Source: a bacterium (lineage in GTDB: Bacteria; CAIWAD01). Taken from it: a stretch of DNA of 64,000 bases. Location of the stretch: assembly GCA_030429345.1 (NCBI GenBank), contig JAUIFJ010000016.1, forward strand, positions 1-64,000, given 5' to 3'. Positions 1 to 64,000 of the stretch are shown in pieces (positions within the stretch are counted from its first letter, which is position 1; the number at the start of each line of letters is the position of its first letter). Position numbers and translations under genes: made by a program. The notes beneath the pieces are model-generated. The model made no database searches and had not been told where the DNA came from. It was given only the letters and a program-made list of their open reading frames with translations.

Positions 1-96
1 TGCCAAGGACGGTGCCAAGGACGGTGCCAGGGACGGTGCCAGGGACGGTGCCAAGGACGGTGCCAAGGACGGTGCCAAGGACGGTGCCAGGGACGG
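1..96. repeat. 12-bp tandem repeat, eight copies
   Basis: Eight exact-length copies of TGCCARGGACGG run without a break. The sixth base alternates between A and G in the order A,A,G,G,A,A,A,G, and no other position varies. The window begins inside the array, so it may extend further left. The unit length is a multiple of three, so an ORF can read through it (a T-V-P-R/G peptide), but nothing else supports a gene here. Confidence 0.9.
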
Positions 97-513
97 TGCT
101 GATTGGGGGCCTTGCCCTTCGGAAGTTCTGGAGTCTACGGCACTTTTTTCCCACGGGCACAAACTTCTGTGCCTTCCTGCCGTTTGCGCGCCAGTTCAAG
201 AACGAAATCAAACTTCATGATGATGGTTAAATGATTGCTTCTGGCACTTGGCCCACTCCTTGCCTAAATCTGGAGCGTGAAAAGCGCGCGGTACTCACTC
301 CATGATTTTGGAAAGGTGCCGATAGGGATGTCCGAACAGGAAGACATGAGAAGTCTTCAACGGATTTTCCGCCGCGACTTCTCGTCTGCCTGATCTTTGG
401 GAAGCCACTCTTCTGTTCCTGGAGATACTGGAGACGAATTGCTCTGTTGCCCTTGCTTCTCCCGGCGAGACAATGGAGACCGAATTCAAGGTTTAACTGC
501 CTGCGGAGGAGAG
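97..513. other. Intergenic region upstream of the T9SS-sorted protein
   Basis: I see no supported gene in this stretch. It separates the 12-bp array from the first large gene. A ribosome-binding sequence (GGAGGAG, 505-511) at its end fixes the downstream start at 514. A longer in-frame reading from 397 would put non-hydrophobic residues ahead of a clear signal peptide and is unlikely. Confidence 0.6.
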
Positions 514-3500
514 ATGAAACCTTTAATCAATCTTCCCCGGAACTTGCTTGCCAGGGTTCCTCTGCTGTTCATGATCAGCTTGTCGCTGATCGTGTTGCAG
601 CGCGAGGTACACGCGCAGGCAACCATCACCCAGGATGTGGGCGTGACACAGACCATGTTCCTCTCGATCGGCGGACCCTACGCCTGGACCGACCTCACAG
701 CAGTGAGCGGCCAGGATCTGGTGTTCACCGATTCGGGCGCCGGCAACGAGCTGCAGGCGACGGGAACGGCCACGCTGACACTGCCCAGCACCAGCTGGGA
801 ATGGGTTCCGGGAAACTGCGTCGCGACCGTCTCCGGTGGCGGCGGCAACGTGACGTTTGCTCAGGGCGCCAACGCCCAGCAGCTTGTGGTGACACTGAAC
901 GCGGCGGCAATCCCCGCGGCCGGTAACCTCACCTGCACTGTGCTGGCTGCCCGCACCACCTCCAGCGTCTCCGCGACGGTCGCTGCGACTGCGATCGCAG
1001 TGACGTCCAACACTATGACCAGTCTGACCGATGCGGCCTGGGGTACCACCATCGCGGTGGCGGCCGGCCCTGCGATCACCTGGACCACGCCTGACGCGGA
1101 CGGTGATTCCACCGATGTCGCCGATGGTGACGGTGGCTGGGACCTGCCGACGACCTTCGTCGCAACCGACGTGGACGACGACAACTACGCGCTCTGGTGG
1201 TCCGTCGACAGCACCCTGCTCGACGTGTCCATCAACGACGGTGCCCAGCGCGCCACGCGTGATTCGTCGAACATCGAGGTGGACGCCTGGATCGACATCA
1301 GCGGCTCCCCGACGACCATCAGCGTGCTGACGGCCGACCTGGAGGACTACGACCGCTACGGTGTCGAGTATTACCTGTACGCGACCACGGTTGCCAGTGG
1401 CACACGAAAAGTAGGCCGTTGCGGCCCCATTCGCGTGTTCCACTATCCGACCAATAATCGCGACCTGACCGATCCGAACAATGTCAACGACATGGTGGAT
1501 TTTGCCAGCAACGATACGGACTACCTGGATTCGGGTCTGCTGTACGCGCTGGATGACGCCACCGAGGACGGCAGCGGCGTGCTGAGCACGGCCTGGACCA
1601 TGCAGACCATCGACTTCGACGACAACGCCGACATCCGTTTGTACTACAGCACGGACGGCACACTCACCGAAGCCGACCTCGTCCTCAGCGGCAGCGACGG
1701 CAGCGAGACCGTCGACGGTCTCACCGGAGCGACCCTGATGGCCGGCGCAGACACCTTGCTGGAGAATGACGACGCGAGCTACACCTGGACCATCTACGAC
1801 AACGACGACAGTTTCGTGCCTGCCGGCACCTACTTCATCTATGTCGTCTCCAACGATGGCTACAACCAGGACGTGGACATCGCCCACAGCCAGTTCTCCG
1901 GACAGAATTATGTGGTCGTACACAATCCCATCCTGATCCTGCAGGATCCCTGGGTGGATGCCGCGGCCGATCCCTTCACCTTCCCTGCCGCTTCCCAGCG
2001 CTACCTCAACCTGAACTGGGGCCTGACGGTGGGTGGTGATCGTGATCCGGACGACAACGCGACCATTTCCTTCTACCTGGACGACGACACCGGCGACGAC
2101 AACAACGCCGACTTCAACCAGGGCACCATCGCCACGCTGACCTCGTCGACGACCAATGCCGACGACGACGTGACCAATGGCGAGCTGATCTACACCACCA
2201 CGATCTCCGAGGATCCGGACGGCCAGACCAACAACCATGTGGACATCAGCATGGAAGACTGGTCGAGCGCCTTCATGGCGAGTGTGGCCACGGCCGACGC
2301 GGCCCGTGACCTGCACATCTACGCCGTGATCAGCGGCGGCGGCGTGGATCGTCTCACGACCTTCGCCAGCGAGGACGCCAACTACGTCGTCACCGCGGCC
2401 GAGGACCTGACCAACGCCAATGTGGCCATCAGCAACGCGCAGGACGCCTTCATCACCTCTCCGCCGGACCTGGGCGGTGAAGTGAACTGGGGCGAAGCCT
2501 ATCGCGTGAGCTGGGACTTCGGCTGGAACTTCGGCCAGGCCAACCAGAACATCCTGCTGATGCTGAGTGACGTCGACATGCGCGGCCAGGCGACCTTCGA
2601 CGGGACCTATGGCACGGGCGTCGTCGGCCTGGCGGACCTGAGCAACGACATCTGGATCATGAACTCCAGCGACGGTACCGTGGCCAACAACACAGGCACC
2701 GATGTCATTGCCGGGCCTTCCTTCAATGGCAGCTTCGACTTCCAGCCGCACACCATGACCGGCGCCTCGATCGGCGGCGGCCAGACCCTGGCGGCGGACC
2801 TGACCAACGAGGGCGACTACTACGTCTACATGGTGGTCAGCAGCGCGGCTTCCGGCAACATCAGTGCCGACGGCGACCTGGTCTTCCAGGCTCCCGGCGC
2901 GCTGACGATCAGCAGCGAGTCCGGTCCCACCGAATGGGGCTACAACCTGCTGCCGAACAATCTCAATGTGAGCCATGGCGAGACGGTGACCTTCTCGATC
3001 TTCCCCAACAGTGGTGTGGCCACTGCGGAAATCGCGGCCGTCTACATGGACATCGACACCACCTACTGGGACGTCGTCAATCCTTCGGCCCCCTTCACGG
3101 TCAGCAGCACTTTCAGCAGTGCCAACATCGTGGAGAACCAGGTGCTCGCCGATCAGTCGAACGGCATGCATCGCCTGAACTTCGTCTACGGCGCCACGGG
3201 CAGTGCGGACGCCAACCTGGACGGCGGCACCAATGTGCTGGCGACCTTCCAGCTGACGCACAAGCACACGGGAACCAACGACCCGAGCAGCACCTTCGTG
3301 AGCTTCACGCAGGATGTGATCAACAACCGCTACACGACCTTCTTCAACGGCAGCGGCAACCCCCTGCCGGTGAGCGTCCAGGTGCCCGCGGCCCACGCCA
3401 TGAGCTACCCGCGCGCCACCATCGAGGGCACGGTCGACCTGCAGCTGGTGACGGATTACTCCGGAATCGTGGCCACCATCACGCTGGCTCCGGAAGGCGC

Positions 3501-4698
3501 GATCCACGGCATCGAGGACTGGGACACCCAGTACGCGAGCGCCAACGACGGTGATACGGACACACCCGGAATCCAGGTGGCCCTGAACAGCTTCGGCGAG
3601 TTCGTGCTGACCGACATTCCCGACGGCGAGTACGACGTCACTGTTCACGTGGACGGCTGGCTGGACCAGACGGTCGACGCGCAGCTGCAGTTCGGCGATC
3701 ACACGGGTGATACGGACCCGATCTACACGGATCGTCAGACCCAGAACCTGGCCAACACGCGCCTGCAGTTCCTGGCCGGCGACTGCGCGGGCTACACCGA
3801 CGACAACGGGGATGTCAATCCGGACAACCAGATCGACGCCACCGACCTGACGGCCGTCAAGAACGCCTACGATTCGACGGACGAGGACGACCTGAGTTTC
3901 TGGAACCCGCTGTGTGACTTCAATCGCAACGACTGGATCGACATCCAGGACCTGAATGCCACCAACGCCAACCAGGGGATCAACGGAGTGCCGCTGATCT
4001 ACCGCACCGGACAGTCCAACAGCGGAGCGAGCTTCGTGATGCCTGAGCTGCCCGAGTACGTGGTCGAAGGCGAGACCTTCGAGGTCGAGATCCAGATCCG
4101 GGATGCCCGCGACGTGCGCGCCTTCGACCTGCGCATGGCCGGCAGCGGCTTCGCAGTCGTGAGCCAGCAGTGCGGCGAGCTCTTCGGCGACTGGACCCGG
4201 GCGACCTACCTGGTGAAGGATTGCGGAAACGAGCTGGTCTGGGCCGGTGCCATCAAGGGTCAGGACCGTGACGGCTTCGCCGGCGAAGAGCTGGTGGCCC
4301 ACGCTGTCCTGCGTGCCACACGCAGCGGCCGTCCCGACCTGCGCCTGAGCGCCGGTCAGGTGATCAACAGCGGAAGCGAACTCGAGACCGCCGGCCTGGA
4401 CAACAGCGCCGTGCTGCCGAGCGACTTCCAGCTGGGACGCAACTACCCGAACCCCTTCAACCCGGCCACGACGATCGACTTCGCCGTCCCCGAGGACGCC
4501 ATGGTGACGATCGCCGTATACAACATGCTGGGCCAGAAGGTCGCGACCCTGGTGAACCAGCCCCTCGTGGCGGGCCACCACCAGGTGCAGTGGAACGGCG
4601 TGAACGAAGCCAACCGTCCGGTTGCCAGCGGCGTTTACGTCTACCACATGGAAGCCCCGGGCTTCAACGACGCGCGGAAGATGATCCTCCTCAAGTAG
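514..4698 (+). CDS. Large secreted protein with dockerin-like region and T9SS type A sorting domain
   Basis: This is a 1394-residue exported protein. The start at 514 follows GGAGGAG and gives a signal peptide (basic N-terminus, hydrophobic stretch, cleavage near AQA around residue 35). Most of the chain is Asp/Thr/Gly-rich, beta-type sequence without a family I recognise. Around residues 960-1050 it resembles a carboxypeptidase-regulatory-like beta-sandwich. Around 1094-1165 two D-x-N-x-D-type loops resemble a dockerin. Around 1175-1270 the sequence resembles a cohesin-type fold. The last 95 residues are a T9SS type A sorting domain with NYPNPFNP, the NMLGQKVATL segment and the terminal RKMILLK. 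It is therefore probably secreted through the outer membrane and cell-attached. Its final codons form the left attachment site of the inserted element. Function is unknown; an adhesin or scaffold role is a guess. Confidence 0.9.
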   Translation: MKPLINLPRNLLARVPLLFMISLSLIVLQREVHAQATITQDVGVTQTMFLSIGGPYAWTDLTAVSGQDLVFTDSGAGNELQATGTATLTLPSTSWEWVPGNCVATVSGGGGNVTFAQGANAQQLVVTLNAAAIPAAGNLTCTVLAARTTSSVSATVAATAIAVTSNTMTSLTDAAWGTTIAVAAGPAITWTTPDADGDSTDVADGDGGWDLPTTFVATDVDDDNYALWWSVDSTLLDVSINDGAQRATRDSSNIEVDAWIDISGSPTTISVLTADLEDYDRYGVEYYLYATTVASGTRKVGRCGPIRVFHYPTNNRDLTDPNNVNDMVDFASNDTDYLDSGLLYALDDATEDGSGVLSTAWTMQTIDFDDNADIRLYYSTDGTLTEADLVLSGSDGSETVDGLTGATLMAGADTLLENDDASYTWTIYDNDDSFVPAGTYFIYVVSNDGYNQDVDIAHSQFSGQNYVVVHNPILILQDPWVDAAADPFTFPAASQRYLNLNWGLTVGGDRDPDDNATISFYLDDDTGDDNNADFNQGTIATLTSSTTNADDDVTNGELIYTTTISEDPDGQTNNHVDISMEDWSSAFMASVATADAARDLHIYAVISGGGVDRLTTFASEDANYVVTAAEDLTNANVAISNAQDAFITSPPDLGGEVNWGEAYRVSWDFGWNFGQANQNILLMLSDVDMRGQATFDGTYGTGVVGLADLSNDIWIMNSSDGTVANNTGTDVIAGPSFNGSFDFQPHTMTGASIGGGQTLAADLTNEGDYYVYMVVSSAASGNISADGDLVFQAPGALTISSESGPTEWGYNLLPNNLNVSHGETVTFSIFPNSGVATAEIAAVYMDIDTTYWDVVNPSAPFTVSSTFSSANIVENQVLADQSNGMHRLNFVYGATGSADANLDGGTNVLATFQLTHKHTGTNDPSSTFVSFTQDVINNRYTTFFNGSGNPLPVSVQVPAAHAMSYPRATIEGTVDLQLVTDYSGIVATITLAPEGAIHGIEDWDTQYASANDGDTDTPGIQVALNSFGEFVLTDIPDGEYDVTVHVDGWLDQTVDAQLQFGDHTGDTDPIYTDRQTQNLANTRLQFLAGDCAGYTDDNGDVNPDNQIDATDLTAVKNAYDSTDEDDLSFWNPLCDFNRNDWIDIQDLNATNANQGINGVPLIYRTGQSNSGASFVMPELPEYVVEGETFEVEIQIRDARDVRAFDLRMAGSGFAVVSQQCGELFGDWTRATYLVKDCGNELVWAGAIKGQDRDGFAGEELVAHAVLRATRSGRPDLRLSAGQVINSGSELETAGLDNSAVLPSDFQLGRNYPNPFNPATTIDFAVPEDAMVTIAVYNMLGQKVATLVNQPLVAGHHQVQWNGVNEANRPVASGVYVYHMEAPGFNDARKMILLK

Positions 4699-4718
4699 GC
4701 ACATCACGCTTTCGAGCA
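4663..4718 (+). other. attL core: 56-bp perfect direct repeat
   Basis: These 56 bases are identical to 51992-52047. The first 36 encode the last residues (FNDARKMILLK) and stop codon of the T9SS-sorted protein. The other 20 lie between the stop and the terminator. Identity ends with a C/A difference at 4719, but similarity continues through both following terminators. The integrase gene begins 160 bp away, as expected for an attL site. The exact crossover position within the 56 bases cannot be read from the sequence. Confidence 0.93.
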
Positions 4719-4723
4719 CACAG

Positions 4724-4754
4724 AGCCCCGTCGGCAATTGCCGACGGGGCTTTT
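4724..4754 (+). terminator. Terminator after the T9SS-sorted protein (left copy)
   Basis: A perfect 14-bp stem reads AGCCCCGTCGGCAA and its complement, followed by TTT. It ends the upstream gene. A slightly diverged copy lies after the right attachment site, so each junction keeps a terminator. Confidence 0.9.
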
Positions 4755-4822
4755 AAATATTTAAAATCAATGAGATAGAACTTAGCTCCAAGCCCGAGAT
4801 TGATCAATGCCGAATATCGGTT

Positions 4823-4859
4823 TTGCACCGATTCTGGAATTGTGCTATAATTGTGCAAT
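4823..4859 (+). promoter_or_regulatory. Integrase promoter overlapping candidate integrase arm sites (left)
   Basis: A -35-like TTGCAC (4823-4828) and a perfect TATAAT (4846-4851) are separated by 17 bp, about 27 bp before the integrase start. Two copies of ATTGTGC (4839-4845 and 4850-4856, 11 bp apart, about one helical turn) overlap the -10. TTGCAC itself is the inverse of GTGCAA in the second copy. The same pair with the same spacing occurs at 51849-51869. I infer that integrase or its partner binds here and can shut off its own promoter. Confidence 0.75.
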
Positions 4860-4878
4860 AGGCTGAAGGGCGTGGGAT

Positions 4879-6009
4879 ATGGCACTACACATCAAGACCA
4901 GGACGTGGGACTCTGCAACAGGCAAGGGGAAAGGCTGGGTCGTTTCCGGGAATCTACCCGGTCAAGGGTACGTCCGCAAGCAGTTTCGAGACTTGAATTT
5001 TGCCCGCGCCTGGAAAGCTGAACAGGAACTGCGCGTTCGGAAGGGGCTACAGCCCACTGTCGTAAGGGCGTCCGAAAGAAGGCCTATAGTCGAGATTGTA
5101 GACGCCTTCATCGAGGCAATGGACGGAACGACAGGGGCACTGACGTACGTTCGCTATCGGTCAGTCACCAACAGTCTAAAGAGATACTTCACTGCATCTC
5201 GTAAACAGAAGCTATCTGCTGACAAGTTCACTGCTGATGAAGTGTCGAAGTACATGAACTGGTTGCGGACTACGAACTCGAAGCAAACTGGTAGGCCAAT
5301 GCGCCCTAGTGCTGTCAATGGGTATCGTGGGGTACTGATTACACTATTCAACTGGGCAGTTGGAGAAGGTTGGATGAAGGAGAATCCGGTCAAGCGTACA
5401 CGGAAACTGAAGACCCCCGATGATCGTGATGTATTGGCCTGGAGTGATGTTCAGGCAAGATTGATTTACGACAATCTACGCCCCTTCTACCAGCCATACT
5501 TCAAGTTCATGTTGCTTTCAGCTTTGCGAAGTGCCGAATTTCGTGGGTTGACCTGGGATTGCATCGACCTCATGAATGCAGAGATTCGGATTCGTGGGGA
5601 CGAGGGGAAGACTGTCAAGGGCCAAGAGGCGCGCACCGTATCAATTCCCGAAGAGGCGGTTGACATCCTAAGAGCACAAGAATTCAAGCGCAGACATGCC
5701 GAGGACATGGTGTTCAAGGGGATCCGCGCCCAGATTGTCGATATGGATGAATTCTGGAGGCACCTCAAGAAGGCGATTAAGTTGGCAAATGCTGCTCGTA
5801 GCAACGATGTACCCGAGATTCAGGGCAGCATTCATACACTACGCCATACGAGCATCACGTTAATGCTGAAATCTGGCACCGATATTCATACAGTTTCCAA
5901 GCTTGCTGGTCACAAGAAGATCACGCAAACGATGCGGTACCTTACGACTCAGCCTGAGCATTTTCACACGGCCAGCAAACGACTTGGTGATGCACTGAAG
6001 TGGGATTAG
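4879..6009 (+). CDS. int: Tyrosine recombinase (phage-type integrase) of the element
   Basis: This 376-residue site-specific recombinase probably integrates and excises the element at the flanking 56-bp repeats. The length is normal for the family. The N-terminal part resembles an AP2-like arm-binding domain (residues about 1-60), followed by a SAM-like core-binding domain (about 65-170). The catalytic set is complete: Arg217 in ALRSAEFRGL, His319-x-x-Arg322 in HTLRH, His345 in AGHKK and nucleophile Tyr354 in MRYL. The gene starts 160 bp from attL, and its promoter overlaps candidate arm sites. It is convergent with the HTH gene on the other strand, and the two stop codons overlap by two bases. 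I see no sign of damage, so the enzyme is probably active. Confidence 0.95.
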   Translation: MALHIKTRTWDSATGKGKGWVVSGNLPGQGYVRKQFRDLNFARAWKAEQELRVRKGLQPTVVRASERRPIVEIVDAFIEAMDGTTGALTYVRYRSVTNSLKRYFTASRKQKLSADKFTADEVSKYMNWLRTTNSKQTGRPMRPSAVNGYRGVLITLFNWAVGEGWMKENPVKRTRKLKTPDDRDVLAWSDVQARLIYDNLRPFYQPYFKFMLLSALRSAEFRGLTWDCIDLMNAEIRIRGDEGKTVKGQEARTVSIPEEAVDILRAQEFKRRHAEDMVFKGIRAQIVDMDEFWRHLKKAIKLANAARSNDVPEIQGSIHTLRHTSITLMLKSGTDIHTVSKLAGHKKITQTMRYLTTQPEHFHTASKRLGDALKWD

Positions 6010-6656
6010 CCCTTCATTTCGCCGTTCAAAAAGTCCAGTAGGTTCTGCCTAAGAAAACGGTAGGGTTTGGCTTTTCCGTATGGAAAGTAACCGTTCTTGG
6101 CCCATCGAATGACGATCTGCGGAGTTACACCTAGGAGAATGGCAGCCTCTGCTGTTGTTAAGACTTCTTTCTTAAGGCGTTGCTCTGGCCTCAGCTGGGT
6201 TACCAAATACTCCATTGTAGAAAGATCACCACTTGCTTGGACTACTTGTCGAAGAAACTCGCCACCATCTTGTGCGACGGTTGCTCTCACGCACAACATT
6301 CCAGGCTTTTCCGGAAACAGCCACGCAGTTAGGTAATCCTTGTTTAGTAGTACGAGAATCTCATTGCCTTCGCGAGTGACAAGATCCTTAATGCCTTCTA
6401 AGGGAAGTAAGCCGAAAGAGATCAATGACCCGTGATCTACAGGTTCCATGATTTGCAACACCCCTGTCGAACTCACGATGGGCTTGCATTCACGCAGAGT
6501 ACCCTTGTAGCCAGGTGAGGTGAGATCTTTCTGTGTGTAGATTGCGTCTGGATTTTCGATCAGGGGAGGAAGATCTACAGCAGCCTGGAATCGGAACTCC
6601 TGCCGGTAGGTTGCCTCAGGCGTTCGCAAGTAGTGGATATGGTGTATGATTTGCAT
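6006..6656 (-). CDS. HTH (MerR/excisionase-type) protein, candidate Xis or regulator
   Basis: With the start at 6656 the protein has 216 residues; an upstream in-frame ATG at 6809 would add 51 residues, and neither start has a clear ribosome-binding site. The last 55 residues form a helix-turn-helix of the excisionase family (LTTAEAAILLGVTPQIVIRW, then a KPYRFLRQNLLDFL hairpin/helix). The first 150 residues are not recognised. The pairing with the integrase, tail to tail with overlapping stops, suggests a recombination directionality factor or a regulator of the element. Its size is large for a simple Xis. The role is inference. Confidence 0.75.
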   Translation of the reverse strand: MQIIHHIHYLRTPEATYRQEFRFQAAVDLPPLIENPDAIYTQKDLTSPGYKGTLRECKPIVSSTGVLQIMEPVDHGSLISFGLLPLEGIKDLVTREGNEILVLLNKDYLTAWLFPEKPGMLCVRATVAQDGGEFLRQVVQASGDLSTMEYLVTQLRPEQRLKKEVLTTAEAAILLGVTPQIVIRWAKNGYFPYGKAKPYRFLRQNLLDFLNGEMKG

Positions 6657-6827
6657 AGAGCGATCCAGTCGTAGTAGGCTGATTTTGCAGGTTGCAAATT
6701 CACAACGAAGATACGAAAACGGCTTACAGTAATCAGTAGCGTAGGATCTACCCTTTAGTGATGGGAGCTTCGTTGGAAACGCTAAACTAGCTGGATAAAT
6801 ACCTGACAAACAGATGCACTAGTTGAG

Positions 6828-6862
6828 ATCACTTGTGATACGGACTGGAATTCTGGTATAAG
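6828..6862 (+). promoter_or_regulatory. Promoter with overlapping palindrome for the DUF932 operon
   Basis: TTGTGA (6833-6838) and TATAAG (6857-6862) are separated by 18 bp. They lie upstream of a strong ribosome-binding sequence (CCGGAGGA) and the start at 6901. The inverted repeat ATCAC-TT-GTGAT (6828-6839) covers the -35 and could be an operator. The regulator is unknown. Confidence 0.6.
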
Positions 6863-6900
6863 AAGGTATGACAACTATCTAACCAGATTCCGGAGGACGA

Positions 6901-7683
6901 ATGAAACGAACAACCCATGTGCGGGATCCGTTTGCAGAGATCAAGCGGGTCCCGCTTTTCACTCCAGCAGGCAAGCAATCCAGCCGCTACGCCATCATCC
7001 TTGACCCAGACGGAGCACACGAAGAAGCAGGGATTGTCAGCGAAGACTACAACCTGGTCGAGAACCGCCGAGTGGTGGAAGCGGCAGAACGTGTACTTCA
7101 CGAGGCCGAGCTGGAAGCCGACGAAGGGCGTACCCTGTTCGATGGAAAGCGCTTCAGTCAACGTTGGGTACTCCAACAAGCCACCTTCGAAGCCGCAGTA
7201 GGCGACGTGGTAGCGCTGACCCTGGATGCCTGGAATAGCTATGACGGCTCGGCACGCTTCGGCTTGGCATTCAACCTGCAACGCTTGATCTGCAGCAACG
7301 GCATGGTCGTGGACCAAATGCTTGGAGGCTTTCGCTTCAAGCATAACGCCAATCACGGCGACGAGTTTGATGTGGAAGTGGAAGAAGCCGTAAAGCGACT
7401 GACTACTCTCGCCGGTAGCGTACATCGGCTTGCTCCGCAGTTTCAGCAGATGTCCAAGAAGCGACTGAATGTTCAAGGTATTCAGCAGACCTTTCGGGAT
7501 CTGGAGCTTTCGCGCCCCCTAATCGCGGACATTTTCCAGGCCATCGAGGGTACGTCGATGTGGCAGGTATACAATGCCTGCACGGATGTGCTGACCAAGA
7601 CAAACACCTTCGCGTCCGAGGGTATCAATCGTCGCGTCACCAGCTACTTCCTGGACAAGTGTTCCGGAGGTCGCCATGGATGA
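6901..7683 (+). CDS. DUF932 phage/plasmid-like protein
   Basis: This 260-residue protein matches the DUF932 family found widely on phages and plasmids. The diagnostic region is near residues 115-150, with RLICSNGMVV after a conserved WNSYDGSARFG stretch. The family has no firmly known biochemical role; its usual neighbours are recombination or DNA-processing proteins. It is the first gene of a tight operon: its end overlaps the start of the RecB-like nuclease gene by 8 bp. The start is well fixed by the ribosome-binding site CCGGAGGACGA. A role in element maintenance or DNA processing is inference. Confidence 0.85.
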   Translation: MKRTTHVRDPFAEIKRVPLFTPAGKQSSRYAIILDPDGAHEEAGIVSEDYNLVENRRVVEAAERVLHEAELEADEGRTLFDGKRFSQRWVLQQATFEAAVGDVVALTLDAWNSYDGSARFGLAFNLQRLICSNGMVVDQMLGGFRFKHNANHGDEFDVEVEEAVKRLTTLAGSVHRLAPQFQQMSKKRLNVQGIQQTFRDLELSRPLIADIFQAIEGTSMWQVYNACTDVLTKTNTFASEGINRRVTSYFLDKCSGGRHG

Positions 7684-8557
7684 ACCTTTACGGCAATCGA
7701 CGATCTACGGCTACCTGCGTTGCCCCTACCAGCACCACCTGCGAACTACCGATCCCACAACACAATCCTTCCAACATCCAGCAGCTGTCTTCGGTACAGC
7801 CGTTCACGACCTGATTCGCCAAATGCACGAAGGCGACTGGGATTTGGATCTGGAGTCGTACTTCCTGGAAGCCTTTGACATGGCTGAGAAGGGATCCAAG
7901 CCTTTGCGCTGGAAGGATGAAGCGAAGGAGCGTGCGCAGTACCTGGCTGATGCTGTGGCCATACTGGATGGCTACCGGTCCAAGGACTACAACCGCGAGT
8001 GTCGTGTGTTGATGGCCGAGGCAACCTTCACTGTCCGCATTGGACGGCACACAGTCACGGGTACGGTTGACCAAGTCCGTAAGTGCTCCGATGGATCAAT
8101 AGTCCTGGTGGACTTCAAGACCAGCAAGGCAGCACCTCCACAGATGTACGTCGATCTGGACTACCAGCTGTCCCTATATGCCTATGCCCTGCAGCACGGC
8201 ACCTTCCTGGTAGACGGCAAACTGGTTACTCCGAAGATCACACCAGATCGATTGACGCTGTACTTTCTGCGCCACCACATCCCCTACAAGCGAGCTACGA
8301 ATGGGAAGGCTGCAGGCGAGGAAAAGGGTGATCCCAGGATCTCCACGACTAGGACTACTGAACAGTTCCGTGTGCTGAAGAAGGACGTGAACTGTGTCGC
8401 ACGCATGATTCGGTTGGGGATCTATCCACGCAGTCCTGATCCACTTAAATGCGGGTGCTGCGGTTATGCTGAAGCGTGTCTGTCCGCCGCACGCGAAGGA
8501 ACCATCAACCAGACCAAGCTCGCTGTCCTAACCAACGAACTGGAGAACGTCGCATGA
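7676..8557 (+). CDS. RecB/Cas4-like PD-(D/E)XK nuclease with cysteine cluster
   Basis: This 293-residue protein has the features of the RecB/Cas4-type nuclease family. They are Cys16 near the N-terminus (LRCPYQ), a GxxxH motif at 40-44 (GTAVH), an Asp at about 132 (GTVDQV), the catalytic Asp146-x-Lys148 (LVDFKT), the QLSLYAYAL motif, and a C-terminal cysteine group (Cys259, 261, 262, 268). Cys16 plus the C-terminal cysteines could hold an iron-sulphur cluster, as in Cas4 and AddB. No CRISPR genes are present, so a DNA end-processing role in replication or recombination of the element is more likely than spacer acquisition. It overlaps both neighbours (8 bp upstream, ATGA downstream), so translation is probably coupled. 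Confidence 0.87.
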   Translation: MDEPLRQSTIYGYLRCPYQHHLRTTDPTTQSFQHPAAVFGTAVHDLIRQMHEGDWDLDLESYFLEAFDMAEKGSKPLRWKDEAKERAQYLADAVAILDGYRSKDYNRECRVLMAEATFTVRIGRHTVTGTVDQVRKCSDGSIVLVDFKTSKAAPPQMYVDLDYQLSLYAYALQHGTFLVDGKLVTPKITPDRLTLYFLRHHIPYKRATNGKAAGEEKGDPRISTTRTTEQFRVLKKDVNCVARMIRLGIYPRSPDPLKCGCCGYAEACLSAAREGTINQTKLAVLTNELENVA

Positions 8558-9264
8558 ACGGCATTCAACCCATTCAAGTCCAGCAGCTGGCCGAGCTGGA
8601 TATTGACCTACAGGCTGAACTGAATTCGATGACCGAAGGGCTTCAGAAGCCCCTTCCACGTATTCGTGTCGAACATAGTCCTTCGGGCAAGCATCGTATG
8701 TTGATTGACTACGGACCGACTCTGGAGGAAGATAGTCGGCAGGAGGAAGTCCCTGACAACACATTCACAGGCGTGGTGCTGCTTGCCCAGCAAGTGCGAG
8801 CTGTCTTCGAGGCAGATTCCCCTTCGCCCACCTGTGCTTCCGTCAATGACCAACCAACAGTAGATACGCCACGCTCCGCTAGCTGCGGATCTTGTTCCTG
8901 GTCCGCCTATGGATCGCCGTGCAAGGAGAAGACGCGGCTACTTCTACTGGATCCGGATCGGGAGAACCCCACACCAGTTTCGGTCTTTCCCCTTTCACCG
9001 ACCAGCATCAAGCACTGGAAGCGCTACTTGCAGCGTCTAGCAGCATCCAAGGTGCCATACTTGGTGATGATGACCCGGTTTACGTTGCAAGATATACAGC
9101 GGAACGGATTCCGCTGGGCGGAGGTCGTTCCGGTTGCAGAGCGATTGGTCACACCAGCGGAGCTGGAGTTCATCAAGGAAGTGCGTGCCGAGTACAATCG
9201 TCTTCTGGCAGATGTACGACGTGACGACTACAGCGATCCGGGGGATGCGACCGATGAAGGATAG
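8554..9264 (+). CDS. Zinc-motif accessory protein of unknown function (phage/plasmid type)
   Basis: The start at 8554 overlaps the preceding stop (ATGA) and gives 236 residues. A CxxC...C group (CGSCSWSAYGSPCKEK, about residues 112-127) is followed by hydrophobic strands and the motif LSPTSIKHWKRYLQRL. This layout resembles a widespread but uncharacterised family on phages and plasmids that sits beside recombination genes, but I recall no name or function for it. A single-strand DNA-binding or zinc-ribbon accessory role is possible. It belongs to the DUF932 operon and overlaps the following short gene by 11 bp. Confidence 0.7.
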   Translation: MNGIQPIQVQQLAELDIDLQAELNSMTEGLQKPLPRIRVEHSPSGKHRMLIDYGPTLEEDSRQEEVPDNTFTGVVLLAQQVRAVFEADSPSPTCASVNDQPTVDTPRSASCGSCSWSAYGSPCKEKTRLLLLDPDRENPTPVSVFPLSPTSIKHWKRYLQRLAASKVPYLVMMTRFTLQDIQRNGFRWAEVVPVAERLVTPAELEFIKEVRAEYNRLLADVRRDDYSDPGDATDEG

Positions 9265-9340
9265 CACCAAAGGTAGGCTGGCTGATGTCTTGAAGACACT
9301 GGCCGAGTTTGTGGTCTGGCTGTTGGCCAAGAGACGTTGA
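9254..9340 (+). CDS. Short hypothetical protein ending the DUF932 operon
   Basis: This 28-residue ORF overlaps the previous gene by 11 bp and ends just before a hairpin. It starts MKDSTKGRLADVLKTLAEF and continues as a short hydrophobic helix with a basic tail (WLLAKRR). It could be a small amphipathic or membrane peptide. It may also be a chance ORF; the overlap and position before the terminator are the only support. Confidence 0.4.
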   Translation: MKDSTKGRLADVLKTLAEFVVWLLAKRR

Positions 9341-9344
9341 CAAC

Positions 9345-9382
9345 CAAGGGGCTCCTGGGGAGAAATCTCTGGGAGCCCCTTG
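9345..9382 (+). terminator. Hairpin ending the DUF932 operon
   Basis: An 11-bp perfect stem (CAAGGGGCTCC and its complement) encloses a 16-base loop. It lacks a long T-run (TAATCC follows), so it may be a weak or factor-assisted terminator. It lies between the operon and the convergent SUMF1-type gene. Confidence 0.7.
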
Positions 9383-9425
9383 TAATCCCGCATTACATGC
9401 TAATTAGAATTTTGACCTGTATCTT

Positions 9426-10628
9426 CTATTCGTTATGCAGGCTTCTGCAGACTCTAAAACCAACCAGACTCTCAACACCAGACTGACTATGACTTACTCG
9501 ACGTTTCGTGTTCACATGCTCTGCAATTCCAGCCCAGGATCCACCTCGAACCACCCGATCTGTTGAATTGGTTGAACCAATGGGATTCACTTGCACCTGT
9601 TGTGTATAGTGAGTTAATGCATCATTTGTCCACTCACGTAAATTGCCTGCAATATCGAACAAACCAAGGCTACTAACACCCATGGGATAGGAGCCTTGTG
9701 GTGTTGTCCAGCCAATGCAAACCGCGGATGCCCAGTCGAATCCATAGTTTGCCACAATGCAATCTGGCTCAGCAGCTCCCCAAGGATACAATCTGTTATC
9801 CGGGAATGATGCGGCGTACTCCCATTCTGCTTCTGTTGGAAGTCTGTATCCTTCAGCATCATAAGGGTTATGAGAAACAGAATTGTCCCATTCGCCCTCG
9901 TAAAAGGGCTGGAGTCCATTTAATTCACTTAACCAATCGCAATAGCAAGCTGCTCCTACCCACGACAACCAGAAGATCGGATGATTTGCCGGATCGTATC
10001 CACCAGGGTATGCAACTTCTGGCCCCCATATTCCATTGTCGCCGACTGCTTGCCTTAAGAGGAATTCTCCATCTACAAATTCTATCTCACTGTATTGATT
10101 AAATGGGTAGATCCTTTGACCATATGCATTTATCTCAAACTCCTCTACTGTTACCAGACCTTGATCATAGGCCCATTGTGCGACTGTCATGAACTCATTA
10201 TTTGAGATCTCGAATGTCGATATCTCGAAAGAATTCGTCAGGGTAACTTGATGTATTGGTTCTGCGATGTCAGCAGCTCCCATCTGAAATGTGCCTGAGG
10301 GAACGGTTGTCATTATCGGACCCGCATGGGCTTTAACGTTAAAAGCATGAAATCTGTTAGGAGTAGCATCCCAAGACCAGTTCGTAGGGATATCTATTTC
10401 GAAGGTTGTGAAGTAGGTTTTGCCGAGAAGTGAATCCTGGTGTGTAAATATGTTCCTGCTTAAGACGGAATAGTTGACTGCTCCAGCAACAGGTGTCCAT
10501 GATAGAGATGCGCTAACTGTGTTGCCATCAGACGAAGCCTGAATGCTTACGACTGGTTGATCCAGAGAATGACAAACCTTGGAAGCGAAGAAGACTTGGA
10601 ATAGAAGTAGGAAGGAAAAAGCACGCAT
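9426..10628 (-). CDS. Secreted SUMF1/formylglycine-generating-enzyme-fold protein (first copy)
   Basis: With the start at 10628 the protein has 400 residues and a signal peptide (MRAFSFLLLFQVFFASKVCHS). Residues about 22-100 resemble a fibronectin type III module. Residues about 108-398 have the SUMF1 / FGE-sulfatase signature: IPSGTFQMG-like start (VPSGTFQMGA), EGYRLPTEAEWEYAA, YPWG, LFDIAGNLREWT, VVRGGSW and a final GFRVCR. The paired catalytic cysteines expected after GGSW are absent, so it is unlikely to make formylglycine. In this fold a non-enzymatic, C-type-lectin-like binding role is common. A paralogue of similar layout lies at 45729-46910 in the same element. It is convergent with the DUF932 operon. 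Confidence 0.88.
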   Translation of the reverse strand: MRAFSFLLLFQVFFASKVCHSLDQPVVSIQASSDGNTVSASLSWTPVAGAVNYSVLSRNIFTHQDSLLGKTYFTTFEIDIPTNWSWDATPNRFHAFNVKAHAGPIMTTVPSGTFQMGAADIAEPIHQVTLTNSFEISTFEISNNEFMTVAQWAYDQGLVTVEEFEINAYGQRIYPFNQYSEIEFVDGEFLLRQAVGDNGIWGPEVAYPGGYDPANHPIFWLSWVGAACYCDWLSELNGLQPFYEGEWDNSVSHNPYDAEGYRLPTEAEWEYAASFPDNRLYPWGAAEPDCIVANYGFDWASAVCIGWTTPQGSYPMGVSSLGLFDIAGNLREWTNDALTHYTQQVQVNPIGSTNSTDRVVRGGSWAGIAEHVNTKRRVSHSQSGVESLVGFRVCRSLHNE

Positions 10629-10867
10629 CGTCCAGGCCCTTGTTCTGCAGTGGATTCGGTCTTCTATCAAACAGCTTCGGCAAGAGGAAAGCAAGAAGAA
10701 TCTGCTTGAAGCAGTATACTAGGCCAGTTTCCCAAAGCTAAACGACATACTTTCAAAGCTGCACAGCTTTGACCAGGTTTCAGTTTGAAATGAAATGATG
10801 GGGACCCTGGCAAGCCTTGTCCATATTGGTAGGGTTCGAAGTCAATTCAACTACCGTGGGGTGCTTG

Positions 10868-11488
10868 ATGCATGACCAGTTCAAGGCCGTTTATCAGGAG
10901 TTGATCCGAGCTACTCTCGCCAATCCTGATGCAAATGAAACGACGATCACAGAAGTGGCAGCGCTAGGACTAAAGAAGCGGAAGTTTGGGCTGTTTCAGA
11001 ATGATGTAGACTACCGGCTACTTCTGCCAGACTTCTTGCCCCCTGAAGGCGTTGGTCTTTCAACCAGGAACTTTCGAGCAAATCTGGTCGGCTACACTCG
11101 CCATGGCTTCGTACTGTTGGAGTACAGGATCTACGACGAGCTGTTACGCCACAACAAGAATCCCTGGGGGATTCTGTATTACTTCGATCTTGATCGAAAG
11201 AAGCTTGAGTCTGCTATTGAAGCCAACGCAGTTAAGCACCAAGGAATCGTATGCAGTGTTTTCGCAGTGCGAAATACGGATTTTGAAGAACATCCAGCCC
11301 AGGTATCGACCATGGTGGAGAGCTGGGGAATGCCAGGTAGAAATCCGCCCATCAAGAACTCTAGGTACTATCCGATTCTTCATGCAATGAAGGGTGCTTC
11401 TGCAAAACTCAGCAAGTATGGCTGGCACTATGAACTCGTCAAGAAGGATCGTATCGCCTTCCTTGTTGGAACTGCATCCCTGATCTAG
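10868..11488 (+). CDS. Hypothetical protein
   Basis: With the ATG at 10868 the protein has 206 residues; a TTG at 10817 would add 17. I do not recognise a family. The sequence looks globular and soluble, mixed alpha/beta, without a signal peptide or membrane segment. It has many basic and aromatic residues and a recurring F/Y-D-L pattern in the middle. Its end overlaps the end of the small opposite-strand gene by 4 bp. Position between cargo and the replication genes gives no functional hint. Confidence 0.65.
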   Translation: MHDQFKAVYQELIRATLANPDANETTITEVAALGLKKRKFGLFQNDVDYRLLLPDFLPPEGVGLSTRNFRANLVGYTRHGFVLLEYRIYDELLRHNKNPWGILYYFDLDRKKLESAIEANAVKHQGIVCSVFAVRNTDFEEHPAQVSTMVESWGMPGRNPPIKNSRYYPILHAMKGASAKLSKYGWHYELVKKDRIAFLVGTASLI

Positions 11489-11703
11489 TCTCTACGGATA
11501 GAGAAGGAGTTGGCGCGAGCCCAGTCTTCAAACTCCTGGTCCATCTTGGCCCATTCCCGAAACAGGGCATTGCCGCTGTCGCTTCTTTCTTTAGCCTGTT
11601 GATCGGTTTGTATGTGTGGTGTGTGCTCCGACTTCCGAAATCCCAGGGCATGTAGTTTCCTGCGGATCTCGGGTGAGATGTGTGGTGACTTCAGTGTGTT
11701 CAT
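11485..11703 (-). CDS. Small hypothetical protein
   Basis: This 72-residue, charged, soluble protein has a basic first half (SPEIRRKLHALGFRKSEH) and an acidic/aromatic second half. I do not recognise it. No clear ribosome-binding sequence precedes the start. It is convergent with the preceding hypothetical gene and divergent from the promoter at 11748. It could be a small regulator or not a gene at all. Confidence 0.45.
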   Translation of the reverse strand: MNTLKSPHISPEIRRKLHALGFRKSEHTPHIQTDQQAKERSDSGNALFREWAKMDQEFEDWARANSFSIRRD

Positions 11704-11747
11704 TGTGTTGTTCCGTGAAATAGAGTTAAATAATTGTGGCTAAAGCC

Positions 11748-11776
11748 TTGACAATATAACCAAAAAGTGTTATACT
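11748..11776 (+). promoter_or_regulatory. Near-consensus sigma-70 promoter
   Basis: A perfect TTGACA and TATACT are separated by exactly 17 AT-rich bases. This is the strongest-looking promoter I noticed in the element. It drives the small HTH-like gene at 11805 and probably the primase-helicase gene behind it. Confidence 0.85.
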
Positions 11777-11804
11777 ATAGGTAGCGATAATAATAGGAGG
11801 CAGT

Positions 11805-11999
11805 ATGTTAGCCAATCAAGTATCCCGCTACAACCAACCGACTGTCGATTTACTGACAGATCCAGAAATTCTAGACCAGGTCAAGAACGCCCTTTTGATG
11901 GGGGCCAGCAAGAGGTCTATTGCGAACCAGGTATCCCTGAACTGGCGACAAGTGAATGCCATTGTGGAGTACTTAGAAAGGTGCCAGCCTATGAAGTAG
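11805..11999 (+). CDS. Small HTH-like regulator upstream of the primase-helicase
   Basis: This 64-residue protein starts 28 bp after a strong promoter, with an ideal ribosome-binding sequence (AGGAGGCAG). Residues about 32-58 (GASKRSIANQVSLNWRQVNAIVEYL) fit a helix-turn-helix of the resolvase or sigma-region-4 type. Its position just before the primase-helicase gene and the candidate origin suggests a copy-control or replication regulator. That role is inference from context. The following gene starts about 90 bp later with no obvious promoter, so the two are probably co-transcribed. Confidence 0.7.
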   Translation: MLANQVSRYNQPTVDLLTDPEILDQVKNALLMGASKRSIANQVSLNWRQVNAIVEYLERCQPMK

Positions 12000-12090
12000 C
12001 AGATCAACAACACGAATTCGAATAATGTCATCAATTACTGATAAGGAAAATGAATATGTATAGAATGAAAAGAAAAGAAAGCAATGCATT

Positions 12091-14328
12091 ATGCCTATAT
12101 TATACAATAATAAAGTCAAAATATCAATAGTGCACAGTGATATATTAGCGAATAACATTGGACAACCTCTCGAGAATAAAGGCCAAGTCATACGAGCAGA
12201 AGGAAAGTACCGAGCACAAGAAATCGAATGGTGTCAAGAGGACTTAGATCAATACACGGCAGGGTCATATCTGGTCAGCCCAAATCTATATAGAGATGGC
12301 AAGCGAGATGGAGAACACTGGGAAAGTTGCCAGGTCTTGTTCTTCGACTTCGACAACAAGGATGCAACAGTCCCGATTGACGAACATCAGCTGATTCGTC
12401 GGGTACAATCGCTTCCTGGGGCAACATCCAGCCAATCCTGCTACATACACCATAGTAGAAACAGCCTGCAGGGCGGCAATGGTCCAAGGCTACATTTACT
12501 GATTCCATTGCGCCATCCACTCACGGATCCAGAGCAATACAGTCTGCTCTATGATCATCTGAAGGAGAAGTACTTCCCAGAATCTGACAAAGCCGGTGAT
12601 CTTGGAAGGATGATGATCCCAGGTCGATTAGACCCGCCATCTACGTTTGTCGATGGTGATTTCCTATGGGAAGAATTGACCCTCGATGGTGCATACGCCG
12701 AGCAGATGGATCTTCAACGACAGCAGATACAGGAATCACTGGAGGCTGTCCAAAAGGCAAACAGCAATCCCATTAGTAAAGGGAGGGCGGTTTACCTATC
12801 CGTTGATACGCTTGTTCAACTTTCTCCTGGACGGTACATGCCTTTAGCGGAACTAGATCCACTTCAGAAACCGCAATTCCTATGTCCGTATTGTGGGCAT
12901 AGACCAGGTCGGGGAAATCCTGGGAAGGCAAATGCCACTTACCAACTAAATGACAAAGGGATTCCCATTGTCTTCTGCAGTAGCTGTAGGGCGGAAAAGC
13001 ATGGTGGGTCGGCTTTGAAAGGCGTATACAACATCGAAAGACATCAGCAGTTCGATGTAGTGCGAGACCACTTACGAGACAAGTACAAGGACTACTTCTT
13101 TTTAGAAGACACACTTCTGAAAGTATACATCGAGACGGATGCTCAGCCGTTCTCCATCGCTCCTGGAAAAGCACATATGGCTGCAATTGATGAACCTGTT
13201 CAGATAAAGAGCCGACTGATATCTGAAATGGCTAGAGCAGCAAAACCTAGAAGGTTCTTTAGATTCAACCAAGAAGGTGATATGAACATTGAAGCCCCCT
13301 ACTATGAGTGGCGTGGTAGCAAACTAATAGGTAGGAACTCTGCACTTCCTGAAGACCAAGTTGATAACAGCTTCATTGAAGTCTGGTTAGATTCTTTGTT
13401 TGGGATGTACAAGTACTTTATCAAGAAGTGGCTTGCCTTGTATTGCTATACAAACTATAAGCCACTACCCGTTCTAGTTCTATACAGCAAAGAAAGGGGG
13501 ACTGGCAAAAACGTTTTTGCAGAGGCCGTGTGCAGTATCTTTGAGCCCCTTCACAGCAGGGATGTAGACTACAAGAACTTCACTGAAGCATTTCAAGGAA
13601 AGCTCTGGTACATCGATGAGCAGAATACAGACAGCAAGCAATTATATGAAGTTATTAAGCAAATCGGTGGAAACAATGTTCTTGAGGTAAACAACAAGTA
13701 CGGTTTGAAACACCAGGTGGATCGTAACCTGTCGGTGATCCTGACGACCAACAATCTAACGCCAATGCAAATGGAAGCAGACGAGCTGCAACCGGATGAA
13801 TCCAACAACCAATTCTTCGTTCTGGAGATGAAACCTATTGATCCGAAGGATCGACGGAGTGACATCGCCCTGGATATCCGAAAGCGTCTGGGCCACTACA
13901 TACGGACCGAGCTAAAGCAGGTCTATGAACAGCTGCAGCAAGATCCAGACCTGACCAGGTATCGGTATGGACTGCCTGTACCCATAACACCCTACGAGGA
14001 GCGGCTCTATAGCCTTTCAAGGACATCGTTGGAGCATGAAGCAGAGGAAGTCTGGGATGCGATTTGTGATGGAAGGTACGTTGATGTCATCGGCCAGAGA
14101 TCGAGTCAGCTGGACTTCAAGACTTGCACAATGAAGCAAAGTATCACAATCAATACGTCCGATGGTGAAAAGTACATCATGCCAGCCGAGCTTCGGAAGG
14201 TTGTGAAGGGAATGGGATGCGAGACATCACCCAATAGGGTCCGAGACTACCTACAGCAAAAGGGAAGACTAGGGCTAGAGAACAAGCGAATCCGTGACAG
14301 AAGACTTGGCTACAGTGTCACCCTGTGA
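12091..14328 (+). CDS. Primase-polymerase / superfamily 3 helicase, replication protein
   Basis: This 745-residue protein fuses an archaeo-eukaryotic-type primase with a D5-like SF3 helicase. The N-terminal part has FFDFDN (84-89), a PRLHLLIPL block and GRMMIPGR, matching the catalytic layout of PrimPol-type primases. A zinc motif follows (CPYC...CSSC, about residues 266-295). The helicase part has a Walker A (SKERGTGKN, 466-474), a Walker B (LWYIDEQ, 505-511) and a polar motif C ending in TTNN. The C-terminal 150 residues may include a winged helix. Such fusions initiate or drive replication of plasmids, phages and satellites. The iteron-like cluster begins at the end of this gene, so it probably acts there. 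Confidence 0.9.
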   Translation: MPILYNNKVKISIVHSDILANNIGQPLENKGQVIRAEGKYRAQEIEWCQEDLDQYTAGSYLVSPNLYRDGKRDGEHWESCQVLFFDFDNKDATVPIDEHQLIRRVQSLPGATSSQSCYIHHSRNSLQGGNGPRLHLLIPLRHPLTDPEQYSLLYDHLKEKYFPESDKAGDLGRMMIPGRLDPPSTFVDGDFLWEELTLDGAYAEQMDLQRQQIQESLEAVQKANSNPISKGRAVYLSVDTLVQLSPGRYMPLAELDPLQKPQFLCPYCGHRPGRGNPGKANATYQLNDKGIPIVFCSSCRAEKHGGSALKGVYNIERHQQFDVVRDHLRDKYKDYFFLEDTLLKVYIETDAQPFSIAPGKAHMAAIDEPVQIKSRLISEMARAAKPRRFFRFNQEGDMNIEAPYYEWRGSKLIGRNSALPEDQVDNSFIEVWLDSLFGMYKYFIKKWLALYCYTNYKPLPVLVLYSKERGTGKNVFAEAVCSIFEPLHSRDVDYKNFTEAFQGKLWYIDEQNTDSKQLYEVIKQIGGNNVLEVNNKYGLKHQVDRNLSVILTTNNLTPMQMEADELQPDESNNQFFVLEMKPIDPKDRRSDIALDIRKRLGHYIRTELKQVYEQLQQDPDLTRYRYGLPVPITPYEERLYSLSRTSLEHEAEEVWDAICDGRYVDVIGQRSSQLDFKTCTMKQSITINTSDGEKYIMPAELRKVVKGMGCETSPNRVRDYLQQKGRLGLENKRIRDRRLGYSVTL

Positions 14329-14600
14329 CAGTTTTTGCTGATGAAACCGGCCTTCGGGCCGGTTTTTCCTTTCTACCAGGTTCACTACCCACTCCAGCAG
14401 CCATCCCTGTGACAGTCTTATTGTCACTAGTGACGGTTTTGTGACAGTTTCAAAATCGCCCTAAACCCGCTCCAGCACTTGGTTCAGGGGTATCTGTGAC
14501 AGAATGACAGTTAATATCTAAAACTTTTGCAGCAAAAAATTCTTTAGTTGAAAATACTTCTGATACTTTTTTGAAAACAACTGTCACGCTGTCACTAGGG
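14314..14600. repeat. Iteron-like TGTGACAGT repeats, candidate replication origin
   Basis: The motif TGTGACAGT occurs exactly at 14324-14332, 14408-14416 and 14440-14448, with near or partial copies at 14495-14503 and 14505-14511. Inverted copies lie at 14314-14321, 14580-14587 and 14589-14595. A perfect palindrome of the core, GTCACTAGTGAC, is at 14423-14434. AT-rich DNA (14512-14580) lies between the direct and inverted groups. Repeats plus an AT-rich stretch immediately downstream of a primase-helicase gene are typical of a plasmid-type origin. The origin role is inferred. Confidence 0.7.
14344..14367 (+). terminator. Terminator after the primase-helicase gene
   Basis: AAACCGGCC-TTCG-GGCCGGTTT is a perfect 9-bp stem with the stable TTCG tetraloop, followed by TT. 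It lies 15 bp after the stop codon, inside the start of the repeat cluster. The rest of the gap to the next gene (14601-14826) holds nothing else I can identify. Confidence 0.92.
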
Positions 14601-14826
14601 GCCAGAGTCAATTTCTCTTCGGTTTAACAAATGTCTTGGTATGCTGGTGCGATTGTTAGTAGAGGCGAATGGGTGCTTGGCAGAGTCTCTAAAATCGGAG
14701 TTGCGTGAAACCGGCCTCCTTAACAAGGATGCTAATCCTCAGCAAGTTGCTAATAATAATAATAAGTGTGCCAAGAATTACGCTCGCTGTAATTCACTGT
14801 TCTAGCATCAATTGCGATCTATTTTG

Positions 14827-16785
14827 CTATGAAACTCCCATCCCGAATGCACTTTTAAGCAAAGTAAATCTTGAAATGACTCGGACTACTGATTCAGTCT
14901 TTCTTTCTATCAGCATATAATTCTTCTCATCCTTTTTGAGATCCATAGACAAATCATTTTTAACTATGCCCTTCAATACCTCGGCACATTGCCTAATTGA
15001 TCTCACAACCAGAATTCCATTTAGCACACCACTACTAAGAATTATCTGAAGTGCTAAGGGATGCACAGCACGGAATAGATTCGCTCGCCTCTCAAACCTT
15101 ATCGCCTTGGACACTAGAATATCAATAAGGTGTTCTCTCATTTCTCCTACAGCATTTAGGTCTACCTCATTATTACCAACAATGCTATCAAGTAATTCCC
15201 TATACCTCGCTTTCTCATCGTCCGTGCGTATTCTCTCCGCAGCACTATAAAGATCGAAATCAGCCCAATGTCGTCGAATTGCAGTTACTAAATCTTGGCT
15301 GCTGATCCTGCTGATATGATTCGTTACTATGAAGCCAAGAAGTGATTCCTCATCCCATGAATCGTCAATTACTTCGTCACTACTATCGAATACCCTTGCT
15401 TCAGTTAAAAGATCATTCCTAGCCATTTTCCCATATGCCTCAACATCCAATTTTAGCTCAGGTATAGTCAATTTTGGAACATAGACAATAACTGGTTTTC
15501 CTTGTCCTAGTGCTACTGAGGCCTCTGAGTCTTTTCCAAATGTATCTGCCTCTTGTGCCATGTAGATTGCTAGCGAGCAACGTTTGAGCATTAGTGCTTC
15601 TACAAGACCTTTCGCAATTCTATCGTCGATCCAGGACTGTGTTGGATTGAAGTAGCGCAACTTCCAAGGCTTAACATTTCGGTCCGCGAACAACCCTTCA
15701 ACGAATCGATTGACCGAGACGAAATCGGATTGCGATCTCATAGATGTCGCCACATAGACATCCATATAATCAGAAGTCAAGTACTTAGCTAAGTTCTTCA
15801 ATGCACGCGATTGTGTTTTCTCCATTCGTGCAATATCTGCATCAGATTTAGGTGCCACTTTTTCAGCTTCTCGTAGAACCATATCGGAATCGATACTAAA
15901 TAATGGAGAGAATATACCATGTTTGAAGTCAGAACTGTGCTTCCTAACAAGGGCATCTATCTTTCTACGTTTCCTAACACCATACTTTGGTAATACGGAG
16001 ATCATTGGTTCAGCCTTGAGCATTTGTGCTAATTCGGTTAACTCTTTGCTTAGATATTCTCGTTCTGCTGCCTCCTGGCGCACTTGCTTAGCAGAGATAT
16101 ACCCCAAGTCCGCTAAACTTTCTTCCGGGATAAGATCGATCCAGTCCATTTCTTGTCTGTTTGTATACTCGCTTAAGTCACCCTTTTTCTTTAGTGGCAT
16201 TAGAATGTCATCAAGTGCACCTTCAGTATTGAGGTCAACATAGGCTTCAGAGAATGATGAATACAGTCTAATTGCATCAATTTGGAATCGAGAAACTGCT
16301 TCTCTCAGCCCCTCCAGACTACTGAATGCATCAATACCTAGATAGTAATTGAAGAAATCACGTGAGCATTGTTTACAACCATAATACACCAATAATGAAT
16401 TGAATTGGTCAAATGCTTGCACTTCTGATGAAGTTTTTTCAAGGATTGTAGAGAGTGTTCCTTCAGCGGCTTCTATTGTCGTATGCTCATGTTGGCTTAG
16501 CCCTATGTTTGGATTTCCTACAAGCTCAGATAGTATCTCTTCAAATTCGAATCGCTGCAAGGAAAGTGAATTTGTGAATGGTTTCCAATATTGTTCAGGT
16601 AATTCCAAGACTCTACATATTTCTTCAAGCACATCCGGTTTTGGAATCCGTATGCCCATTTCTAGATGTGAAACAGCTGATCGATTGGTCGCTACTTTAC
16701 AAGCCTTTGCAACATCTTCTTGAGTAAATCCCTTGTGCACCCTGTGCCATTTCGCATGCTTCCCGAGTTCAAGCCGAGTAGCCAT
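14827..16785 (-). CDS. XRE-HTH protein with deoxyribosyltransferase/TIR-like domain, candidate defence protein
   Basis: The start at 16785 follows AAGGAG and gives 652 residues. Residues about 8-65 are an XRE-type HTH (FTQEDVAKACKV...AVSHLEMGIRIP). Residues about 70-330 are unrecognised and mostly helical. From about 338 to 445 a Rossmann-like domain begins MDVYVATSMRS and has DDRIAKGLVEALML and KDSEASVALGQGKPVIVYVP. The D-S-E...G-K-P-V-I pattern resembles nucleoside 2-deoxyribosyltransferase, TIR and SLOG domains that act on NAD or nucleotides. The remaining 200 residues are helical. A sensor-effector that cuts a nucleotide cofactor during phage attack is a reasonable guess but unproven. It stands alone on the minus strand between the origin and an IS remnant. 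Confidence 0.7.
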   Translation of the reverse strand: MATRLELGKHAKWHRVHKGFTQEDVAKACKVATNRSAVSHLEMGIRIPKPDVLEEICRVLELPEQYWKPFTNSLSLQRFEFEEILSELVGNPNIGLSQHEHTTIEAAEGTLSTILEKTSSEVQAFDQFNSLLVYYGCKQCSRDFFNYYLGIDAFSSLEGLREAVSRFQIDAIRLYSSFSEAYVDLNTEGALDDILMPLKKKGDLSEYTNRQEMDWIDLIPEESLADLGYISAKQVRQEAAEREYLSKELTELAQMLKAEPMISVLPKYGVRKRRKIDALVRKHSSDFKHGIFSPLFSIDSDMVLREAEKVAPKSDADIARMEKTQSRALKNLAKYLTSDYMDVYVATSMRSQSDFVSVNRFVEGLFADRNVKPWKLRYFNPTQSWIDDRIAKGLVEALMLKRCSLAIYMAQEADTFGKDSEASVALGQGKPVIVYVPKLTIPELKLDVEAYGKMARNDLLTEARVFDSSDEVIDDSWDEESLLGFIVTNHISRISSQDLVTAIRRHWADFDLYSAAERIRTDDEKARYRELLDSIVGNNEVDLNAVGEMREHLIDILVSKAIRFERRANLFRAVHPLALQIILSSGVLNGILVVRSIRQCAEVLKGIVKNDLSMDLKKDEKNYMLIERKTESVVRVISRFTLLKSAFGMGVS

Positions 16786-16987
16786 GATCTCTCCTTGTGT
16801 CCAGATATTGCATTTGCAGAAGGAACGTGCATTCTGCGGTGTCAGATGTTGCCGTAGATAGCTTCGTGTTCATGTAAAGCCAGTGGCGTCAACTAAAGGG
16901 TGACGAGAAACTAGTGTAGCAGGAATGCTAAAGCGAGCGATATTGTGTTTAAAGATATAGGTGGTTTAGCTTACTACGTAAGCTTCT

Positions 16988-17475
16988 CTATTCAGGTGGA
17001 AGCTCGGACATAGAGCTCCCGGCCTTCCGTTCCTTGCATTCTCTCGGCGTCAGATCTTCTAATGAACCATGACACCGCTCCTCGTTGTATTCCTGCGGCC
17101 ACATGCGCCATTGCGGTGCTCAACGAATTGTTACAAACTGCCAGCTTTGAACAAGCCTTCCGCGTAACACGCAAACCCGGGAAAATCAAACACTTCCTAT
17201 CATGTTACATCTATATCACTCCACTTTCGAAAGAAAAAAATAGTAGCCTATTCTATTGAGTAGGGTGCGGACCGAATGTGCAACCAGCTTTACCGACCGT
17301 AACGCCGCCCCAGCGACTTCATCCTGGACCTCAAGAAACCGCATTCATCGCCCCTGGCTTCCATGCCGCCAAACTTCTTCTTCCAGTTGTAGAAGGTGGC
17401 TGGGCCAGGCCGTACTCCCGGCAGACATCTGCTGATGTCGACCTCATTCAGGATGCTGGCGATCTTGGTTTCCAT
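16988..17475 (-). pseudogene. Remnant of an IS3-family transposase (OrfA start and OrfB end)
   Basis: Reading the minus strand, 17475-17290 encodes a decayed OrfA beginning METKIASILNEVD and containing ATFYNWKKKFGGME, the hallmark of IS3-family OrfA. A frameshift follows, after which the other frame gives a leucine-zipper-like tail. Around 17109-16988 the reading QEYNEERCHGSLEDLTPRE matches the conserved end of IS3 OrfB (normally YNEERPHGSLG.LTP.EF). The catalytic DDE core between them is missing, so it cannot transpose. No intact terminal repeats are evident. The flanks 16786-16987 and 17476-17734 hold no gene I can support. Confidence 0.8.
17207..17311. repeat. Imperfect ~100-bp repeat, copy 1
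   Basis: This stretch resembles 38259-38362 in the same orientation by eye. Shared landmarks, in order, are TGTTACA, ACTTCGAAAGAAA or ACTTCGAGAAAGAAA, and AACCAGCTTTRCCGAYYGTAAC. Here it overlaps the IS3 OrfA remnant. The second copy covers the end of the CoiA-like gene. It may mark old IS ends or a recombination event between the two sites. Confidence 0.55.
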
Positions 17476-17734
17476 GGTTCGAAACTTGTACTAAGGAACT
17501 CAACAAGGTCAGAACAGAAAGAATACTCTTCAAATGAGAGTACTACGTGAGAATCGTGATTGTATAGTTTCTATGTGAAGTGCAGAGATATGGGCATTGC
17601 TTCTTGATGTAGGTCATAGTGATAGTGCTAACAGAAAACTGTAATGGGATTTGCTGGACCAGTCCAAGTCAGGAAGTCAAGCCTAGCACGTCAAGTGTTT
17701 GAAGAGTCGTACGGGGAATCGTCAGTAGCGTGAA

Positions 17735-18268
17735 ATGATCTATTCCTCCAAAATTGCAGGGCCTACCCCAATGCATTTCCTAGTTCTACTGCTAATTACA
17801 GCTACACCCGTTGATGCTGAAGTGTATCAATACGCTACTGAATCAACTGTCGCTCATTCTGAACAAGGCGATGTTTGCCTTCTATTGCGATTTCCTGGAA
17901 TATCGCTTACTCCGCCAGTTCCAGACGCGCAAGCGGATTCGCTCTGGATGGAATTTGATGCTCAAACCTTTGATGGTCCAATTCTCACTTATCTCGAACC
18001 ATTGCGTACGAGCTGGCAGCAGGAGTCCCCGGCATGGAGTGATGTCGGAGTCTATGCTAATCCTTGGGTGGATCCGTTCGGTATTCCTGTAGAACTTACA
18101 ACCCAAGTTGGATGTCAGGTGAACGTGACAAGACTATACTGTGCTATGGAAGATAGCATGGTTCAAATGAATGGCATCGTGCTTCGTCTGCCGAACGAGC
18201 TGGACAGCAGCACTTTACTGCCGGAACTGCAAAATGTGAGTTTGAACATCTCCTGGAGCGATGAATAA
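17735..18268 (+). CDS. Small exported protein coupled to the giant YD-repeat protein
   Basis: This 177-residue protein (or 165 if started at the ATG at 17771) has a signal peptide (FLVLLLITATPVDA). The mature part resembles a DNRLRE/disaggregatase-type beta-sandwich: a Trp-rich block W-x-x-E-S-P-A-W-S around residues 94-102 with flanking strands. The match is weak. Its stop overlaps the next start (TAATG), so the two are almost certainly co-translated. It could be a partner, chaperone or surface anchor for the YD-repeat toxin. No clear promoter was found upstream. Confidence 0.75.
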   Translation: MIYSSKIAGPTPMHFLVLLLITATPVDAEVYQYATESTVAHSEQGDVCLLLRFPGISLTPPVPDAQADSLWMEFDAQTFDGPILTYLEPLRTSWQQESPAWSDVGVYANPWVDPFGIPVELTTQVGCQVNVTRLYCAMEDSMVQMNGIVLRLPNELDSSTLLPELQNVSLNISWSDE

Positions 18269-21200
18269 TGGCACGTTCTACAAACCACTCTCCGAATGCG
18301 AGCGCTTTTTATTGGATTGGAGTACTCTTTGTTTGTTGTGCAGTAATCCTTCGACCAGCACACTCCTCAGGTGTAGCAGGAGTCCTGTTGGGGATTGACG
18401 GTGGCAGCGGAAGCGATGGTGTGTTTTCGGGTGCAGTAGATCCTAGCTCCGGAACTCTGAGCCTTCCTTTGACGCTAGCCCAGATCCCAGGGATGGCCAG
18501 TGCGAAAGTTGCAATTCAGTACTCTAATCTGATCCAGGAAGAAGTGCGAACACGAAACCAGGAGTCCCAAACTGGCTATGTCGGTCTGGGTTGGCAAATG
18601 GATCATCCTGTAATCTTACGTGACAATGCAGGGACCGGTACATACAAGGACGACACTTTTTACTACAACGGACTAGAGCTTCGTCTCGTCTCCAAAACTG
18701 TCGCTGGAGATCATGGTCATAATCATGCTTTTGAATACTCGCTTCCGAATGCGCCTTATGTATCGGTCTTTCATTATTGGAACGATGAGTCTGATATCCA
18801 GATTAGTAGCGACTATTGGGAAGTCGTTGGTGAGGGAAACTCCGTGCAGCGATTCGGAGGAACTGACGCTTCACGCGTTGTAGGGGTCAAGTGGGGAAAC
18901 TTCATCGGTGCGCGGCCTAGTTTTGAAGAAGAGACAGGTGAACACTATGTCAGTGAATGGCACTTAGATTTCGAAAGATCAGCCCATCAGGTAATGGGTG
19001 GGGAAGGGACGATAGAAGATGTTAACTGGATCGAGTACGATTATGGAAGCACGACCGAGAAAATCATTAGTTATGATGAGCATTTAGATCTAAGTACTGA
19101 TGGTTACATCAGCTTCACACGTGAGATATGGCTCAAGTCTATAAGAAACAATTTGGGCTATGAGATCACACTACTCTATGAGGACAAACCTAGTGCAGAA
19201 GTCGTTGATCCCCACCAGGAGCAACCTGAGCCGGATGCTTACCAGGAACGCTACATCACGAAGCGCTTGGCGGAAGTACGCGTGGCTGGCTATGACGGTA
19301 AGATCCTGAATACGCTGCTCCTCGACTACTCCCTTGAATCTGCCCGTTGTTATGGTACAGATACGGATAACACGGGAACAGTGATCGCTAAATCATTCCT
19401 GAAAGAGCTGATACCTTTCAATAACGGCAGAGAAGACAAGCCGCTTAAACTTGATTACAGACTTGATACACTTCCGGATGAAGATGAATTCTACGGAATG
19501 CTAGAATCTGTGACGCAGCCTTCAGGTCTTCGTACCCAATATGAATACCAGATGATCGAAACGGGTGTAAGTCGCTCCCTTGAAATCAGTCCGCCAGACT
19601 ACTCAGGCCATAGCGATTATACCGGTTCTGGCGAAATGCCCGAAGCCTGGGCAACACCCTCGCATATTGTTGTGACATGGGAGATGCCTGCCACTACTGG
19701 GAAAAGGCTTGTTTGTCAGGTCTATGAGTGGATCGGGGGTTGGCGAAAAACTTTTGAAGATGATCTGGGGCCAGCGACTACTGAAATTTGGACACATAAT
19801 CACCAGAATCTAGATGACGAACTACACTATTATCCGGGGGTACATGTTCAATCCTGGGAAAATACTATTGCAATCGTTCCCAACAAGTATGACACATCCC
19901 CAACAACAGATATGATACTACTTAAGAAAGATTTTAGTAGTACAACATGGAATAGATCAAACTTCGCAATCCGCATCCATCCGAACGAGTCCGATTGGAT
20001 TCAATGTGATAACGACAGGGCAGCGGTTCAGACAGTAGAAATCGCGATGGGGAAGAATTTTATCGTTGCATTGGGGACCATCAGTGGATTCGAAACCAGG
20101 ATCGTTTACAATGAAGTATCACATTGTTGGGATTTCGATGGTGTTCAAGGTGGGGATACTGCATATCCTGAACCTATTACACCCAGTTATTTAGGTTACA
20201 TTGCCCCAAGTGAGTACACCATCGCAACATATGGTCATATCAATATGCCTTTAGACCCGGTCGTCGTTCACCTGACAGATGATTGCCCACTTTCGGTTGA
20301 ATTAGCCGGGTTTAAATCTTATGGTGAGTTCACAAAAAATAACAATAATTATCACGATTATGATTTCACTACTGACATCTATGAAGACATGCGATTTCGT
20401 CGAACACTTGATTACCGAGCTCCGAGGTTTAAGATCTCGGCATATAAGAACTATTACTTTATTGAAAATACATCCTGTATTCCACTACAACCTACTCCTT
20501 TTTTTGAGCAGGCGATCAGTGCTCATGTGGAATCAGTTCATGGCGCCGCATTTGAACAGGACTTCTCTGTAGTATTACTTAAGCCACAAAGTCGGCTGTG
20601 TTACTACGAGGGAAATGCATGGCGGGATGGGGACGATGGTGAAAGAGACGACTGGGTTGTCCTCGGTAATCCACTTGAAAGTTCGGAGTATTACAGCGAC
20701 TTCTTAGTTGGGCAAGATGAAAGGAAATTCATTCGAAATGGTGTATTGCAACCTGTCACTATCTCCCTAGACGCCTTGCCGGGCGCTGTGGTTGTACAGG
20801 GAGAGAATCACTTACCGAATAATTGGGTATCTCGGCCCAAAGTACTGTATCTGAATGAAGACTACACTGTAGGGGAGGTCATTGAGGTATCGAATACGAC
20901 CTTCGAGGGTGAGTCCATGTTCTTTCACTCGTCAACCAGAGCTGTATCCTACGCAGGCGCTATTGCGATCAGTTCCTACCCTGCTGGGCACAATGAAGAT
21001 CGAGTGGAATTCACGTTTATGAATCTGAATGGGGGTATGGTGTATCTTCCTTACCCAAGCCGAGAGAAGAATATGATGATGAAGTGGTTTACAGATAGCT
21101 ATGAAGAGTACCCCACAAATGTGCAAAACAGCTATAAGTTTGATCACATTCCAGTTGAGTTATCTTCTTCTCACAATGTGTTTGGATATGCTGAGACAGG

Positions 21201-24200
21201 TAACGTAAGTTTACCAGGAGCACTTGGTCATATCTTTGTGTTCAATCCTTCAATTGCTTCCTATGATGTTCAAGATGGTTGGACTCATATCGATCTAAGC
21301 CAGGGTGGCGTGGACCCGAGCGGATTTCTGTTCGATTCATATAGAGGCTTGTCCTTCAGCGGAGAAATGCTGCGCACTCGTGATAGAGCCTACTCACGTA
21401 ACCTGCAGGGAGATTTTCAGTGTATAGGTTCGAACTTCATTTCAAGCGGTGAGCTTGAAGAGTGGGAGACCTCAACGTGGGATGACAATATAGAGATTAT
21501 TGAGTATCACGAACGGCCCCACTTTAACATTTCTAAGGTGGTACAAGGTTCAAGATTCTTTGCAGTTTCGGGGGGCAGTGTTACAAATAGTGAAATGCTC
21601 CAAGAGGATTTGAATCATGTCTATATCATAAGAAATGGTAGAGTAATCAATCAGGGAGAATTGTCTATAACCGGGCATTCGTGGATTTCCACAACGACTC
21701 CGTCGAATGTAAGTATCGAAAGTGAAGATGAACGCGGTACGGAGAGTCCGGCTGACGGGCAGTTCCCTGATGAGTACTTCCACAGGGCTGGGGGGAGTCA
21801 AGCAGCTGGGGAGAACCTTGTAATCTACTTTGGTAGTGAAGACCCATCCGCAGAAGTTGCTCGAAATCCCAGGCTGTATACATCGGGAGTATCAATTTAC
21901 CGTATTAATGGTGGAGTGACTGAGGAGTTGGGTTCGCGAGACTACAGTTATCATAATCCAGGGATTCCACAATACCAGAATAGAAGAATACAAGGGCCGT
22001 ATGATGTCTGTGTGGTTTCCCGGGTGGTCATTGACAGTGAATCCGCGAATACTCCAACGATTGCAAGGAGCTACGAGTGGTCGACGACAACGACGTTTGG
22101 AAGTCAATTCTATTGCGATGGTGCAGGTGGATTGCCTGTGCCATATGTATCTCAACATGGTTTGTCAGCCAAATTTCCACAAGTTGACGTGCATACAGAA
22201 GATGCCTCCGGGGCGTCAAATGGTTTTATCCGCAGTACATTTCACCTTCCAGCTGGACCCGAACTGAGTGCTGTATCACCTGGAGGTGTTACAGTGCTGG
22301 ATCGCGCTGCTCTCTATGATCGACTATCCTCCGAAGTCTATGCGGCAGATGGTCGACTCATCAGCAGCAGTGCCAATACGTTTTCGAGTTATTCAGCGGA
22401 TGAAGCCAAAAATGAGCGCTTGTTCAGGGATCGCAAACCGGTGGCCGTCGAAGAGTATGCCAATGGCCAGTTCGGTTTTCTCCAATCGCACTATTCACAA
22501 GTTGGGGAGACGTTCGAACTAAAAGAGTATCGAGTTGTTGAAGCGCTCCGTGAGAGCATTTCGGACTATGGGTATCAAGTAGACGCCAATGCTACCAGTA
22601 CCTCATACATTAGCGAAGAAGTCGACGGCATGGTACCCAGCACCAATGGTGTTTTGTACAGCGATATTGCTGAGCAGATCAACAGACAAACCGAAATCAT
22701 AAGTATGGATGTATACCGTGAGAGGCATGAGGCATCCGGTATTCCAGAGTACTTTACTTTTTCCGAATTGGATCTGCCTCAGACTCCAGGGTATATCGAA
22801 ATTGATCTACAATCTACTGACCGTGTGATCGAACTGTCTTTATCGATGGCTGAATCCATCGGCGATGGAGTCGTATTTGAACTTTATCGCAGCTTTGAAC
22901 ACCAACATGGTTCGGAGAAGAGTCTAGTTAAACTTTTTAATCTGACCCGTGAGATGCTGTTTTTGAATGGAGCTAGCTTAGAATACAAGACGACTTTCTG
23001 TACCAGCGCTAATGGTGGACTGATCGCATTCTTTCCGCAGCAGTCCACCTTCACTCTCTATGTAGAAAGCTATGAGTTGGATCTATCGGATGAACCAGCT
23101 CATGGCGACATCCTTTTGTCCTCGAAGCGGACACAATGGATCGACAGTGCCGAACACTTGCATCCTGACAATCCAGATCAACCCATTGCCTTTTCTACCT
23201 GGGAGCGTATCGGATTCGATGACCAGTCCAGTCAGGCAACATTTAAATGGAATTGGAGTGAAGATACGCAGAATAGCCAATGGAGGATTACTTCACATGG
23301 TGTGCGTTATGGCAGCAATCTAACTGTTACGGCGTCAAAGCAGTTTGATCAATCCCTTATCCGCAATGCTGTTGTTGAGCCATTGGAAGGGACGCGATAT
23401 GAAGGGCAGTATGCACGTATTCGATCCGGGGCTCAGTATCAAAAAGGGGAAATTCCTGTTGCTACTTTCCAGAATGCGGATCATGGAATTTCGGAATGGA
23501 GCTATCTGAATGAAAGCAGTAGTAGCTGGGTTAGCCATGAGAGTTCATTTATCAACTTCGAACACACGGCCAGTGACCAGCTCCCGGACATTAGCAATCC
23601 TTCGGCAGTCTTGCCAACGTTTGATTTTGCTTCACTTTCAGAAAACACGTCTATATGCAGCGAAGCCTATTCAGGGCAATTCGGTTTGCGTCTCGATAGT
23701 AACGGGCAACTTCGAAAGAACTTCGCCCTTGATTGCAGCGACTTGAAACGCTCCTTCGTCTTTTCCTGTTGGGTCAAGACGATGGAGAACTACAGCCTGG
23801 TGCAAAATCCGGACGGAACTATCCAGCGAGGTGCCTACCTTGCAATTCGCCCGATTGAAGATGCTTCACGAACAACACGCCAGGATCCTCAGTTTCCCGC
23901 TCTGGGGGGAACTCCCCATTCTTGGCCTGATGTTGTTGTTCCTATCCCGGAGGGACATGACCAGGAGTGGCAATATGTTGAGGCAACAATTGACCTGACT
24001 CAGATCCCTCAATCAGCAGTCAGTCAATTGATAGCAGATTTCGGCGAGGTGGTGTTTTGGCTACGACCGTTTATTGCCAATGCGAATGATCCATTTTCCG
24101 AGAGTATCATTGTAGACGATGTACTTTTCTATCCAAGCAACTCCGCTGTGGAAGCCAATGTTTACGATTATCGCAAGCATGCATATGTAGCGACACACAG

Positions 24201-27200
24201 AAATGATGGACACGTGACGCGTACGACTTTCGCAGAAACAGGGGTCGAAGTAGCTAAGACCACAAATTTAGCTCCTCCGACTCTATTGACAGCGCTTGGC
24301 CTCTTCGCACACTCCTACAATCATCCTGATGGTAACATTGGTGTCAACCGTGGCTACACATTCAAGTCGACACACTCCTACAACGAACATGTGCAATACC
24401 GCAATGCCGGATTCACCGACTGGAGTCTCGGACACATACCGGACAAGAAGGATGGATGGTACTCGGATCAAGCTCAAGCAGCCTGGGATGTGTTACCGGT
24501 ACTGGGTGATGGGTATTCGCCGAGAAAAGTAAGTGAAGCAGCTATTCCGCTCGAGCACTTTGATTTGTCGGACGTGCCCAAGGCTTTCTACTTGAAAGTC
24601 AACACCGAGCAAGTTGACTGGCTTGATTCGACCACCGGTGAAATACGGACACTCGAATTCACATTTGATGACGATGATGCAACTACAGCAGATCCTCGGG
24701 TCGTTTACCAGCCATACGAGAGCAGTTATCTAGCATATATACTTGAAGGTGGAATTGAAGTCCATCATCCGGAAGGACCTCCAAGTTTCTCGCTCTTTCT
24801 CGGCTCTTCAAGTACACCGAAAGCTAGTTTCGAGCTGGGTATTCACGATATCGAAGATCTAGTAGTCTATGCCTCTGAGGGCCATCTGAGCTTCTTCGTC
24901 GGAAATGCGGAAGTTTTCAATTGGCGCTATCAAGAAATGTCTGAGGATGGCATGATGCACTCAGGCCAGTTGAAGCTCTACGCGCCGGAGGGCTTTTTCC
25001 TCGAAGAGTATATCTACCTCAGAGATGTATTGAGGTCTTGCGTCTTCACGGATGCACTTGGAAATGTCTTGCAAACCCAGCGCGAAACCACCTTCGCAGG
25101 ATTCGCGACACCGATCGAGATTTCGCAGACTTTGTATGACACTTTCAATCGGCCCTATGTCACGACGATTCCCGTCGTTATGAACGCGAGCTGGTGGCGA
25201 GAGCATGTCAACGGCGGCCTGTATGAGGGTGATGAGGATTGCGGAGACGACCCCGATTGTAGGCGAACGTTGCACGTTCGCCTGGGACAGTACCAACCCG
25301 AGTTCGTCGAAAGCTATGATTCAACTGCGGATCAGATTACCAGTGGCCTGATTCTTGAATACTATGACGGGAGCGGCTTTGTCAGCCCCCTGCCGGCAAT
25401 TAATAATGATGCAGAAATCGGTTCAACACATGATTTGAACTACACTGGGCTTGCTTTCGGGAATCGGCCTCATACCCGCACGTTGTACGATGATAGCCCG
25501 TCCTCTCGCAAGCTGACTGTTATCGATCCCGGCGAAGGGAGGGACATATCCAGCAGTTCCAGTTGGCTAGAAGAAACCAATCAATCATGGTGGATGGGGT
25601 ACGCGCCTGGACAGATCCACATCCGTACGGATTTCGACGTCCGTGGTGATTACGTGCAGTCGTATACGAACTCCATGGGGCAGGTACTGTGCGTTAAGAG
25701 CTCAACAACGGAGTCATTCCTGCAAGTGCCACAGGATCCATTGATTCGATTCTCGGTTAAGAAGTATGACAACTACGGAAACCTCGTTGCCGAGTCCGAT
25801 CCTAAATACGCAACTGCATTTGATCCCTCCTACCAGGATGGTGGAGTCTTCTACAATGTAACCCATGAATACTCCGAGGACCGAACGCATCTGATTGCCT
25901 CGCATCGTATCGACGACGAGTCTGAATACTTTGTCTACGATGCTCTCGGCATACTCCGCCTAACCTGGGCTGGGCATGCGATCTCCGAGAAAGGCACCTA
26001 TAATTATTATAAGTACGATCGCTTCGGCCGTGTGCTGGAAGAAGGCTACATTTCATTGCCGCCGATGACCGATCGCAATGTGCTTGAGGACCTGGTCAAT
26101 GATGCTGACTGGCCACGTAAGACTGAAGGCGCTATCCTGCGCAACCGCTATGAGTATGCGAACGATAATGGTCCTTATAATCGAAACGTTCTGACGTTGA
26201 TTGAATCCAGCACGAATTCCGACTGGGAACCAGAGTTTCGCGAGGAACTCGTCTACGGTCCCCATGGCGTTCTTCTTCGGCAATTCGAAACCTTACAAGA
26301 CCACGACTGGGGCGTGGATTCTCGGACGACCCAGTTCGAATATGACCATCGAGGTCGTGTCGCACGTCTAATCTATCCTGACCTGGCGGCTACGGAACTC
26401 GAGTACACTTATGACGACGCAAACAGCGGTCGTCTAACAGACATTCACCAGGTGCTGCCCTCCGGCAGCAAGAGGCACTGGGCCCAGTATATCTACAACT
26501 TGCGTGGTCAATTGGAGCAAGAAACTCTGGGCAAGGGAATGGCTGGCAGCCAGGAGAAGGAAATTGTATACGATAACTTGGGCCGCAAGCGCCAGGTCAG
26601 AAACCAATCGAGCAAGGATGGCAACAGCGGTGGATATTTGTTCCAACAACAGTTCTACTACGAGAACGACTTCAGTAACCATCAGTTTGGGCAGGTTTCA
26701 GAACTGTTCTCCTTAAGCGGACCTACGGTAGGTGGCACCCTAATCGAAGCGGATGTTTTCACAACCGCGAATGCCTACACCTACTCCGGAACCGGTCAAT
26801 TACAGAGTGCTCGTCATTACCGGGAGGACGGGACGGTCAGCTACTCGATGACAGACATCGAACATGATCTGAACGGCAATATCTTCAGCTGCCGGGAAAA
26901 CGGTGCGCTGATGCAATACACATATAACACCATTAATGGACAGGAATCGAATCAGGTCCACACGGTCGTCGGAGCGGACTTGGATCGCCTATACATGTAT
27001 GACGGCCTGGGTCGCGTTAGTAATTCCTACAATGATGGATCCGCGGCCAAGACTATTGAATACGATCCCTTCAACCAACGAACAAGTCTGATGCAGCTCC
27101 CGGACAACGACAACCGGGTTCGTTATGACTACGATTCCGCCCAGAGAAGAGTCTATAAACAGCATTACCGATACATAACGGACCCCTATAAGAAATTGAA

Positions 27201-28683
27201 AGCGTATTGGGAACAGGACGAAAGCCTCTACCTCTTCGGCACCAATGACGCCGTGCTTTGTGAAAGCCACCGTATGGTGAACAAAGATTTCGAGCTGAGC
27301 TACATTTACGGACTGGGCGGCGGTGCCATTGCAGTACTCCGCACAACGGAAACTACAGAATCCCACCAATTGCTTGTGCGAGACTTCCAGGGTTCGACGA
27401 GGCAGGTTTTTAACGATTTAGGGGACTTGGTTGCGCAGTACAACTACGAACCCTTCGGTAGCATTCTGCAAAGCGAAGCAACGGAGGAGGTCAGGTATCT
27501 CTTCACGGGACAGGAGTACGACAGCGAATCAGGATTGCACAATTTTAAGGCCAGGCTCTATGACTCGGATACTGGGGTATTCTTTGCGACCGATCCAGCT
27601 GAGGAATTTGCCAGTCCTTACCTCTACACCAACGGCAATCCAATCGCATTTACTGACCCGTCAGGCGAAGAAATAATTACTACGATTGGTACTATACTCA
27701 AAGTCCTAGGTTACATCAAAATGATGATTACAACTGCAGAAATCATCAATGAGGGTGGCAATTTGCATGATGTACTGGGTTACTTATTGCCATCATTGGC
27801 ATTGTCTGAAATTGGGTCTGAACTTGGAGCAGGCATTGGGAGCGAATTAGCCGGAGAGGGTCTTGGTGCAGCTATGGTACAATTTGTCGTACAATCTTCT
27901 GTTAGCTCTGTGATCACTTCGCAGGGCAATAGTATTTCGATTGGCCCATTGAGCATGACTCGTGGAGAAGGTGTGCACTCTAGTTGGTTCCAAAGTGGAG
28001 ATCCATTGGATGTAATGATGGATGCGTTAATTGTACTACAATCTGCTGTAAGTGCAGTAGATAATTTGAATACGATAAAGGTTGCCAAACAGGCAAAGTA
28101 TAGATCAAATAGTGAAGATGATTTGAGGCACCGAAAGGCAGAATCAGATAGGGAAATTGAATCAGCATCTGTTAGAATGACGGATGAAGACACGAATTCC
28201 GCCAATACTGAAGAATCCCGCACAGGAACCGAAAGCGAAGAAGTCAAACCAAAAATAAACACTCAATTGAAGGAGGATGGGGAAGGACACTACTCCTACT
28301 CAAGTTCAAGATCTAGACAGTACGGTACAGAAGAAACAATGCGCTCTCTAGATAACTTGGTGGCTGCGTGGGAGGCGAAATATCCAGATGGTCCAAGAAT
28401 AGGAATCGGCGATATTAGCAATGAGGGCGGTGGAAAAATGAAACCTCACAAGACGCATCAGAAAGGAACCAATGTTGATATGCGTCCGTTACGTACAGAC
28501 GGCCTTGAACGCCCAGTTGTGATTAGCGATAAGAGGTATAGTAGAGTTTACACTTCTGAACTAGTCAAGTTGTTGCTCGCGGACCCAAATGTCAGGAGCG
28601 TTTTATTCAATGATACTGCGATACCTGGCGTGATTTGGTGGGAACATCATGACAACCACTTGCATATAAATTTTCATAACTAG
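18268..28683 (+). CDS. Giant secreted YD/RHS-repeat polymorphic toxin with metallopeptidase C-terminus
   Basis: This 3471-residue protein has a signal peptide (hydrophobic core about residues 15-32). The N-terminal region (about 45-110) resembles SpvB/TcB-type proteins: GSGSDG...G...LSLPL, then a Y-V-G-L-G-W motif. YD-type repeats occupy roughly 2480-3070 (for example YDNYGNLVAESDP). The RHS core (about 3075-3130, FTGQEYDSESGLHNFKARLY, then FFATDP and a NGNPIAFTDPSGEE end) is followed by a distinct C-terminal region of about 340 residues in more AT-rich DNA. Its end carries H3397-x6-D3404 and H3464-x-H3466, the zinc-site layout of LAS peptidases (MepA/M15 type), which cut peptidoglycan crosslinks. 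RHS proteins usually encase such toxins. It lacks PAAR or VgrG parts, so export is probably Sec-dependent plus an outer-membrane machine, possibly the one encoded next door. Confidence 0.92.
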   Translation: MARSTNHSPNASAFYWIGVLFVCCAVILRPAHSSGVAGVLLGIDGGSGSDGVFSGAVDPSSGTLSLPLTLAQIPGMASAKVAIQYSNLIQEEVRTRNQESQTGYVGLGWQMDHPVILRDNAGTGTYKDDTFYYNGLELRLVSKTVAGDHGHNHAFEYSLPNAPYVSVFHYWNDESDIQISSDYWEVVGEGNSVQRFGGTDASRVVGVKWGNFIGARPSFEEETGEHYVSEWHLDFERSAHQVMGGEGTIEDVNWIEYDYGSTTEKIISYDEHLDLSTDGYISFTREIWLKSIRNNLGYEITLLYEDKPSAEVVDPHQEQPEPDAYQERYITKRLAEVRVAGYDGKILNTLLLDYSLESARCYGTDTDNTGTVIAKSFLKELIPFNNGREDKPLKLDYRLDTLPDEDEFYGMLESVTQPSGLRTQYEYQMIETGVSRSLEISPPDYSGHSDYTGSGEMPEAWATPSHIVVTWEMPATTGKRLVCQVYEWIGGWRKTFEDDLGPATTEIWTHNHQNLDDELHYYPGVHVQSWENTIAIVPNKYDTSPTTDMILLKKDFSSTTWNRSNFAIRIHPNESDWIQCDNDRAAVQTVEIAMGKNFIVALGTISGFETRIVYNEVSHCWDFDGVQGGDTAYPEPITPSYLGYIAPSEYTIATYGHINMPLDPVVVHLTDDCPLSVELAGFKSYGEFTKNNNNYHDYDFTTDIYEDMRFRRTLDYRAPRFKISAYKNYYFIENTSCIPLQPTPFFEQAISAHVESVHGAAFEQDFSVVLLKPQSRLCYYEGNAWRDGDDGERDDWVVLGNPLESSEYYSDFLVGQDERKFIRNGVLQPVTISLDALPGAVVVQGENHLPNNWVSRPKVLYLNEDYTVGEVIEVSNTTFEGESMFFHSSTRAVSYAGAIAISSYPAGHNEDRVEFTFMNLNGGMVYLPYPSREKNMMMKWFTDSYEEYPTNVQNSYKFDHIPVELSSSHNVFGYAETGNVSLPGALGHIFVFNPSIASYDVQDGWTHIDLSQGGVDPSGFLFDSYRGLSFSGEMLRTRDRAYSRNLQGDFQCIGSNFISSGELEEWETSTWDDNIEIIEYHERPHFNISKVVQGSRFFAVSGGSVTNSEMLQEDLNHVYIIRNGRVINQGELSITGHSWISTTTPSNVSIESEDERGTESPADGQFPDEYFHRAGGSQAAGENLVIYFGSEDPSAEVARNPRLYTSGVSIYRINGGVTEELGSRDYSYHNPGIPQYQNRRIQGPYDVCVVSRVVIDSESANTPTIARSYEWSTTTTFGSQFYCDGAGGLPVPYVSQHGLSAKFPQVDVHTEDASGASNGFIRSTFHLPAGPELSAVSPGGVTVLDRAALYDRLSSEVYAADGRLISSSANTFSSYSADEAKNERLFRDRKPVAVEEYANGQFGFLQSHYSQVGETFELKEYRVVEALRESISDYGYQVDANATSTSYISEEVDGMVPSTNGVLYSDIAEQINRQTEIISMDVYRERHEASGIPEYFTFSELDLPQTPGYIEIDLQSTDRVIELSLSMAESIGDGVVFELYRSFEHQHGSEKSLVKLFNLTREMLFLNGASLEYKTTFCTSANGGLIAFFPQQSTFTLYVESYELDLSDEPAHGDILLSSKRTQWIDSAEHLHPDNPDQPIAFSTWERIGFDDQSSQATFKWNWSEDTQNSQWRITSHGVRYGSNLTVTASKQFDQSLIRNAVVEPLEGTRYEGQYARIRSGAQYQKGEIPVATFQNADHGISEWSYLNESSSSWVSHESSFINFEHTASDQLPDISNPSAVLPTFDFASLSENTSICSEAYSGQFGLRLDSNGQLRKNFALDCSDLKRSFVFSCWVKTMENYSLVQNPDGTIQRGAYLAIRPIEDASRTTRQDPQFPALGGTPHSWPDVVVPIPEGHDQEWQYVEATIDLTQIPQSAVSQLIADFGEVVFWLRPFIANANDPFSESIIVDDVLFYPSNSAVEANVYDYRKHAYVATHRNDGHVTRTTFAETGVEVAKTTNLAPPTLLTALGLFAHSYNHPDGNIGVNRGYTFKSTHSYNEHVQYRNAGFTDWSLGHIPDKKDGWYSDQAQAAWDVLPVLGDGYSPRKVSEAAIPLEHFDLSDVPKAFYLKVNTEQVDWLDSTTGEIRTLEFTFDDDDATTADPRVVYQPYESSYLAYILEGGIEVHHPEGPPSFSLFLGSSSTPKASFELGIHDIEDLVVYASEGHLSFFVGNAEVFNWRYQEMSEDGMMHSGQLKLYAPEGFFLEEYIYLRDVLRSCVFTDALGNVLQTQRETTFAGFATPIEISQTLYDTFNRPYVTTIPVVMNASWWREHVNGGLYEGDEDCGDDPDCRRTLHVRLGQYQPEFVESYDSTADQITSGLILEYYDGSGFVSPLPAINNDAEIGSTHDLNYTGLAFGNRPHTRTLYDDSPSSRKLTVIDPGEGRDISSSSSWLEETNQSWWMGYAPGQIHIRTDFDVRGDYVQSYTNSMGQVLCVKSSTTESFLQVPQDPLIRFSVKKYDNYGNLVAESDPKYATAFDPSYQDGGVFYNVTHEYSEDRTHLIASHRIDDESEYFVYDALGILRLTWAGHAISEKGTYNYYKYDRFGRVLEEGYISLPPMTDRNVLEDLVNDADWPRKTEGAILRNRYEYANDNGPYNRNVLTLIESSTNSDWEPEFREELVYGPHGVLLRQFETLQDHDWGVDSRTTQFEYDHRGRVARLIYPDLAATELEYTYDDANSGRLTDIHQVLPSGSKRHWAQYIYNLRGQLEQETLGKGMAGSQEKEIVYDNLGRKRQVRNQSSKDGNSGGYLFQQQFYYENDFSNHQFGQVSELFSLSGPTVGGTLIEADVFTTANAYTYSGTGQLQSARHYREDGTVSYSMTDIEHDLNGNIFSCRENGALMQYTYNTINGQESNQVHTVVGADLDRLYMYDGLGRVSNSYNDGSAAKTIEYDPFNQRTSLMQLPDNDNRVRYDYDSAQRRVYKQHYRYITDPYKKLKAYWEQDESLYLFGTNDAVLCESHRMVNKDFELSYIYGLGGGAIAVLRTTETTESHQLLVRDFQGSTRQVFNDLGDLVAQYNYEPFGSILQSEATEEVRYLFTGQEYDSESGLHNFKARLYDSDTGVFFATDPAEEFASPYLYTNGNPIAFTDPSGEEIITTIGTILKVLGYIKMMITTAEIINEGGNLHDVLGYLLPSLALSEIGSELGAGIGSELAGEGLGAAMVQFVVQSSVSSVITSQGNSISIGPLSMTRGEGVHSSWFQSGDPLDVMMDALIVLQSAVSAVDNLNTIKVAKQAKYRSNSEDDLRHRKAESDREIESASVRMTDEDTNSANTEESRTGTESEEVKPKINTQLKEDGEGHYSYSSSRSRQYGTEETMRSLDNLVAAWEAKYPDGPRIGIGDISNEGGGKMKPHKTHQKGTNVDMRPLRTDGLERPVVISDKRYSRVYTSELVKLLLADPNVRSVLFNDTAIPGVIWWEHHDNHLHINFHN

Positions 28684-28705
28684 TAAAAATCGTAGGAGCT
28701 CTACT

Positions 28706-29251
28706 ATGAGAATACTTTGCACACTTGTACTAGCTGTTACCTCTATTTGCTTTGGTAAAAGCCAACTTTCGCTTGTAGTTATGGGGGAAGTACCAGTACC
28801 TCTCACTGATCAAGTTGGTAGGCAATTTCAAGCAGAGACTAGAATCATGGAGTACCGCGAAATAAGTGTTTGGGATTATCAAGATTGGGGTAATTTTCCG
28901 AAGGTGCTAGATATACATATGGCTCTTTGTAACAGTGAGATGGATACACTTAGAACAGAAATTGAAGTTAGGCTCAGTGCTAAAGTTGGAGATTTATTCA
29001 ACGAATACCAAGATAGCACATCCTCATTACATGAAATAGAGCTTTCATTAGAAGCTGATAAGAGTATACTTGTATTACCACCTGGAAACTTTGAAGTGAT
29101 TAAAATTGCACAATTTAACTTTGAGGAGTTTATTGATAGGCAGTTTAACGGCGATAGATGGCCATACTGGATAATAGTTACTTGTACGGCTAAATCGGAA
29201 CAAGGACAACTGGAAGTCTCACGTAGCATTGAGCTAATACCCCAACTATAA
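28706..29251 (+). CDS. Candidate exported immunity protein for the YD-repeat toxin
   Basis: This 181-residue protein starts 22 bp after the toxin gene with a ribosome-binding sequence (AGGAGC). It has a signal peptide (MRILCTLVLAVTSICFG), so it acts outside the cytoplasm. That is where a peptidoglycan-cutting toxin would have to be neutralised. The mature part is acidic and beta-rich and matches no family I know. Immunity proteins are characteristically unrelated, small, and encoded just after their toxin, in DNA of the same low GC as the toxin tip; all of this is seen here. The gap 29252-29484 holds nothing recognisable. Confidence 0.7.
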   Translation: MRILCTLVLAVTSICFGKSQLSLVVMGEVPVPLTDQVGRQFQAETRIMEYREISVWDYQDWGNFPKVLDIHMALCNSEMDTLRTEIEVRLSAKVGDLFNEYQDSTSSLHEIELSLEADKSILVLPPGNFEVIKIAQFNFEEFIDRQFNGDRWPYWIIVTCTAKSEQGQLEVSRSIELIPQL

Positions 29252-29484
29252 GATTTTTAAGGTGGCATCAATATGATTTCCATGATTTCACATTCATTTA
29301 AACTAGTGAAAATGTAGCTTCTGTCTTTAATCTGCAACGGAAGTTCGTCAGAGTTGCTGTCTATAGATATGGGGATCCAGTATTCTGCCTCATTTGGACA
29401 TCACAATGGAAGTATATGAGGCAGTTCCAGATCGTTCCGGTATGAGTGTGAGCCTGTCAAAATGCTCAGTATTAGGGTACAAAT

Positions 29485-29898
29485 CTAGTCTCTAACTCGC
29501 TCTGAGATGCTGTTTCTTTTATCAGCGTGCCAAACATTGAAGACGTTGTCTTTGTCAAAGTCAATTACTGAAGTTGCCAGGACCACAAAGTTCGTATCCG
29601 ACGCGCTCTCCATACTGATAATATACCGTGCAGTCCCGTTCTCCGTTACGAGCGTCTCCTGGCGAAAACCAATCTCATGTAAGTCCATGCTATAGCGATC
29701 GTGTTCCTGGTAGTAAGCCTTTTGCAAAGTGATGACTTGTGCCAACATCAATTTCGCTTCCGCTGATTTGGCCTTGAAAATGACGCCGGAGTACTTAGGC
29801 AATGCAAGTACAACCAGGATCCCAATAATGATCAATACGACAAGCATTTCAATTAGCGTGAAGCCGCGATCCGAGTGTCGCTTTGTTCCAAGAAGCAT
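29485..29898 (-). CDS. gspG: Major pseudopilin (GspG/type IV pilin-like)
   Basis: This 137-residue protein has a short basic leader, then the prepilin cleavage motif RGFTLIEM with Glu at +5 and a hydrophobic helix (LVVLIIIGILVVLALP). This is the N-terminus of class III prepilins. The C-terminal part is small and has a VFNVWH end, as in major pseudopilins. Its start overlaps the stop of the gspF-like gene (TAATG). It is the last gene of a five-gene minus-strand operon. It would form the pseudopilus or thin pilus. Cleavage needs a prepilin peptidase, which I did not find in the element. Confidence 0.9.
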   Translation of the reverse strand: MLLGTKRHSDRGFTLIEMLVVLIIIGILVVLALPKYSGVIFKAKSAEAKLMLAQVITLQKAYYQEHDRYSMDLHEIGFRQETLVTENGTARYIISMESASDTNFVVLATSVIDFDKDNVFNVWHADKRNSISERVRD

Positions 29899-30953
29899 TA
29901 GAAACCTCCTTGTGTAGACAATTCAAAGATGGGAAGATAAACTGCAATTAGGATGATCGCTACTACCATGCCGACACTGAGGATGATCATCGGTTCCAAT
30001 GCGGCAAAGAAGCGTTCTGTCAACGATTCAATTTCCTCTTCCAACTGAGCACGTATCAGCACGATTCCGTCTGCCAGCTTTGAGCTGTCTTCGTGTGCAG
30101 CCAGAATCTGCGTGTAGTCAAGATGAAGAAAATGAAACTTGCTTAGCGATTCTGAAAGGCTGCGTCCCTGGACTAGGCCTTTTTTGAGGCTGCGATAGAC
30201 TTTCTGTTCCAGGAAGCTACGACAACCATGACTTGTAAGAGTAAGTGCGTCATAAAGAGGTACGCCATTTCGCATAAGAAGACCCAGAAGCTGCAGATTG
30301 CGAATCAGGGATAGCCGCAGCAATGTATCGCCAAGCACTGGGAGTCTCAGCATTCCTTTCTCCCATAGGAGGGCAATCTTGCGATTGCGCCGGTAAAACT
30401 TCGAGAGGAAGAAGATCACGAGAATAAGCACTACGAAGATCAGGAAGTTTTGTCGCAAGAATAAACTGCAGCTCAACAGCCACTGGGTAATCCAAGGCAA
30501 TTCCAGCGACATAGTTCCAAAGATCTGTTCAAAGCGGGGCAAAAGGAAGAACAAGAGAAACAGTACTGTCAAAATCGTGATAGCCAGGATGATCATTGGG
30601 TAGAGCAGCAATGTGAAAAGCTTACTCTTCAGTTTCTGACGTTCATAAAGATAGTGACTGACTTCTTGTACGGCATTGGCTAATCGGCCACTTTCTTCAC
30701 CGGCACGGATTACACTTACGGTGTGACTTTCGAAGTACTGCGGAAACAACTCAAGGGATGAAGAGAAACGATGTCCACTGGCGACTCGATCATGGAGTCG
30801 TCGTAGAACACTAGAAAATCTTCGCGCTACTGAGCGTTTCAGACTATTCGAGCTCATTTCCAAAGCAGGTTGCAGAAGCACTCCACCCTTAAGGAGTGTG
30901 GCCAATTGGCGCATCAATCGAAGGACGTCTGCAGAGTTTCGATGCTTCCTCAC
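29898..30953 (-). CDS. gspF: Inner-membrane platform protein (GspF/PilC)
   Basis: This 351-residue protein shows the duplicated T2SSF domain. The first cytoplasmic half (about 10-110) has LATLLKGGVLL and ESGRLANAV. A hydrophobic hairpin follows (about 115-190). The second half (about 215-315) has the matching NLQLLGLLMRNGVPLYDAL and HEDSSKLADG. A last membrane helix lies at about 321-343. The protein anchors the ATPase and drives pseudopilus assembly. It is slightly short compared with typical 400-residue members, mainly at the N-terminus. It overlaps the pseudopilin gene downstream and lies 5 bp from the gene upstream. Confidence 0.92.
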   Translation of the reverse strand: MRKHRNSADVLRLMRQLATLLKGGVLLQPALEMSSNSLKRSVARRFSSVLRRLHDRVASGHRFSSSLELFPQYFESHTVSVIRAGEESGRLANAVQEVSHYLYERQKLKSKLFTLLLYPMIILAITILTVLFLLFFLLPRFEQIFGTMSLELPWITQWLLSCSLFLRQNFLIFVVLILVIFFLSKFYRRNRKIALLWEKGMLRLPVLGDTLLRLSLIRNLQLLGLLMRNGVPLYDALTLTSHGCRSFLEQKVYRSLKKGLVQGRSLSESLSKFHFLHLDYTQILAAHEDSSKLADGIVLIRAQLEEEIESLTERFFAALEPMIILSVGMVVAIILIAVYLPIFELSTQGGF

Positions 30954-30958
30954 TGGTT

Positions 30959-31531
30959 TCAGCTATCCTTACTTTGGATGCACTGATGTAGCCAATAGGG
31001 ATACTTTGCATGCGGTGCAAAGCGGTGCTGCAAGTGAAGGGAGTCACGTCCAAGCGTGTTTGTGAACCAGGCCTGAAGGGATATCCCTTCCAAGAATAGA
31101 AAGGGTCTATTCCGTTTAGGTTGACTTAGATCGAATGCAGAATTGGGGGACAGGAAGACTTCTCGGGAGTTTCGCTGATCGAGAACGAGCAACATGACTT
31201 GCAGTGAGTCTAATACTTGTTTACGAAGTAGATTTTCTCCTAAGCGACTGGGTTCATGCTCCATGCCAGTGTAGTTTACAGTCCGGTCTGACCGAGGCAG
31301 ATGAATGATGTACTTGTCAAATTGCAGAATTGAATGCCTTCTGGAAACGTCCTTCAGAAATGTGCGTTCGAATTCCAGAATCTCCGCGTCAAGTTGCTGA
31401 CGAGTGTGCCAGTCATTGAAATACTTGAACTGGCTGGAAAGGAATAGCAACGTCAACAAAGTTACGAGAGTCCCAAGTGCAAGTGCAGTCAGAACCTCGG
31501 GAATTGTATATCCTGAATCAGCGTAATGCAT
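30959..31531 (-). CDS. Minor pseudopilin (GspJ-like)
   Basis: This 190-residue protein begins with a prepilin-type leader and SGYTIPEVLTALALG, followed by a hydrophobic helix. The Phe of the usual GFTLIE motif is replaced by Tyr, and Glu at +5 is kept. The size and order next to GspI-like and GspF-like genes fit GspJ. The rest is not clearly conserved. Its start overlaps the previous gene by 14 bp, so translation is probably coupled. Confidence 0.8.
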   Translation of the reverse strand: MHYADSGYTIPEVLTALALGTLVTLLTLLFLSSQFKYFNDWHTRQQLDAEILEFERTFLKDVSRRHSILQFDKYIIHLPRSDRTVNYTGMEHEPSRLGENLLRKQVLDSLQVMLLVLDQRNSREVFLSPNSAFDLSQPKRNRPFLFLEGISLQAWFTNTLGRDSLHLQHRFAPHAKYPYWLHQCIQSKDS

Positions 31532-31859
31532 GCGATCTAGTACTCTGAAGCGTAGAGTAGGCGAGTGAATCTTGGGTTAGCTCAACCGTGATCCTCCATT
31601 GGGCCTGTTGCCTGATAGCACTTGTACGTATGCGATTGTGATACGATCCTATTGAATCAGATACGAACAGCGACTCCAGTGCTTGCAGTTGAACCCGCTT
31701 GTCCTTAAGTGGGCGTTGGAAGCGCGAACTGTTTGCAAAACTCCAGAAATGAAGGCTTACCAGTAGTAGAAAACCCACTAGAATCATCGAAACAAGGACT
31801 TCAGTCAAACTAAACCCAAGATCTTCACATTGAATTGATCTCATCTCTGTCGATTCCAT
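31518..31859 (-). CDS. Minor pseudopilin (GspI/GspH-like)
   Basis: This 113-residue protein has the prepilin motif LGFSLTEVLVSM with Glu at +5, then a hydrophobic helix (ILVGFLLLVSLHFW). The short length and TEVLVSM wording resemble GspI. It overlaps both neighbours in the operon (19 bp upstream, 14 bp downstream). Confidence 0.8.
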   Translation of the reverse strand: MESTEMRSIQCEDLGFSLTEVLVSMILVGFLLLVSLHFWSFANSSRFQRPLKDKRVQLQALESLFVSDSIGSYHNRIRTSAIRQQAQWRITVELTQDSLAYSTLQSTRSHALR

Positions 31860-33064
31860 AAGACGGATAATGGTGCATCACTGAACAGGGGGGGGAGTGG
31901 GAAATCTGGCGGCAGTTTCCTTCTGTCAATGCGAACTCGATCCATATTATTGATGTAGTTGATTCGGTTTCTCTTCTGCAGTACTTCCGATGCACAGAGG
32001 AACCCCTTGATTTCGCCAACTACCTCCACTGGTGTATTTGACAAGATTCCACCCAGCATAGCCGAATGAGAAGAGAACAGTACGCCAACCGTTGAACTTC
32101 CATTTCCAATTGGGTGCTCGTAGCTGATTAACGCCCCCTCAATTGTGGAATGGTCGGAGACGGCGATCATGGGTTTTGGACTCGAACGCAAGGAATCATG
32201 AATAGTCAATGCAATGGACGGATAGACGAGAGTCGAATGATCTTGGATTTGTATGCCTTCCTTGGATATCAATTCACCTTGCAGGCTGCAATGATCTTTT
32301 ACAGTAATCTTGCCAGTAGCATATGCCACTACATCACGGATATGAACTCTTCCCTGAAAAAAGACAGAATCAGTGCATAGTAGAGTCAGTCGGCAATTCA
32401 GTTCCTCGGTTCCTTCAATCCTGAGCGCACTTTCGGACCAAATGAACAGATCCTCCCGTGGAGACTCATCATCCAGAACTAGCGTTGTTGGGCCTCCAAA
32501 GAACGCGCATCGTGTCAGTTCAATCAGTGTGCTGACAAGAACGCGGTCTTGCTGGAATCTGCTATTGGAGCTAGGATTTTGTAGTTCTCTGTCGAATCGA
32601 CGAAGAACTTCTCCAACTCGGCTTGAGTCGAAGACACCTGGTAGAGAAGCTTCAGAATCCAGGTGAATGTCTTCCTGGGGCCAGTTCTCGTAGCGTTCTT
32701 CTGGTTCCATGCGAAAGTCTTTTGTCGAGCACGCTATAAGACCGCTGATGGTGCTGCTTTCTTGAATGATGACCAGCGGCGATAGTTTGTGCAGCCTAAG
32801 TGCTCCTTTGAAGACATGGCTTGCCCATTGACCGATCAAGAAGACTCGTTGAGAATCCGAATCCACAGATTCCAGATACAAGCTTGGGTTGGACCCTGTA
32901 TATGGAACCAATTGCTCCTCAGTGTAGATGGATTCTTCATTCCAATCCACCCGCCCAATGCTCATGAGCGTTATGCCCACAAGCACAAAAAGAAGAATTG
33001 ATGCAGTTAGAACGGATATCAATACATAGCCGAAAGGCTCGCGCATGGCTTGCCTTTGCGCCAT
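31841..33064 (-). CDS. Pilus-associated membrane protein with bactofilin-like beta-helix (PilX/GspK position)
   Basis: The start at 33064 is chosen because longer readings run across the divergent gspE-like start; it gives 407 residues (33046 is an alternative). The N-terminus has a pilin-like helix (REPFGYVLISVLTASILLFVLVG) without the Glu at +5. It occupies the place of PilX or GspK at the head of the minor pseudopilin operon. From about residue 180 the chain shows short repeated strands (for example VFFQGRVHIRDVVAYATGKI, then KDHCSLQGELISKEGIQIQD), suggesting a bactofilin-like right-handed beta-helix. I know no standard secretion protein with this fusion. It may cap the pseudopilus or bind cargo; that is inference. 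Confidence 0.75.
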   Translation of the reverse strand: MAQRQAMREPFGYVLISVLTASILLFVLVGITLMSIGRVDWNEESIYTEEQLVPYTGSNPSLYLESVDSDSQRVFLIGQWASHVFKGALRLHKLSPLVIIQESSTISGLIACSTKDFRMEPEERYENWPQEDIHLDSEASLPGVFDSSRVGEVLRRFDRELQNPSSNSRFQQDRVLVSTLIELTRCAFFGGPTTLVLDDESPREDLFIWSESALRIEGTEELNCRLTLLCTDSVFFQGRVHIRDVVAYATGKITVKDHCSLQGELISKEGIQIQDHSTLVYPSIALTIHDSLRSSPKPMIAVSDHSTIEGALISYEHPIGNGSSTVGVLFSSHSAMLGGILSNTPVEVVGEIKGFLCASEVLQKRNRINYINNMDRVRIDRRKLPPDFPLPPLFSDAPLSVLWNRQR

Positions 33065-33127
33065 GATCGAATCTTCGTTCACATACCTTATGTTGTCTTG
33101 CATCAGATACCTAAGGCATTGTACCGA

Positions 33128-34174
33128 ATGTTCACACTGCACAACGTCAAAGTACTGTTTCAGGAAATTACTTCTCGGGCGCGGAAAGATCGTTGCAGTG
33201 ACATTCATATTGAATGTTACAAGACTGAAGCCCGAATTCGAGTCCGCAAGGACGGTAGTCTTAGTGACCTTACGCGGTTCCCACTGCCAACTGTTCGCCA
33301 GCTCATCGGACATATCAAGGTACTCGCACGTTTGGATGTAGCCGAAAAACGGCTACCGCAGGATGGAAAGATTCGAACCGATGAAGGCCTTGATGTTCGC
33401 GTTTCTTCTGTTCCCTCCCTGCATGGCGAGAAGATCGTTTTGCGCCTCCTGGATACAGCATCAGTGACATACAGTCTAGACGCCATAGGGCTGGACAAGA
33501 AGCAGCAGACGATTGTGTCGGAAGCATTGAACGCACCGCAAGGACTTGTGCTTGTAACAGGACCAACGGGATCTGGGAAAACGACAACAATCTATGCCGC
33601 GCTACAGAGAATGAACAAGCCGGATGTAAACATTCTTACGATTGAAGATCCTGTTGAATACGAGATTTCGGAGATCACCCAAACACAACTGAACGACGAG
33701 ATTGGCTATACGTTTCCGAAAGCCTTACGAGCATTTTTGCGTCAAGATCCAGATGTCATTTTCGTAGGTGAAATTCGCGATGAGACGACAGCCCAAATCG
33801 CAATCCGCGCCGCACTGACGGGTCATCTTGTATTGAGCACGCTTCATACGAATAGCGCGGTTGAGAGCATTACTCGTTTGCTGGACATGGGGGTTCAACC
33901 CTACCTCTTGGCCGCTACGCTTCGACTTGTTGTAGCGCAAAGACTCGTACGCCGGACACGGACAGGTACTGGGGAACAGGCTGGACGAATGGGTGTTTTC
34001 GAAATCCTTTCAGTATCGCAACGCATCCAGGATGCAATTCACCGACAGGCGGCCCCCGCTGAATTCCGCGCACTATTGAAGAGTGAACATTTTATTGATC
34101 TGCAAACAGCTGGAGAAGGACTGTTGGAACGTGGGTTGACAACTCGTGAGGAATTGATCCGTGTATTGTCTTAG
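33128..34174 (+). CDS. gspE: Secretion/pilus assembly ATPase (GspE/PilB-like, short form)
   Basis: The ATG at 33128 gives 348 residues; an upstream TTG at 33050 would overlap the divergent gene. The core ATPase domain is complete: CSDIHIE and the Arg-rich N2 region, Walker A GPTGSGKTTT (145-154), Asp box IEDPVEYE, Walker B DPDVIFVGEIRD and His box LVLSTLHTN. The usual N-terminal MshEN/N1 domain is missing. The four-cysteine zinc loop of GspE and PilB is replaced by a short RRTRTGTGEQAGR stretch. It would power assembly of the pseudopilus or pilus. It heads a plus-strand operon divergent from the pseudopilin operon, with about 60 bp between the two starts. Confidence 0.92.
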   Translation: MFTLHNVKVLFQEITSRARKDRCSDIHIECYKTEARIRVRKDGSLSDLTRFPLPTVRQLIGHIKVLARLDVAEKRLPQDGKIRTDEGLDVRVSSVPSLHGEKIVLRLLDTASVTYSLDAIGLDKKQQTIVSEALNAPQGLVLVTGPTGSGKTTTIYAALQRMNKPDVNILTIEDPVEYEISEITQTQLNDEIGYTFPKALRAFLRQDPDVIFVGEIRDETTAQIAIRAALTGHLVLSTLHTNSAVESITRLLDMGVQPYLLAATLRLVVAQRLVRRTRTGTGEQAGRMGVFEILSVSQRIQDAIHRQAAPAEFRALLKSEHFIDLQTAGEGLLERGLTTREELIRVLS

Positions 34175-36044
34175 AGTGATCGTCTTGCTCTTGCTGAGTT
34201 TGTATTCCTCGATGTGCGTGGCGAATACAATTGTTGATCCCCCAGAAGACGGTTATTGGCATGAGAAGATTGAGAAGATCTACTTCTCCAATGCACGTGT
34301 TGTGGATGTCCTACAGGGACTTGCCAAACAGTATAGTTTGAACTTAATCGCAGATCCTAGTCTTAGCGCAAATGTTAGTCTGTATCTCCATGATCTCAGC
34401 CCTTGGGAACTGATTGTTTTCTTGGCCAATGAGTATCCTATCGACTTCCAATGGAGTGGCTCCATTCTTCACGCCAGGAGTTTGGATCGAAGCCTGAATA
34501 GTCAGGAAGTGGGCGGGGAGAACCTGACACTTTCAAGGCAAGATTCAACAGTGACCCTGCACGCAAAGGCAGTTCCCATAGAGCAGTTTTCAAGGCTTGT
34601 GGCGGATTCGCTAGAAATCAACTTAGTGTATACGCCTTCTCTCCAGGCATCAATCAGTGGCAGGCTAGTTAATCTTGAGCCAATACTTGCTGTGAGCTAT
34701 TTGCTTGAATCAAATGGACTAGTCGTACAGCAACGGGAAAGAACCCTGTTTCTTGAACGTGCTGGCCCCGAGTATCGGCCCCGCAGACGACATTCAAGAA
34801 GTATCAGCTTGCAAGATACCCTGATTGGAATCCACATACAGGATGCCGAAATAGGAGAAGTGTTAGGCGAGATTGCGGAACGAACGAAGACAGATCTTGT
34901 TATCTATTCGGCTCCTAGTGGCCGTATCACAATTTCTGCAGATAGCCTGAATGTCGAAGAGGCATTTTCATTGCTGTTTCAGAATACGGCACATACGTAT
35001 AGGCGGAGTGGACAACGATACTTAGTTGGCGATTCAGGCATGCAGAGCTTGGCAAGCTCGGAGCTGGTAGCCCTGGCACATATCAAGTCAGATCGCGCAT
35101 TGGAAATGTTGCCACAGTCATTGACCAAGAATGCGGAAATCCGCGAGATCAAGGAACACAACAGCTTGTTGGTTGTAGCAGAGAAGAATCTCGTAAGGCA
35201 GATACGGGAACACCTTGCAATGGTGGATAAGCGAGTGCCGCAAATTCTACTTGAAGCGATGGTGGTGGATTACAATCTCAATGATGATCGGATCTTCAAG
35301 ATCGAAGCTGGTGTCGATGAAAGCCTGGGCAGCGAGCCACTAAGCATGGGCTTCTATCCCTTCATCAGTGGCAAAGTCAGTAAAAGTGGCTTACAGCTCT
35401 ATGGAGATGGTCTTTCAAATGCACTAAACACAAACATTGCCCAGTTGCCAGATAACTTCTATGCGACGATCAACATGATGAATCAAGTCGGCGCTGCAAA
35501 TGTGCGAAGTAAACCCCACCTGGCCACATTGAATGGGCATTCTGCCACCTTAACTGTGTCAACGACACAGTACTTTATCTTCGAAACAGAGACTGTTGTC
35601 CCCAATCAGGGAGGGGCAACCACACAAACCTCACAGAGATTCGAACAGATCTCAGCAGATGTGAAACTGGAGATCACACCCTGGGTAAGCGCAGGCGGTG
35701 AAGTGACAGTGGAAATTACGCAAGAACTCTCGACACCTGTAGGTTCTTTCTCACCGGAAGTGCCTCCAACAATAAACTCTCGATCCATTACAAGTACAGT
35801 CAGACTTCAGGATGGCGAAACCATTGTACTTGGTGGTTTAATCACAGAAACTGACACGGACACTCAAAGTCGCTTCCCGATACTTGGTAGCCTGCCTTTC
35901 ATCGGTAGATTTTTCCGGAATTCAACGACCAGTACTTCCACGTCCGAGCTGGTAATCTATCTGACGCCTCAAGTCAATTTCGAATCCGAACTCGAGGTCG
36001 AGCCGGACTCGCTTCAGCTATTGCATGACAGCAGTGAAGATTAA
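34161..36044 (+). CDS. gspD: Outer-membrane secretin (GspD/PilQ/MshL-like)
   Basis: The GTG at 34161, overlapping the ATPase gene by 14 bp, gives 627 residues with a signal peptide (IVLLLLSLYSSMCVA). Several N-domains follow. STN-like modules lie around 35-100 and again at about 120-190 and 220-275. An N1-type domain lies near 300-350 (IKEHNSLLVVAEKNLVRQI). The C-terminal secretin domain (about 365-610) has VRSKPHLATLNGHSA, DGETIVLGGL and FPILGSLPFIGRFFR, then LVIYLTPQV. It forms the outer-membrane gate. Multiple N-terminal STN copies resemble PilQ and MshL more than classical GspD. Confidence 0.92.
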   Translation: MYCLRVIVLLLLSLYSSMCVANTIVDPPEDGYWHEKIEKIYFSNARVVDVLQGLAKQYSLNLIADPSLSANVSLYLHDLSPWELIVFLANEYPIDFQWSGSILHARSLDRSLNSQEVGGENLTLSRQDSTVTLHAKAVPIEQFSRLVADSLEINLVYTPSLQASISGRLVNLEPILAVSYLLESNGLVVQQRERTLFLERAGPEYRPRRRHSRSISLQDTLIGIHIQDAEIGEVLGEIAERTKTDLVIYSAPSGRITISADSLNVEEAFSLLFQNTAHTYRRSGQRYLVGDSGMQSLASSELVALAHIKSDRALEMLPQSLTKNAEIREIKEHNSLLVVAEKNLVRQIREHLAMVDKRVPQILLEAMVVDYNLNDDRIFKIEAGVDESLGSEPLSMGFYPFISGKVSKSGLQLYGDGLSNALNTNIAQLPDNFYATINMMNQVGAANVRSKPHLATLNGHSATLTVSTTQYFIFETETVVPNQGGATTQTSQRFEQISADVKLEITPWVSAGGEVTVEITQELSTPVGSFSPEVPPTINSRSITSTVRLQDGETIVLGGLITETDTDTQSRFPILGSLPFIGRFFRNSTTSTSTSELVIYLTPQVNFESELEVEPDSLQLLHDSSED

Positions 36045-37044
36045 TCTCCAGTACCCTCTTCGTCGCGTTCTGCGCATCGAACTTGGAAGAGAGGGTGTTA
36101 CTCTGAATGCTTATGAACAGAGCATTCTTGGGTTTTCATCCGAACCTCTTCTGAAGAGCGGTGCAATTGATTCCATTGAGCAGGCTACTTGGTCCTATCT
36201 TAACCGGGAGGATGCTTGCATCTGGGATCTGCAAGTGATCCTGAATCCTCCCTATGTTCGACAGATCCTTTTAGCGCATGGTGACGAAGTTGATTTTGAG
36301 GAGATCGCGGAACACGTCGAGGAAATGACAGGCCTAAAAGTCTCGAAGCAGAATCTACTTTGGCGGAAGGCACCAAGCGAAGCAGAGCATTCTTACGAGT
36401 GTCTTGTACCCGACTTTGGCGAAATAGATAGACACTTGTCACAACAGTTTACAGAGCAGTTTAGCACAAGCCAGTTCTACTGTGGTAGTTCACTTGACAT
36501 GGAAAGTGTGCATAGCAAGAAAGTGATGTTGCCACACAGTGCATACTTCGGCGATGTCGTTGACATGCTAACGAAGCATGCTTTCTTCCTATATGCTGCG
36601 CGTTGCTTTGGTGCGGTTGTTTCACTTGTCTTCATTCTTCTTGTCACAGCAAGTCTGATTGGTGTAACAAAGCATGTTTACGATCGCTTTCATCAGGCCA
36701 GCGATAGTATTCAACAGGAAATCCGCGATTTGGAGGAGTCTGTCGCTAATGCTGCCATGGCTGTTGACGCAAACAGTCAGTTGGGTAGGCATCGAAGTGG
36801 CTTCACACAATTGGCACAGGCAATCGAGATCTACATACCCAGCGAAGTACGACTTCGCAACCTGGAGTATACGCAGCAGACAAATCGTTTCAATTTGCTT
36901 GCCGAAACAAAGAATACACTTGCCGTGGCAGCAATTCTGGACTCTCTGAATGCGCATACTCGAATCGATTCCTGCCGAATGGTCTCTGCATTGTCAAAGA
37001 AGAATGGTCTCATTGAATTGACAATACAGGGTTGGATGCAATAG
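36025..37044 (+). CDS. Inner-membrane assembly protein (GspL or PilM-PilN fusion-like)
   Basis: This 339-residue protein has a cytoplasmic N-terminal part (about 1-190) that looks like a decayed actin-like PilM/GspL domain (RVLRIELGREGVTLNAYE). One membrane helix (about 200-222) is followed by a coiled coil and a small PilN-like ferredoxin-type periplasmic domain with IPSEVRLRNLEYTQQ. That arrangement matches GspL, which recruits the ATPase. It overlaps the secretin gene by 20 bp and the following gene by 13 bp. Confidence 0.82.
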   Translation: MTAVKINLQYPLRRVLRIELGREGVTLNAYEQSILGFSSEPLLKSGAIDSIEQATWSYLNREDACIWDLQVILNPPYVRQILLAHGDEVDFEEIAEHVEEMTGLKVSKQNLLWRKAPSEAEHSYECLVPDFGEIDRHLSQQFTEQFSTSQFYCGSSLDMESVHSKKVMLPHSAYFGDVVDMLTKHAFFLYAARCFGAVVSLVFILLVTASLIGVTKHVYDRFHQASDSIQQEIRDLEESVANAAMAVDANSQLGRHRSGFTQLAQAIEIYIPSEVRLRNLEYTQQTNRFNLLAETKNTLAVAAILDSLNAHTRIDSCRMVSALSKKNGLIELTIQGWMQ

Positions 37045-37595
37045 TGAGCAGGCAAATCAGGAACTATCTGCGTGACTGGCAACCTTCGAAGATCCAGTTA
37101 GTTGTTTGTAGTGTTTTCTCTATCGTCCTCCTGACGGCTTGTATAAGGATTGCAGTATCAACTCTTCTTGCTCAGAGCTCCTCCTTCTTGGACACGATTC
37201 ATCACAGTAAACAAGCCAATGAGCTGCATGAACAGCTTCAGAAGCTGTCAAATCAATTGAATCTGTATTCGAACATTCTGGATCAGGGCAAGAGTGCACC
37301 CTTTTTCCAAGAAGAAAGCACTGTCATCGGGTGGTTGTTCTCTCAATCGGCCAACCTTGGAATTGATAGCAATTTATCTGTACATCCTGGAAGCAAATAT
37401 ATAGAGAATGGTTACTGCTTTCAGACGTATACAATGCAAGGCAAGTCCGGATACAAAGAGCTAATGCAGTTCATTTCCCTCTTAGAGGTCGATGCCAGAT
37501 TCTACTCTACACCAGAGGTTTCATTTCAGAGCTCGGTTGCTGGGCTGGCTATTTCATTTGATCTAACAGTACTTCATGGCGGATTGTGCAAATGA
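37032..37595 (+). CDS. Inner-membrane assembly protein (GspM/PilO-like)
   Basis: This 187-residue protein has one N-terminal membrane helix (about 23-45), a heptad-rich coiled coil (about 60-90) and a small alpha/beta periplasmic domain (about 95-185). The pattern and the position directly after the GspL/PilN-like gene match PilO or GspM. Sequence similarity is low, as usual for this family. It overlaps the previous gene by 13 bp and ends in an ATGA overlap with the next. Confidence 0.78.
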   Translation: MDAIVSRQIRNYLRDWQPSKIQLVVCSVFSIVLLTACIRIAVSTLLAQSSSFLDTIHHSKQANELHEQLQKLSNQLNLYSNILDQGKSAPFFQEESTVIGWLFSQSANLGIDSNLSVHPGSKYIENGYCFQTYTMQGKSGYKELMQFISLLEVDARFYSTPEVSFQSSVAGLAISFDLTVLHGGLCK

Positions 37596-38044
37596 ATCGC
37601 AGGGCAGTTACCATTTTACTGAGTATTGTGGCATCGTTAATCTGGTTCAAGGCAGGATGTCAGATCATTGATATTGGCGAACAAAGGATGGCACCAATTC
37701 ATTCACCTGTCGTATCGAATGAGAAAGGTCCCCTGGACCTCCCGTATACGATGTACAGGTTCCACAGAGATCCATTTGATTTCAAGATGATCCGAGAAGT
37801 GCCACCTCAAGCAGCTGCAGGAAGTAAGTTAAAGCAGAAGGTTGTCAAACCTAAGTTGGAGCTACAGGGCGTTGTTCAAGGCCGCAACTCAGCAACAGCT
37901 TTGATAAGAACTCAGGATAGGGGTGCTCAAACGACAGTAGTTACTGTTGGTGATACGTTAGATGGCTTTGTTGTTCACACTATCTCTACAGACTCATTAG
38001 TACTTAAACAGCTAACGGACGGGCAGCTTGTTCGGATTCCGTAG
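37592..38044 (+). CDS. Pilotin/alignment protein (PilP/GspC-like)
   Basis: The ATG at 37592 overlaps the preceding stop and gives 150 residues (a GTG at 37586 adds two). An N-terminal hydrophobic segment (residues about 6-25, ending at a Cys) may be a membrane helix or lipoprotein signal. The C-terminal part (about 85-150) is a PilP/GspC homology-region-type beta domain: LELQGVVQG, then VTVGDTLDGFVVHTIS and a final LVRIP. Such proteins link the inner-membrane complex to the secretin. It is the last gene of the plus-strand operon. The gap 38045-38322 holds no other gene. Confidence 0.8.
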   Translation: MNRRAVTILLSIVASLIWFKAGCQIIDIGEQRMAPIHSPVVSNEKGPLDLPYTMYRFHRDPFDFKMIREVPPQAAAGSKLKQKVVKPKLELQGVVQGRNSATALIRTQDRGAQTTVVTVGDTLDGFVVHTISTDSLVLKQLTDGQLVRIP

Positions 38045-38258
38045 GAAAGGCAGTTTCTCTATTGCGGATTAGACTTCTGCTTGGTCTGGAGAGTAGATAG
38101 AAGCCTGCTTCTTGTATTCCCGACATTTCGGTTGTATAGCGAATCTGGAAGGGATTGCTGGTGTCACATAGGGGCAAGACGCGAGATTTTGTAACATAGT
38201 TACGCCCGAAGCCGATTTTAGGCGCAATAATTCTAACCTCTTGCTCCTTTTGTTACAA

Positions 38259-38362
38259 TGTTACACTCTTCTACTTCGAGAAAGAAAACAGTAATCTACT
38301 GTATAGAACTGGAGAATGGGGTTTACAGAAATTGTAACCAGCTTTGCCGATTGTAACTCCGG
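38259..38362. repeat. Imperfect ~100-bp repeat, copy 2
   Basis: This is the partner of 17207-17311, described there. Here it includes the last codons and the downstream sequence of the CoiA-like gene. Both copies, read on the minus strand, encode a similar short tail (K-L-V then hydrophobic residues, ending F-L-S-x), which suggests a shared origin for the sequence rather than chance. Confidence 0.5.
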
Positions 38363-39054
38363 ATTGAACTGGGCTTCGTGAGCCATCGACAGACCATCGG
38401 AGCAGCGATCGCTGCAACGCCAATGCCCACAATCCACTTCCAGGAAATCGGCTGCGGCGAGGGCAAAGAAGTTCCCTGGCAATCCAGTTGCTCGACGTCT
38501 TTGAATTCCTGATCTACTTCGAGCCATTCCCTATTGCCAGGATCGAACAGAACATGCCGTCGAAGCGTTTCAAAGTCGGCATCATAGAGCTTCGGATCGA
38601 TCCTGATCTCCAGCAGACGAATCCCATACTGTTTCAGGTGTCGAATCTTGTCGTCCTCGGTCTTATGCTCGCACCATATCTCGATGAAGTACCGGTTTCT
38701 GCCCTGGGTGGCGAAGACATCGATCCGCTTACCGTGGACTGCGTATTCAGCTTCGACATAGTCAAAAGTGACGATCTGGTGAAAGTCATCAGTGACTGGA
38801 ATCTTCAGTTGTTTCGCTTCACAGATGATTTGCTTGGCCATCAAGTGAACCGATTTCTCCCCCTTGCTTGTGCAAGTCGAATCCCGCTGGTGGCCGAAGT
38901 GGGGTTCCTTGCTTCCATTCAAGTACGCAATCAACTGCTTGCCGCAGTCTTCGCATTTGCAGCCACAGTCCAGGCCTTTGTCCTTAATGGGATCTAGCTG
39001 ATCGATATGCACTGGCTGATCATCCGGCCCAGTAGCCCAGACTCTTCTTCTCAT
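38323..39054 (-). CDS. CoiA-like protein with zinc motif, nuclease-like domain and C-terminal membrane helix
   Basis: The start at 39054 follows GGAG and gives 243 residues. The N-terminus has CEDCGKQL (Cys34, Cys37) and PHFGH (51-55), the zinc-finger-like pattern of CoiA-type competence proteins. Residues about 105-135 resemble the CoiA nuclease core (KRIDVFATQ, then RYFIEIWCEHKT). The third position of the usual E-x-K/Q is Trp here, so catalysis is doubtful. A membrane helix lies at about 209-228, near the C-terminus. CoiA acts on incoming DNA during natural transformation. Being next to a pilus-like machine, it could process DNA taken up by it. That link is inference. Confidence 0.72.
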   Translation of the reverse strand: MRRRVWATGPDDQPVHIDQLDPIKDKGLDCGCKCEDCGKQLIAYLNGSKEPHFGHQRDSTCTSKGEKSVHLMAKQIICEAKQLKIPVTDDFHQIVTFDYVEAEYAVHGKRIDVFATQGRNRYFIEIWCEHKTEDDKIRHLKQYGIRLLEIRIDPKLYDADFETLRRHVLFDPGNREWLEVDQEFKDVEQLDCQGTSLPSPQPISWKWIVGIGVAAIAAPMVCRWLTKPSSIRSYNRQSWLQFL

Positions 39055-39322
39055 GCTGGTCTCCTAATAGTAGTGGCCTAAAGTAGTACCTGGCTGAGAC
39101 GTTACCGTTTGGATCGCAAGTAGGCAGCGTAGTCAGATCTGGCAGTATTCATCGACTTGCAAAAGTGGTGCAAGTGTTGCTATATCCGAACGGCAATCTT
39201 GGACGATATGCGGATTGAATATGATCTGGATAAGGATTATCCGGATTGCATAATCCTAATTGGGTGGACGAGAAGAGTTAGTCTCGCAACCTGGCGGAGA
39301 TAGAACACTACTGGAGGCAATC

Positions 39323-41281
39323 GTGATAACACTAATCGGTGCACAAGTGTGGAAGTATAAGTCTATTGAAGACTCTACACCAGTACAGCTTGACAGAGAG
39401 GTGACGGTGCTTGTAGGAAAGAACGAGTCAGGCAAGACCGCATTTCTTGAAGCCCTACACAAAGCAATGCCACTCGGAGCTGCCAAGTACGACTACGTTG
39501 CGGATTTCACGCGAAAGGACTTGGTTCGCTACAGAACTGAACACGAGAACGAGAACTACCAGAAAACAGTTAGATTAACTTTTCGCATTGAGAAAGCACT
39601 TGCTGACACAATAAATAAAGAGGTCTTCGGAGGCGCAGAGATAATTGCCTCAGGTAAGACTTTCACCCGTGATACAACTATAGCCAATACTAACACCATT
39701 GGATTTAGTGTTGACCAAGTGGCAGCTTTAGTTGCGCTTCAAAAGCCGCTCTCAGATTTAGAACACATGGCTGAGGTGTTTGAAGGTGCTGCAAGCCTTG
39801 AAGACGCGCTCACGAAGATCGAAGAGCTAGAATTACCTGCTGATAACAGGCTGGCTAGCTTTGCTAGTCAGTGGCGAGAACGCACGATCAAAGCGAAGGG
39901 CTGGGGACTAATTGACGGCCACATCTGGCAGGCCTATCTTTCACCGGCACTTCCAAAGTTTTTGTATTTCGACGACTACAAGTTGCTAAGTGGGAAGATC
40001 AACCTACCTTCATTGCAAAATCGGGAAGCAAAGAACCAAGTTACAGATGCTGACGAGACAGCACAAGGTCTACTTCAACTTGCCGGTACGACATTACAGG
40101 AGCTGATGAGTGAAGATGGCTACGAAACTGCCAAGGCCAAACTTGAAGCTATTGGATTAAGTATAACACAGAAGGTATTCGAGTTTTGGAAGCAGAATTC
40201 TGATTTAGATGTGGAGTTTGATCTTAAGAGTGACACAAAAGACGTTGCTCCTTTTAATTCTGGCGTCAACCTCTACATCCGGATTAAAAATCGACGACAT
40301 GGTGTTACAGTGCCGTTCGACCAGCGTAGCAAGGGCTTCATTTGGTTTTTCAGCTTCTTGGTGTGGTTCGATGCTGTTCAGTCGCGTGCCAATACGGAAG
40401 ATTCTCTTATTCTACTTCTGGACGAGCCTGGTCTCAACCTCCATGCTCTTGCACAAGCTGACCTGCTGGCATACATCCGTGGTCTCTCGGGACAGCATCA
40501 GATCATATACACTACACATTCCCCATTTATGATTGACGGTACACACCTGGAAGAAGTGCGGGTCGTTGAGGATCAGGTCAAGAAGGGCAGTAAGATAACT
40601 GGAGACCTGGCTGGTTCATCGGACGAAAGCTTGTTCCCGTTGCAGGCTGCCCTGGGCTATTCAATTGCCCAGAATCTATTCATCGCCAAGAAGAACGTCT
40701 TAATCGAAGGTCCAGCTGACTTGATCTTGTTGCAGCACATGGGCGCTCTGCTTGAGGCAAGTGGAATGCAAGGGCTGGGCGGTTCCATCTTAGTGCCTGT
40801 TGGTGGTCTTGATAAGCTGACAACATTTGTTGCACTACTTGGCTCTAACAAGTTGAAGCTGGTAGTATTGCATGATCGTGCTAGTGCGCCGCATCAGAAA
40901 CTAGAGCATCTTATACGGCAAAAGCTTATTGAGCGAAAGCTCGTCTTAGACTTCTCGATGTTTCTTGACCCAGTACCGAAAGAAGCTGACATCGAAGATT
41001 TGCTGCCACCAGACCCATACATTGCAGCGTTTAATCAAACGTACGCCAAGGAACTGAATGGCGACGAATTGAAGTCCACTGATCTGAGTACGCATCCTCG
41101 AATGGTTGAGCGCATCAATTCTTGGCTCAGGGATAAGAAGATCATTCTTCAGAAGAGTGGAGGTTATAATCATTATCGCGTGGCACAAGCTGTTCTTCCT
41201 GCGCTTACAGCCGAAGCACTCCAGCCAGATGAGTTGGCTCGGTTTGAACGTTTATTTACCAAGATTAGTGAAGTGCTTTAG
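39323..41281 (+). CDS. OLD-family ATP-dependent nuclease
   Basis: The GTG at 39323 follows an ideal GGAGG and gives 652 residues; a longer reading from TTG 39260 lacks that support. The N-terminal ABC-type ATPase has Walker A GKNESGKT (32-39), Walker B with Asp367-Glu368 (LLLDEPGLNLH), and the switch His in YTTHSPFMI (about 399). A C-terminal TOPRIM domain has Glu462 and Asp466 (IEGPADL), Asp518 (LHDRAS) and a downstream EADIEDLLP. This is the OLD/GajA-like layout, associated with phage defence. The UvrD-like GajB partner of Gabija is not present. The next gene is a frameshifted nuclease, and a trypsin-like protease follows. Confidence 0.9.
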   Translation: MITLIGAQVWKYKSIEDSTPVQLDREVTVLVGKNESGKTAFLEALHKAMPLGAAKYDYVADFTRKDLVRYRTEHENENYQKTVRLTFRIEKALADTINKEVFGGAEIIASGKTFTRDTTIANTNTIGFSVDQVAALVALQKPLSDLEHMAEVFEGAASLEDALTKIEELELPADNRLASFASQWRERTIKAKGWGLIDGHIWQAYLSPALPKFLYFDDYKLLSGKINLPSLQNREAKNQVTDADETAQGLLQLAGTTLQELMSEDGYETAKAKLEAIGLSITQKVFEFWKQNSDLDVEFDLKSDTKDVAPFNSGVNLYIRIKNRRHGVTVPFDQRSKGFIWFFSFLVWFDAVQSRANTEDSLILLLDEPGLNLHALAQADLLAYIRGLSGQHQIIYTTHSPFMIDGTHLEEVRVVEDQVKKGSKITGDLAGSSDESLFPLQAALGYSIAQNLFIAKKNVLIEGPADLILLQHMGALLEASGMQGLGGSILVPVGGLDKLTTFVALLGSNKLKLVVLHDRASAPHQKLEHLIRQKLIERKLVLDFSMFLDPVPKEADIEDLLPPDPYIAAFNQTYAKELNGDELKSTDLSTHPRMVERINSWLRDKKIILQKSGGYNHYRVAQAVLPALTAEALQPDELARFERLFTKISEVL

Positions 41282-41286
41282 ACATT

Positions 41287-41321
41287 GGCCACCGGCCACC
41301 GGCCACCGGCCACCGGCCACC
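41287..41321. repeat. Tandem repeat of GGCCACC, five copies
   Basis: Five perfect copies of a 7-bp unit begin 5 bp after the OLD-family gene. The GC-rich block contrasts with the AT-rich surroundings. A perfect short array of this type can change length by slippage. Function is unknown. Confidence 0.9.
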
Positions 41322-41434
41322 AAGAAAACAGCATTGTGTGTCCTGAAGGGATCTTGACCGAGATCCCGTGTGTCTAAGGGGGTGTCGATGAAATTCATTC
41401 GGTTGGAGACTTGAGGAGATATGTGGTAACGAGA

Positions 41435-41865
41435 ATGGAACCAGAACCTCTACGACGTGGTAAGAGTTTTCATAAAAAAGTCAGCAGGAGTGGATCACTG
41501 AGGCTGAAGGTATTGTAGGAACGGAGAGCCATGTAGTAAAGCTGTCCGGAAGGCGAGGGAGGGTGGATGTTCTTGTCGATGATGAAGACGAAACTTGTGT
41601 TGTTATTGAAATCAAGGCATCAAACTGGGATCGGATGACAGATAAAGCCGTACTACGAAACGTCCGCCGCCAGATCAGACAGATATACTCTTACATAGAT
41701 ACGCAAATAGGTATCAAAGAATTCATTTGCCCAGGAATCGTTTTTCCTTTCCGCCCAGAGTCATCAGAGCGATTGAACCTGATTGAGGAGTTATTCTTGA
41801 ATGAGGGAATTTCAGTAGTCTGGGATGACGAGACAATTGCAATGTGCAAGATACGGAACAAGTAG
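41435..41865 (+). pseudogene. Restriction-like (PD-(D/E)XK) nuclease gene with a frameshift
   Basis: Reading starts at ATG 41435 (MEPEPLRRGKSFHKK) and then changes frame at a run of six A (41474-41479). It continues in another frame as QQEWITEAEGIVG and GRRGRVDVLVDD...VVIEIKAS. The second part has the PD-(D/E)XK core (Asp in VDVLV, E-I-K) and a conserved WDRM, then VRRQIRQIYSYI. Both halves look like one family protein of about 143 residues. One extra A in the run would restore a continuous frame. It may be a real mutation, a sequencing error in the homopolymer, or rarely a programmed shift. It lies downstream of the OLD-family gene in the same direction. Confidence 0.75.
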
Positions 41866-42101
41866 TGTCTCCGTTACAATTGGTCTTGAATTTGGTACGA
41901 GCAACTTGGATTTAAAGTAGAAATTCATGCAAACTAGGCAGACTCTTGCTTCAAGTTTACCTATTGAATCAAACTGATGCCTCGCCTTGTCATGGCCTTT
42001 GCCAGGATAGGAAAACGCAGCGGATATTCAGACGTGTGCAAAGCCCACGCCACAACTTCCAGGGCTAGCACAATCGATTGAGCAAAAGGAACACATAACA
42101 C

Positions 42102-42902
42102 ATGAAGCAGGCAACCTGGGACGAAATGTGCAAATCTGTGCTGGAGCAAATGATTGCATATGTTACACCATTTAACACTCCAATATCAACAGTACTAAAT
42201 GATGAAGAGGGTGAGCATCATGGTAGTGCTAGTTTCGTTAATGTTGATGGAGCAGTATACCTTGTTACCAATGAGCATGTTGCAAGAAAGCTATATACTT
42301 CATCCCTGGCACATCAGTTCCATGGAAGTGATATAGTAGCTCGGCTGATAAATCCATTTTGTGTCAAAAAGTATCCCATTGACTTTGCTGCTTCTAGGAT
42401 CCACAGTAATTCATGGACCGCAGTTACTCATAGAGCAAAAGGGATTCCAGAATCGAAATTTGCAATAAAGCATGCCCCAGTCTCAGCTGAGTTGTTGTTC
42501 TGCGTAGGATACAGCGGAGAGCGATCTCGGTTTCTCTATGGGACTCTGATTGAACCTGGTACACCCTATTTGATGCAGGAAATTGATTTTCCCTCCAACA
42601 TCGATGTTGGCGACAAGTCGTATCATTTCGCAATCCCGTACTTACCAGACAAAGCTTGGGCTATCGATGAAGATAGAAGAGGACTTCCGAAGCCTCCGGG
42701 AATGAGCGGCTCTATTTTGTGGAATACTAGATTCATTGAGATTACTAACGCTGGTCAGGTCTGGAGTCCCGACAAGGCAATGGTGACTGGGATTATCTGG
42801 GGTTGGCCTTCTTCGAGGGGTTGTCTACTCGCCACTAGGGTCGAGCACTTAGAGTTGAGAGAAATCACTGATCGTGCTAGCAAATGTGCTTCCATTCAGT
42901 GA
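42102..42902 (+). CDS. Trypsin-like serine protease without signal peptide
   Basis: This 266-residue protein has the complete chymotrypsin-fold triad by motif: His59 in VTNEHV, Asp94 in YPIDFA and Ser202 in PGMSGS. Flanking strands such as GSASFVNVDGAVYLV are typical of the family. There is no signal peptide, so it probably works in the cytoplasm. Cytoplasmic trypsin-like proteases encoded next to nucleases and ATPases are known in bacterial defence systems, where they activate or destroy a partner. Its position after the OLD-family and nuclease genes fits that. Substrate and partner are unknown. The gap before it (41866-42101) holds no gene. Confidence 0.85.
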   Translation: MKQATWDEMCKSVLEQMIAYVTPFNTPISTVLNDEEGEHHGSASFVNVDGAVYLVTNEHVARKLYTSSLAHQFHGSDIVARLINPFCVKKYPIDFAASRIHSNSWTAVTHRAKGIPESKFAIKHAPVSAELLFCVGYSGERSRFLYGTLIEPGTPYLMQEIDFPSNIDVGDKSYHFAIPYLPDKAWAIDEDRRGLPKPPGMSGSILWNTRFIEITNAGQVWSPDKAMVTGIIWGWPSSRGCLLATRVEHLELREITDRASKCASIQ

Positions 42903-42903
42903 A

Positions 42904-43710
42904 CTACCAACTTCCACTCCCACCAACCCCAGCAGTCTGCCCACCAGCCGTAACTGCAATCACCTTGTAGAAACCCTTCGGCTCCACATCCGCAAAGCCC
43001 ACATGCGTGAAGGACGTGCCGTTGCGCACGAAGCCTACCTGGGTGTAGTAGTGGCGGTCGACGTCAGCTGCCCAGAGGATGCGGTATCCATCAGCTGTAG
43101 GCGACGAATTCCAGGAAAGGTGTAGATCATTACCGACAGAAACGATTTCAAGGGGCGAAGGGGAGCCTGCAGTAATTCCAGTCTGGACACCAACAACGAA
43201 GTAGTCATGGTACTGATCTGGGACGTTCCCTGTATATGGATAGTAGACGAAGTAATCATCAAGTCCATCACCGTCAAAGTCGCGCACTATGATGCGCTGA
43301 ATACCAGCTCCGTCATCATCCCACGAAAACAAGACTTCATCAGTTGCAATATCACGGATTTCTAGGTCTGTCCACTGACCAGAAGTGAATGCGAATTCTG
43401 CTTGATTGTTGCTTCTTGCTTTACCAGCTACAAATGTACTGTGTGTATACTTTGGATCGAAAGGCGTCAGGAAACCTGCCGTTACATAGTGATACTCACC
43501 CGTGATTGGATTGAATAGAGCGGGTTCATTGTTATTTCTGTAGCTAAAGACTTCTAGTACGCCATCCCCATCCACATCAATGTCTACCCAAGGACCGCTA
43601 TAGCCATACTTCAAGGACACCGGCCCAACAGTGCTTTCATACTTCACGACTAGCTGCTGCGCAGATAATGCTGATGCTAGTAGCAGAAGGGGCAAAAGTC
43701 TTCGGAGCAT
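42904..43710 (-). CDS. Secreted protein with FG-GAP/VCBS-like repeats and FN3-like C-terminus
   Basis: The start at 43710 gives 268 residues with a signal peptide (MLRRLLPLLLLASALSAQ). Residues about 30-170 hold two D-x-D-x-D-G-type calcium-binding segments (VDIDVDGDGVLEVF and VRDFDGDGLDDYF), as in FG-GAP/VCBS beta-propeller blades. Residues about 175-255 resemble fibronectin type III (LEIVSVGNDLHLSW, then ADGYRILWA). The chain ends in a Gly-rich tail with no T9SS sorting domain. It is convergent with the protease gene, with one base between the stops. It is probably a surface or periplasmic protein of unknown role. Confidence 0.8.
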   Translation of the reverse strand: MLRRLLPLLLLASALSAQQLVVKYESTVGPVSLKYGYSGPWVDIDVDGDGVLEVFSYRNNNEPALFNPITGEYHYVTAGFLTPFDPKYTHSTFVAGKARSNNQAEFAFTSGQWTDLEIRDIATDEVLFSWDDDGAGIQRIIVRDFDGDGLDDYFVYYPYTGNVPDQYHDYFVVGVQTGITAGSPSPLEIVSVGNDLHLSWNSSPTADGYRILWAADVDRHYYTQVGFVRNGTSFTHVGFADVEPKGFYKVIAVTAGGQTAGVGGSGSW

Positions 43711-43826
43711 GAAAACCTCGTAGCTAGGTACTTTGAAGCTGATTTGTAGCAAAGCTTTTTCTACTATCCGAACAGAACATTCCCTTGGAGATGTTTGGCA
43801 CACCTAGGAGTCGAAACACTGTTCTG

Positions 43827-44432
43827 ATGTCTGCGACTGATCCATCAAGTCCTACTGGTTTGAAGTGCGAACCGACTTCTTGCCAAGACAGCGACTGGAA
43901 GCACTTTCGGAGACTTGTCTCTGACCGTCAAACTCCAGGTTGGATGCCAAAGCCTCGCGTCCAAGCATTCATCCATTCCGTGATCCAGGCTGAAGAACGC
44001 TCCTCTCGTGCTCGGTGGACGGAACAAGACCTGCGGAAGTGGTGGGCGCAGCTACTGAAACATTGCCCAGGGTTGGACAAGACCGAGGCCAGGAAGTTCA
44101 GCTGGGTCAAGCGTATCTGTCGAGGTAGCTGGGGTCCAAGTGTCGCTGATGATTGGCCGTCCTTTGCTGACGCGCCGGTACCTAGGAAGAAGCATCGATC
44201 CCCGCTACGTCGACTGAAAGACAAAGACGCGCGACTTCTTCAAACTGCGATCCAGCTGGAACCAGAAGAGGAACGTAGGCATTGGATCCTGAACGACTTC
44301 AGTAGCTGGCTGGATGGTGTTCTCGAGGCCACTGGGTTGCAGGAGGGGTTTACTGGGCAGCTGGAGTTTGCGCTTCAAGTACTAGATGGATCATGGGGTG
44401 ACCAGTTGACTTGTGACAGTACGCCTAGGTAG
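43827..44432 (+). CDS. Hypothetical Trp-rich basic protein
   Basis: With the ATG at 43827 it has 201 residues; an earlier ATG at 43791 is possible and would almost touch the divergent gene's promoter region. The sequence is basic, soluble, helical and rich in Trp (SWVKRICRGSWGPS, WWAQLLKH). I do not recognise it. A short ORF of about 24 codons follows (ending at 44509) and abuts the AbiGi-like gene; I cannot say if it is real. Confidence 0.6.
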   Translation: MSATDPSSPTGLKCEPTSCQDSDWKHFRRLVSDRQTPGWMPKPRVQAFIHSVIQAEERSSRARWTEQDLRKWWAQLLKHCPGLDKTEARKFSWVKRICRGSWGPSVADDWPSFADAPVPRKKHRSPLRRLKDKDARLLQTAIQLEPEEERRHWILNDFSSWLDGVLEATGLQEGFTGQLEFALQVLDGSWGDQLTCDSTPR

Positions 44433-44509
44433 AACGTTTGGAGTTGTATGAAGCTGTGCTTGATACGGACGGCTATTGGAAAGATGGGGTGGAGTGCCTG
44501 GAGGCTTGA

Positions 44510-45154
44510 ATGATCACTCGATCCAAGAGCAAGTGGCAAGATAAGCGTGATACGTTAGTCCACTTGACGAAGTCATCATCTCCAGGGATTGGTTTTCCTG
44601 ATAGCTTCAGAGTCCCAGGGGACCCGCGCGCCCGTCTATTGAGCATTCTTCAGGAAAAGAAGATCCGAGCGTCGCATATCCGGCATATGCTGTTCTTGCA
44701 GCCAACACCTATAGCTGTTGCATTTAGTGAAGCGATGCCAAGTACAATACAGATGCTGACAACCAGGTATTCACCATATGGCATTCATGTTCACAAATTC
44801 CACGCCTTCAGCAATGGTGGGGGACCGTGTTGGTATTTGAACAATGAAGTATTCAAATCCTTCACAAACGATAACTCCGTTAGAGCACGAGAGCTGGACG
44901 ATGAATGCAAATTCCTACTCACGCCTCTTGCACCTGCTTGGCAGGATGAAGTTCGTTTTCACAATGGAGTTCCTTGTGACTGGTCACATGAGAGGGAGTG
45001 GAGAGTGCCGGAGGATTTTAACTTGCCATTCGTGAACGGTAATCCTGATTTCGAAGTGCTTCTTCCTGATGACGAAGCAGTAGAGTGGCTAGTTCACCAA
45101 ACTCTTGAGTTTGATGTTGGTTCATGCACTAGGCTCATCTCAGAACTAGAGTGA
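44510..45154 (+). CDS. AbiGi/DUF2971-like protein, candidate abortive-infection factor
   Basis: This 214-residue protein begins a conserved block LVHLT (16-20), then a short helix and PIAVAFSEAMPS (67-78), YGIHVHKFHAF (90-100), GGGPCWYL (103-110) and SHEREWRVP (159-167). The order and wording resemble the AbiGi/DUF2971-type family, whose members are linked to abortive phage resistance and whose fold recalls ADP-ribosyltransferases. I base this on remembered patterns, so the family name is tentative. It lies to the right of the OLD-family, nuclease and protease genes. No ribosome-binding site stands out; the start directly follows a stop codon (TGA-ATG). Confidence 0.6.
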   Translation: MITRSKSKWQDKRDTLVHLTKSSSPGIGFPDSFRVPGDPRARLLSILQEKKIRASHIRHMLFLQPTPIAVAFSEAMPSTIQMLTTRYSPYGIHVHKFHAFSNGGGPCWYLNNEVFKSFTNDNSVRARELDDECKFLLTPLAPAWQDEVRFHNGVPCDWSHEREWRVPEDFNLPFVNGNPDFEVLLPDDEAVEWLVHQTLEFDVGSCTRLISELE

Positions 45155-45181
45155 GCCTCTACTAAATGGCTGGAGGAACGG

Positions 45182-45703
45182 ATGAGACGTGCGACAATTT
45201 CAATTCTGAGCCTATTTGTGATTACTTGTTTGTCAGTTGGTCAAACTGTTCAAATGGAAACGCTGAATGCAGAAGGTTCCTTTGCGGGCTATGGAAATCA
45301 GTTTGCTGTTTTTCATAGCAACGGCTACGTCTTCATTTATGGACAGGGGGGAGTTAATCAAACAAGGGTAAACATCATCAGTGAGCAGGCACTTATAGAT
45401 GCAGCGTATGGAAGCACTGCAGAAGCTAGTGATCGCCCCAGGACAGTTCAACTCCTACCAGCCCATCCGAACCCCTTCAACCCTTCCACCAGCATCGAGT
45501 TCTCCCTGGCCGCGACGGACCACGTCCAGCTGACTGTCCACAACATGCTGGGCCAGCAGGTGAAGATCATCCAGGATGGTTTGATGGAAGCTGGCGAGCA
45601 TACGGTGAACTTTGACGGGCAGGGGCTGGCCAGTGGTGTGTATACCTACACGCTACAGGTTGGGAGCTATGTGGAGACGAAGAAGTTTACGTTGGTGAAG
45701 TAA
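45182..45703 (+). CDS. Small T9SS-sorted secreted protein carried by the element
   Basis: The start follows GGAGG and gives 173 residues with a signal peptide (ISILSLFVITCLSVGQ). Only about 70 residues of unknown mature sequence precede a T9SS type A sorting domain (about 88-173: AHPNPFNPSTSIEF, VHNMLGQQVKII, ASGVYTYTLQ, final KKFTLVK). The DNA encoding the sorting domain (from about 45458) is clearly more GC-rich, with host-like codon choice, than the AT-rich first part. It looks as if a host sorting module was joined to an element gene. It is followed 26 bp later by the SUMF1-fold gene, probably one operon. It shows that the element depends on a host T9SS. Confidence 0.88.
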   Translation: MRRATISILSLFVITCLSVGQTVQMETLNAEGSFAGYGNQFAVFHSNGYVFIYGQGGVNQTRVNIISEQALIDAAYGSTAEASDRPRTVQLLPAHPNPFNPSTSIEFSLAATDHVQLTVHNMLGQQVKIIQDGLMEAGEHTVNFDGQGLASGVYTYTLQVGSYVETKKFTLVK

Positions 45704-45728
45704 TCAACAGAACTGAAATGGGGCAGCC

Positions 45729-46910
45729 ATGAAACGGCTACTACCGGTACTTCTATTGTGTGGCACTGCACATGCAATAGATCCTCCAGAGATCCAGATT
45801 CAAGCATCAGGAGATTTCTGGAATACCTACATCGATGTGGCCTGGAGACCTGTGGCAGGTGCCAACAAGTACAACATCTATTTCTCGAATCATGAGATGC
45901 AGGACAGTCTGATCGGATTCACTTCAGATACACTTTTTACGTTTGAAGTGCCTAACCAATGGTCCTTCTCCACACCAACTAGAATAGGTTATATACATAT
46001 TACTTCGGAAAACACAGGCGGCCTAACACTAATCCCGCCAGGTACCTTCACAATGGGTGACAGCTTCGATGATGAGCCCCTTACTCCAAATGACCACACC
46101 GTTCAACTCACGAACAGCTATCTACTAGGTACAAATGAAATCACAAATGCAGAATACATCGATGCACTCCAATGGGCATATGACAATGGACTAGTAACTG
46201 CAGACATTTCAACTGTTACAGTATATGGTATGCAATTGGTTGACCTGAGTGACAATGGTTCGGAAATCATGTTCTCCGGTGGCACCTTCTCTTTGCGAGA
46301 ATCAACGGACAACTACACACTAGAGGCATACCCCGGGGGATATGATCCTGCAAACCATCCAGTCTCATGTGTTAGTTGGTTTGGCGCTGCATGTTATTGT
46401 GACTGGCTGAGTATGCAGTTTCTACTGGAACCTTTCTATTGCGGCAACTGGGCTCAGAATACTGACCACAATCCATATGAGTCAGAAGGGTACAGACTCC
46501 CAACTGATGCGGAGTGGGAATTTGCCGCTGTATTTCAGGATGACAGAAAGTACCCTTGGGGTGATGATCCTCCCGAGTGCGAAATTGTAAACTTCGCCCC
46601 AACTGGAAATGACTGTATTGGTTGGACAACCCCAGTTGGATCTTATCCAGAGGGGATGAGCCAACTTGGGCTACTAGATCTAGCTGGAAATGTGTGGGAG
46701 TGGACAGGATCACACTTTGGAGACCATCCAAGCTTCTCAGTAAATCCACTCGGCCCTGATCTTGATAGCAATGCTCATCGAAAGCTTAAAGGTGGGCAGC
46801 GGAGAAATGATGAGCGTGATATGCGATGTGCCATGGTCATCAGTATACCACCAGAGATCATTTCGCCGGGCTCACTTGGGTTCAGAGTATGTAGGACCGT
46901 CATTGACTAG
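45729..46910 (+). CDS. Secreted SUMF1/formylglycine-generating-enzyme-fold protein (second copy)
   Basis: This 393-residue protein has a short signal peptide (MKRLLPVLLLCGTAHA), an FN3-like module (about 20-95) and a SUMF1 domain (about 100-392: LIPPGTFTMGD, EGYRLPTDAEWEFAA, YPWGDD, LLDLAGNVWEWTG, GFRVCR). It is clearly related in layout to the protein at 9426-10628. The RGGSW motif is changed to KLKGGQRR, and the paired catalytic cysteines are absent, so formylglycine formation is unlikely. Two such paralogues near opposite ends of one element suggest a conserved binding role or duplication. It has no T9SS domain of its own but is encoded just after a T9SS-sorted protein. Confidence 0.88.
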   Translation: MKRLLPVLLLCGTAHAIDPPEIQIQASGDFWNTYIDVAWRPVAGANKYNIYFSNHEMQDSLIGFTSDTLFTFEVPNQWSFSTPTRIGYIHITSENTGGLTLIPPGTFTMGDSFDDEPLTPNDHTVQLTNSYLLGTNEITNAEYIDALQWAYDNGLVTADISTVTVYGMQLVDLSDNGSEIMFSGGTFSLRESTDNYTLEAYPGGYDPANHPVSCVSWFGAACYCDWLSMQFLLEPFYCGNWAQNTDHNPYESEGYRLPTDAEWEFAAVFQDDRKYPWGDDPPECEIVNFAPTGNDCIGWTTPVGSYPEGMSQLGLLDLAGNVWEWTGSHFGDHPSFSVNPLGPDLDSNAHRKLKGGQRRNDERDMRCAMVISIPPEIISPGSLGFRVCRTVID

Positions 46911-47132
46911 TACCGACTACCATTCTGAGAAAAGGGGCCACCCTTCCAGGCGACCTTCGAGTCGGTCCACTTAGAGCAAGTGAGCAATTCAAGTTGACTG
47001 GACCTAGCCCAAGGATTTCCCTGGACCCAATCAACCTAGCATCGAAATCGGCCGGCATGATCTAAGTCGTGCATGTCAGGCTCGAACTTAATACCGTTCG
47101 GAAAGCCCGCACATCTTGCTCTGGAGATCCCC

Positions 47133-48845
47133 ATGCTCAGGTTCTTTGCTTTTCTGCTGCTATGCGTCTCGATGGTTCAGGCGGCGGTCATTCATGTTCC
47201 AGGTGATCAACCAACCTTGGATGAAGCAATACAATTCGCCGCATTGAATGATACAGTTGCTCTTGCAAATCAGGTACACCAGATCAATCCGAGCTCAACG
47301 ATTTTGATAGCTGCTTCAATTGTCATCGCTTCTGAAGGTGCGCTCAGTCCTGGAGGGTCAGACAACTATTCTGCTTGCCAACTAGCTGGCAATGAAAGTC
47401 AGATAAGATTTGAAGGAGATTCAACACTATTCGGTACACTAATGGGAATTGATTTATACTCTTGCTCAGTTGCAGCAAATGATACAATTGGTTGCATCAG
47501 TATACAGGACTGCAACTTCGTAGAGAGCGACTTGTTTCTCTCCCGCTTGCTTCAAGTGCGATGTCAGAGAATAGCTATGGAAGATTCACAAGTTAACTTC
47601 CAGTACATAGATGACCTGTTTGTAGATCAATGTACTACAAACAATGCGCCAGAGCTTGCACTCTATATTCAGTGGTCAAATGCGGTCATAAACGGACTAG
47701 TTGTATCAAATTGTGGAACTTCATATCCCTCTGGTAGGACAGCTCCCATCATCATTCGAGGATCTATTGCCACGTTTAGTGGCGCTACTGTTACCGCTAA
47801 TAGGGTGAGTAGAGAAGACCACCCTATACTTCGACTAGATCATAGTTCGGTAGTAGACTTGCACAATCTTATAATGTATGACAATGACTATACCATCAGC
47901 GGAATGCTAATAGAACTTCATGCTAGCAGCCAGTTTGCTACGAATGTTCTAAACATTGACTACAGCTGCATTGAAAATGGTACGAATGATGTAATAGTTG
48001 GAAATATATACAGCGATTTGAGTTGGGGTGATGGAGTGATAACGAACGACCCAATGTTGACTACAGAATATCATCTTAGTAGTAGTTCCCCTTGCATCGA
48101 TGCTGGAGACCCCAACAGCCCGTTGGATCCCGACGGTACAATTGCTGACATGGGTGCCTACTACTACTGCCAAGGAGACCAAGTCACAATCCCTGAAGAG
48201 ATTGTCGCCGTCACAGAACCTGGCTACCCAATCCAGCTAGAAGTTCAATTCACGTCTTCCTGCGATGGCGTTGCTATTGACAGCGCAAACACCACCCTGG
48301 CCGAGTTTATCCTGGGCGCTTACCCCGACTCCGTAGGTGCCGAGTACCAGACTGGCATCTTCAACCTGACCTTTAACCCCCAGACCCAAGGCCTCTTCCA
48401 GGACACGCTCCACATCTGGGCCGACACCGAGATCAGCAACACCGACGATCCCAGACACCATGTCGTGCCGTTGATCGGTGAATCTGGTCCAATACCTGCA
48501 GCGGTTACAGGCCTAGCTGTAGAGATTGGAGAAGACCTGTCTGCCCAACTGACCTGGTCGCCTGTGGACTCAACGATCTATGGCAACCCGGTGACGCCAG
48601 ACTTCTACCTGGTCTTCTACAATGAAGACGATCCTTACAGCGAGGAGGACTGGTACTACCTGAATGCAGTGCCCGGGACGGAGTTTGAGCACTTCAGGGC
48701 TGCGCAGTTCTCGGACTTGATCAACTATAGGGTTGAGGCGTGGGTGGATATTGCGGGAAGAGTAGAAGAGTTGGTTCTTGGGATGAGCCAGAGTGTAGCA
48801 CGATCTGTACTACGACCAAGTGCTGTGATAAGAGATAGCCAGTGA
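47133..48845 (+). CDS. Secreted right-handed beta-helix protein with FN3-like C-terminus
   Basis: The start at 47133 gives 570 residues and a signal peptide (MLRFFAFLLLCVSMVQAA). It then reads VIHVPGDQPTLDEAI, the usual opening of pectate-lyase-like right-handed beta-helix proteins. The helix ends near SPCIDAGDPNSPLDPDG and DMGAYYY (about 325-350). Residues about 460-550 resemble a fibronectin type III module (AVTGLAVEIGEDLSAQLTWS). The DNA from about 48240 onwards is much more GC-rich than the first two-thirds, so the gene is mosaic. No T9SS sorting domain is seen. No clear promoter was found in the gap before it (46911-47132). Confidence 0.85.
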   Translation: MLRFFAFLLLCVSMVQAAVIHVPGDQPTLDEAIQFAALNDTVALANQVHQINPSSTILIAASIVIASEGALSPGGSDNYSACQLAGNESQIRFEGDSTLFGTLMGIDLYSCSVAANDTIGCISIQDCNFVESDLFLSRLLQVRCQRIAMEDSQVNFQYIDDLFVDQCTTNNAPELALYIQWSNAVINGLVVSNCGTSYPSGRTAPIIIRGSIATFSGATVTANRVSREDHPILRLDHSSVVDLHNLIMYDNDYTISGMLIELHASSQFATNVLNIDYSCIENGTNDVIVGNIYSDLSWGDGVITNDPMLTTEYHLSSSSPCIDAGDPNSPLDPDGTIADMGAYYYCQGDQVTIPEEIVAVTEPGYPIQLEVQFTSSCDGVAIDSANTTLAEFILGAYPDSVGAEYQTGIFNLTFNPQTQGLFQDTLHIWADTEISNTDDPRHHVVPLIGESGPIPAAVTGLAVEIGEDLSAQLTWSPVDSTIYGNPVTPDFYLVFYNEDDPYSEEDWYYLNAVPGTEFEHFRAAQFSDLINYRVEAWVDIAGRVEELVLGMSQSVARSVLRPSAVIRDSQ

Positions 48846-48890
48846 ATTCAGTCTACGCCACAGATAGATGATGGGCTGAAGATGGAGAGT

Positions 48891-49481
48891 CTAGATTCTC
48901 CACTTAAGGTTAAACTCGTTACTTTGAAATCTGTATAGATACCATTGACGGAAGACAAACTTAATCTGCTCGGGCGATAGCTTTCCAGGTTTTTCTCCAC
49001 CATACTTTTGGGCTGGTGTATAGTCTTCCTCTTCAATGTATAGAACAGTCTTCCCATCATACTCATCGAAGCAGAGAAATAGTGGAAGAGTTATTGGTTT
49101 CAAGGGCATCGGGGCATCTGTAATGATTCGTTGAATTACTTCTGATATACACGAGTTGATTGTTGAGTAGATCGCTTCAACGTCCTTGTCATTGAATCCT
49201 TGAGATTGGATTATCATGTCCAGGTCTATTTCGTCGTATGCTAGTGTAAACTGGGACCCCCAATTTGCAATGTCATTGTAGGAAACAATTGAATTCAAAT
49301 TCAATGCGATCCCTTGACTGTATAGGTGCTGAAAGTATCCATGCAGTATTGGTTGAAAGCCGGGTGTTTGGGAGAATATGAACACGAGTTTGCTCCTTTG
49401 GTATTGCGAAAGCTTGCCGCTGGAAGAGCCTTCCTTTGTCAAAAATTGTGAGATGGTGATGGGTGCTCCCTCAGCTCTCAC
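48891..49481 (-). CDS. Hypothetical protein
   Basis: This 196-residue protein starts at a GTG (49481) and has no signal peptide or membrane segment. It has mixed charged and aromatic sequence, with a FCFDEYD-like acidic cluster in the second half (LFLCFDEYDGKTVLYIEEED). I do not recognise a family. AT-rich codon use fits the rest of the element. No ribosome-binding site is evident, so the start is uncertain. Confidence 0.65.
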   Translation of the reverse strand: MRAEGAPITISQFLTKEGSSSGKLSQYQRSKLVFIFSQTPGFQPILHGYFQHLYSQGIALNLNSIVSYNDIANWGSQFTLAYDEIDLDMIIQSQGFNDKDVEAIYSTINSCISEVIQRIITDAPMPLKPITLPLFLCFDEYDGKTVLYIEEEDYTPAQKYGGEKPGKLSPEQIKFVFRQWYLYRFQSNEFNLKWRI

Positions 49482-49567
49482 TGAGTGCTAAGCATCGTTC
49501 TACATAGTCTTCACCATAGAGAATGGATCAATACATGAATCACTGACAGTGAAGTGCAGTTGTTAAA

Positions 49568-49600
49568 GGAGGGGCCTGAATGCACGGTTCAGACCCCTCC
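49568..49600 (-). terminator. Hairpin terminator for the gene at 49617-50075
   Basis: GGAGGGG-C-CTGAA pairs with TTCAG-A-CCCCTCC around a 7-base loop, giving a 12-bp stem with one internal mismatch. On the minus strand it is followed by TTTAAC. It lies 16 bp after the stop codon. Confidence 0.8.
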
Positions 49601-49616
49601 CCAATACCAATCTTCC

Positions 49617-50075
49617 CTAACTAGAACGCTTGTGTTCCTTTAAGACTGCGAGGACATCTGGGTTTTCGATATTCTTCAGAAACCAATCGTAGTCAAGCGG
49701 CGCATCCTTGAACCTGGCTCCGAAGACTCTTTTGACTGTTACGTTGAGGTCCGTGTCTCTTTGCATGACTGCCATCAGCTTGGTCTTTGCCTTACGATCA
49801 GGAGTCCATCCTTGATCATGTCCGTATACGCTGGGCTTGCGCCATGCTTTCTTGACTCCATTCTTGTCTGCCTTTTCCGCTAGACTTGCAGTCTTACTCC
49901 ATTCCTTGTCAAGCAGAGCTTGTACCCGATAGAAGTCAGATGCCTCTTCTTTGGTTAAGCAAATATTGTCAGGCGTAGGGTCTTCAGTCAGTTCAGCAAG
50001 TTTCAAACAGCTAGGGTTTTGCAGAATGGCCTTGAGGGACTGAACTAAAGAATTTTTTACCTGTTGGGCTTGCAT
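49617..50075 (-). CDS. Hypothetical basic protein
   Basis: The start at 50075 follows AAAGGAG and gives 152 residues. The sequence is soluble, helical and basic towards the C-terminus (KLMAVMQRDTDLNVTVKRV). I do not recognise it. It is divergent from the two-HTH regulator gene and may be controlled by it, which is a common layout for regulators next to small effector genes. It has its own terminator. Confidence 0.7.
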   Translation of the reverse strand: MQAQQVKNSLVQSLKAILQNPSCLKLAELTEDPTPDNICLTKEEASDFYRVQALLDKEWSKTASLAEKADKNGVKKAWRKPSVYGHDQGWTPDRKAKTKLMAVMQRDTDLNVTVKRVFGARFKDAPLDYDWFLKNIENPDVLAVLKEHKRSS

Positions 50076-50213
50076 GTTGCAGCTCCTTTCTACTTGAGGT
50101 GGCCAGGCATTGAATTGAAATCCGACGCAAAGGGGTCATCGACCTGAAGAACCCCGGCCAGTGGATTGCTCCCCAGAGCTGCCCTATTGCGTGTGCGGAG
50201 TATAAAAGATAAC

Positions 50214-51488
50214 ATGATGGAAAAAGCAAGGGCGCGGTTCGAAAACAGGTCTAAACGGTTGAGGTTAGCTTTGAAAAATCTACACGAGCTGGTCAAGGAG
50301 ACGCGCCATGGGCTTGGGTGGTCCATGGATGAACTGGCCCAAAGGGCGGGAGTGTCGAAGACCGTGGTAGCCAAAATTGAAAATCAACAGTCTGACCCAA
50401 GGGTGGGTACGCTGCTCAAACTCTGTGATGCAATGGATCTTTCGTTGTGGAAAGTGTTCATGGAAGAGGCTAAAGAAGAAGTGCAAACAGCATTCTGTGA
50501 TTCAGCGAGATTACAGATTGATCAAAGGTTTGGACTAGCCAACCCAGAAGAAAGGCAGCCTACTGTAACTGACACCATTACCAAAGAGATCGCAAACTTG
50601 ATTTCATTAAGACTAGAGGAATTGAATGCGGCCAGCTTACCGGAAGACGGCATAGCAAAGCCTGATTACTATTCGTTCCGATGGTACAACTGGGCTGACG
50701 CAGAGCTCTTCGAAGTAACGCAAAGTATAGCAGCCATGTTTGAACCAGAAGTCAAGAATGAGCTACTTTCACTGTTAAAGTCATCTCGAGAGCTATTCGT
50801 TATGAAGAATCCCGCTGCTACCCGGCGGCTGATCCGATACTACTTCGCTGAGGATAAGAGGCTAACGAGAGACGATCAGTGTTTTACTTCACCATGTGTT
50901 CCAGAGAATACATCTCCTACACTTGGAGGAGTGGATGTCCGGTATTATGACCATGAAGCATTCTCGATTGAGAAGCCACAAAGGGGGCTTCCTTCAAATA
51001 GAGATTCTGATAGAGTTGTCTATATCGCAGAAGTTGTCCAGGAAGGGGATTTTATTGTTTACACACTAAAGCCCGATCAAACAGCTAGCAATATTGTACT
51101 GAGAGATGGTGATACACTTCGATTTATCATAGTAAACAACGCACTTGCAATCTGGATTAGATCTGGTAGTGATGGTGTTCTTGTCTGTAGAGGAGATGTC
51201 GTTAATGATCGCGGTTCCCACTACTCACAACTCGCTTCTAGTACTCCTGATCACACGTTTAGTAAGCAAATCAGCATACCAGTTATAGGTGCGCACTCTC
51301 TTGTTAGACTAAGTGTTCATGCGAAACTGATGGATCATGCAACTGCTGCTGATTACTTAGATTTAACAAAGGACACTCTCTATAAGAGGGTAGCTAGTGG
51401 CGAAATCACGCGCGGTGCTGGATTTCTTTACAGGAAGAGTGAGCTTGATAGATACCTAATGGCTGATATTGAAGAAACTTCTATCTGA
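50214..51488 (+). CDS. Regulator with XRE HTH at the front and excisionase-type HTH at the end
   Basis: The ATG at 50214 gives 424 residues (50217 is equally possible). Residues about 28-90 form an XRE HTH (WSMDELAQRAGVSKTVVAKIE). Residues about 370-420 form an excisionase/MerR-type HTH (HATAADYLDLTKDTLYKRV, then GFLYRKSELDRYLM). The middle is unrecognised, with a beta-rich segment (YIAEVVQEGDFIVYTLK...VLRDGDTLRFIIVNN). Having two different DNA-binding modules could let it join two sites, for example in excision or repression of the element. It is the last full gene before attR and is divergent from the gene at 49617. A TATAAA lies about 14 bp before the ATG. The role is inferred. Confidence 0.78.
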   Translation: MMEKARARFENRSKRLRLALKNLHELVKETRHGLGWSMDELAQRAGVSKTVVAKIENQQSDPRVGTLLKLCDAMDLSLWKVFMEEAKEEVQTAFCDSARLQIDQRFGLANPEERQPTVTDTITKEIANLISLRLEELNAASLPEDGIAKPDYYSFRWYNWADAELFEVTQSIAAMFEPEVKNELLSLLKSSRELFVMKNPAATRRLIRYYFAEDKRLTRDDQCFTSPCVPENTSPTLGGVDVRYYDHEAFSIEKPQRGLPSNRDSDRVVYIAEVVQEGDFIVYTLKPDQTASNIVLRDGDTLRFIIVNNALAIWIRSGSDGVLVCRGDVVNDRGSHYSQLASSTPDHTFSKQISIPVIGAHSLVRLSVHAKLMDHATAADYLDLTKDTLYKRVASGEITRGAGFLYRKSELDRYLMADIEETSI

Positions 51489-51991
51489 GCATCAGCTGGT
51501 AACTACTGTGCGGTCGTCCGCTTCCTATGGCAGCTAGTTGACTTGCACAGGGGCACGACTTCCCGAGTGAAGCCTGAGCAGATGGAAGACGTGTATGCCA
51601 TGCTTGATGCAGCGAAGAAGATTGGAAAAGGGACAAGTAGTCAATGAAATGCGCCAACCACTACCACTACATCGTGGATGAATCAGTATCTACTCTGGGG
51701 GCCATGTGCGAGCCCATCTCCAGGATCCAGGCGTAGGACCTGGACGTCGCCTCCAGTACCGCCAAGGCATTTCCTGACATGTATACAGCCACTTGTGTTT
51801 CTGGCTACGTAGGTCACCCATTGAATGCATTGATCGGGTTCGAAGTAAATTGTGCAAGAATTGTGCAATGGATTGGTCACGGATCGTCATGATCGCTCAC
51901 GGTTGGTTCCGCGAATTGGCGCAGGCTGGAGGCTACAAGTTCAAAAATATCAAGAGCAAGGCATCAAAATGCTAGAGTTGCGTTCTTCGCT
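51489..51991 (+). other. Right end of the element: possible short coupled ORFs, arm sites, otherwise no gene
   Basis: Directly after the regulator stop, its frame stays open to 51647 and reads VKPEQMEDVYAMLDAAKK near the end, with possible ATG starts within it. Its stop overlaps an ATG at 51644 (ATGA), which opens a 30-codon ORF to 51736 starting MKCANHYHYIVDES. Both could be real small genes or a decayed tail. The remainder to the attachment site holds the right arm sites and nothing else I can support. Confidence 0.4.
51849..51869 (+). promoter_or_regulatory. Candidate integrase arm sites (right)
   Basis: ATTGTGC-AAGA-ATTGTGC-AAT matches the left copy at 4839-4859 in sequence, spacing (11 bp period) and orientation; only two of the four spacer bases differ. 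It ends 122 bp before the attR core, against 120 bp between the attL core and the left site. Equal distances from both junctions fit arm-type integrase or Xis binding sites. Confidence 0.72.
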
Positions 51992-52047
51992 TTCAACGAC
52001 GCGCGGAAGATGATCCTCCTCAAGTAGGCACATCACGCTTTCGAGCA
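51992..52047 (+). other. attR core: 56-bp perfect direct repeat
   Basis: This is identical to 4663-4718. Here the bases no longer belong to an intact gene: the upstream sequence is element DNA, so the codons for the last T9SS residues are an orphan copy. It is followed by a second terminator and then host genes. It marks the right boundary of the element. Confidence 0.93.
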
Positions 52048-52053
52048 AACAAG

Positions 52054-52084
52054 GCCCCGTCGGCAATCGCCGGCGGGGCTTTTT
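52054..52084 (+). terminator. Terminator at the right junction (diverged copy)
   Basis: The stem GCCCCGTCGGC pairs with GCCGGCGGGGC around AATC with one T-G wobble, and TTTTT follows. It is a slightly diverged version of the terminator at 4724-4754. It is probably the original host terminator of the interrupted T9SS gene, or the version brought by the element, depending on where crossover occurred. Confidence 0.85.
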
Positions 52085-52101
52085 ACTCAGGAAGATGAAA
52101 A

Positions 52102-52123
52102 GGGCCGCCCAACCGGGCGGCCC
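52102..52123 (-). terminator. Terminator for the 1705-residue repeat protein gene
   Basis: GGGCCGCCC-AACC-GGGCGGCCC is a perfect 9-bp stem, followed on the minus strand by TTTTC. It lies 30 bp after the stop codon of the minus-strand gene. Confidence 0.88.
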
Positions 52124-52153
52124 TCCTTGTCTTACACATGATGTACCTGCAGA

Positions 52154-55100
52154 CTAGCGTCCGGCCTGCACCCCGTCCAGCGGCAGGTTGTGTGACGGAA
52201 TGAAATTCCCATTGCCGTCGTAGCGTCGCCCTTCGCCGCAGCGGTTGCCGCTGCGCAGGGCGCTGGTTTCGGGGAGGTCCGCGACCACGCGCAGGCCCAG
52301 CAGGGACGGCAGGCTGGCCAGCGGCACATCGATCCAGCTGTCCGTGGTCGTCGCGATCAGGGTGCTGCCGTCGGGTTCGAACCAGGTCTCCGTGCTGCCG
52401 TGCAGCTCGTACTGGGTCGCGCCGATCAGCGGACACCATTCCACGTGGATCTCCTGTGTGTCGGGCAGGTAGGCGATCGAGGCGCGGAGCAGTGTGCCGG
52501 CGACCACCGGCAGGTAGTCCACCAGGCCCTTCGTGGGATCATCCACCTGGTCGTAGATCATTTCCTCCGGCGTAAAGCCTTCCGGCGAGCACCAAGCGTT
52601 GTGGCTGGCGCCCACGTTCCCCGGGCCGTGGTTGTACAGGTTCCAGACGCTGTTGCCGAGGAAGGCGCAGGAGCGGGACGGGTCGTTGCCGACCACCGTC
52701 GAATCCGCGTTCTCGAGCCGCAGGCCGGTGTCGTTGTCGAAGAAGCTGCAGCCCGCGATCAAGGGAGTGGATTCGTGACACAGCATGCCCGTGCCCGTCG
52801 CTTCCTGCACCGTGACGCCCAGCAGCGTGTCCGGTTGCATCGTGTCATATAGGGACAGGTTGGTGACGGCCTTCTCGACGATGCAGTGTTCCAGGCGCGA
52901 ACTGGAGCCGCCCAGGTCGGCGGCGTCGCTGAAGCGCAGGCCATCCCAGCTGCCCGGAATGCCGCTGTCGGCGGTGAAGCGGATCGGGGCTTCGGCGGTA
53001 CCGACCGCATGCATTCCCCCGCGATACAGGTTGTGCAGTCCCCCGGGATAGGCAATGTAGCACCCGGTGCCGTCCAGGAAACGCAATTCGCTTCCCGGTT
53101 CCAGCACCAGCAGGGGAACCGTGCTGTCGTAAACGTAGAAGTCGCCGAAGACCACCTCCAGCGGGAAGTTCGGCAGGTCGAAGGTCGCCGAGTCCTGCAG
53201 CACGCCGTGACACAGGGCCCGGTTTTCCCCGTTTCCGCTGGCGCTCAGGCCGACTGCCGGCGGCAGGCCGCTGCCGTTGAGCACGAGCGGTCGCTCCGAA
53301 TTCAGGTTCAGCTCCACATCCTCGAGGGTGGGAGTCAGGGTGTTCACCATCTCGATTCCGCGGACGGCCTGTTCGACGATGCAGTGGTTGAGCGTGGAGC
53401 TGGAATCCGCGTAATCGCTGGAATTGTTGAAGCGGATCCCCTGCCAGCCGCCGCTGGAATCGTTGTCGGCCGTGAAACGGATCGGCTCGATTGCCGTTCC
53501 CTGCGCTGCAAGCATGCCCAGGTTGGAGCTCGAGGAGGACCCGTTGTTGCCTCCGATGTGCAGGGTCGCGCCGGGAAGGAAGCGCAGTTCGCTGCCGGGC
53601 GTCAGGCTGAGCACGGGATGGGCGCTGCCGTAGACGAGCGTCTCGTCGAAGACCACCTCCATTGGCCATCCGGCCAGGTCGAACACGGCGCTTTGCAGGA
53701 GCTGCCCCCGGTAGAGCGCGCGGTTGTCCGGATTGCCGGCCGCGCTGAGTCCGCTGGCCGTCAGCAGGGAACTGCCGTCCATGACAAGCGGCCACTCGCT
53801 GGAATCGTTGAGTTCCACATCCTGCAGGGCGGGGTAGACGGTCCATTTCGCGGTGATGTTGCGCACGGCCTTTTCGACCACCGCGTGCGTCATCGACGAT
53901 GAGGCGCCGTTGTAATCGCTCGCGTCGTTGAAGCGGATGCCCGTCCAGCCGCCGCTCGAGTCGTTGTCCGCCGTGAAGCGCACGGGCTCGAGAACGGAAC
54001 CTTGCACATCGAGCCCGCCGCGGTAGATGCTATGCAGGGACGCATAATAGCCGACATCCAGTCCCGTTCCCGGCAGGAATCGAAGCTCGAGCCCGGGCAG
54101 GATCGTCAGCACCGGAATCGACGAGTCGTAGATCACAACATCCGAGAAGACCACGGGAATCGAGGACCAGACAGAGGCGTCGAAGGTGCGGTCGTCGCTG
54201 ATCAGGCCGAAGTAGAGCGCCCGGTTGTCGGCATTGCCGGCCGCGCTCACATTGTGAGACGGAATCAGCCCGCTGCCTTCCAGCAGGAGGGGCCACTCGG
54301 AGCTGTCGTTCAGCTCCACGTCCTGCAAGGAGGGTGTATCGGAGGCGTATACGTGAATATTGTTCACTGCGCGCTCGACCACGCAATGAGTCATGCTGGA
54401 AGCTGTCGTGTCCGCGTCGCTGGAGTTGTTGAACTTCAGCCCCGCCCAGCCGCCGATGCTGTCGTTGTCGGCGGTGAAGAGGATCGGCTCGGCCTCCGTG
54501 CCCTGCGCGAGCAGAGCGCCGGCGAAGCTCGTGTTTTCGCTGTTGTTGTTTCTGCCGATGTGCATCGCGGCTCCGGGACGGAAACGCAGTTCGCTGCCCG
54601 CTGTGAGCTCGAGCACGGGGCGAGCCGCGCCGCCCACTTCCGTATTGTCAAACAGGAGCGGCAGGGACCAGTTCGCCAGGTCGCAGAACCAGTCGTTGCC
54701 CAGCAGGCCCTGGTAGAGCCCGCGATTATCGGGGTTTCCGGCAGCGCCAAGGTTCAGCGGCGTGGGCAGGCTGGCCCCTTCCATGTACAAGGGCCACTCG
54801 GAAGAGTGGTTCAGCTCGACGTTTTCCAGGGTCGGCGCGCTGGTATACCTGGACCACAGACAGCGGACGGCCATCTCGACGACCGCGTGTTCCATGAAGG
54901 AAGCCGCACCCAGGTAGTCGCTGGCATCGTTGAAGCGGATGCCTTCCCAGCCGCCGATCGAGTCGTTGTCCGCCGTGAAGAGCACGGGCGAAGCCCCGCT
55001 GCCCAGGACCTGCAGGCCTCCGCGGTAGACCGAATGCAGCGAATTCAGATAGCCTACATCCAGGCGGCTGCCCGGCAGAAAGCGCAGCTCGCTTCCGGGC

Positions 55101-57271
55101 AGGATCGTCAGGGAGGGGATGCTGGTTCCATAGATGATCACATCGTCGAAGACGACCTGCAGGGAGGTCCAAGCTGCCTCATCGAAGACGCGGTCGTCGT
55201 TGATCAGGCCGTAGTACAGGGCCCGGTTGTCCGCGTTTCCGCTGGCGCTGACATTCGTTGTCGGGATCAGGCCGCTGCCCTCGAGCAGAAGCGGCCATTC
55301 CGAACTGTCGTTGAGCTCGACATTCTCCAGTGAGGGCGTATCGGAAGCGTATACATGAATGTTATTGACGGCCTGTTCCACGATGCAGTGGGTCATCTGG
55401 GAAATCGTCGTGTCCGTGTCGCTCGAGTTGTTGAACTTCAATCCCGCCCAGCCGCCGATGCTGTCGTTGTCGGCGGTGAAGCGGATCGGCTCACCGGAGG
55501 TGCCGACGGCCACCAGGGAACCGGCATAGCTCGCATTCTCGGCGGTGTTGTTCCGCCCGATGTGCATTGTCGCCCCGCTGCGGAAGCGCAACTCGCTGCC
55601 CGCTGTGACCGTCAGCGCCGGACGGCCGCTTCCGTATACCTCGACCTGGTCGAAGAGCAGGGGCAGGGACCAGTTCGCCAGGTCGCAGGTCCAGTCCTGC
55701 TGCAGGGCGCCCGTGTAGAGGCCGCGATTGTCCGGGTTTCCCGAGCCGCTGAGGGCGATGGGAGTGGGCAGGCTGGCTCCTTCCAGGTAGAGGGGCCATT
55801 CGCCGGAGTCGTTGAGAGACACGTGATCCAGGGTCGGCGCGGAAGTGGATCGCGACCAGATGCAGCGTACCGCCTTCTCGACCGTGCAGTACGACATGGA
55901 GGAGGCGGCCCCGTTGAAATCGCTTGCGTCGTTGAAACGGATCCCTTCCCAGCCTCCGCTCAGGTCGTTGTCCGCCGTGAAGAGCACGGGATCCATCAGC
56001 GTCCCCTGCACCTCCAGGCCTCCGCGGTATACATTGTGTATGCTGTTGATGTAGCCGACATCCACCCGACTTCCGGGCAGGAAGCGCAATTCGCTGCCGG
56101 CCGCGATGGTCAGGGTCGGCACGGTGTTGTCGTAGATGCTGATGTTCCCGAAGACGACGGGCAGGGAGCTTGCTGCCACATCGATGGTCCGGTCCGCCCG
56201 GACCAGGCCGGTGTAGTACGCCCGATTGTCCGGGTTGCCGCTGGCGCTGACGCCGGAATTCCCCGGCAGGCCTGCGCCTTCCAGGTAGAGCGGCCATTCG
56301 CTCGAGTCGTTGAGCTCGACATCCTGCAGCACGGGTGTATCACTGTCCTTTGCGTGGACATTCCGCACGGCCATCTCGACCACGCAATGCTCCAGCAGCG
56401 AAGTTGTTCCGTCGTAGTCGCTGGAATTGTTGAATCGAAGCCCGGTCCAGCCGCCGACGCTGTTGTCGTCGGCCGTGAAGGTGATCGGCTGGCCCGCCGT
56501 CCCCTGTGCCAGGAGCGAACCGGCAAAAGAGGCGCTTTCGCTTGCGTGGTCCCGGCCTACATCCATAACAGAACCCGGCAGGAAGCGCAGCTCGCTGCCC
56601 GGAGCAATGGTGACACGCGGATTGGCACTGCTGTAGATGCTCACGTCTCCGAAGACGAGTGGCAGGGGCCAGTTGACCGTATCGATCTCCAGGCTGTCCG
56701 TGATCACGCCGTCGTAGAGCACACGATTATCGGCATTGCCGGCAAGGCTCACGTTGCCCATGGTCAGCAGCGCGGCTCCGCTGAAATGCACGGGGTACTC
56801 ACTGGCATCGTTCAGCTCGACATCCTGCATCACGGGCTGGTCCGAGCGAATGACCGTAACACAACGGACGGCTTTCTCGATCACGCAATGCTCAAGAGAG
56901 CTGCTGCTGCCGAGGTAGTCGCTGGCATCATTGAACTGGATTCCTTCCCAGCCGCCGGACATGCCGTTGTCGGCGGTGAAGAGTACCGGATCCATCGCTG
57001 TCCCCTGGACATCCAGTTCGCCCCGATAGGCGCTGTGAACGCCCGCGGAGTACCCGACATGCAGGGTCACGCCGGCCTGGCTGCGGACCTCTACGCCTGC
57101 TTCGACAGTCAGCACGGGAAGCGCGCTGCCATAGACAAACAAGTCGCCCTCGAGGATGTAGGGACTGCCCGCAGGTCCCCATGTCGTATCCGTGGAAATC
57201 ACTCCTCCGGGCACGAAGGTTTGCGCATGCGCCAGGGGGGCGAGGAGGCAGAACGCCAATAGTGCCTTCAT
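52154..57271 (-). CDS. Giant secreted beta-helix-like protein with nine long repeats
   Basis: The start at 57271 follows CGGAG and gives 1705 residues with a signal peptide (MKALLAFCLLAPLAHAQ). The chain is built from nine repeats of roughly 165 residues (about 500 bp), each marked by FTADN-type motif plus GGW-x-G-L/I-x-F-N-x-S/A-S-D, then a HC-V/I-V-E segment, DVELN-x-SEWPL and SELRF-x-PG. Short strand-rich units of this type form right-handed beta-helices of the parallel type. The last part (about 1590-1680) resembles a fibronectin type III module. It lacks the T9SS sorting domain seen in its neighbours and ends LPLDGVQAGR. Host-like GC-rich codon use. Probable surface or extracellular protein; function unknown. 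Confidence 0.9.
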   Translation of the reverse strand: MKALLAFCLLAPLAHAQTFVPGGVISTDTTWGPAGSPYILEGDLFVYGSALPVLTVEAGVEVRSQAGVTLHVGYSAGVHSAYRGELDVQGTAMDPVLFTADNGMSGGWEGIQFNDASDYLGSSSSLEHCVIEKAVRCVTVIRSDQPVMQDVELNDASEYPVHFSGAALLTMGNVSLAGNADNRVLYDGVITDSLEIDTVNWPLPLVFGDVSIYSSANPRVTIAPGSELRFLPGSVMDVGRDHASESASFAGSLLAQGTAGQPITFTADDNSVGGWTGLRFNNSSDYDGTTSLLEHCVVEMAVRNVHAKDSDTPVLQDVELNDSSEWPLYLEGAGLPGNSGVSASGNPDNRAYYTGLVRADRTIDVAASSLPVVFGNISIYDNTVPTLTIAAGSELRFLPGSRVDVGYINSIHNVYRGGLEVQGTLMDPVLFTADNDLSGGWEGIRFNDASDFNGAASSMSYCTVEKAVRCIWSRSTSAPTLDHVSLNDSGEWPLYLEGASLPTPIALSGSGNPDNRGLYTGALQQDWTCDLANWSLPLLFDQVEVYGSGRPALTVTAGSELRFRSGATMHIGRNNTAENASYAGSLVAVGTSGEPIRFTADNDSIGGWAGLKFNNSSDTDTTISQMTHCIVEQAVNNIHVYASDTPSLENVELNDSSEWPLLLEGSGLIPTTNVSASGNADNRALYYGLINDDRVFDEAAWTSLQVVFDDVIIYGTSIPSLTILPGSELRFLPGSRLDVGYLNSLHSVYRGGLQVLGSGASPVLFTADNDSIGGWEGIRFNDASDYLGAASFMEHAVVEMAVRCLWSRYTSAPTLENVELNHSSEWPLYMEGASLPTPLNLGAAGNPDNRGLYQGLLGNDWFCDLANWSLPLLFDNTEVGGAARPVLELTAGSELRFRPGAAMHIGRNNNSENTSFAGALLAQGTEAEPILFTADNDSIGGWAGLKFNNSSDADTTASSMTHCVVERAVNNIHVYASDTPSLQDVELNDSSEWPLLLEGSGLIPSHNVSAAGNADNRALYFGLISDDRTFDASVWSSIPVVFSDVVIYDSSIPVLTILPGLELRFLPGTGLDVGYYASLHSIYRGGLDVQGSVLEPVRFTADNDSSGGWTGIRFNDASDYNGASSSMTHAVVEKAVRNITAKWTVYPALQDVELNDSSEWPLVMDGSSLLTASGLSAAGNPDNRALYRGQLLQSAVFDLAGWPMEVVFDETLVYGSAHPVLSLTPGSELRFLPGATLHIGGNNGSSSSSNLGMLAAQGTAIEPIRFTADNDSSGGWQGIRFNNSSDYADSSSTLNHCIVEQAVRGIEMVNTLTPTLEDVELNLNSERPLVLNGSGLPPAVGLSASGNGENRALCHGVLQDSATFDLPNFPLEVVFGDFYVYDSTVPLLVLEPGSELRFLDGTGCYIAYPGGLHNLYRGGMHAVGTAEAPIRFTADSGIPGSWDGLRFSDAADLGGSSSRLEHCIVEKAVTNLSLYDTMQPDTLLGVTVQEATGTGMLCHESTPLIAGCSFFDNDTGLRLENADSTVVGNDPSRSCAFLGNSVWNLYNHGPGNVGASHNAWCSPEGFTPEEMIYDQVDDPTKGLVDYLPVVAGTLLRASIAYLPDTQEIHVEWCPLIGATQYELHGSTETWFEPDGSTLIATTTDSWIDVPLASLPSLLGLRVVADLPETSALRSGNRCGEGRRYDGNGNFIPSHNLPLDGVQAGR
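52930..57170 (-). repeat. Nine ~500-bp coding repeats
   Basis: The repeats lie inside the 1705-residue gene. Copies of the GTTGTCGGCCGTGAAG-type word recur about every 500 bp (near 52.97, 53.47, 53.97, 54.47, 54.97, 55.47, 55.97, 56.47 and 56.97 kb). Alternate repeats look more alike than adjacent ones in places (for example those naming GGLQVQG versus SENTSFAG variants). That would fit a two-repeat duplication unit. Confidence 0.8.
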
Positions 57272-58032
57272 AAAGAACTCCGATAGCTGTATGAAGCGGG
57301 CAAGGAATTCTGCCCGTCTGGTTGGAAGTGTGTTTGCTGCTGTCAGACGGAAATTGCAAGAACCAGGCCATGGGAGCTGTAGCCCTGGTCACACGAGAGC
57401 ATTGAAAATGAACGGGATACCGAATCTGTTGGCGACCTGCATTTTCGCGCCCTGTTCAGTTTCCGACAATTGTTGCGGTGGACTACTTTCTGAATAGGGC
57501 AGGCAGTCTTCCGGGGGAAAAGGACGATCAATCGTAGTCGCCGTTAGATGCCTATAATAAAGGAAAGCCGCCCGGTTCGGGGCGGCTTTCGATTCACGCC
57601 TGTGGCGCTACTGTCGAAGTTGTGGTTCCGGTACGAATACCAGTCTGGATCAGCAAAGATCCCCGAGTTGGCTGTACATAGTGGCTGGTCCTCCTCGGTT
57701 AATCCATGGGACAGTTCGGTCGGTACGCGTACAGGAGGAATCTACTCCAGGACCGGATGCTCCGCAACCCTTTTCGTTCATGCCGTGGATTTCCTGGCGG
57801 GATGTATTCCCGTACTGGAGAATGAGCTTCTGCCAGGGGGGGGGGAGTGCTACGGATTCCCTGATTCTCTGCGTCTTGGATGAACCCTTGCAGAATCAGG
57901 CAGTTGCACCCTGGCCCTGGCTGCAGCAGGCGTGATCCATGCTGTCTTTCGCTTCATCGCACAGCTTGTTCGGTACTTCGGGAAGAATGAAGTTGTTCCG
58001 GATCCTGCAGGTTCTGCAACTCTGGAGGTGAC
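57272..58032. other. Intergenic region with one hairpin
   Basis: The two flanking genes are divergent, so promoters for both should lie here, but I see no convincing -35/-10 pair. At 57563-57590 a stem of GAAAGCCGCCC with GGGCGGCTTTC reads as a terminator in either direction. A run of ten G occurs at 57836-57845. Possible ORFs in between have no family features. A GGAGGTG ribosome-binding sequence just before 58033 fixes the next start. Confidence 0.6.
57563..57590. terminator. Bidirectional-looking hairpin between divergent genes
   Basis: GAAAGCCGCCC and GGGCGGCTTTC pair around a short loop, with A-rich DNA on the left side and TTTC on the right. It has terminator shape, yet no gene clearly ends next to it. 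It may be the trace of a lost gene. Confidence 0.65.
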
Positions 58033-59910
58033 ATGCCCGGCTTTTGGATCACCACCCTGCTCCTGCTTGGAAGCCTGTACCACGGGCTCCGGGCGGAAAT
58101 CCAGCTCGACCTGGACCCTGCCGCGTTCGCGGGCGACGCCGTGCTACAAGCGGCGCAGGCCGACATCGGCACGCTTCCCGGAAGTGCCTGGTACGAGGCG
58201 GAACTCAGCGGTCCGAGCGGGTTTCCGCCCATGTATCACCTGGTCTGGCCGCTCGATGACGTGATCCAGACTCCCACGCCGGTGCATGCCATTCGGCTGG
58301 AATACGGCTGCAGCGATTCGACGGTCGTCCTGGCGCCGAACAGCCTGTACTATGTTCCCGGCCCGGCCGCTCCGCCTCTCGGACCGACCGGGCTGGGCCT
58401 CTTCGAGTGCTACATCCCGCATATCGATCCCGTTGCCGACCAGCAGACCCTGGAAGAGACACCCCTGACGATCCTGATCACGGCCTGGTCCGCCTATGGC
58501 GACAGCCTGTGTTTCGAGGCGGGAGTGCCGGAGGGCGATGTGCTGACGGAAATCCTGCCCGGCCCCGACGGGCAGAGCGCCTGGCTCACACTGACTCCCG
58601 ACCCGGATTTCTATGGCTCGGCGACGATTCGTGTCACAGCCATCGATCCGGCAGGCTTCAGCGGGTCGATGGAGTTCCATTTGATGGTCGAGAACCTGAA
58701 CGATCCGCCGGGTCCCTTCGAGCTGCAGTCACCGTCCGATGGTGAAGTGATCCAGACCGACGAGGTCTTCATGGTCTGGACCCGCTCCGTCGACCCGGAC
58801 CCGATTCCCGTGTTCTATACCCTCTTCCTGTCGAACAGCCCGGAGGATCTGTTGGAGCATCCTGTCGCGGATTCGCTGCGCTGGTGGTTCCACTGGCATT
58901 GGGTGGATGGAGCGGGTCCCTGGTACTGGACGGTGCGCGCGACGGATTCGGAAGGCGTGCAGGTTTACGCGGACCAGTCCTTCGTCTTCGGCACACACGA
59001 GGATCCGGTGTTCAGCGGCGATTGCGAGCAGGATTTCGGACCCGAAGCCGCGGTGATTCCCGACGACACGCCCCAGGATGTCGTCCTGCCGCCGGAGGCG
59101 CCACCCGGAACGGCCAGCGGCTGGGATCTTCAGGCCGTATACGCCGAGTACAATTTCTTCACGGATGCCCTGTACATCGGACTGGATTTCAGCGGCCAGG
59201 CCGGCGACGCGGACGGAGGGGGAGACCCCGACTCGACGGAGCCCTGGCTCGCGGCCATGGGAGGCACGGACCGCGCCGGGCTCGCGGGAAGCGAGGCGAT
59301 CTGCGTGGCTCTGGACACGAACGAGGACGGATCTCCCGACCTGATCGCCGGAGTAGGCGAGGGAACGGATGCATCCGGCTACCAGGTGGCTCACGCAACG
59401 GGGATCGACCTGCCCGTTTCCTTTGGCGACCCCTGGCCCTCGGTTCAGGGCGCGCATGCCCTGGGACCCGATTTCGAAGTCGCATTTCTCCACTATCGCG
59501 AAGTCCTGGATCCCTGGGACTGGAATTCGTGCTTCCAGCTCTACGCCTACGCGGGCAGCCAGGAAGACGCTGGCATCGGGGAAGACCTGTTCTCGACACG
59601 CATCTGCCTGGACCTCTACCCGACCGCGGAGGCAGAAGACCGGCCCCACTCCTTCGGCCTGCTGCAGAATTATCCCAATCCCTTCAATCCGCGGACCCTG
59701 ATTCCCATCGTGATCCAGGAAACGGGTCCGGTGCGGGTCGTCGTCCACGATGCCGCGGGCAGGCTGGTTGCCGTACTCTTCGATGGCCTGCTCGCCGCCG
59801 GCAGGCACGAGCTGAGCTTCGACGGAACGGCCTGCGCCAGCGGCCTCTACTTCGTCAGCCTGGAAGCGGAAGGACGGCGTGACACACGCAAGATGCTCCT
59901 GCTGCGCTAG
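58033..59910 (+). CDS. Secreted multidomain protein with T9SS type A sorting domain
   Basis: The ATG at 58033 follows TGGAGGTG and gives 625 residues with a signal peptide (FWITTLLLLGSLYHGLRA). Residues about 140-225 resemble a cadherin-like or Ig-like bacterial domain ending FHLMVENLNDPP. Residues about 230-320 resemble fibronectin type III (PFELQSPSDGEVIQTDEVFMVW). The region to about 530 may be a beta-sandwich domain like those of carbohydrate-binding proteins (SGWDLQAVYAEYNFFTDALYIG), with a DTNEDGSPD loop. The last 85 residues are the T9SS sorting domain (NYPNPFNPRTLIPI, VHDAAGRLVAVLF, ASGLYFVSL, final RKMLLLR). Its final codons resemble the attachment site used by the element. Role unknown. 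Confidence 0.9.
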   Translation: MPGFWITTLLLLGSLYHGLRAEIQLDLDPAAFAGDAVLQAAQADIGTLPGSAWYEAELSGPSGFPPMYHLVWPLDDVIQTPTPVHAIRLEYGCSDSTVVLAPNSLYYVPGPAAPPLGPTGLGLFECYIPHIDPVADQQTLEETPLTILITAWSAYGDSLCFEAGVPEGDVLTEILPGPDGQSAWLTLTPDPDFYGSATIRVTAIDPAGFSGSMEFHLMVENLNDPPGPFELQSPSDGEVIQTDEVFMVWTRSVDPDPIPVFYTLFLSNSPEDLLEHPVADSLRWWFHWHWVDGAGPWYWTVRATDSEGVQVYADQSFVFGTHEDPVFSGDCEQDFGPEAAVIPDDTPQDVVLPPEAPPGTASGWDLQAVYAEYNFFTDALYIGLDFSGQAGDADGGGDPDSTEPWLAAMGGTDRAGLAGSEAICVALDTNEDGSPDLIAGVGEGTDASGYQVAHATGIDLPVSFGDPWPSVQGAHALGPDFEVAFLHYREVLDPWDWNSCFQLYAYAGSQEDAGIGEDLFSTRICLDLYPTAEAEDRPHSFGLLQNYPNPFNPRTLIPIVIQETGPVRVVVHDAAGRLVAVLFDGLLAAGRHELSFDGTACASGLYFVSLEAEGRRDTRKMLLLR

Positions 59911-60054
59911 CCTGTTGCGGGCGGGAATCCGCTCCGGCCACCGAAGTTTCCGAGGGAGCTTTGAGCATTTGAAGCCTGCGCGTTGCCTGCCATCTTGCCG
60001 CTGACCCTTCGCGCCTGTCCAGGAACGGGACGGCAACAAACTGGCGGATGAATT

Positions 60055-63000
60055 ATGTACAGATACCTCTTGGTCCTGCTGGGCTTCAGCCTGCTGGCGC
60101 AGGCGGAATTGATTCCCCTGCAACCAGCGACCCCCAGCGCGATTCTGGAACTAGACAGGCCCCAGCCCTCCCGCGCCTGGTTGGCCTTTCACAAGGAACA
60201 TTCCGATTGGCGCATCGCAGACTGGGATCATCTGCGCCCCTATCCCCACCGGGCACACGGCCGGCTGGCTCTGGGACAGGAAGCGTTGCGCGACGAGTAC
60301 AGCCTGGATCAGCGCCTGCGTTCCCTCATGCGCAAGCATGCCGGACTGTTCCCGCATCCCGATGAGCTGAAGCTGGAGTACGCGCAAAAGCACGGCGCCG
60401 TGTGGTACATACGTTACGGCCAAGTGCTCAATGGCCTTTCTGTGATCGGAGCGCCGACGGAATTCCGCGTACACGAGAACGGCAACCTGGTGCTCTTCGG
60501 CAGCGACGCCCTGCCTGCAGTCGATATTCCCCGAGCCGCGCTTGACAGGCAGAATCTGCAGGGGATCCTGCAGCGACTCGTCGAGCATTCGATCCCGGGT
60601 GCGCGAGTCGGGATGGAGGAGGCCCCGGCCCTGCTGCCGGTCTACCGGAACGGCGCGCTGCGGCCGGAACCGGTCTTCGGAGCGCGAATCACTGGCGCGG
60701 ACGCCCGCGAGCACTGGCGCGTCTACCTCTCGGCAATCGATGGTGCCCTGGTGCAGGCATGGAACCGCGTGCGCCATGTGCTTGTCGAAGGACAGATCGA
60801 CTGCCTGGTCGAGCCCGAGGCGCCCTGGCAGTCGCCCGTGCCCTGGCCCCTTGCCCATGCCCAGATCCATGTAGACGGAGTGCCCGGGCTGTGCGACGCC
60901 GAAGGGCAGTTCGCGATCGAGGTGCCCGGAGGTGGCCCCTGGACACTCAGCGGAATCATGGCCGGCGCCTTCGCCAGCGTCAACCGGGTGGACGGCCCTT
61001 CATCCACCTTCAGCCGGACGATCACGGCCAGCGGGGAGAGCTTCGTGATCGGTCAGGAGGACGCGCTGATCGAGGAGCGCGACGCCTACCTGCACACCGA
61101 CGCGGCCTACCGCTTCGTCAAGGGGCTGGATCCCTCATTCACCGGGCTGGATACGCCGCTGCCCGTCAACATCAACATCGACAACTTCTGCGACGCCTTC
61201 TGGGACGGCAGCAGCATCAACTTCTACCTGGAAGGCAACGACTGTCCCAACACGGCCCGTGTTCCCGGCATCGTGTATCACGAGTACGGGCACGCCGTCA
61301 ACGATCGCCAGTACGAGCAGGCCGGTGTCCAGGGCGGCATGGCGAACGGCACGCTCCACGAAGGGCTCTCGGACGTGCTGACGGCCATGATGATGGATGT
61401 CTCCGGCATCGCCCCGGGCTGGTTCCTGCGGGACCTGCAGAACAGCCTGGTCTACCCGCAGGACATCACCAACCAGGTGCATCACGACGGCACGATCCTC
61501 GGCGGCGCGCTTTGGGACCTGCGCCAGGCAATCGGCCTGGAGGCCGTTTCCCTGCTGCATCACATGGCGCGCTGGGGGACCCCGGACGACTGGGACACGG
61601 GCCGCGCCTTTTTCGACTACTACCAGGAGCTGCTGGTTGCCGACGACGACAACGGAGACCTCTCCGACGGCACGCCGCGCTTCAACGAGATCGACGCCGC
61701 CTTCAACGCCCACGGCATCGGCAGCGTGCTCTCCTGGATCGGGCTGGACTTCCGCTTTCCGGAGCCGGAGCTCTTCCTGCCGCCCGGTCAGAACGCGGAA
61801 ATCCGCATTCACCTGGAGGCGCCGGCCTCGCTGCCGCAGACCAGCGTCAGCCTTCACTATGTCTTCGAAGGAGAAGAGGAGCAGAGTGTCGATATGCAGC
61901 CGCAGGGAGCCGGGTTGTGGATCGCCAGCCTGCCAGGCCGGCCGGAAGGGCAGCAGGTCGAGTATTACGCCGTGCTGCATAGCGCCTCCGACAGCCTCTT
62001 CCACGCTCCGGGCGGCGCTCCGGAGACCGTGTTGCACAGCTACTTTCGCGAGGTCACGCCGCAGATCATGGACTTCGAATCCGGAGACGGCGGCGGAATC
62101 GGCGAGGGCAGTTGGGCCTGGGGAGCGGTCACGGCCGGGCCGGACAGCGCGGCCAGCGGCGACCTGTGCTGGGGCACGGATCTGGACGCAGACTACCCCA
62201 GCGCTGTCTGGGAAGGCCTCGAGTTCCCGGCGCGCACGGTGAGCGCGGAATGGGGCGCGGCGCTGGGACTCAGCCACTGGCGCCGGCTGCAGGAAGGCGA
62301 CGGCGTCAACCTGGAAGTTTCCGTAAACGGCGGGGAGTTCCTTCCGCTGCCGCCAATGACAGGCTACGACTTCACCACGGACGGCCTCAATGTGAGACCC
62401 GAGCAGCCTGCCTGGAGCGGCCTCGCGCCGTCCTGGCGCCGCGCCTGGTTCGATCTGTCTGGAGTTGTATCACAGGGTTCCACCGTCGCCCTGCGTTTCA
62501 ACCTGATGACGACCGAGCAGGACAGCGATGCCGGCTGGTTCCTCGACGACCTGGCCTGGGTCGGCTTCGAGCCGGAAACCCTGATGGAACACGACCCTCT
62601 GCCCGATTCCCAGGATAGCGGGCAGGAAAGCTTCCTCGTGCTCGCTTCCCTGCCGGAGGATATCACGCCGGAGACCTTCACGCTGAGCTGGCGCGCGGGC
62701 GGGGGACCTATCCAGGAATCGGCCATGTTCATGGACCAGCAGCCCGGGCAGTGGCAGGGCACGATTGCCGGCCCCTTCGACAACCAGCTGGTGGAGTACC
62801 GCCTGGATGCCTGGTGGGAAGAAGAGCACGCGGGACACCCGGCGAACCTGGACGAATGGCACAGTTTCTTCGTCGGCGAGGACCTGCTTCCGCCACAGGT
62901 AGAGTTCCTCCAGGCGCCCTTCGACGTGATCGGTCCCTCGGCGAGCTTCCGCGTGCGCGCCCTGGCCACGGATGCCTCCAGCATCGAACAGGTTTTCCTG

Positions 63001-63927
63001 GACTGGCGCGTTCCCGGCGGCGAGTGGGAGTTCTGGGGCCTGCAAGGGTCCGGGAACGGAGAGTGGCAAGGGCTCGTCTACCTTCATGAGCCCACCGGCA
63101 GTGTCGAGTGCCGTCTACGGGCGGTCGACGCCTCGCCGGCGCACAATGTCGGCACCAGCGAGGAGCTGGAAATCCAGCTAGGCGGTTATCAGCGGGTAGA
63201 CCGGTTTTCCGATCCCGCGCTCGCGGACTGGCAGCTGGAAGGCGACTGGGCCGTGCAGGGCAGCCTGGTCTACGATGGCGACTACGCCCTCGGAACGGGC
63301 ATCGAGGAGGGCCCGCCGGCCTTTGCCGACTGGAGCGCCCGCTGGAACGGCCGCCTGGACCTGGAGTACGTCGAGGCCGCCCGGCTGCGTTTTGCCGTGC
63401 ATCACGAATTCGTGCGGGACGACCGGGTGTTGCTCGAGCTCAGCCCGGACGGCCAGGACTGGACAGAGATTTTCGACCTGCACGACATCAGCGCCAACTG
63501 GCAGGTCTACACACTGGACCTGGAAGACTGGCTGGGAGAGCCCTCGGTCGAGCTGCGTTTCCGCATGCTGGCCGACAGCATGGGCGGCAACGGCAACGGC
63601 TTTGCCGTCGACGCCATCGAGGTGCTGGGCCCGGACACGGAGATCGCCCCCAGCCGTGTCCTGCCCGTTGAGCCGAGTCTGCGGGCCTGGCCCAATCCCT
63701 TCAATCCTGTGACACGCATCGCTTTTTCGCTTCCGGCGGCTTCAGCCGTACGGCTCGATCTCTACAGCCTGGACGGGGCCCTCGTGCACCGGCTGGCGGA
63801 AGGGCGATTGGCGGCAGGCAGGCACCAGGCTGTCCTGGACGGAAGCGGACTGGCTGCCGGCGTCTACATCTGCAGCCTGCGGGCGGGGGACAAGCGGCGA
63901 AGCATCCGCCTGCTTCTCCTGAAGTGA
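60055..63927 (+). CDS. Secreted M36 (fungalysin)-like metalloprotease with T9SS sorting domain
   Basis: This 1290-residue protein has a signal peptide (MYRYLLVLLGFSLLAQA). A propeptide of FTP type follows (about 60-200, with VWYIRYGQVLNGLSVIGAP). The catalytic region has HEYGH (His409, Glu410, His413) and the third zinc ligand Glu436 in TLHEGLSDV, spacing as in M36/gluzincin proteases. Downstream (about 570-1200) are beta-sandwich domains, including MAM- or CUB-like segments (FESGDGGG...WAWGAV and WYLDDL-like GWFLDDLAWVGF) found in secreted bacterial proteases. The end is a T9SS sorting domain (WPNPFNPVTRIAFSL, final RSIRLLLLK). It is probably an extracellular protein-degrading enzyme activated by propeptide removal. 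Confidence 0.92.
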   Translation: MYRYLLVLLGFSLLAQAELIPLQPATPSAILELDRPQPSRAWLAFHKEHSDWRIADWDHLRPYPHRAHGRLALGQEALRDEYSLDQRLRSLMRKHAGLFPHPDELKLEYAQKHGAVWYIRYGQVLNGLSVIGAPTEFRVHENGNLVLFGSDALPAVDIPRAALDRQNLQGILQRLVEHSIPGARVGMEEAPALLPVYRNGALRPEPVFGARITGADAREHWRVYLSAIDGALVQAWNRVRHVLVEGQIDCLVEPEAPWQSPVPWPLAHAQIHVDGVPGLCDAEGQFAIEVPGGGPWTLSGIMAGAFASVNRVDGPSSTFSRTITASGESFVIGQEDALIEERDAYLHTDAAYRFVKGLDPSFTGLDTPLPVNINIDNFCDAFWDGSSINFYLEGNDCPNTARVPGIVYHEYGHAVNDRQYEQAGVQGGMANGTLHEGLSDVLTAMMMDVSGIAPGWFLRDLQNSLVYPQDITNQVHHDGTILGGALWDLRQAIGLEAVSLLHHMARWGTPDDWDTGRAFFDYYQELLVADDDNGDLSDGTPRFNEIDAAFNAHGIGSVLSWIGLDFRFPEPELFLPPGQNAEIRIHLEAPASLPQTSVSLHYVFEGEEEQSVDMQPQGAGLWIASLPGRPEGQQVEYYAVLHSASDSLFHAPGGAPETVLHSYFREVTPQIMDFESGDGGGIGEGSWAWGAVTAGPDSAASGDLCWGTDLDADYPSAVWEGLEFPARTVSAEWGAALGLSHWRRLQEGDGVNLEVSVNGGEFLPLPPMTGYDFTTDGLNVRPEQPAWSGLAPSWRRAWFDLSGVVSQGSTVALRFNLMTTEQDSDAGWFLDDLAWVGFEPETLMEHDPLPDSQDSGQESFLVLASLPEDITPETFTLSWRAGGGPIQESAMFMDQQPGQWQGTIAGPFDNQLVEYRLDAWWEEEHAGHPANLDEWHSFFVGEDLLPPQVEFLQAPFDVIGPSASFRVRALATDASSIEQVFLDWRVPGGEWEFWGLQGSGNGEWQGLVYLHEPTGSVECRLRAVDASPAHNVGTSEELEIQLGGYQRVDRFSDPALADWQLEGDWAVQGSLVYDGDYALGTGIEEGPPAFADWSARWNGRLDLEYVEAARLRFAVHHEFVRDDRVLLELSPDGQDWTEIFDLHDISANWQVYTLDLEDWLGEPSVELRFRMLADSMGGNGNGFAVDAIEVLGPDTEIAPSRVLPVEPSLRAWPNPFNPVTRIAFSLPAASAVRLDLYSLDGALVHRLAEGRLAAGRHQAVLDGSGLAAGVYICSLRAGDKRRSIRLLLLK

Positions 63928-63940
63928 TGCACGAAAGAAA

Positions 63941-63969
63941 AGCCCCGCGGCCGGACCGGCCGCGGGGCT
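63941..63969 (+). terminator. Terminator after the metalloprotease gene
   Basis: A perfect 14-bp GC-rich stem (AGCCCCGCGGCCGG and its complement) closes around a single A, with AAA before it and no T-run after. The single-base turn means the real stem is shorter. It lies 13 bp after the stop codon. Confidence 0.82.
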
Positions 63970-64000
63970 CATGTTCTGACCCTGGTAGGGATGGAAAATC

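What the first reader, a model, noticed from the sequence alone, without database searches (positions are those of the whole stretch)
17735..38044. Mobile type II/type IV pilus-like machine next to a giant exported YD-repeat toxin
Seen: within one integrative element, a 3471-residue signal-peptide-bearing YD/RHS toxin, a coupled small exported protein and a candidate immunity gene sit directly beside two divergent operons for an ATPase, platform protein, secretin, GspL/M/C-like parts and four pilin-like proteins. Known: YD/RHS toxins usually leave by T6SS, Tc-type complexes or, in Gram-positives, Sec; a dedicated T2SS-like exporter travelling with one is not something I know. Inference: the machine may export this toxin or present it on a pilus, making a self-contained, transferable competition system. 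The alternative is that the machine takes up DNA and the toxin is unrelated cargo.
Basis: partly seen in the sequence, partly recalled or inferred. Interest (0 to 1): 0.85.

Follow-up and report, generated by a model that had tools for sequence, protein, structure and literature searches.

The report
Toxin travelling with its own exporter
A mobile piece of bacterial DNA carries a giant secreted toxin next to a dedicated-looking secretion machine, and the same pairing turns up in unrelated bacteria and on plasmids, which points to an overlooked way for bacteria to deliver weapons against rivals.

Summary
A 47-kb integrative element (47% GC in a 63-64% GC host, phage-type integrase, perfect 56-bp flanking repeats) carries a 3471-aa exported YD/RHS protein with a partial murein-endopeptidase (M74) match in its tip, an exported candidate immunity gene, and a type II secretion (T2SS)-like machine with no recognised GspH or prepilin peptidase. 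The pairing recurs. The closest machine found (secretin 39% identical) lies in another phylum as one operon followed directly by YD genes, the first homologous to the window protein, plus a candidate immunity/orphan-tip array; host and relative each have one RHS-core match genome-wide, beside the machine. In a Fibrobacterota-like phylum, 14 of 31 loci of the related secretin class have an RHS core within 20 kb (0.97 expected); lower-scoring secretins of the same genomes have 0 of 20. Five of seven plasmids with related secretins (Haliovirga, Persicobacter, Flavobacterium) carry RHS cores near the machine. Export itself is untested; machines without adjacent RHS genes and RHS genes without the machine both exist.

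The parts
4663..4718 (.). left 56-bp direct repeat (putative attL), covering the 3' end of host ORF 397-4698
   Evidence: perfect match to 51992-52047, at the GC border
51992..52047 (.). right 56-bp direct repeat (putative attR)
4879..6009 (+). tyrosine integrase
   Evidence: PF00589 E 8e-23, PF13102 E 4e-10
17735..18268 (+). small exported-type protein (177 aa), overlapping the YD gene start by one base
   Evidence: sequence; no family match
18268..28683 (+). giant exported YD/RHS protein (3471 aa): signal-like N-terminus, YD N-terminal region shared with the G057 partner, RHS core, C-terminal tip
28261..28485 (+). Peptidase_M74-like segment of the tip (residues 3332-3406); an HQxGxxxD motif and, further on, an HLH motif are in the tip sequence
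   Evidence: partial profile coverage; NCBIfam MepA model 31 bits, far below its cut-off of 272
28706..29251 (+). candidate immunity protein, signal-like N-terminus (181 aa)
   Evidence: position directly after the toxin gene and N-terminus; no family match
29485..29898 (-). GspG-like major pseudopilin
   Evidence: N_methyl E 1.6e-9; 60% identical to the G057 protein
29898..30953 (-). GspF-like platform protein
   Evidence: T2SSF E 5e-40; best NCBIfam model GspF, 219 bits
30959..31531 (-). GspJ-like minor pseudopilin
   Evidence: prepilin-like N-terminus and position; E 2e-7 to the G057 J; no Pfam match
31518..31859 (-). GspI-like minor pseudopilin
   Evidence: N_methyl E 0.0012, below the curated cut-off; position; no pairwise hit to the G057 I
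31841..33070 (-). GspK-like large minor pseudopilin
   Evidence: prepilin-like N-terminus read by eye; E 6e-14 to the G057 K
33128..34174 (+). GspE-like assembly ATPase (348 aa; the G057 one has 451)
   Evidence: T2SSE E 3e-108; best NCBIfam model GspE, 408 bits
34161..36044 (+). GspD-like secretin
   Evidence: Secretin E 9e-41; 39% identity to the G057 secretin
36025..37044 (+). GspL-like inner-membrane protein
   Evidence: position between D and M/C as in G057 only; no significant pairwise similarity (E 3.1)
37032..37595 (+). GspM-like inner-membrane protein
   Evidence: position only; no pairwise hit to the G057 M
37586..38044 (+). GspC-like protein
   Evidence: T2SSC E 7e-4, below the curated cut-off; E 0.003 to the G057 C

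Best explanation
The element carries a polymorphic toxin and its exporter. The YD protein is made with a Sec-type signal (read from the sequence), crosses the inner membrane, and folds in the periplasm into a Tc-BC/SGS-type YD cocoon around its C-terminal tip (inferred). The neighbouring T2SS-like machine, driven by its single ATPase and its pseudopilus, then passes it through the secretin to the surface or medium (inferred; supported by recurrent genomic coupling). The tip, an M74-type murein endopeptidase (predicted), attacks the peptidoglycan of nearby susceptible cells, while the exported 181-aa product of the next gene protects the producer's own periplasm (inferred from gene order and from the exported or lipoprotein-like small genes that follow several RHS tips in relatives). 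The host's prepilin peptidase, presumably that of its own type IV pilus, must process the pseudopilins (inferred, not searched for). The whole set moves by integrase-mediated insertion at the 3' end of a host gene (supported by repeats and GC).
For: (1) The closest machine found, in another phylum (G057), is one operon K-I-J-F-G-E-D-L-M-C-O followed after about 200 bp on the same strand by a 1933-aa YD gene homologous to the window YD N-terminus (28% over 501 aa, E 4e-35) and an 1119-aa RHS-core gene, then small exported-type ORFs and an orphan tip 54% identical to the 1119-aa tip. The window has the same gene blocks, K-I-J-F-G and E-D-L-M-C, placed divergently. (2) G000 and G057 each have one RHS-core match genome-wide, beside the machine. 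(3) 167-genome phylum: class A secretins (>=360 bits) 14 of 31 within 20 kb of an RHS core, 0.97 expected, 0 of 200,000 simulations as high; class B 1 of 26; lower-scoring secretins of the same genomes 0 of 20. (4) A secretin clade with SH-aLRT 100 holds window, G057 and 17 of the 19 RHS/YD-linked rows (17 of 33 rows inside, 2 of 30 outside). (5) Reverse test: YD N-terminal family >=400 bits, 8 of 11 within 25 kb of a class A machine, 0.18 expected. (6) Plasmids: 5 of 7 with a related secretin carry RHS cores within 20 kb; 1,288 of 72,556 plasmids match an RHS core at all. (7) 24 of 26 long YD/RHS ORFs examined (one protein counted twice through overlapping loci) have a signal-like N-terminal hydrophobic stretch. 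(8) The two tips, of ten scanned, with a confident family, M74 (window) and M23 (G513, E 2.4e-33), are both peptidoglycan endopeptidase families.
Against: No export or killing experiment. 17 of 31 class A machines have no RHS core within 20 kb; some lie on short contigs or near contig ends, but others (G336 on a 1.04-Mb contig, G799 on a 176-kb contig) do not, and have RHS genes elsewhere. In genus g174, 21 of 64 genomes without a class A secretin still have RHS cores and 4 of 64 have the YD family, so this machine is not obligatory. YD relatives at 250-400 bits are mostly unlinked (2 of 13). Of 386 broadly sampled genomes the YD family matched in 4 (G000, G057, G602, G520) and G602's copies are not on its machine contigs. 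Some related machines sit beside other giant exported proteins (G396 2612 aa, G629 at least 1210 aa, Pontibacter 2423 aa). The M74 match is partial. Whether a YD cocoon fits through a secretin is unknown. The immunity candidate has no known relatives and no usable model.
Confidence: 0.6

Rival explanations
1. General-purpose accessory T2SS: this sub-lineage exports several kinds of giant surface proteins, and YD/RHS toxins are only one frequent substrate that collects in the same accessory region.
For: 17 of 31 class A loci without an RHS core within 20 kb; giant exported non-YD neighbours of related machines in G396, G629 and the Pontibacter plasmid; RHS genes elsewhere in the genomes of machine carriers.
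Against: Lower-scoring secretins of the same genomes show 0 of 20 linkage; G000 and G057 have a single RHS-core match each, at the machine; operon-like continuity with YD genes in G057, G692 and G781.
Confidence: 0.22
2. The YD protein is not released but displayed on, or regulates, a pilus-like fibre made by the machine, as proposed for RHS proteins near pilus genes in Bdellovibrio.
For: PMC3818213 (passages read) reports two further Bdellovibrio RHS genes beside pilus genes and a pilus-regulation role for Bd0109; DUF7305 at the C-end of 3 of 4 YD partner proteins scanned (one above the curated cut-off) and sub-threshold bactofilin-like matches in four K subunits hint at shared beta-helix parts.
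Against: One assembly ATPase match and no PilT-type second one on the element contig; a weak GspC match and GspL/GspM-like genes by position; variable tips with small exported downstream genes point to a toxin.
Confidence: 0.12
3. The machine is a DNA-uptake pilus and the YD toxin is unrelated cargo of the same island.
For: The GspG-like pilin also matches the ComP_DUS model above its cut-off (E 7.5e-7); the gene 38323-39054 next to the machine has a sub-threshold CoiA_N (competence protein) match (E 0.0064); both sit on a mobile element.
Against: Recurrent linkage in several phyla and on plasmids; best NCBIfam scores are GspE, GspD and GspF rather than competence models; no ComEC-like match among the 28 element proteins Pfam-scanned.
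Confidence: 0.05

Closest known systems
Type II secretion system (Gsp)
   Same: GspE, GspD, GspF, GspG and weak GspC matches, K and J equivalents, L, M and I by position; best curated matches are GspE, GspD and GspF
   Different: All below the NCBIfam equivalog cut-offs; short ATPase; large K subunit; no recognised GspH or prepilin peptidase in the element; genetically coupled to YD/RHS genes
Rhs/YD polymorphic toxins (WapA, Myxococcus Rhs4/5, T6SS Rhs effectors)
   Same: YD repeats, RHS-associated core, C-terminal tip, small gene downstream, orphan tips in relatives
   Different: Sec-type signal in a diderm and a T2SS-like operon next door; no PAAR-type match in the Pfam scans of the toxin and its neighbours. 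Zhang et al. 2012 (PMC3482391, table passages read) lists T2SS/Sec as an export route for RHS toxins but gives no signature neighbouring genes for it
Tc toxin B and C subunits; mosquito SGS1/SGS4
   Same: B-like plus C-like halves, split in two genes in relatives and fused here (comparison with Tc recalled); the only PDB matches at E<=0.01 are SGS1 (8fjp, E 2.3e-26) and SGS4 (9on3, E 6e-25), over residues 2893-3148
   Different: No TcA-type or SpvB match among the 18 window proteins scanned; carries a signal-like N-terminus
Bdellovibrio RHS genes near pilus genes (bd1292, bd3309)
   Same: RHS gene beside type IV pilus/secretin genes (PMC3818213, passages)
   Different: Discussed as pilus regulators; no T2SS operon, variable-tip or mobile-element argument in the passages read

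Membership tests
Type II secretion system | Secretin, assembly ATPase and platform protein | tested here: met
   Secretin E 9e-41, T2SSE E 3e-108, T2SSF E 5e-40
Type II secretion system | Reaches curated GspE/GspD/GspF cut-offs | tested here: not met
   408 of 630, 179 of 351 and 219 of 424 bits
Type II secretion system | GspC, GspL and GspM inner-membrane parts | tested here: inconclusive
   C weak (T2SSC E 7e-4); L and M by position only, no pairwise similarity to G057
Type II secretion system | Major and minor pseudopilins G, H, I, J, K | tested here: inconclusive
   G, I, J, K-like present, H not recognised
Type II secretion system | Prepilin peptidase | tested here: inconclusive
   None among the 28 element proteins Pfam-scanned; present in the G057 operon; the rest of the host genome was not searched for it
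Type IV pilus | Retraction ATPase with the machine | tested here: not met
   One PF00437 match on the element contig; two other over-cut-off matches, PilB/PilT-like by inference, are on contig C8
Rhs polymorphic toxin | RHS-associated core followed by a C-terminal tip that varies between relatives | tested here: met
   TIGR03696 65 bits at 3060-3133; tips vary between loci, though some are shared (L101 with L109, L111 with L114)
Rhs polymorphic toxin | Cognate immunity gene downstream | not testable with these tools
   Candidate at 28706-29251 by position and signal only
Tc toxin complex | TcA injector gene | tested here: not met
   No TcA-type match among the 28 element proteins Pfam-scanned
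Integrative element | Integrase and flanking att repeats | tested here: met
   PF00589 E 8e-23; perfect 56-bp repeats at both GC borders
Substrate of the linked machine | Export of the YD protein depends on the secretin | not testable with these tools
   needs an experiment

The most novel reading that the evidence does not exclude
A previously unrecognised delivery class: a T2SS sub-lineage evolved, and spreading on integrative elements and plasmids across phyla, as the dedicated exporter of Sec-routed Tc-BC/SGS-like Rhs polymorphic toxins, forming a mobile exporter-toxin-immunity cassette.
Probability: 0.5. Interest if true: 0.88.

Novelty: new variant of a known kind. Interest (0 to 1): 0.78.

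Why it matters
How giant signal-bearing YD/RHS proteins leave diderm cells is, to my knowledge, an open question; the survey of polymorphic toxins read in passages here (PMC3482391) lists T2SS/Sec as a default without neighbouring signature genes. A recurrent machine-toxin linkage, with named carriers of plasmids (Persicobacter plasmid of 40 kb, Haliovirga, Flavobacterium), makes that question directly testable and may reveal a mobile antibacterial secretion system outside the T6SS/CDI paradigms.

Tried and rejected
Viral contigs and genome-contig scans with the secretin alignment: none, and two distant hits not followed. YD residues 1-2966 against plasmids: no match. Phage records with the element's DUF5906 protein: no match. 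PDB search with the tip alone: no match. AlphaFold of the tip region (pLDDT 52.6) and of the immunity candidate (35.2): too poor, not used for fold searches. K-only profile against the long ORFs: one weak hit to a YD protein, so a shared K/YD domain is only a lead. The first alignment of YD N-termini (A3) held a mis-started row (L109) and was replaced by A4. PF05593 in the own genome gave no match at all, so RHS genes were located with TIGR03696 instead.

Rows dropped or chosen: the secretin classes (>=360, 290-360, <290 bits) were cut after seeing the scores; calling the lowest class ordinary T2SS is my inference. G730 fell in class B through a truncated match although its locus is of the RHS-linked kind; G727 is missing from the tree (my ORF filter lost its secretin) although RHS-linked; G668 was called linked in the tree from a YD-like protein at the contig end, to which NCBIfam gave no match. 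The RHS list was cut by the tool below about E 1e-7. In one search, ORFs cut by a locus end or under 600 aa were left out. Related genomes, mostly one genus, are not independent, nor are the two Persicobacter plasmids of one isolate or the two Flavobacterium plasmids that share proteins. One search (E<=1e-40) listed three plasmids, while (E<=1e-20) gave Pontibacter at 4e-50; I use the seven and do not know why one search left it out. Iterated profiles were searched leniently in a small ORF set, so weak L, M, C, I and J labels there may include errors; the window itself was not scored with them for these parts. My early note that G057 had no YD neighbour was wrong and was corrected. Nothing was tested for phyla outside the genomes searched.
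Full report
OBSERVATION. The window lies on contig C60 of a 4.24-Mb, 92-contig, 98%-complete genome; of the 60 genomes sampled as relatives (its own included) three share its family and one more its class, the rest only the domain. Between perfect 56-bp repeats at 4663-4718 and 51992-52047 GC is 0.474; outside it is 0.627 and 0.641. The left repeat covers the 3' end and stop codon of host ORF 397-4698, whose product ends in a sequence that looks like a secretion-sorting tail (read by eye). A phage-type integrase lies just inside (PF00589 E 8e-23). Other element genes include DUF932, PD-(D/E)XK, DUF5906 and HTH proteins. This is an integrative element; how it transfers between cells is unknown.

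THE TOXIN. Gene 18268-28683 encodes 3471 residues with a signal-like N-terminus, an RHS-associated core (TIGR03696, 65 bits, residues 3060-3133) and a C-terminal Peptidase_M74 segment (E 2.6e-7 in the whole protein, 1.1e-8 in the tip). The M74 match passes Pfam's cut-off but covers only positions 14-87 of 240, and NCBIfam's MepA model stays far below its cut-off (31 of 272 bits). HQxGxxxD and HLH elements, which I recall as typical of M74/LAS peptidases, are in the tip sequence. The only PDB relatives of the protein at E<=0.01 are the mosquito SGS1 and SGS4 proteins. The next gene (28706-29251) encodes a 181-aa protein with a signal-like start and no family match; an exported immunity protein is what a periplasm-acting toxin would need (inference).

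THE MACHINE. Pfam gives ATPase, secretin, platform, pilin and a weak GspC. NCBIfam ranks GspE (408 bits) just above PilB (403), GspD (179) above PilQ (157) and GspF (219) above HofC (190) and the PilC models, none reaching the curated cut-offs. L, M and I are assigned by position; they show no significant pairwise similarity to their G057 counterparts. The host's two other over-cut-off T2SSE matches are on contig C8 and look like a PilB/PilT pair. The three other genomes of its family have at best a 2.6e-22 partial secretin match. Against this reading, the pilin matches ComP_DUS and a neighbouring gene (38323-39054) has a sub-threshold CoiA_N match, which would fit a competence role.

NEAREST RELATIVE. 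Of the 60 sampled genomes G057 has by far the best secretin match (39%, 489 bits); of the 245 genomes of its phylum only G057 itself matches at E<=1e-60. G057 carries one operon K-I-J-F-G-E-D-L-M-C-prepilin peptidase. About 200 bp further, on the same strand, follow a 1933-aa YD protein homologous to the window YD N-terminus (28% over 501 aa, E 4e-35), an 1119-aa RHS-core protein, both with signal-like starts, several small exported-type ORFs, four of them related to each other, and an orphan tip 54% identical to the end of the 1119-aa protein. This is polymorphic-toxin anatomy. The window has the same machine blocks split divergently, and the two YD halves fused. G000 and G057 each have one RHS-core match in the whole genome. 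In a broad sample of 386 genomes, the secretin profile matched 8 genomes at E<=1e-70 and the YD N-terminal profile 4 at E<=1e-8; G000, G057 and G602 are in both sets, and in G602 the two are on different contigs.

WIDER TEST. In a phylum of 167 genomes, which looks like Fibrobacterota (neighbour genes in two loci carry the Fib_succ_major domain; identity inferred), secretin hits fall into score classes. With RHS cores located in the carriers, class A (>=360 bits) has 14 of 31 loci within 20 kb of an RHS core, 0.97 expected by uniform placement and 0 of 200,000 simulations as high; class B (290-360) 1 of 26, 0.56 expected; lower-scoring secretins of the same genomes 0 of 20, 0.59 expected. Iterated profiles show arrays E-D-L-M-C-K-(I)-G followed by a YD gene of about 2500 aa and an RHS gene of about 1700 aa (partly cut by the stretch fetched), on one strand in G692 and G781, with the toxin pair divergent from E-D-L-M in G756 and G712. 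In the other direction, YD N-terminal matches of at least 400 bits lie within 25 kb of a class A (or G730) secretin in 8 of 11 cases (0.18 expected); weaker ones (250-400 bits) in 2 of 13. Of 79 genomes of genus g174 named, RHS cores occur in 14 of 15 with and 21 of 64 without the machine, the YD family in 10 of 15 and 4 of 64. A secretin tree of 63 rows puts window, G057 and 17 of 19 linked rows in one clade of 33 with SH-aLRT 100; 2 of 30 outside are linked (G513, G630). Window and G057 are long branches, so their exact place is unsure. Fisher tests ignore relatedness and are descriptive only.

PLASMIDS. The window secretin matches 7 of 72,556 plasmid records at E<=1e-20. Five carry RHS cores within 20 kb: Haliovirga abyssi pHIC (Fusobacteriota), two plasmids of Persicobacter sp. 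JZB09, one of them only 40 kb, and two Flavobacterium plasmids, one of whose RHS cores scores 31.7 bits against a cut-off of 32.5. In the Haliovirga plasmid eight genes lie between secretin and RHS gene. Pontibacter has a 2423-aa exported-type non-RHS giant instead, and Comamonas an ordinary T2SS without RHS. RHS cores match in 1,288 of the 72,556 plasmids overall, including other Persicobacter replicons, so the Persicobacter cases are weaker evidence than they look.

FUNCTION. 24 of 26 long YD/RHS ORFs, one protein counted twice, start with a signal-like hydrophobic segment; of the exceptions one looks mis-started and one is a second RHS gene beside the first. Tips vary between loci, though some are alike (L101 with L109, L111 with L114). 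Of ten tips scanned, M74 (window) and M23 (G513, E 2.4e-33) were above their cut-offs, a DUF4347 match was weak (E 0.0012) and seven had no match of note. Many downstream ORFs look like exported proteins or lipoproteins, but not all: in L111 they are transposase-like. The simplest account is Sec export, periplasmic folding and passage through the linked secretin. DUF7305 at the C-end of three of four YD partners scanned (one above the cut-off) and sub-threshold bactofilin-like matches in four K subunits and one YD partner are a possible physical link, unproven; the window and G057 proteins show neither.

LITERATURE. Zhang et al. 2012 (PMC3482391, passages) already lists T2SS/Sec export for RHS toxins, with no signature neighbouring genes. 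PMC3818213 (passages) notes two Bdellovibrio RHS genes beside pilus genes and proposes pilus regulation by a third. PMC10433427 (passages) describes signal-bearing Myxococcus Rhs4/5 on prophages, acting without T6SS. PMC3789776 (passages) concerns secretion of Photorhabdus B and C subunits. In the listings of searches for T2SS with Rhs, Tc, YD repeats or Fibrobacter I saw no title or abstract start describing a T2SS operon coupled to RHS toxins; apart from the four papers named I read none of them, and the library lacks most subscription journals.

VERDICT. Real and recurrent. A T2SS sub-lineage coupled to Sec-routed RHS/Tc-BC-like polymorphic toxins is the best reading; dedicated export is likely but unproven.

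Noticed in passing
window 39260-41281: OLD/GajA/AriA-like AAA-TOPRIM gene (PF13175 E 2e-21; PADLOC AriA, GajA and Old matches), a likely anti-phage defence gene on the same element.
   Followed up: partly
window 38323-39054: Gene right after the machine with a sub-threshold CoiA_N (competence) match and a nuclease-like look; role unknown.
   Followed up: no
window 9426-10694 and 45729-46910: Two FGE-sulfatase-domain exported-type proteins on the element, role unknown.
   Followed up: no
window 4663-4718: The element sits at the 3' end of a protein-coding host gene with a sorting-tail-like C-terminus and restores its end; I recall tRNA genes as the more usual site.
   Followed up: partly
L064:2706-10432 (G630): A YD protein beside a T2SS has a double-glycine-like stretch after its signal region, next to a small C39-peptidase-like exported gene (both read by eye).
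   Followed up: no
L107:7728-15467, L109:6817-13713 and L113:7292-14863: DUF7305 at the C-end of three YD partner proteins, and sub-threshold bactofilin-like matches in K subunits.
   Followed up: partly
L178 (CP012857.1): A 40-kb Persicobacter plasmid much of which is a T2SS-like operon plus a YD/RHS gene pair.
   Followed up: partly
G799:C23, C27, C42 and C72: One genome carries four class A/B secretin loci, so the machine can multiply within a genome.
   Followed up: no
L046:1-7837 (G396), L066:5873-9502 (G629) and L179:31866-39137: Giant exported-type non-YD proteins sit beside related machines and may be alternative substrates.
   Followed up: no
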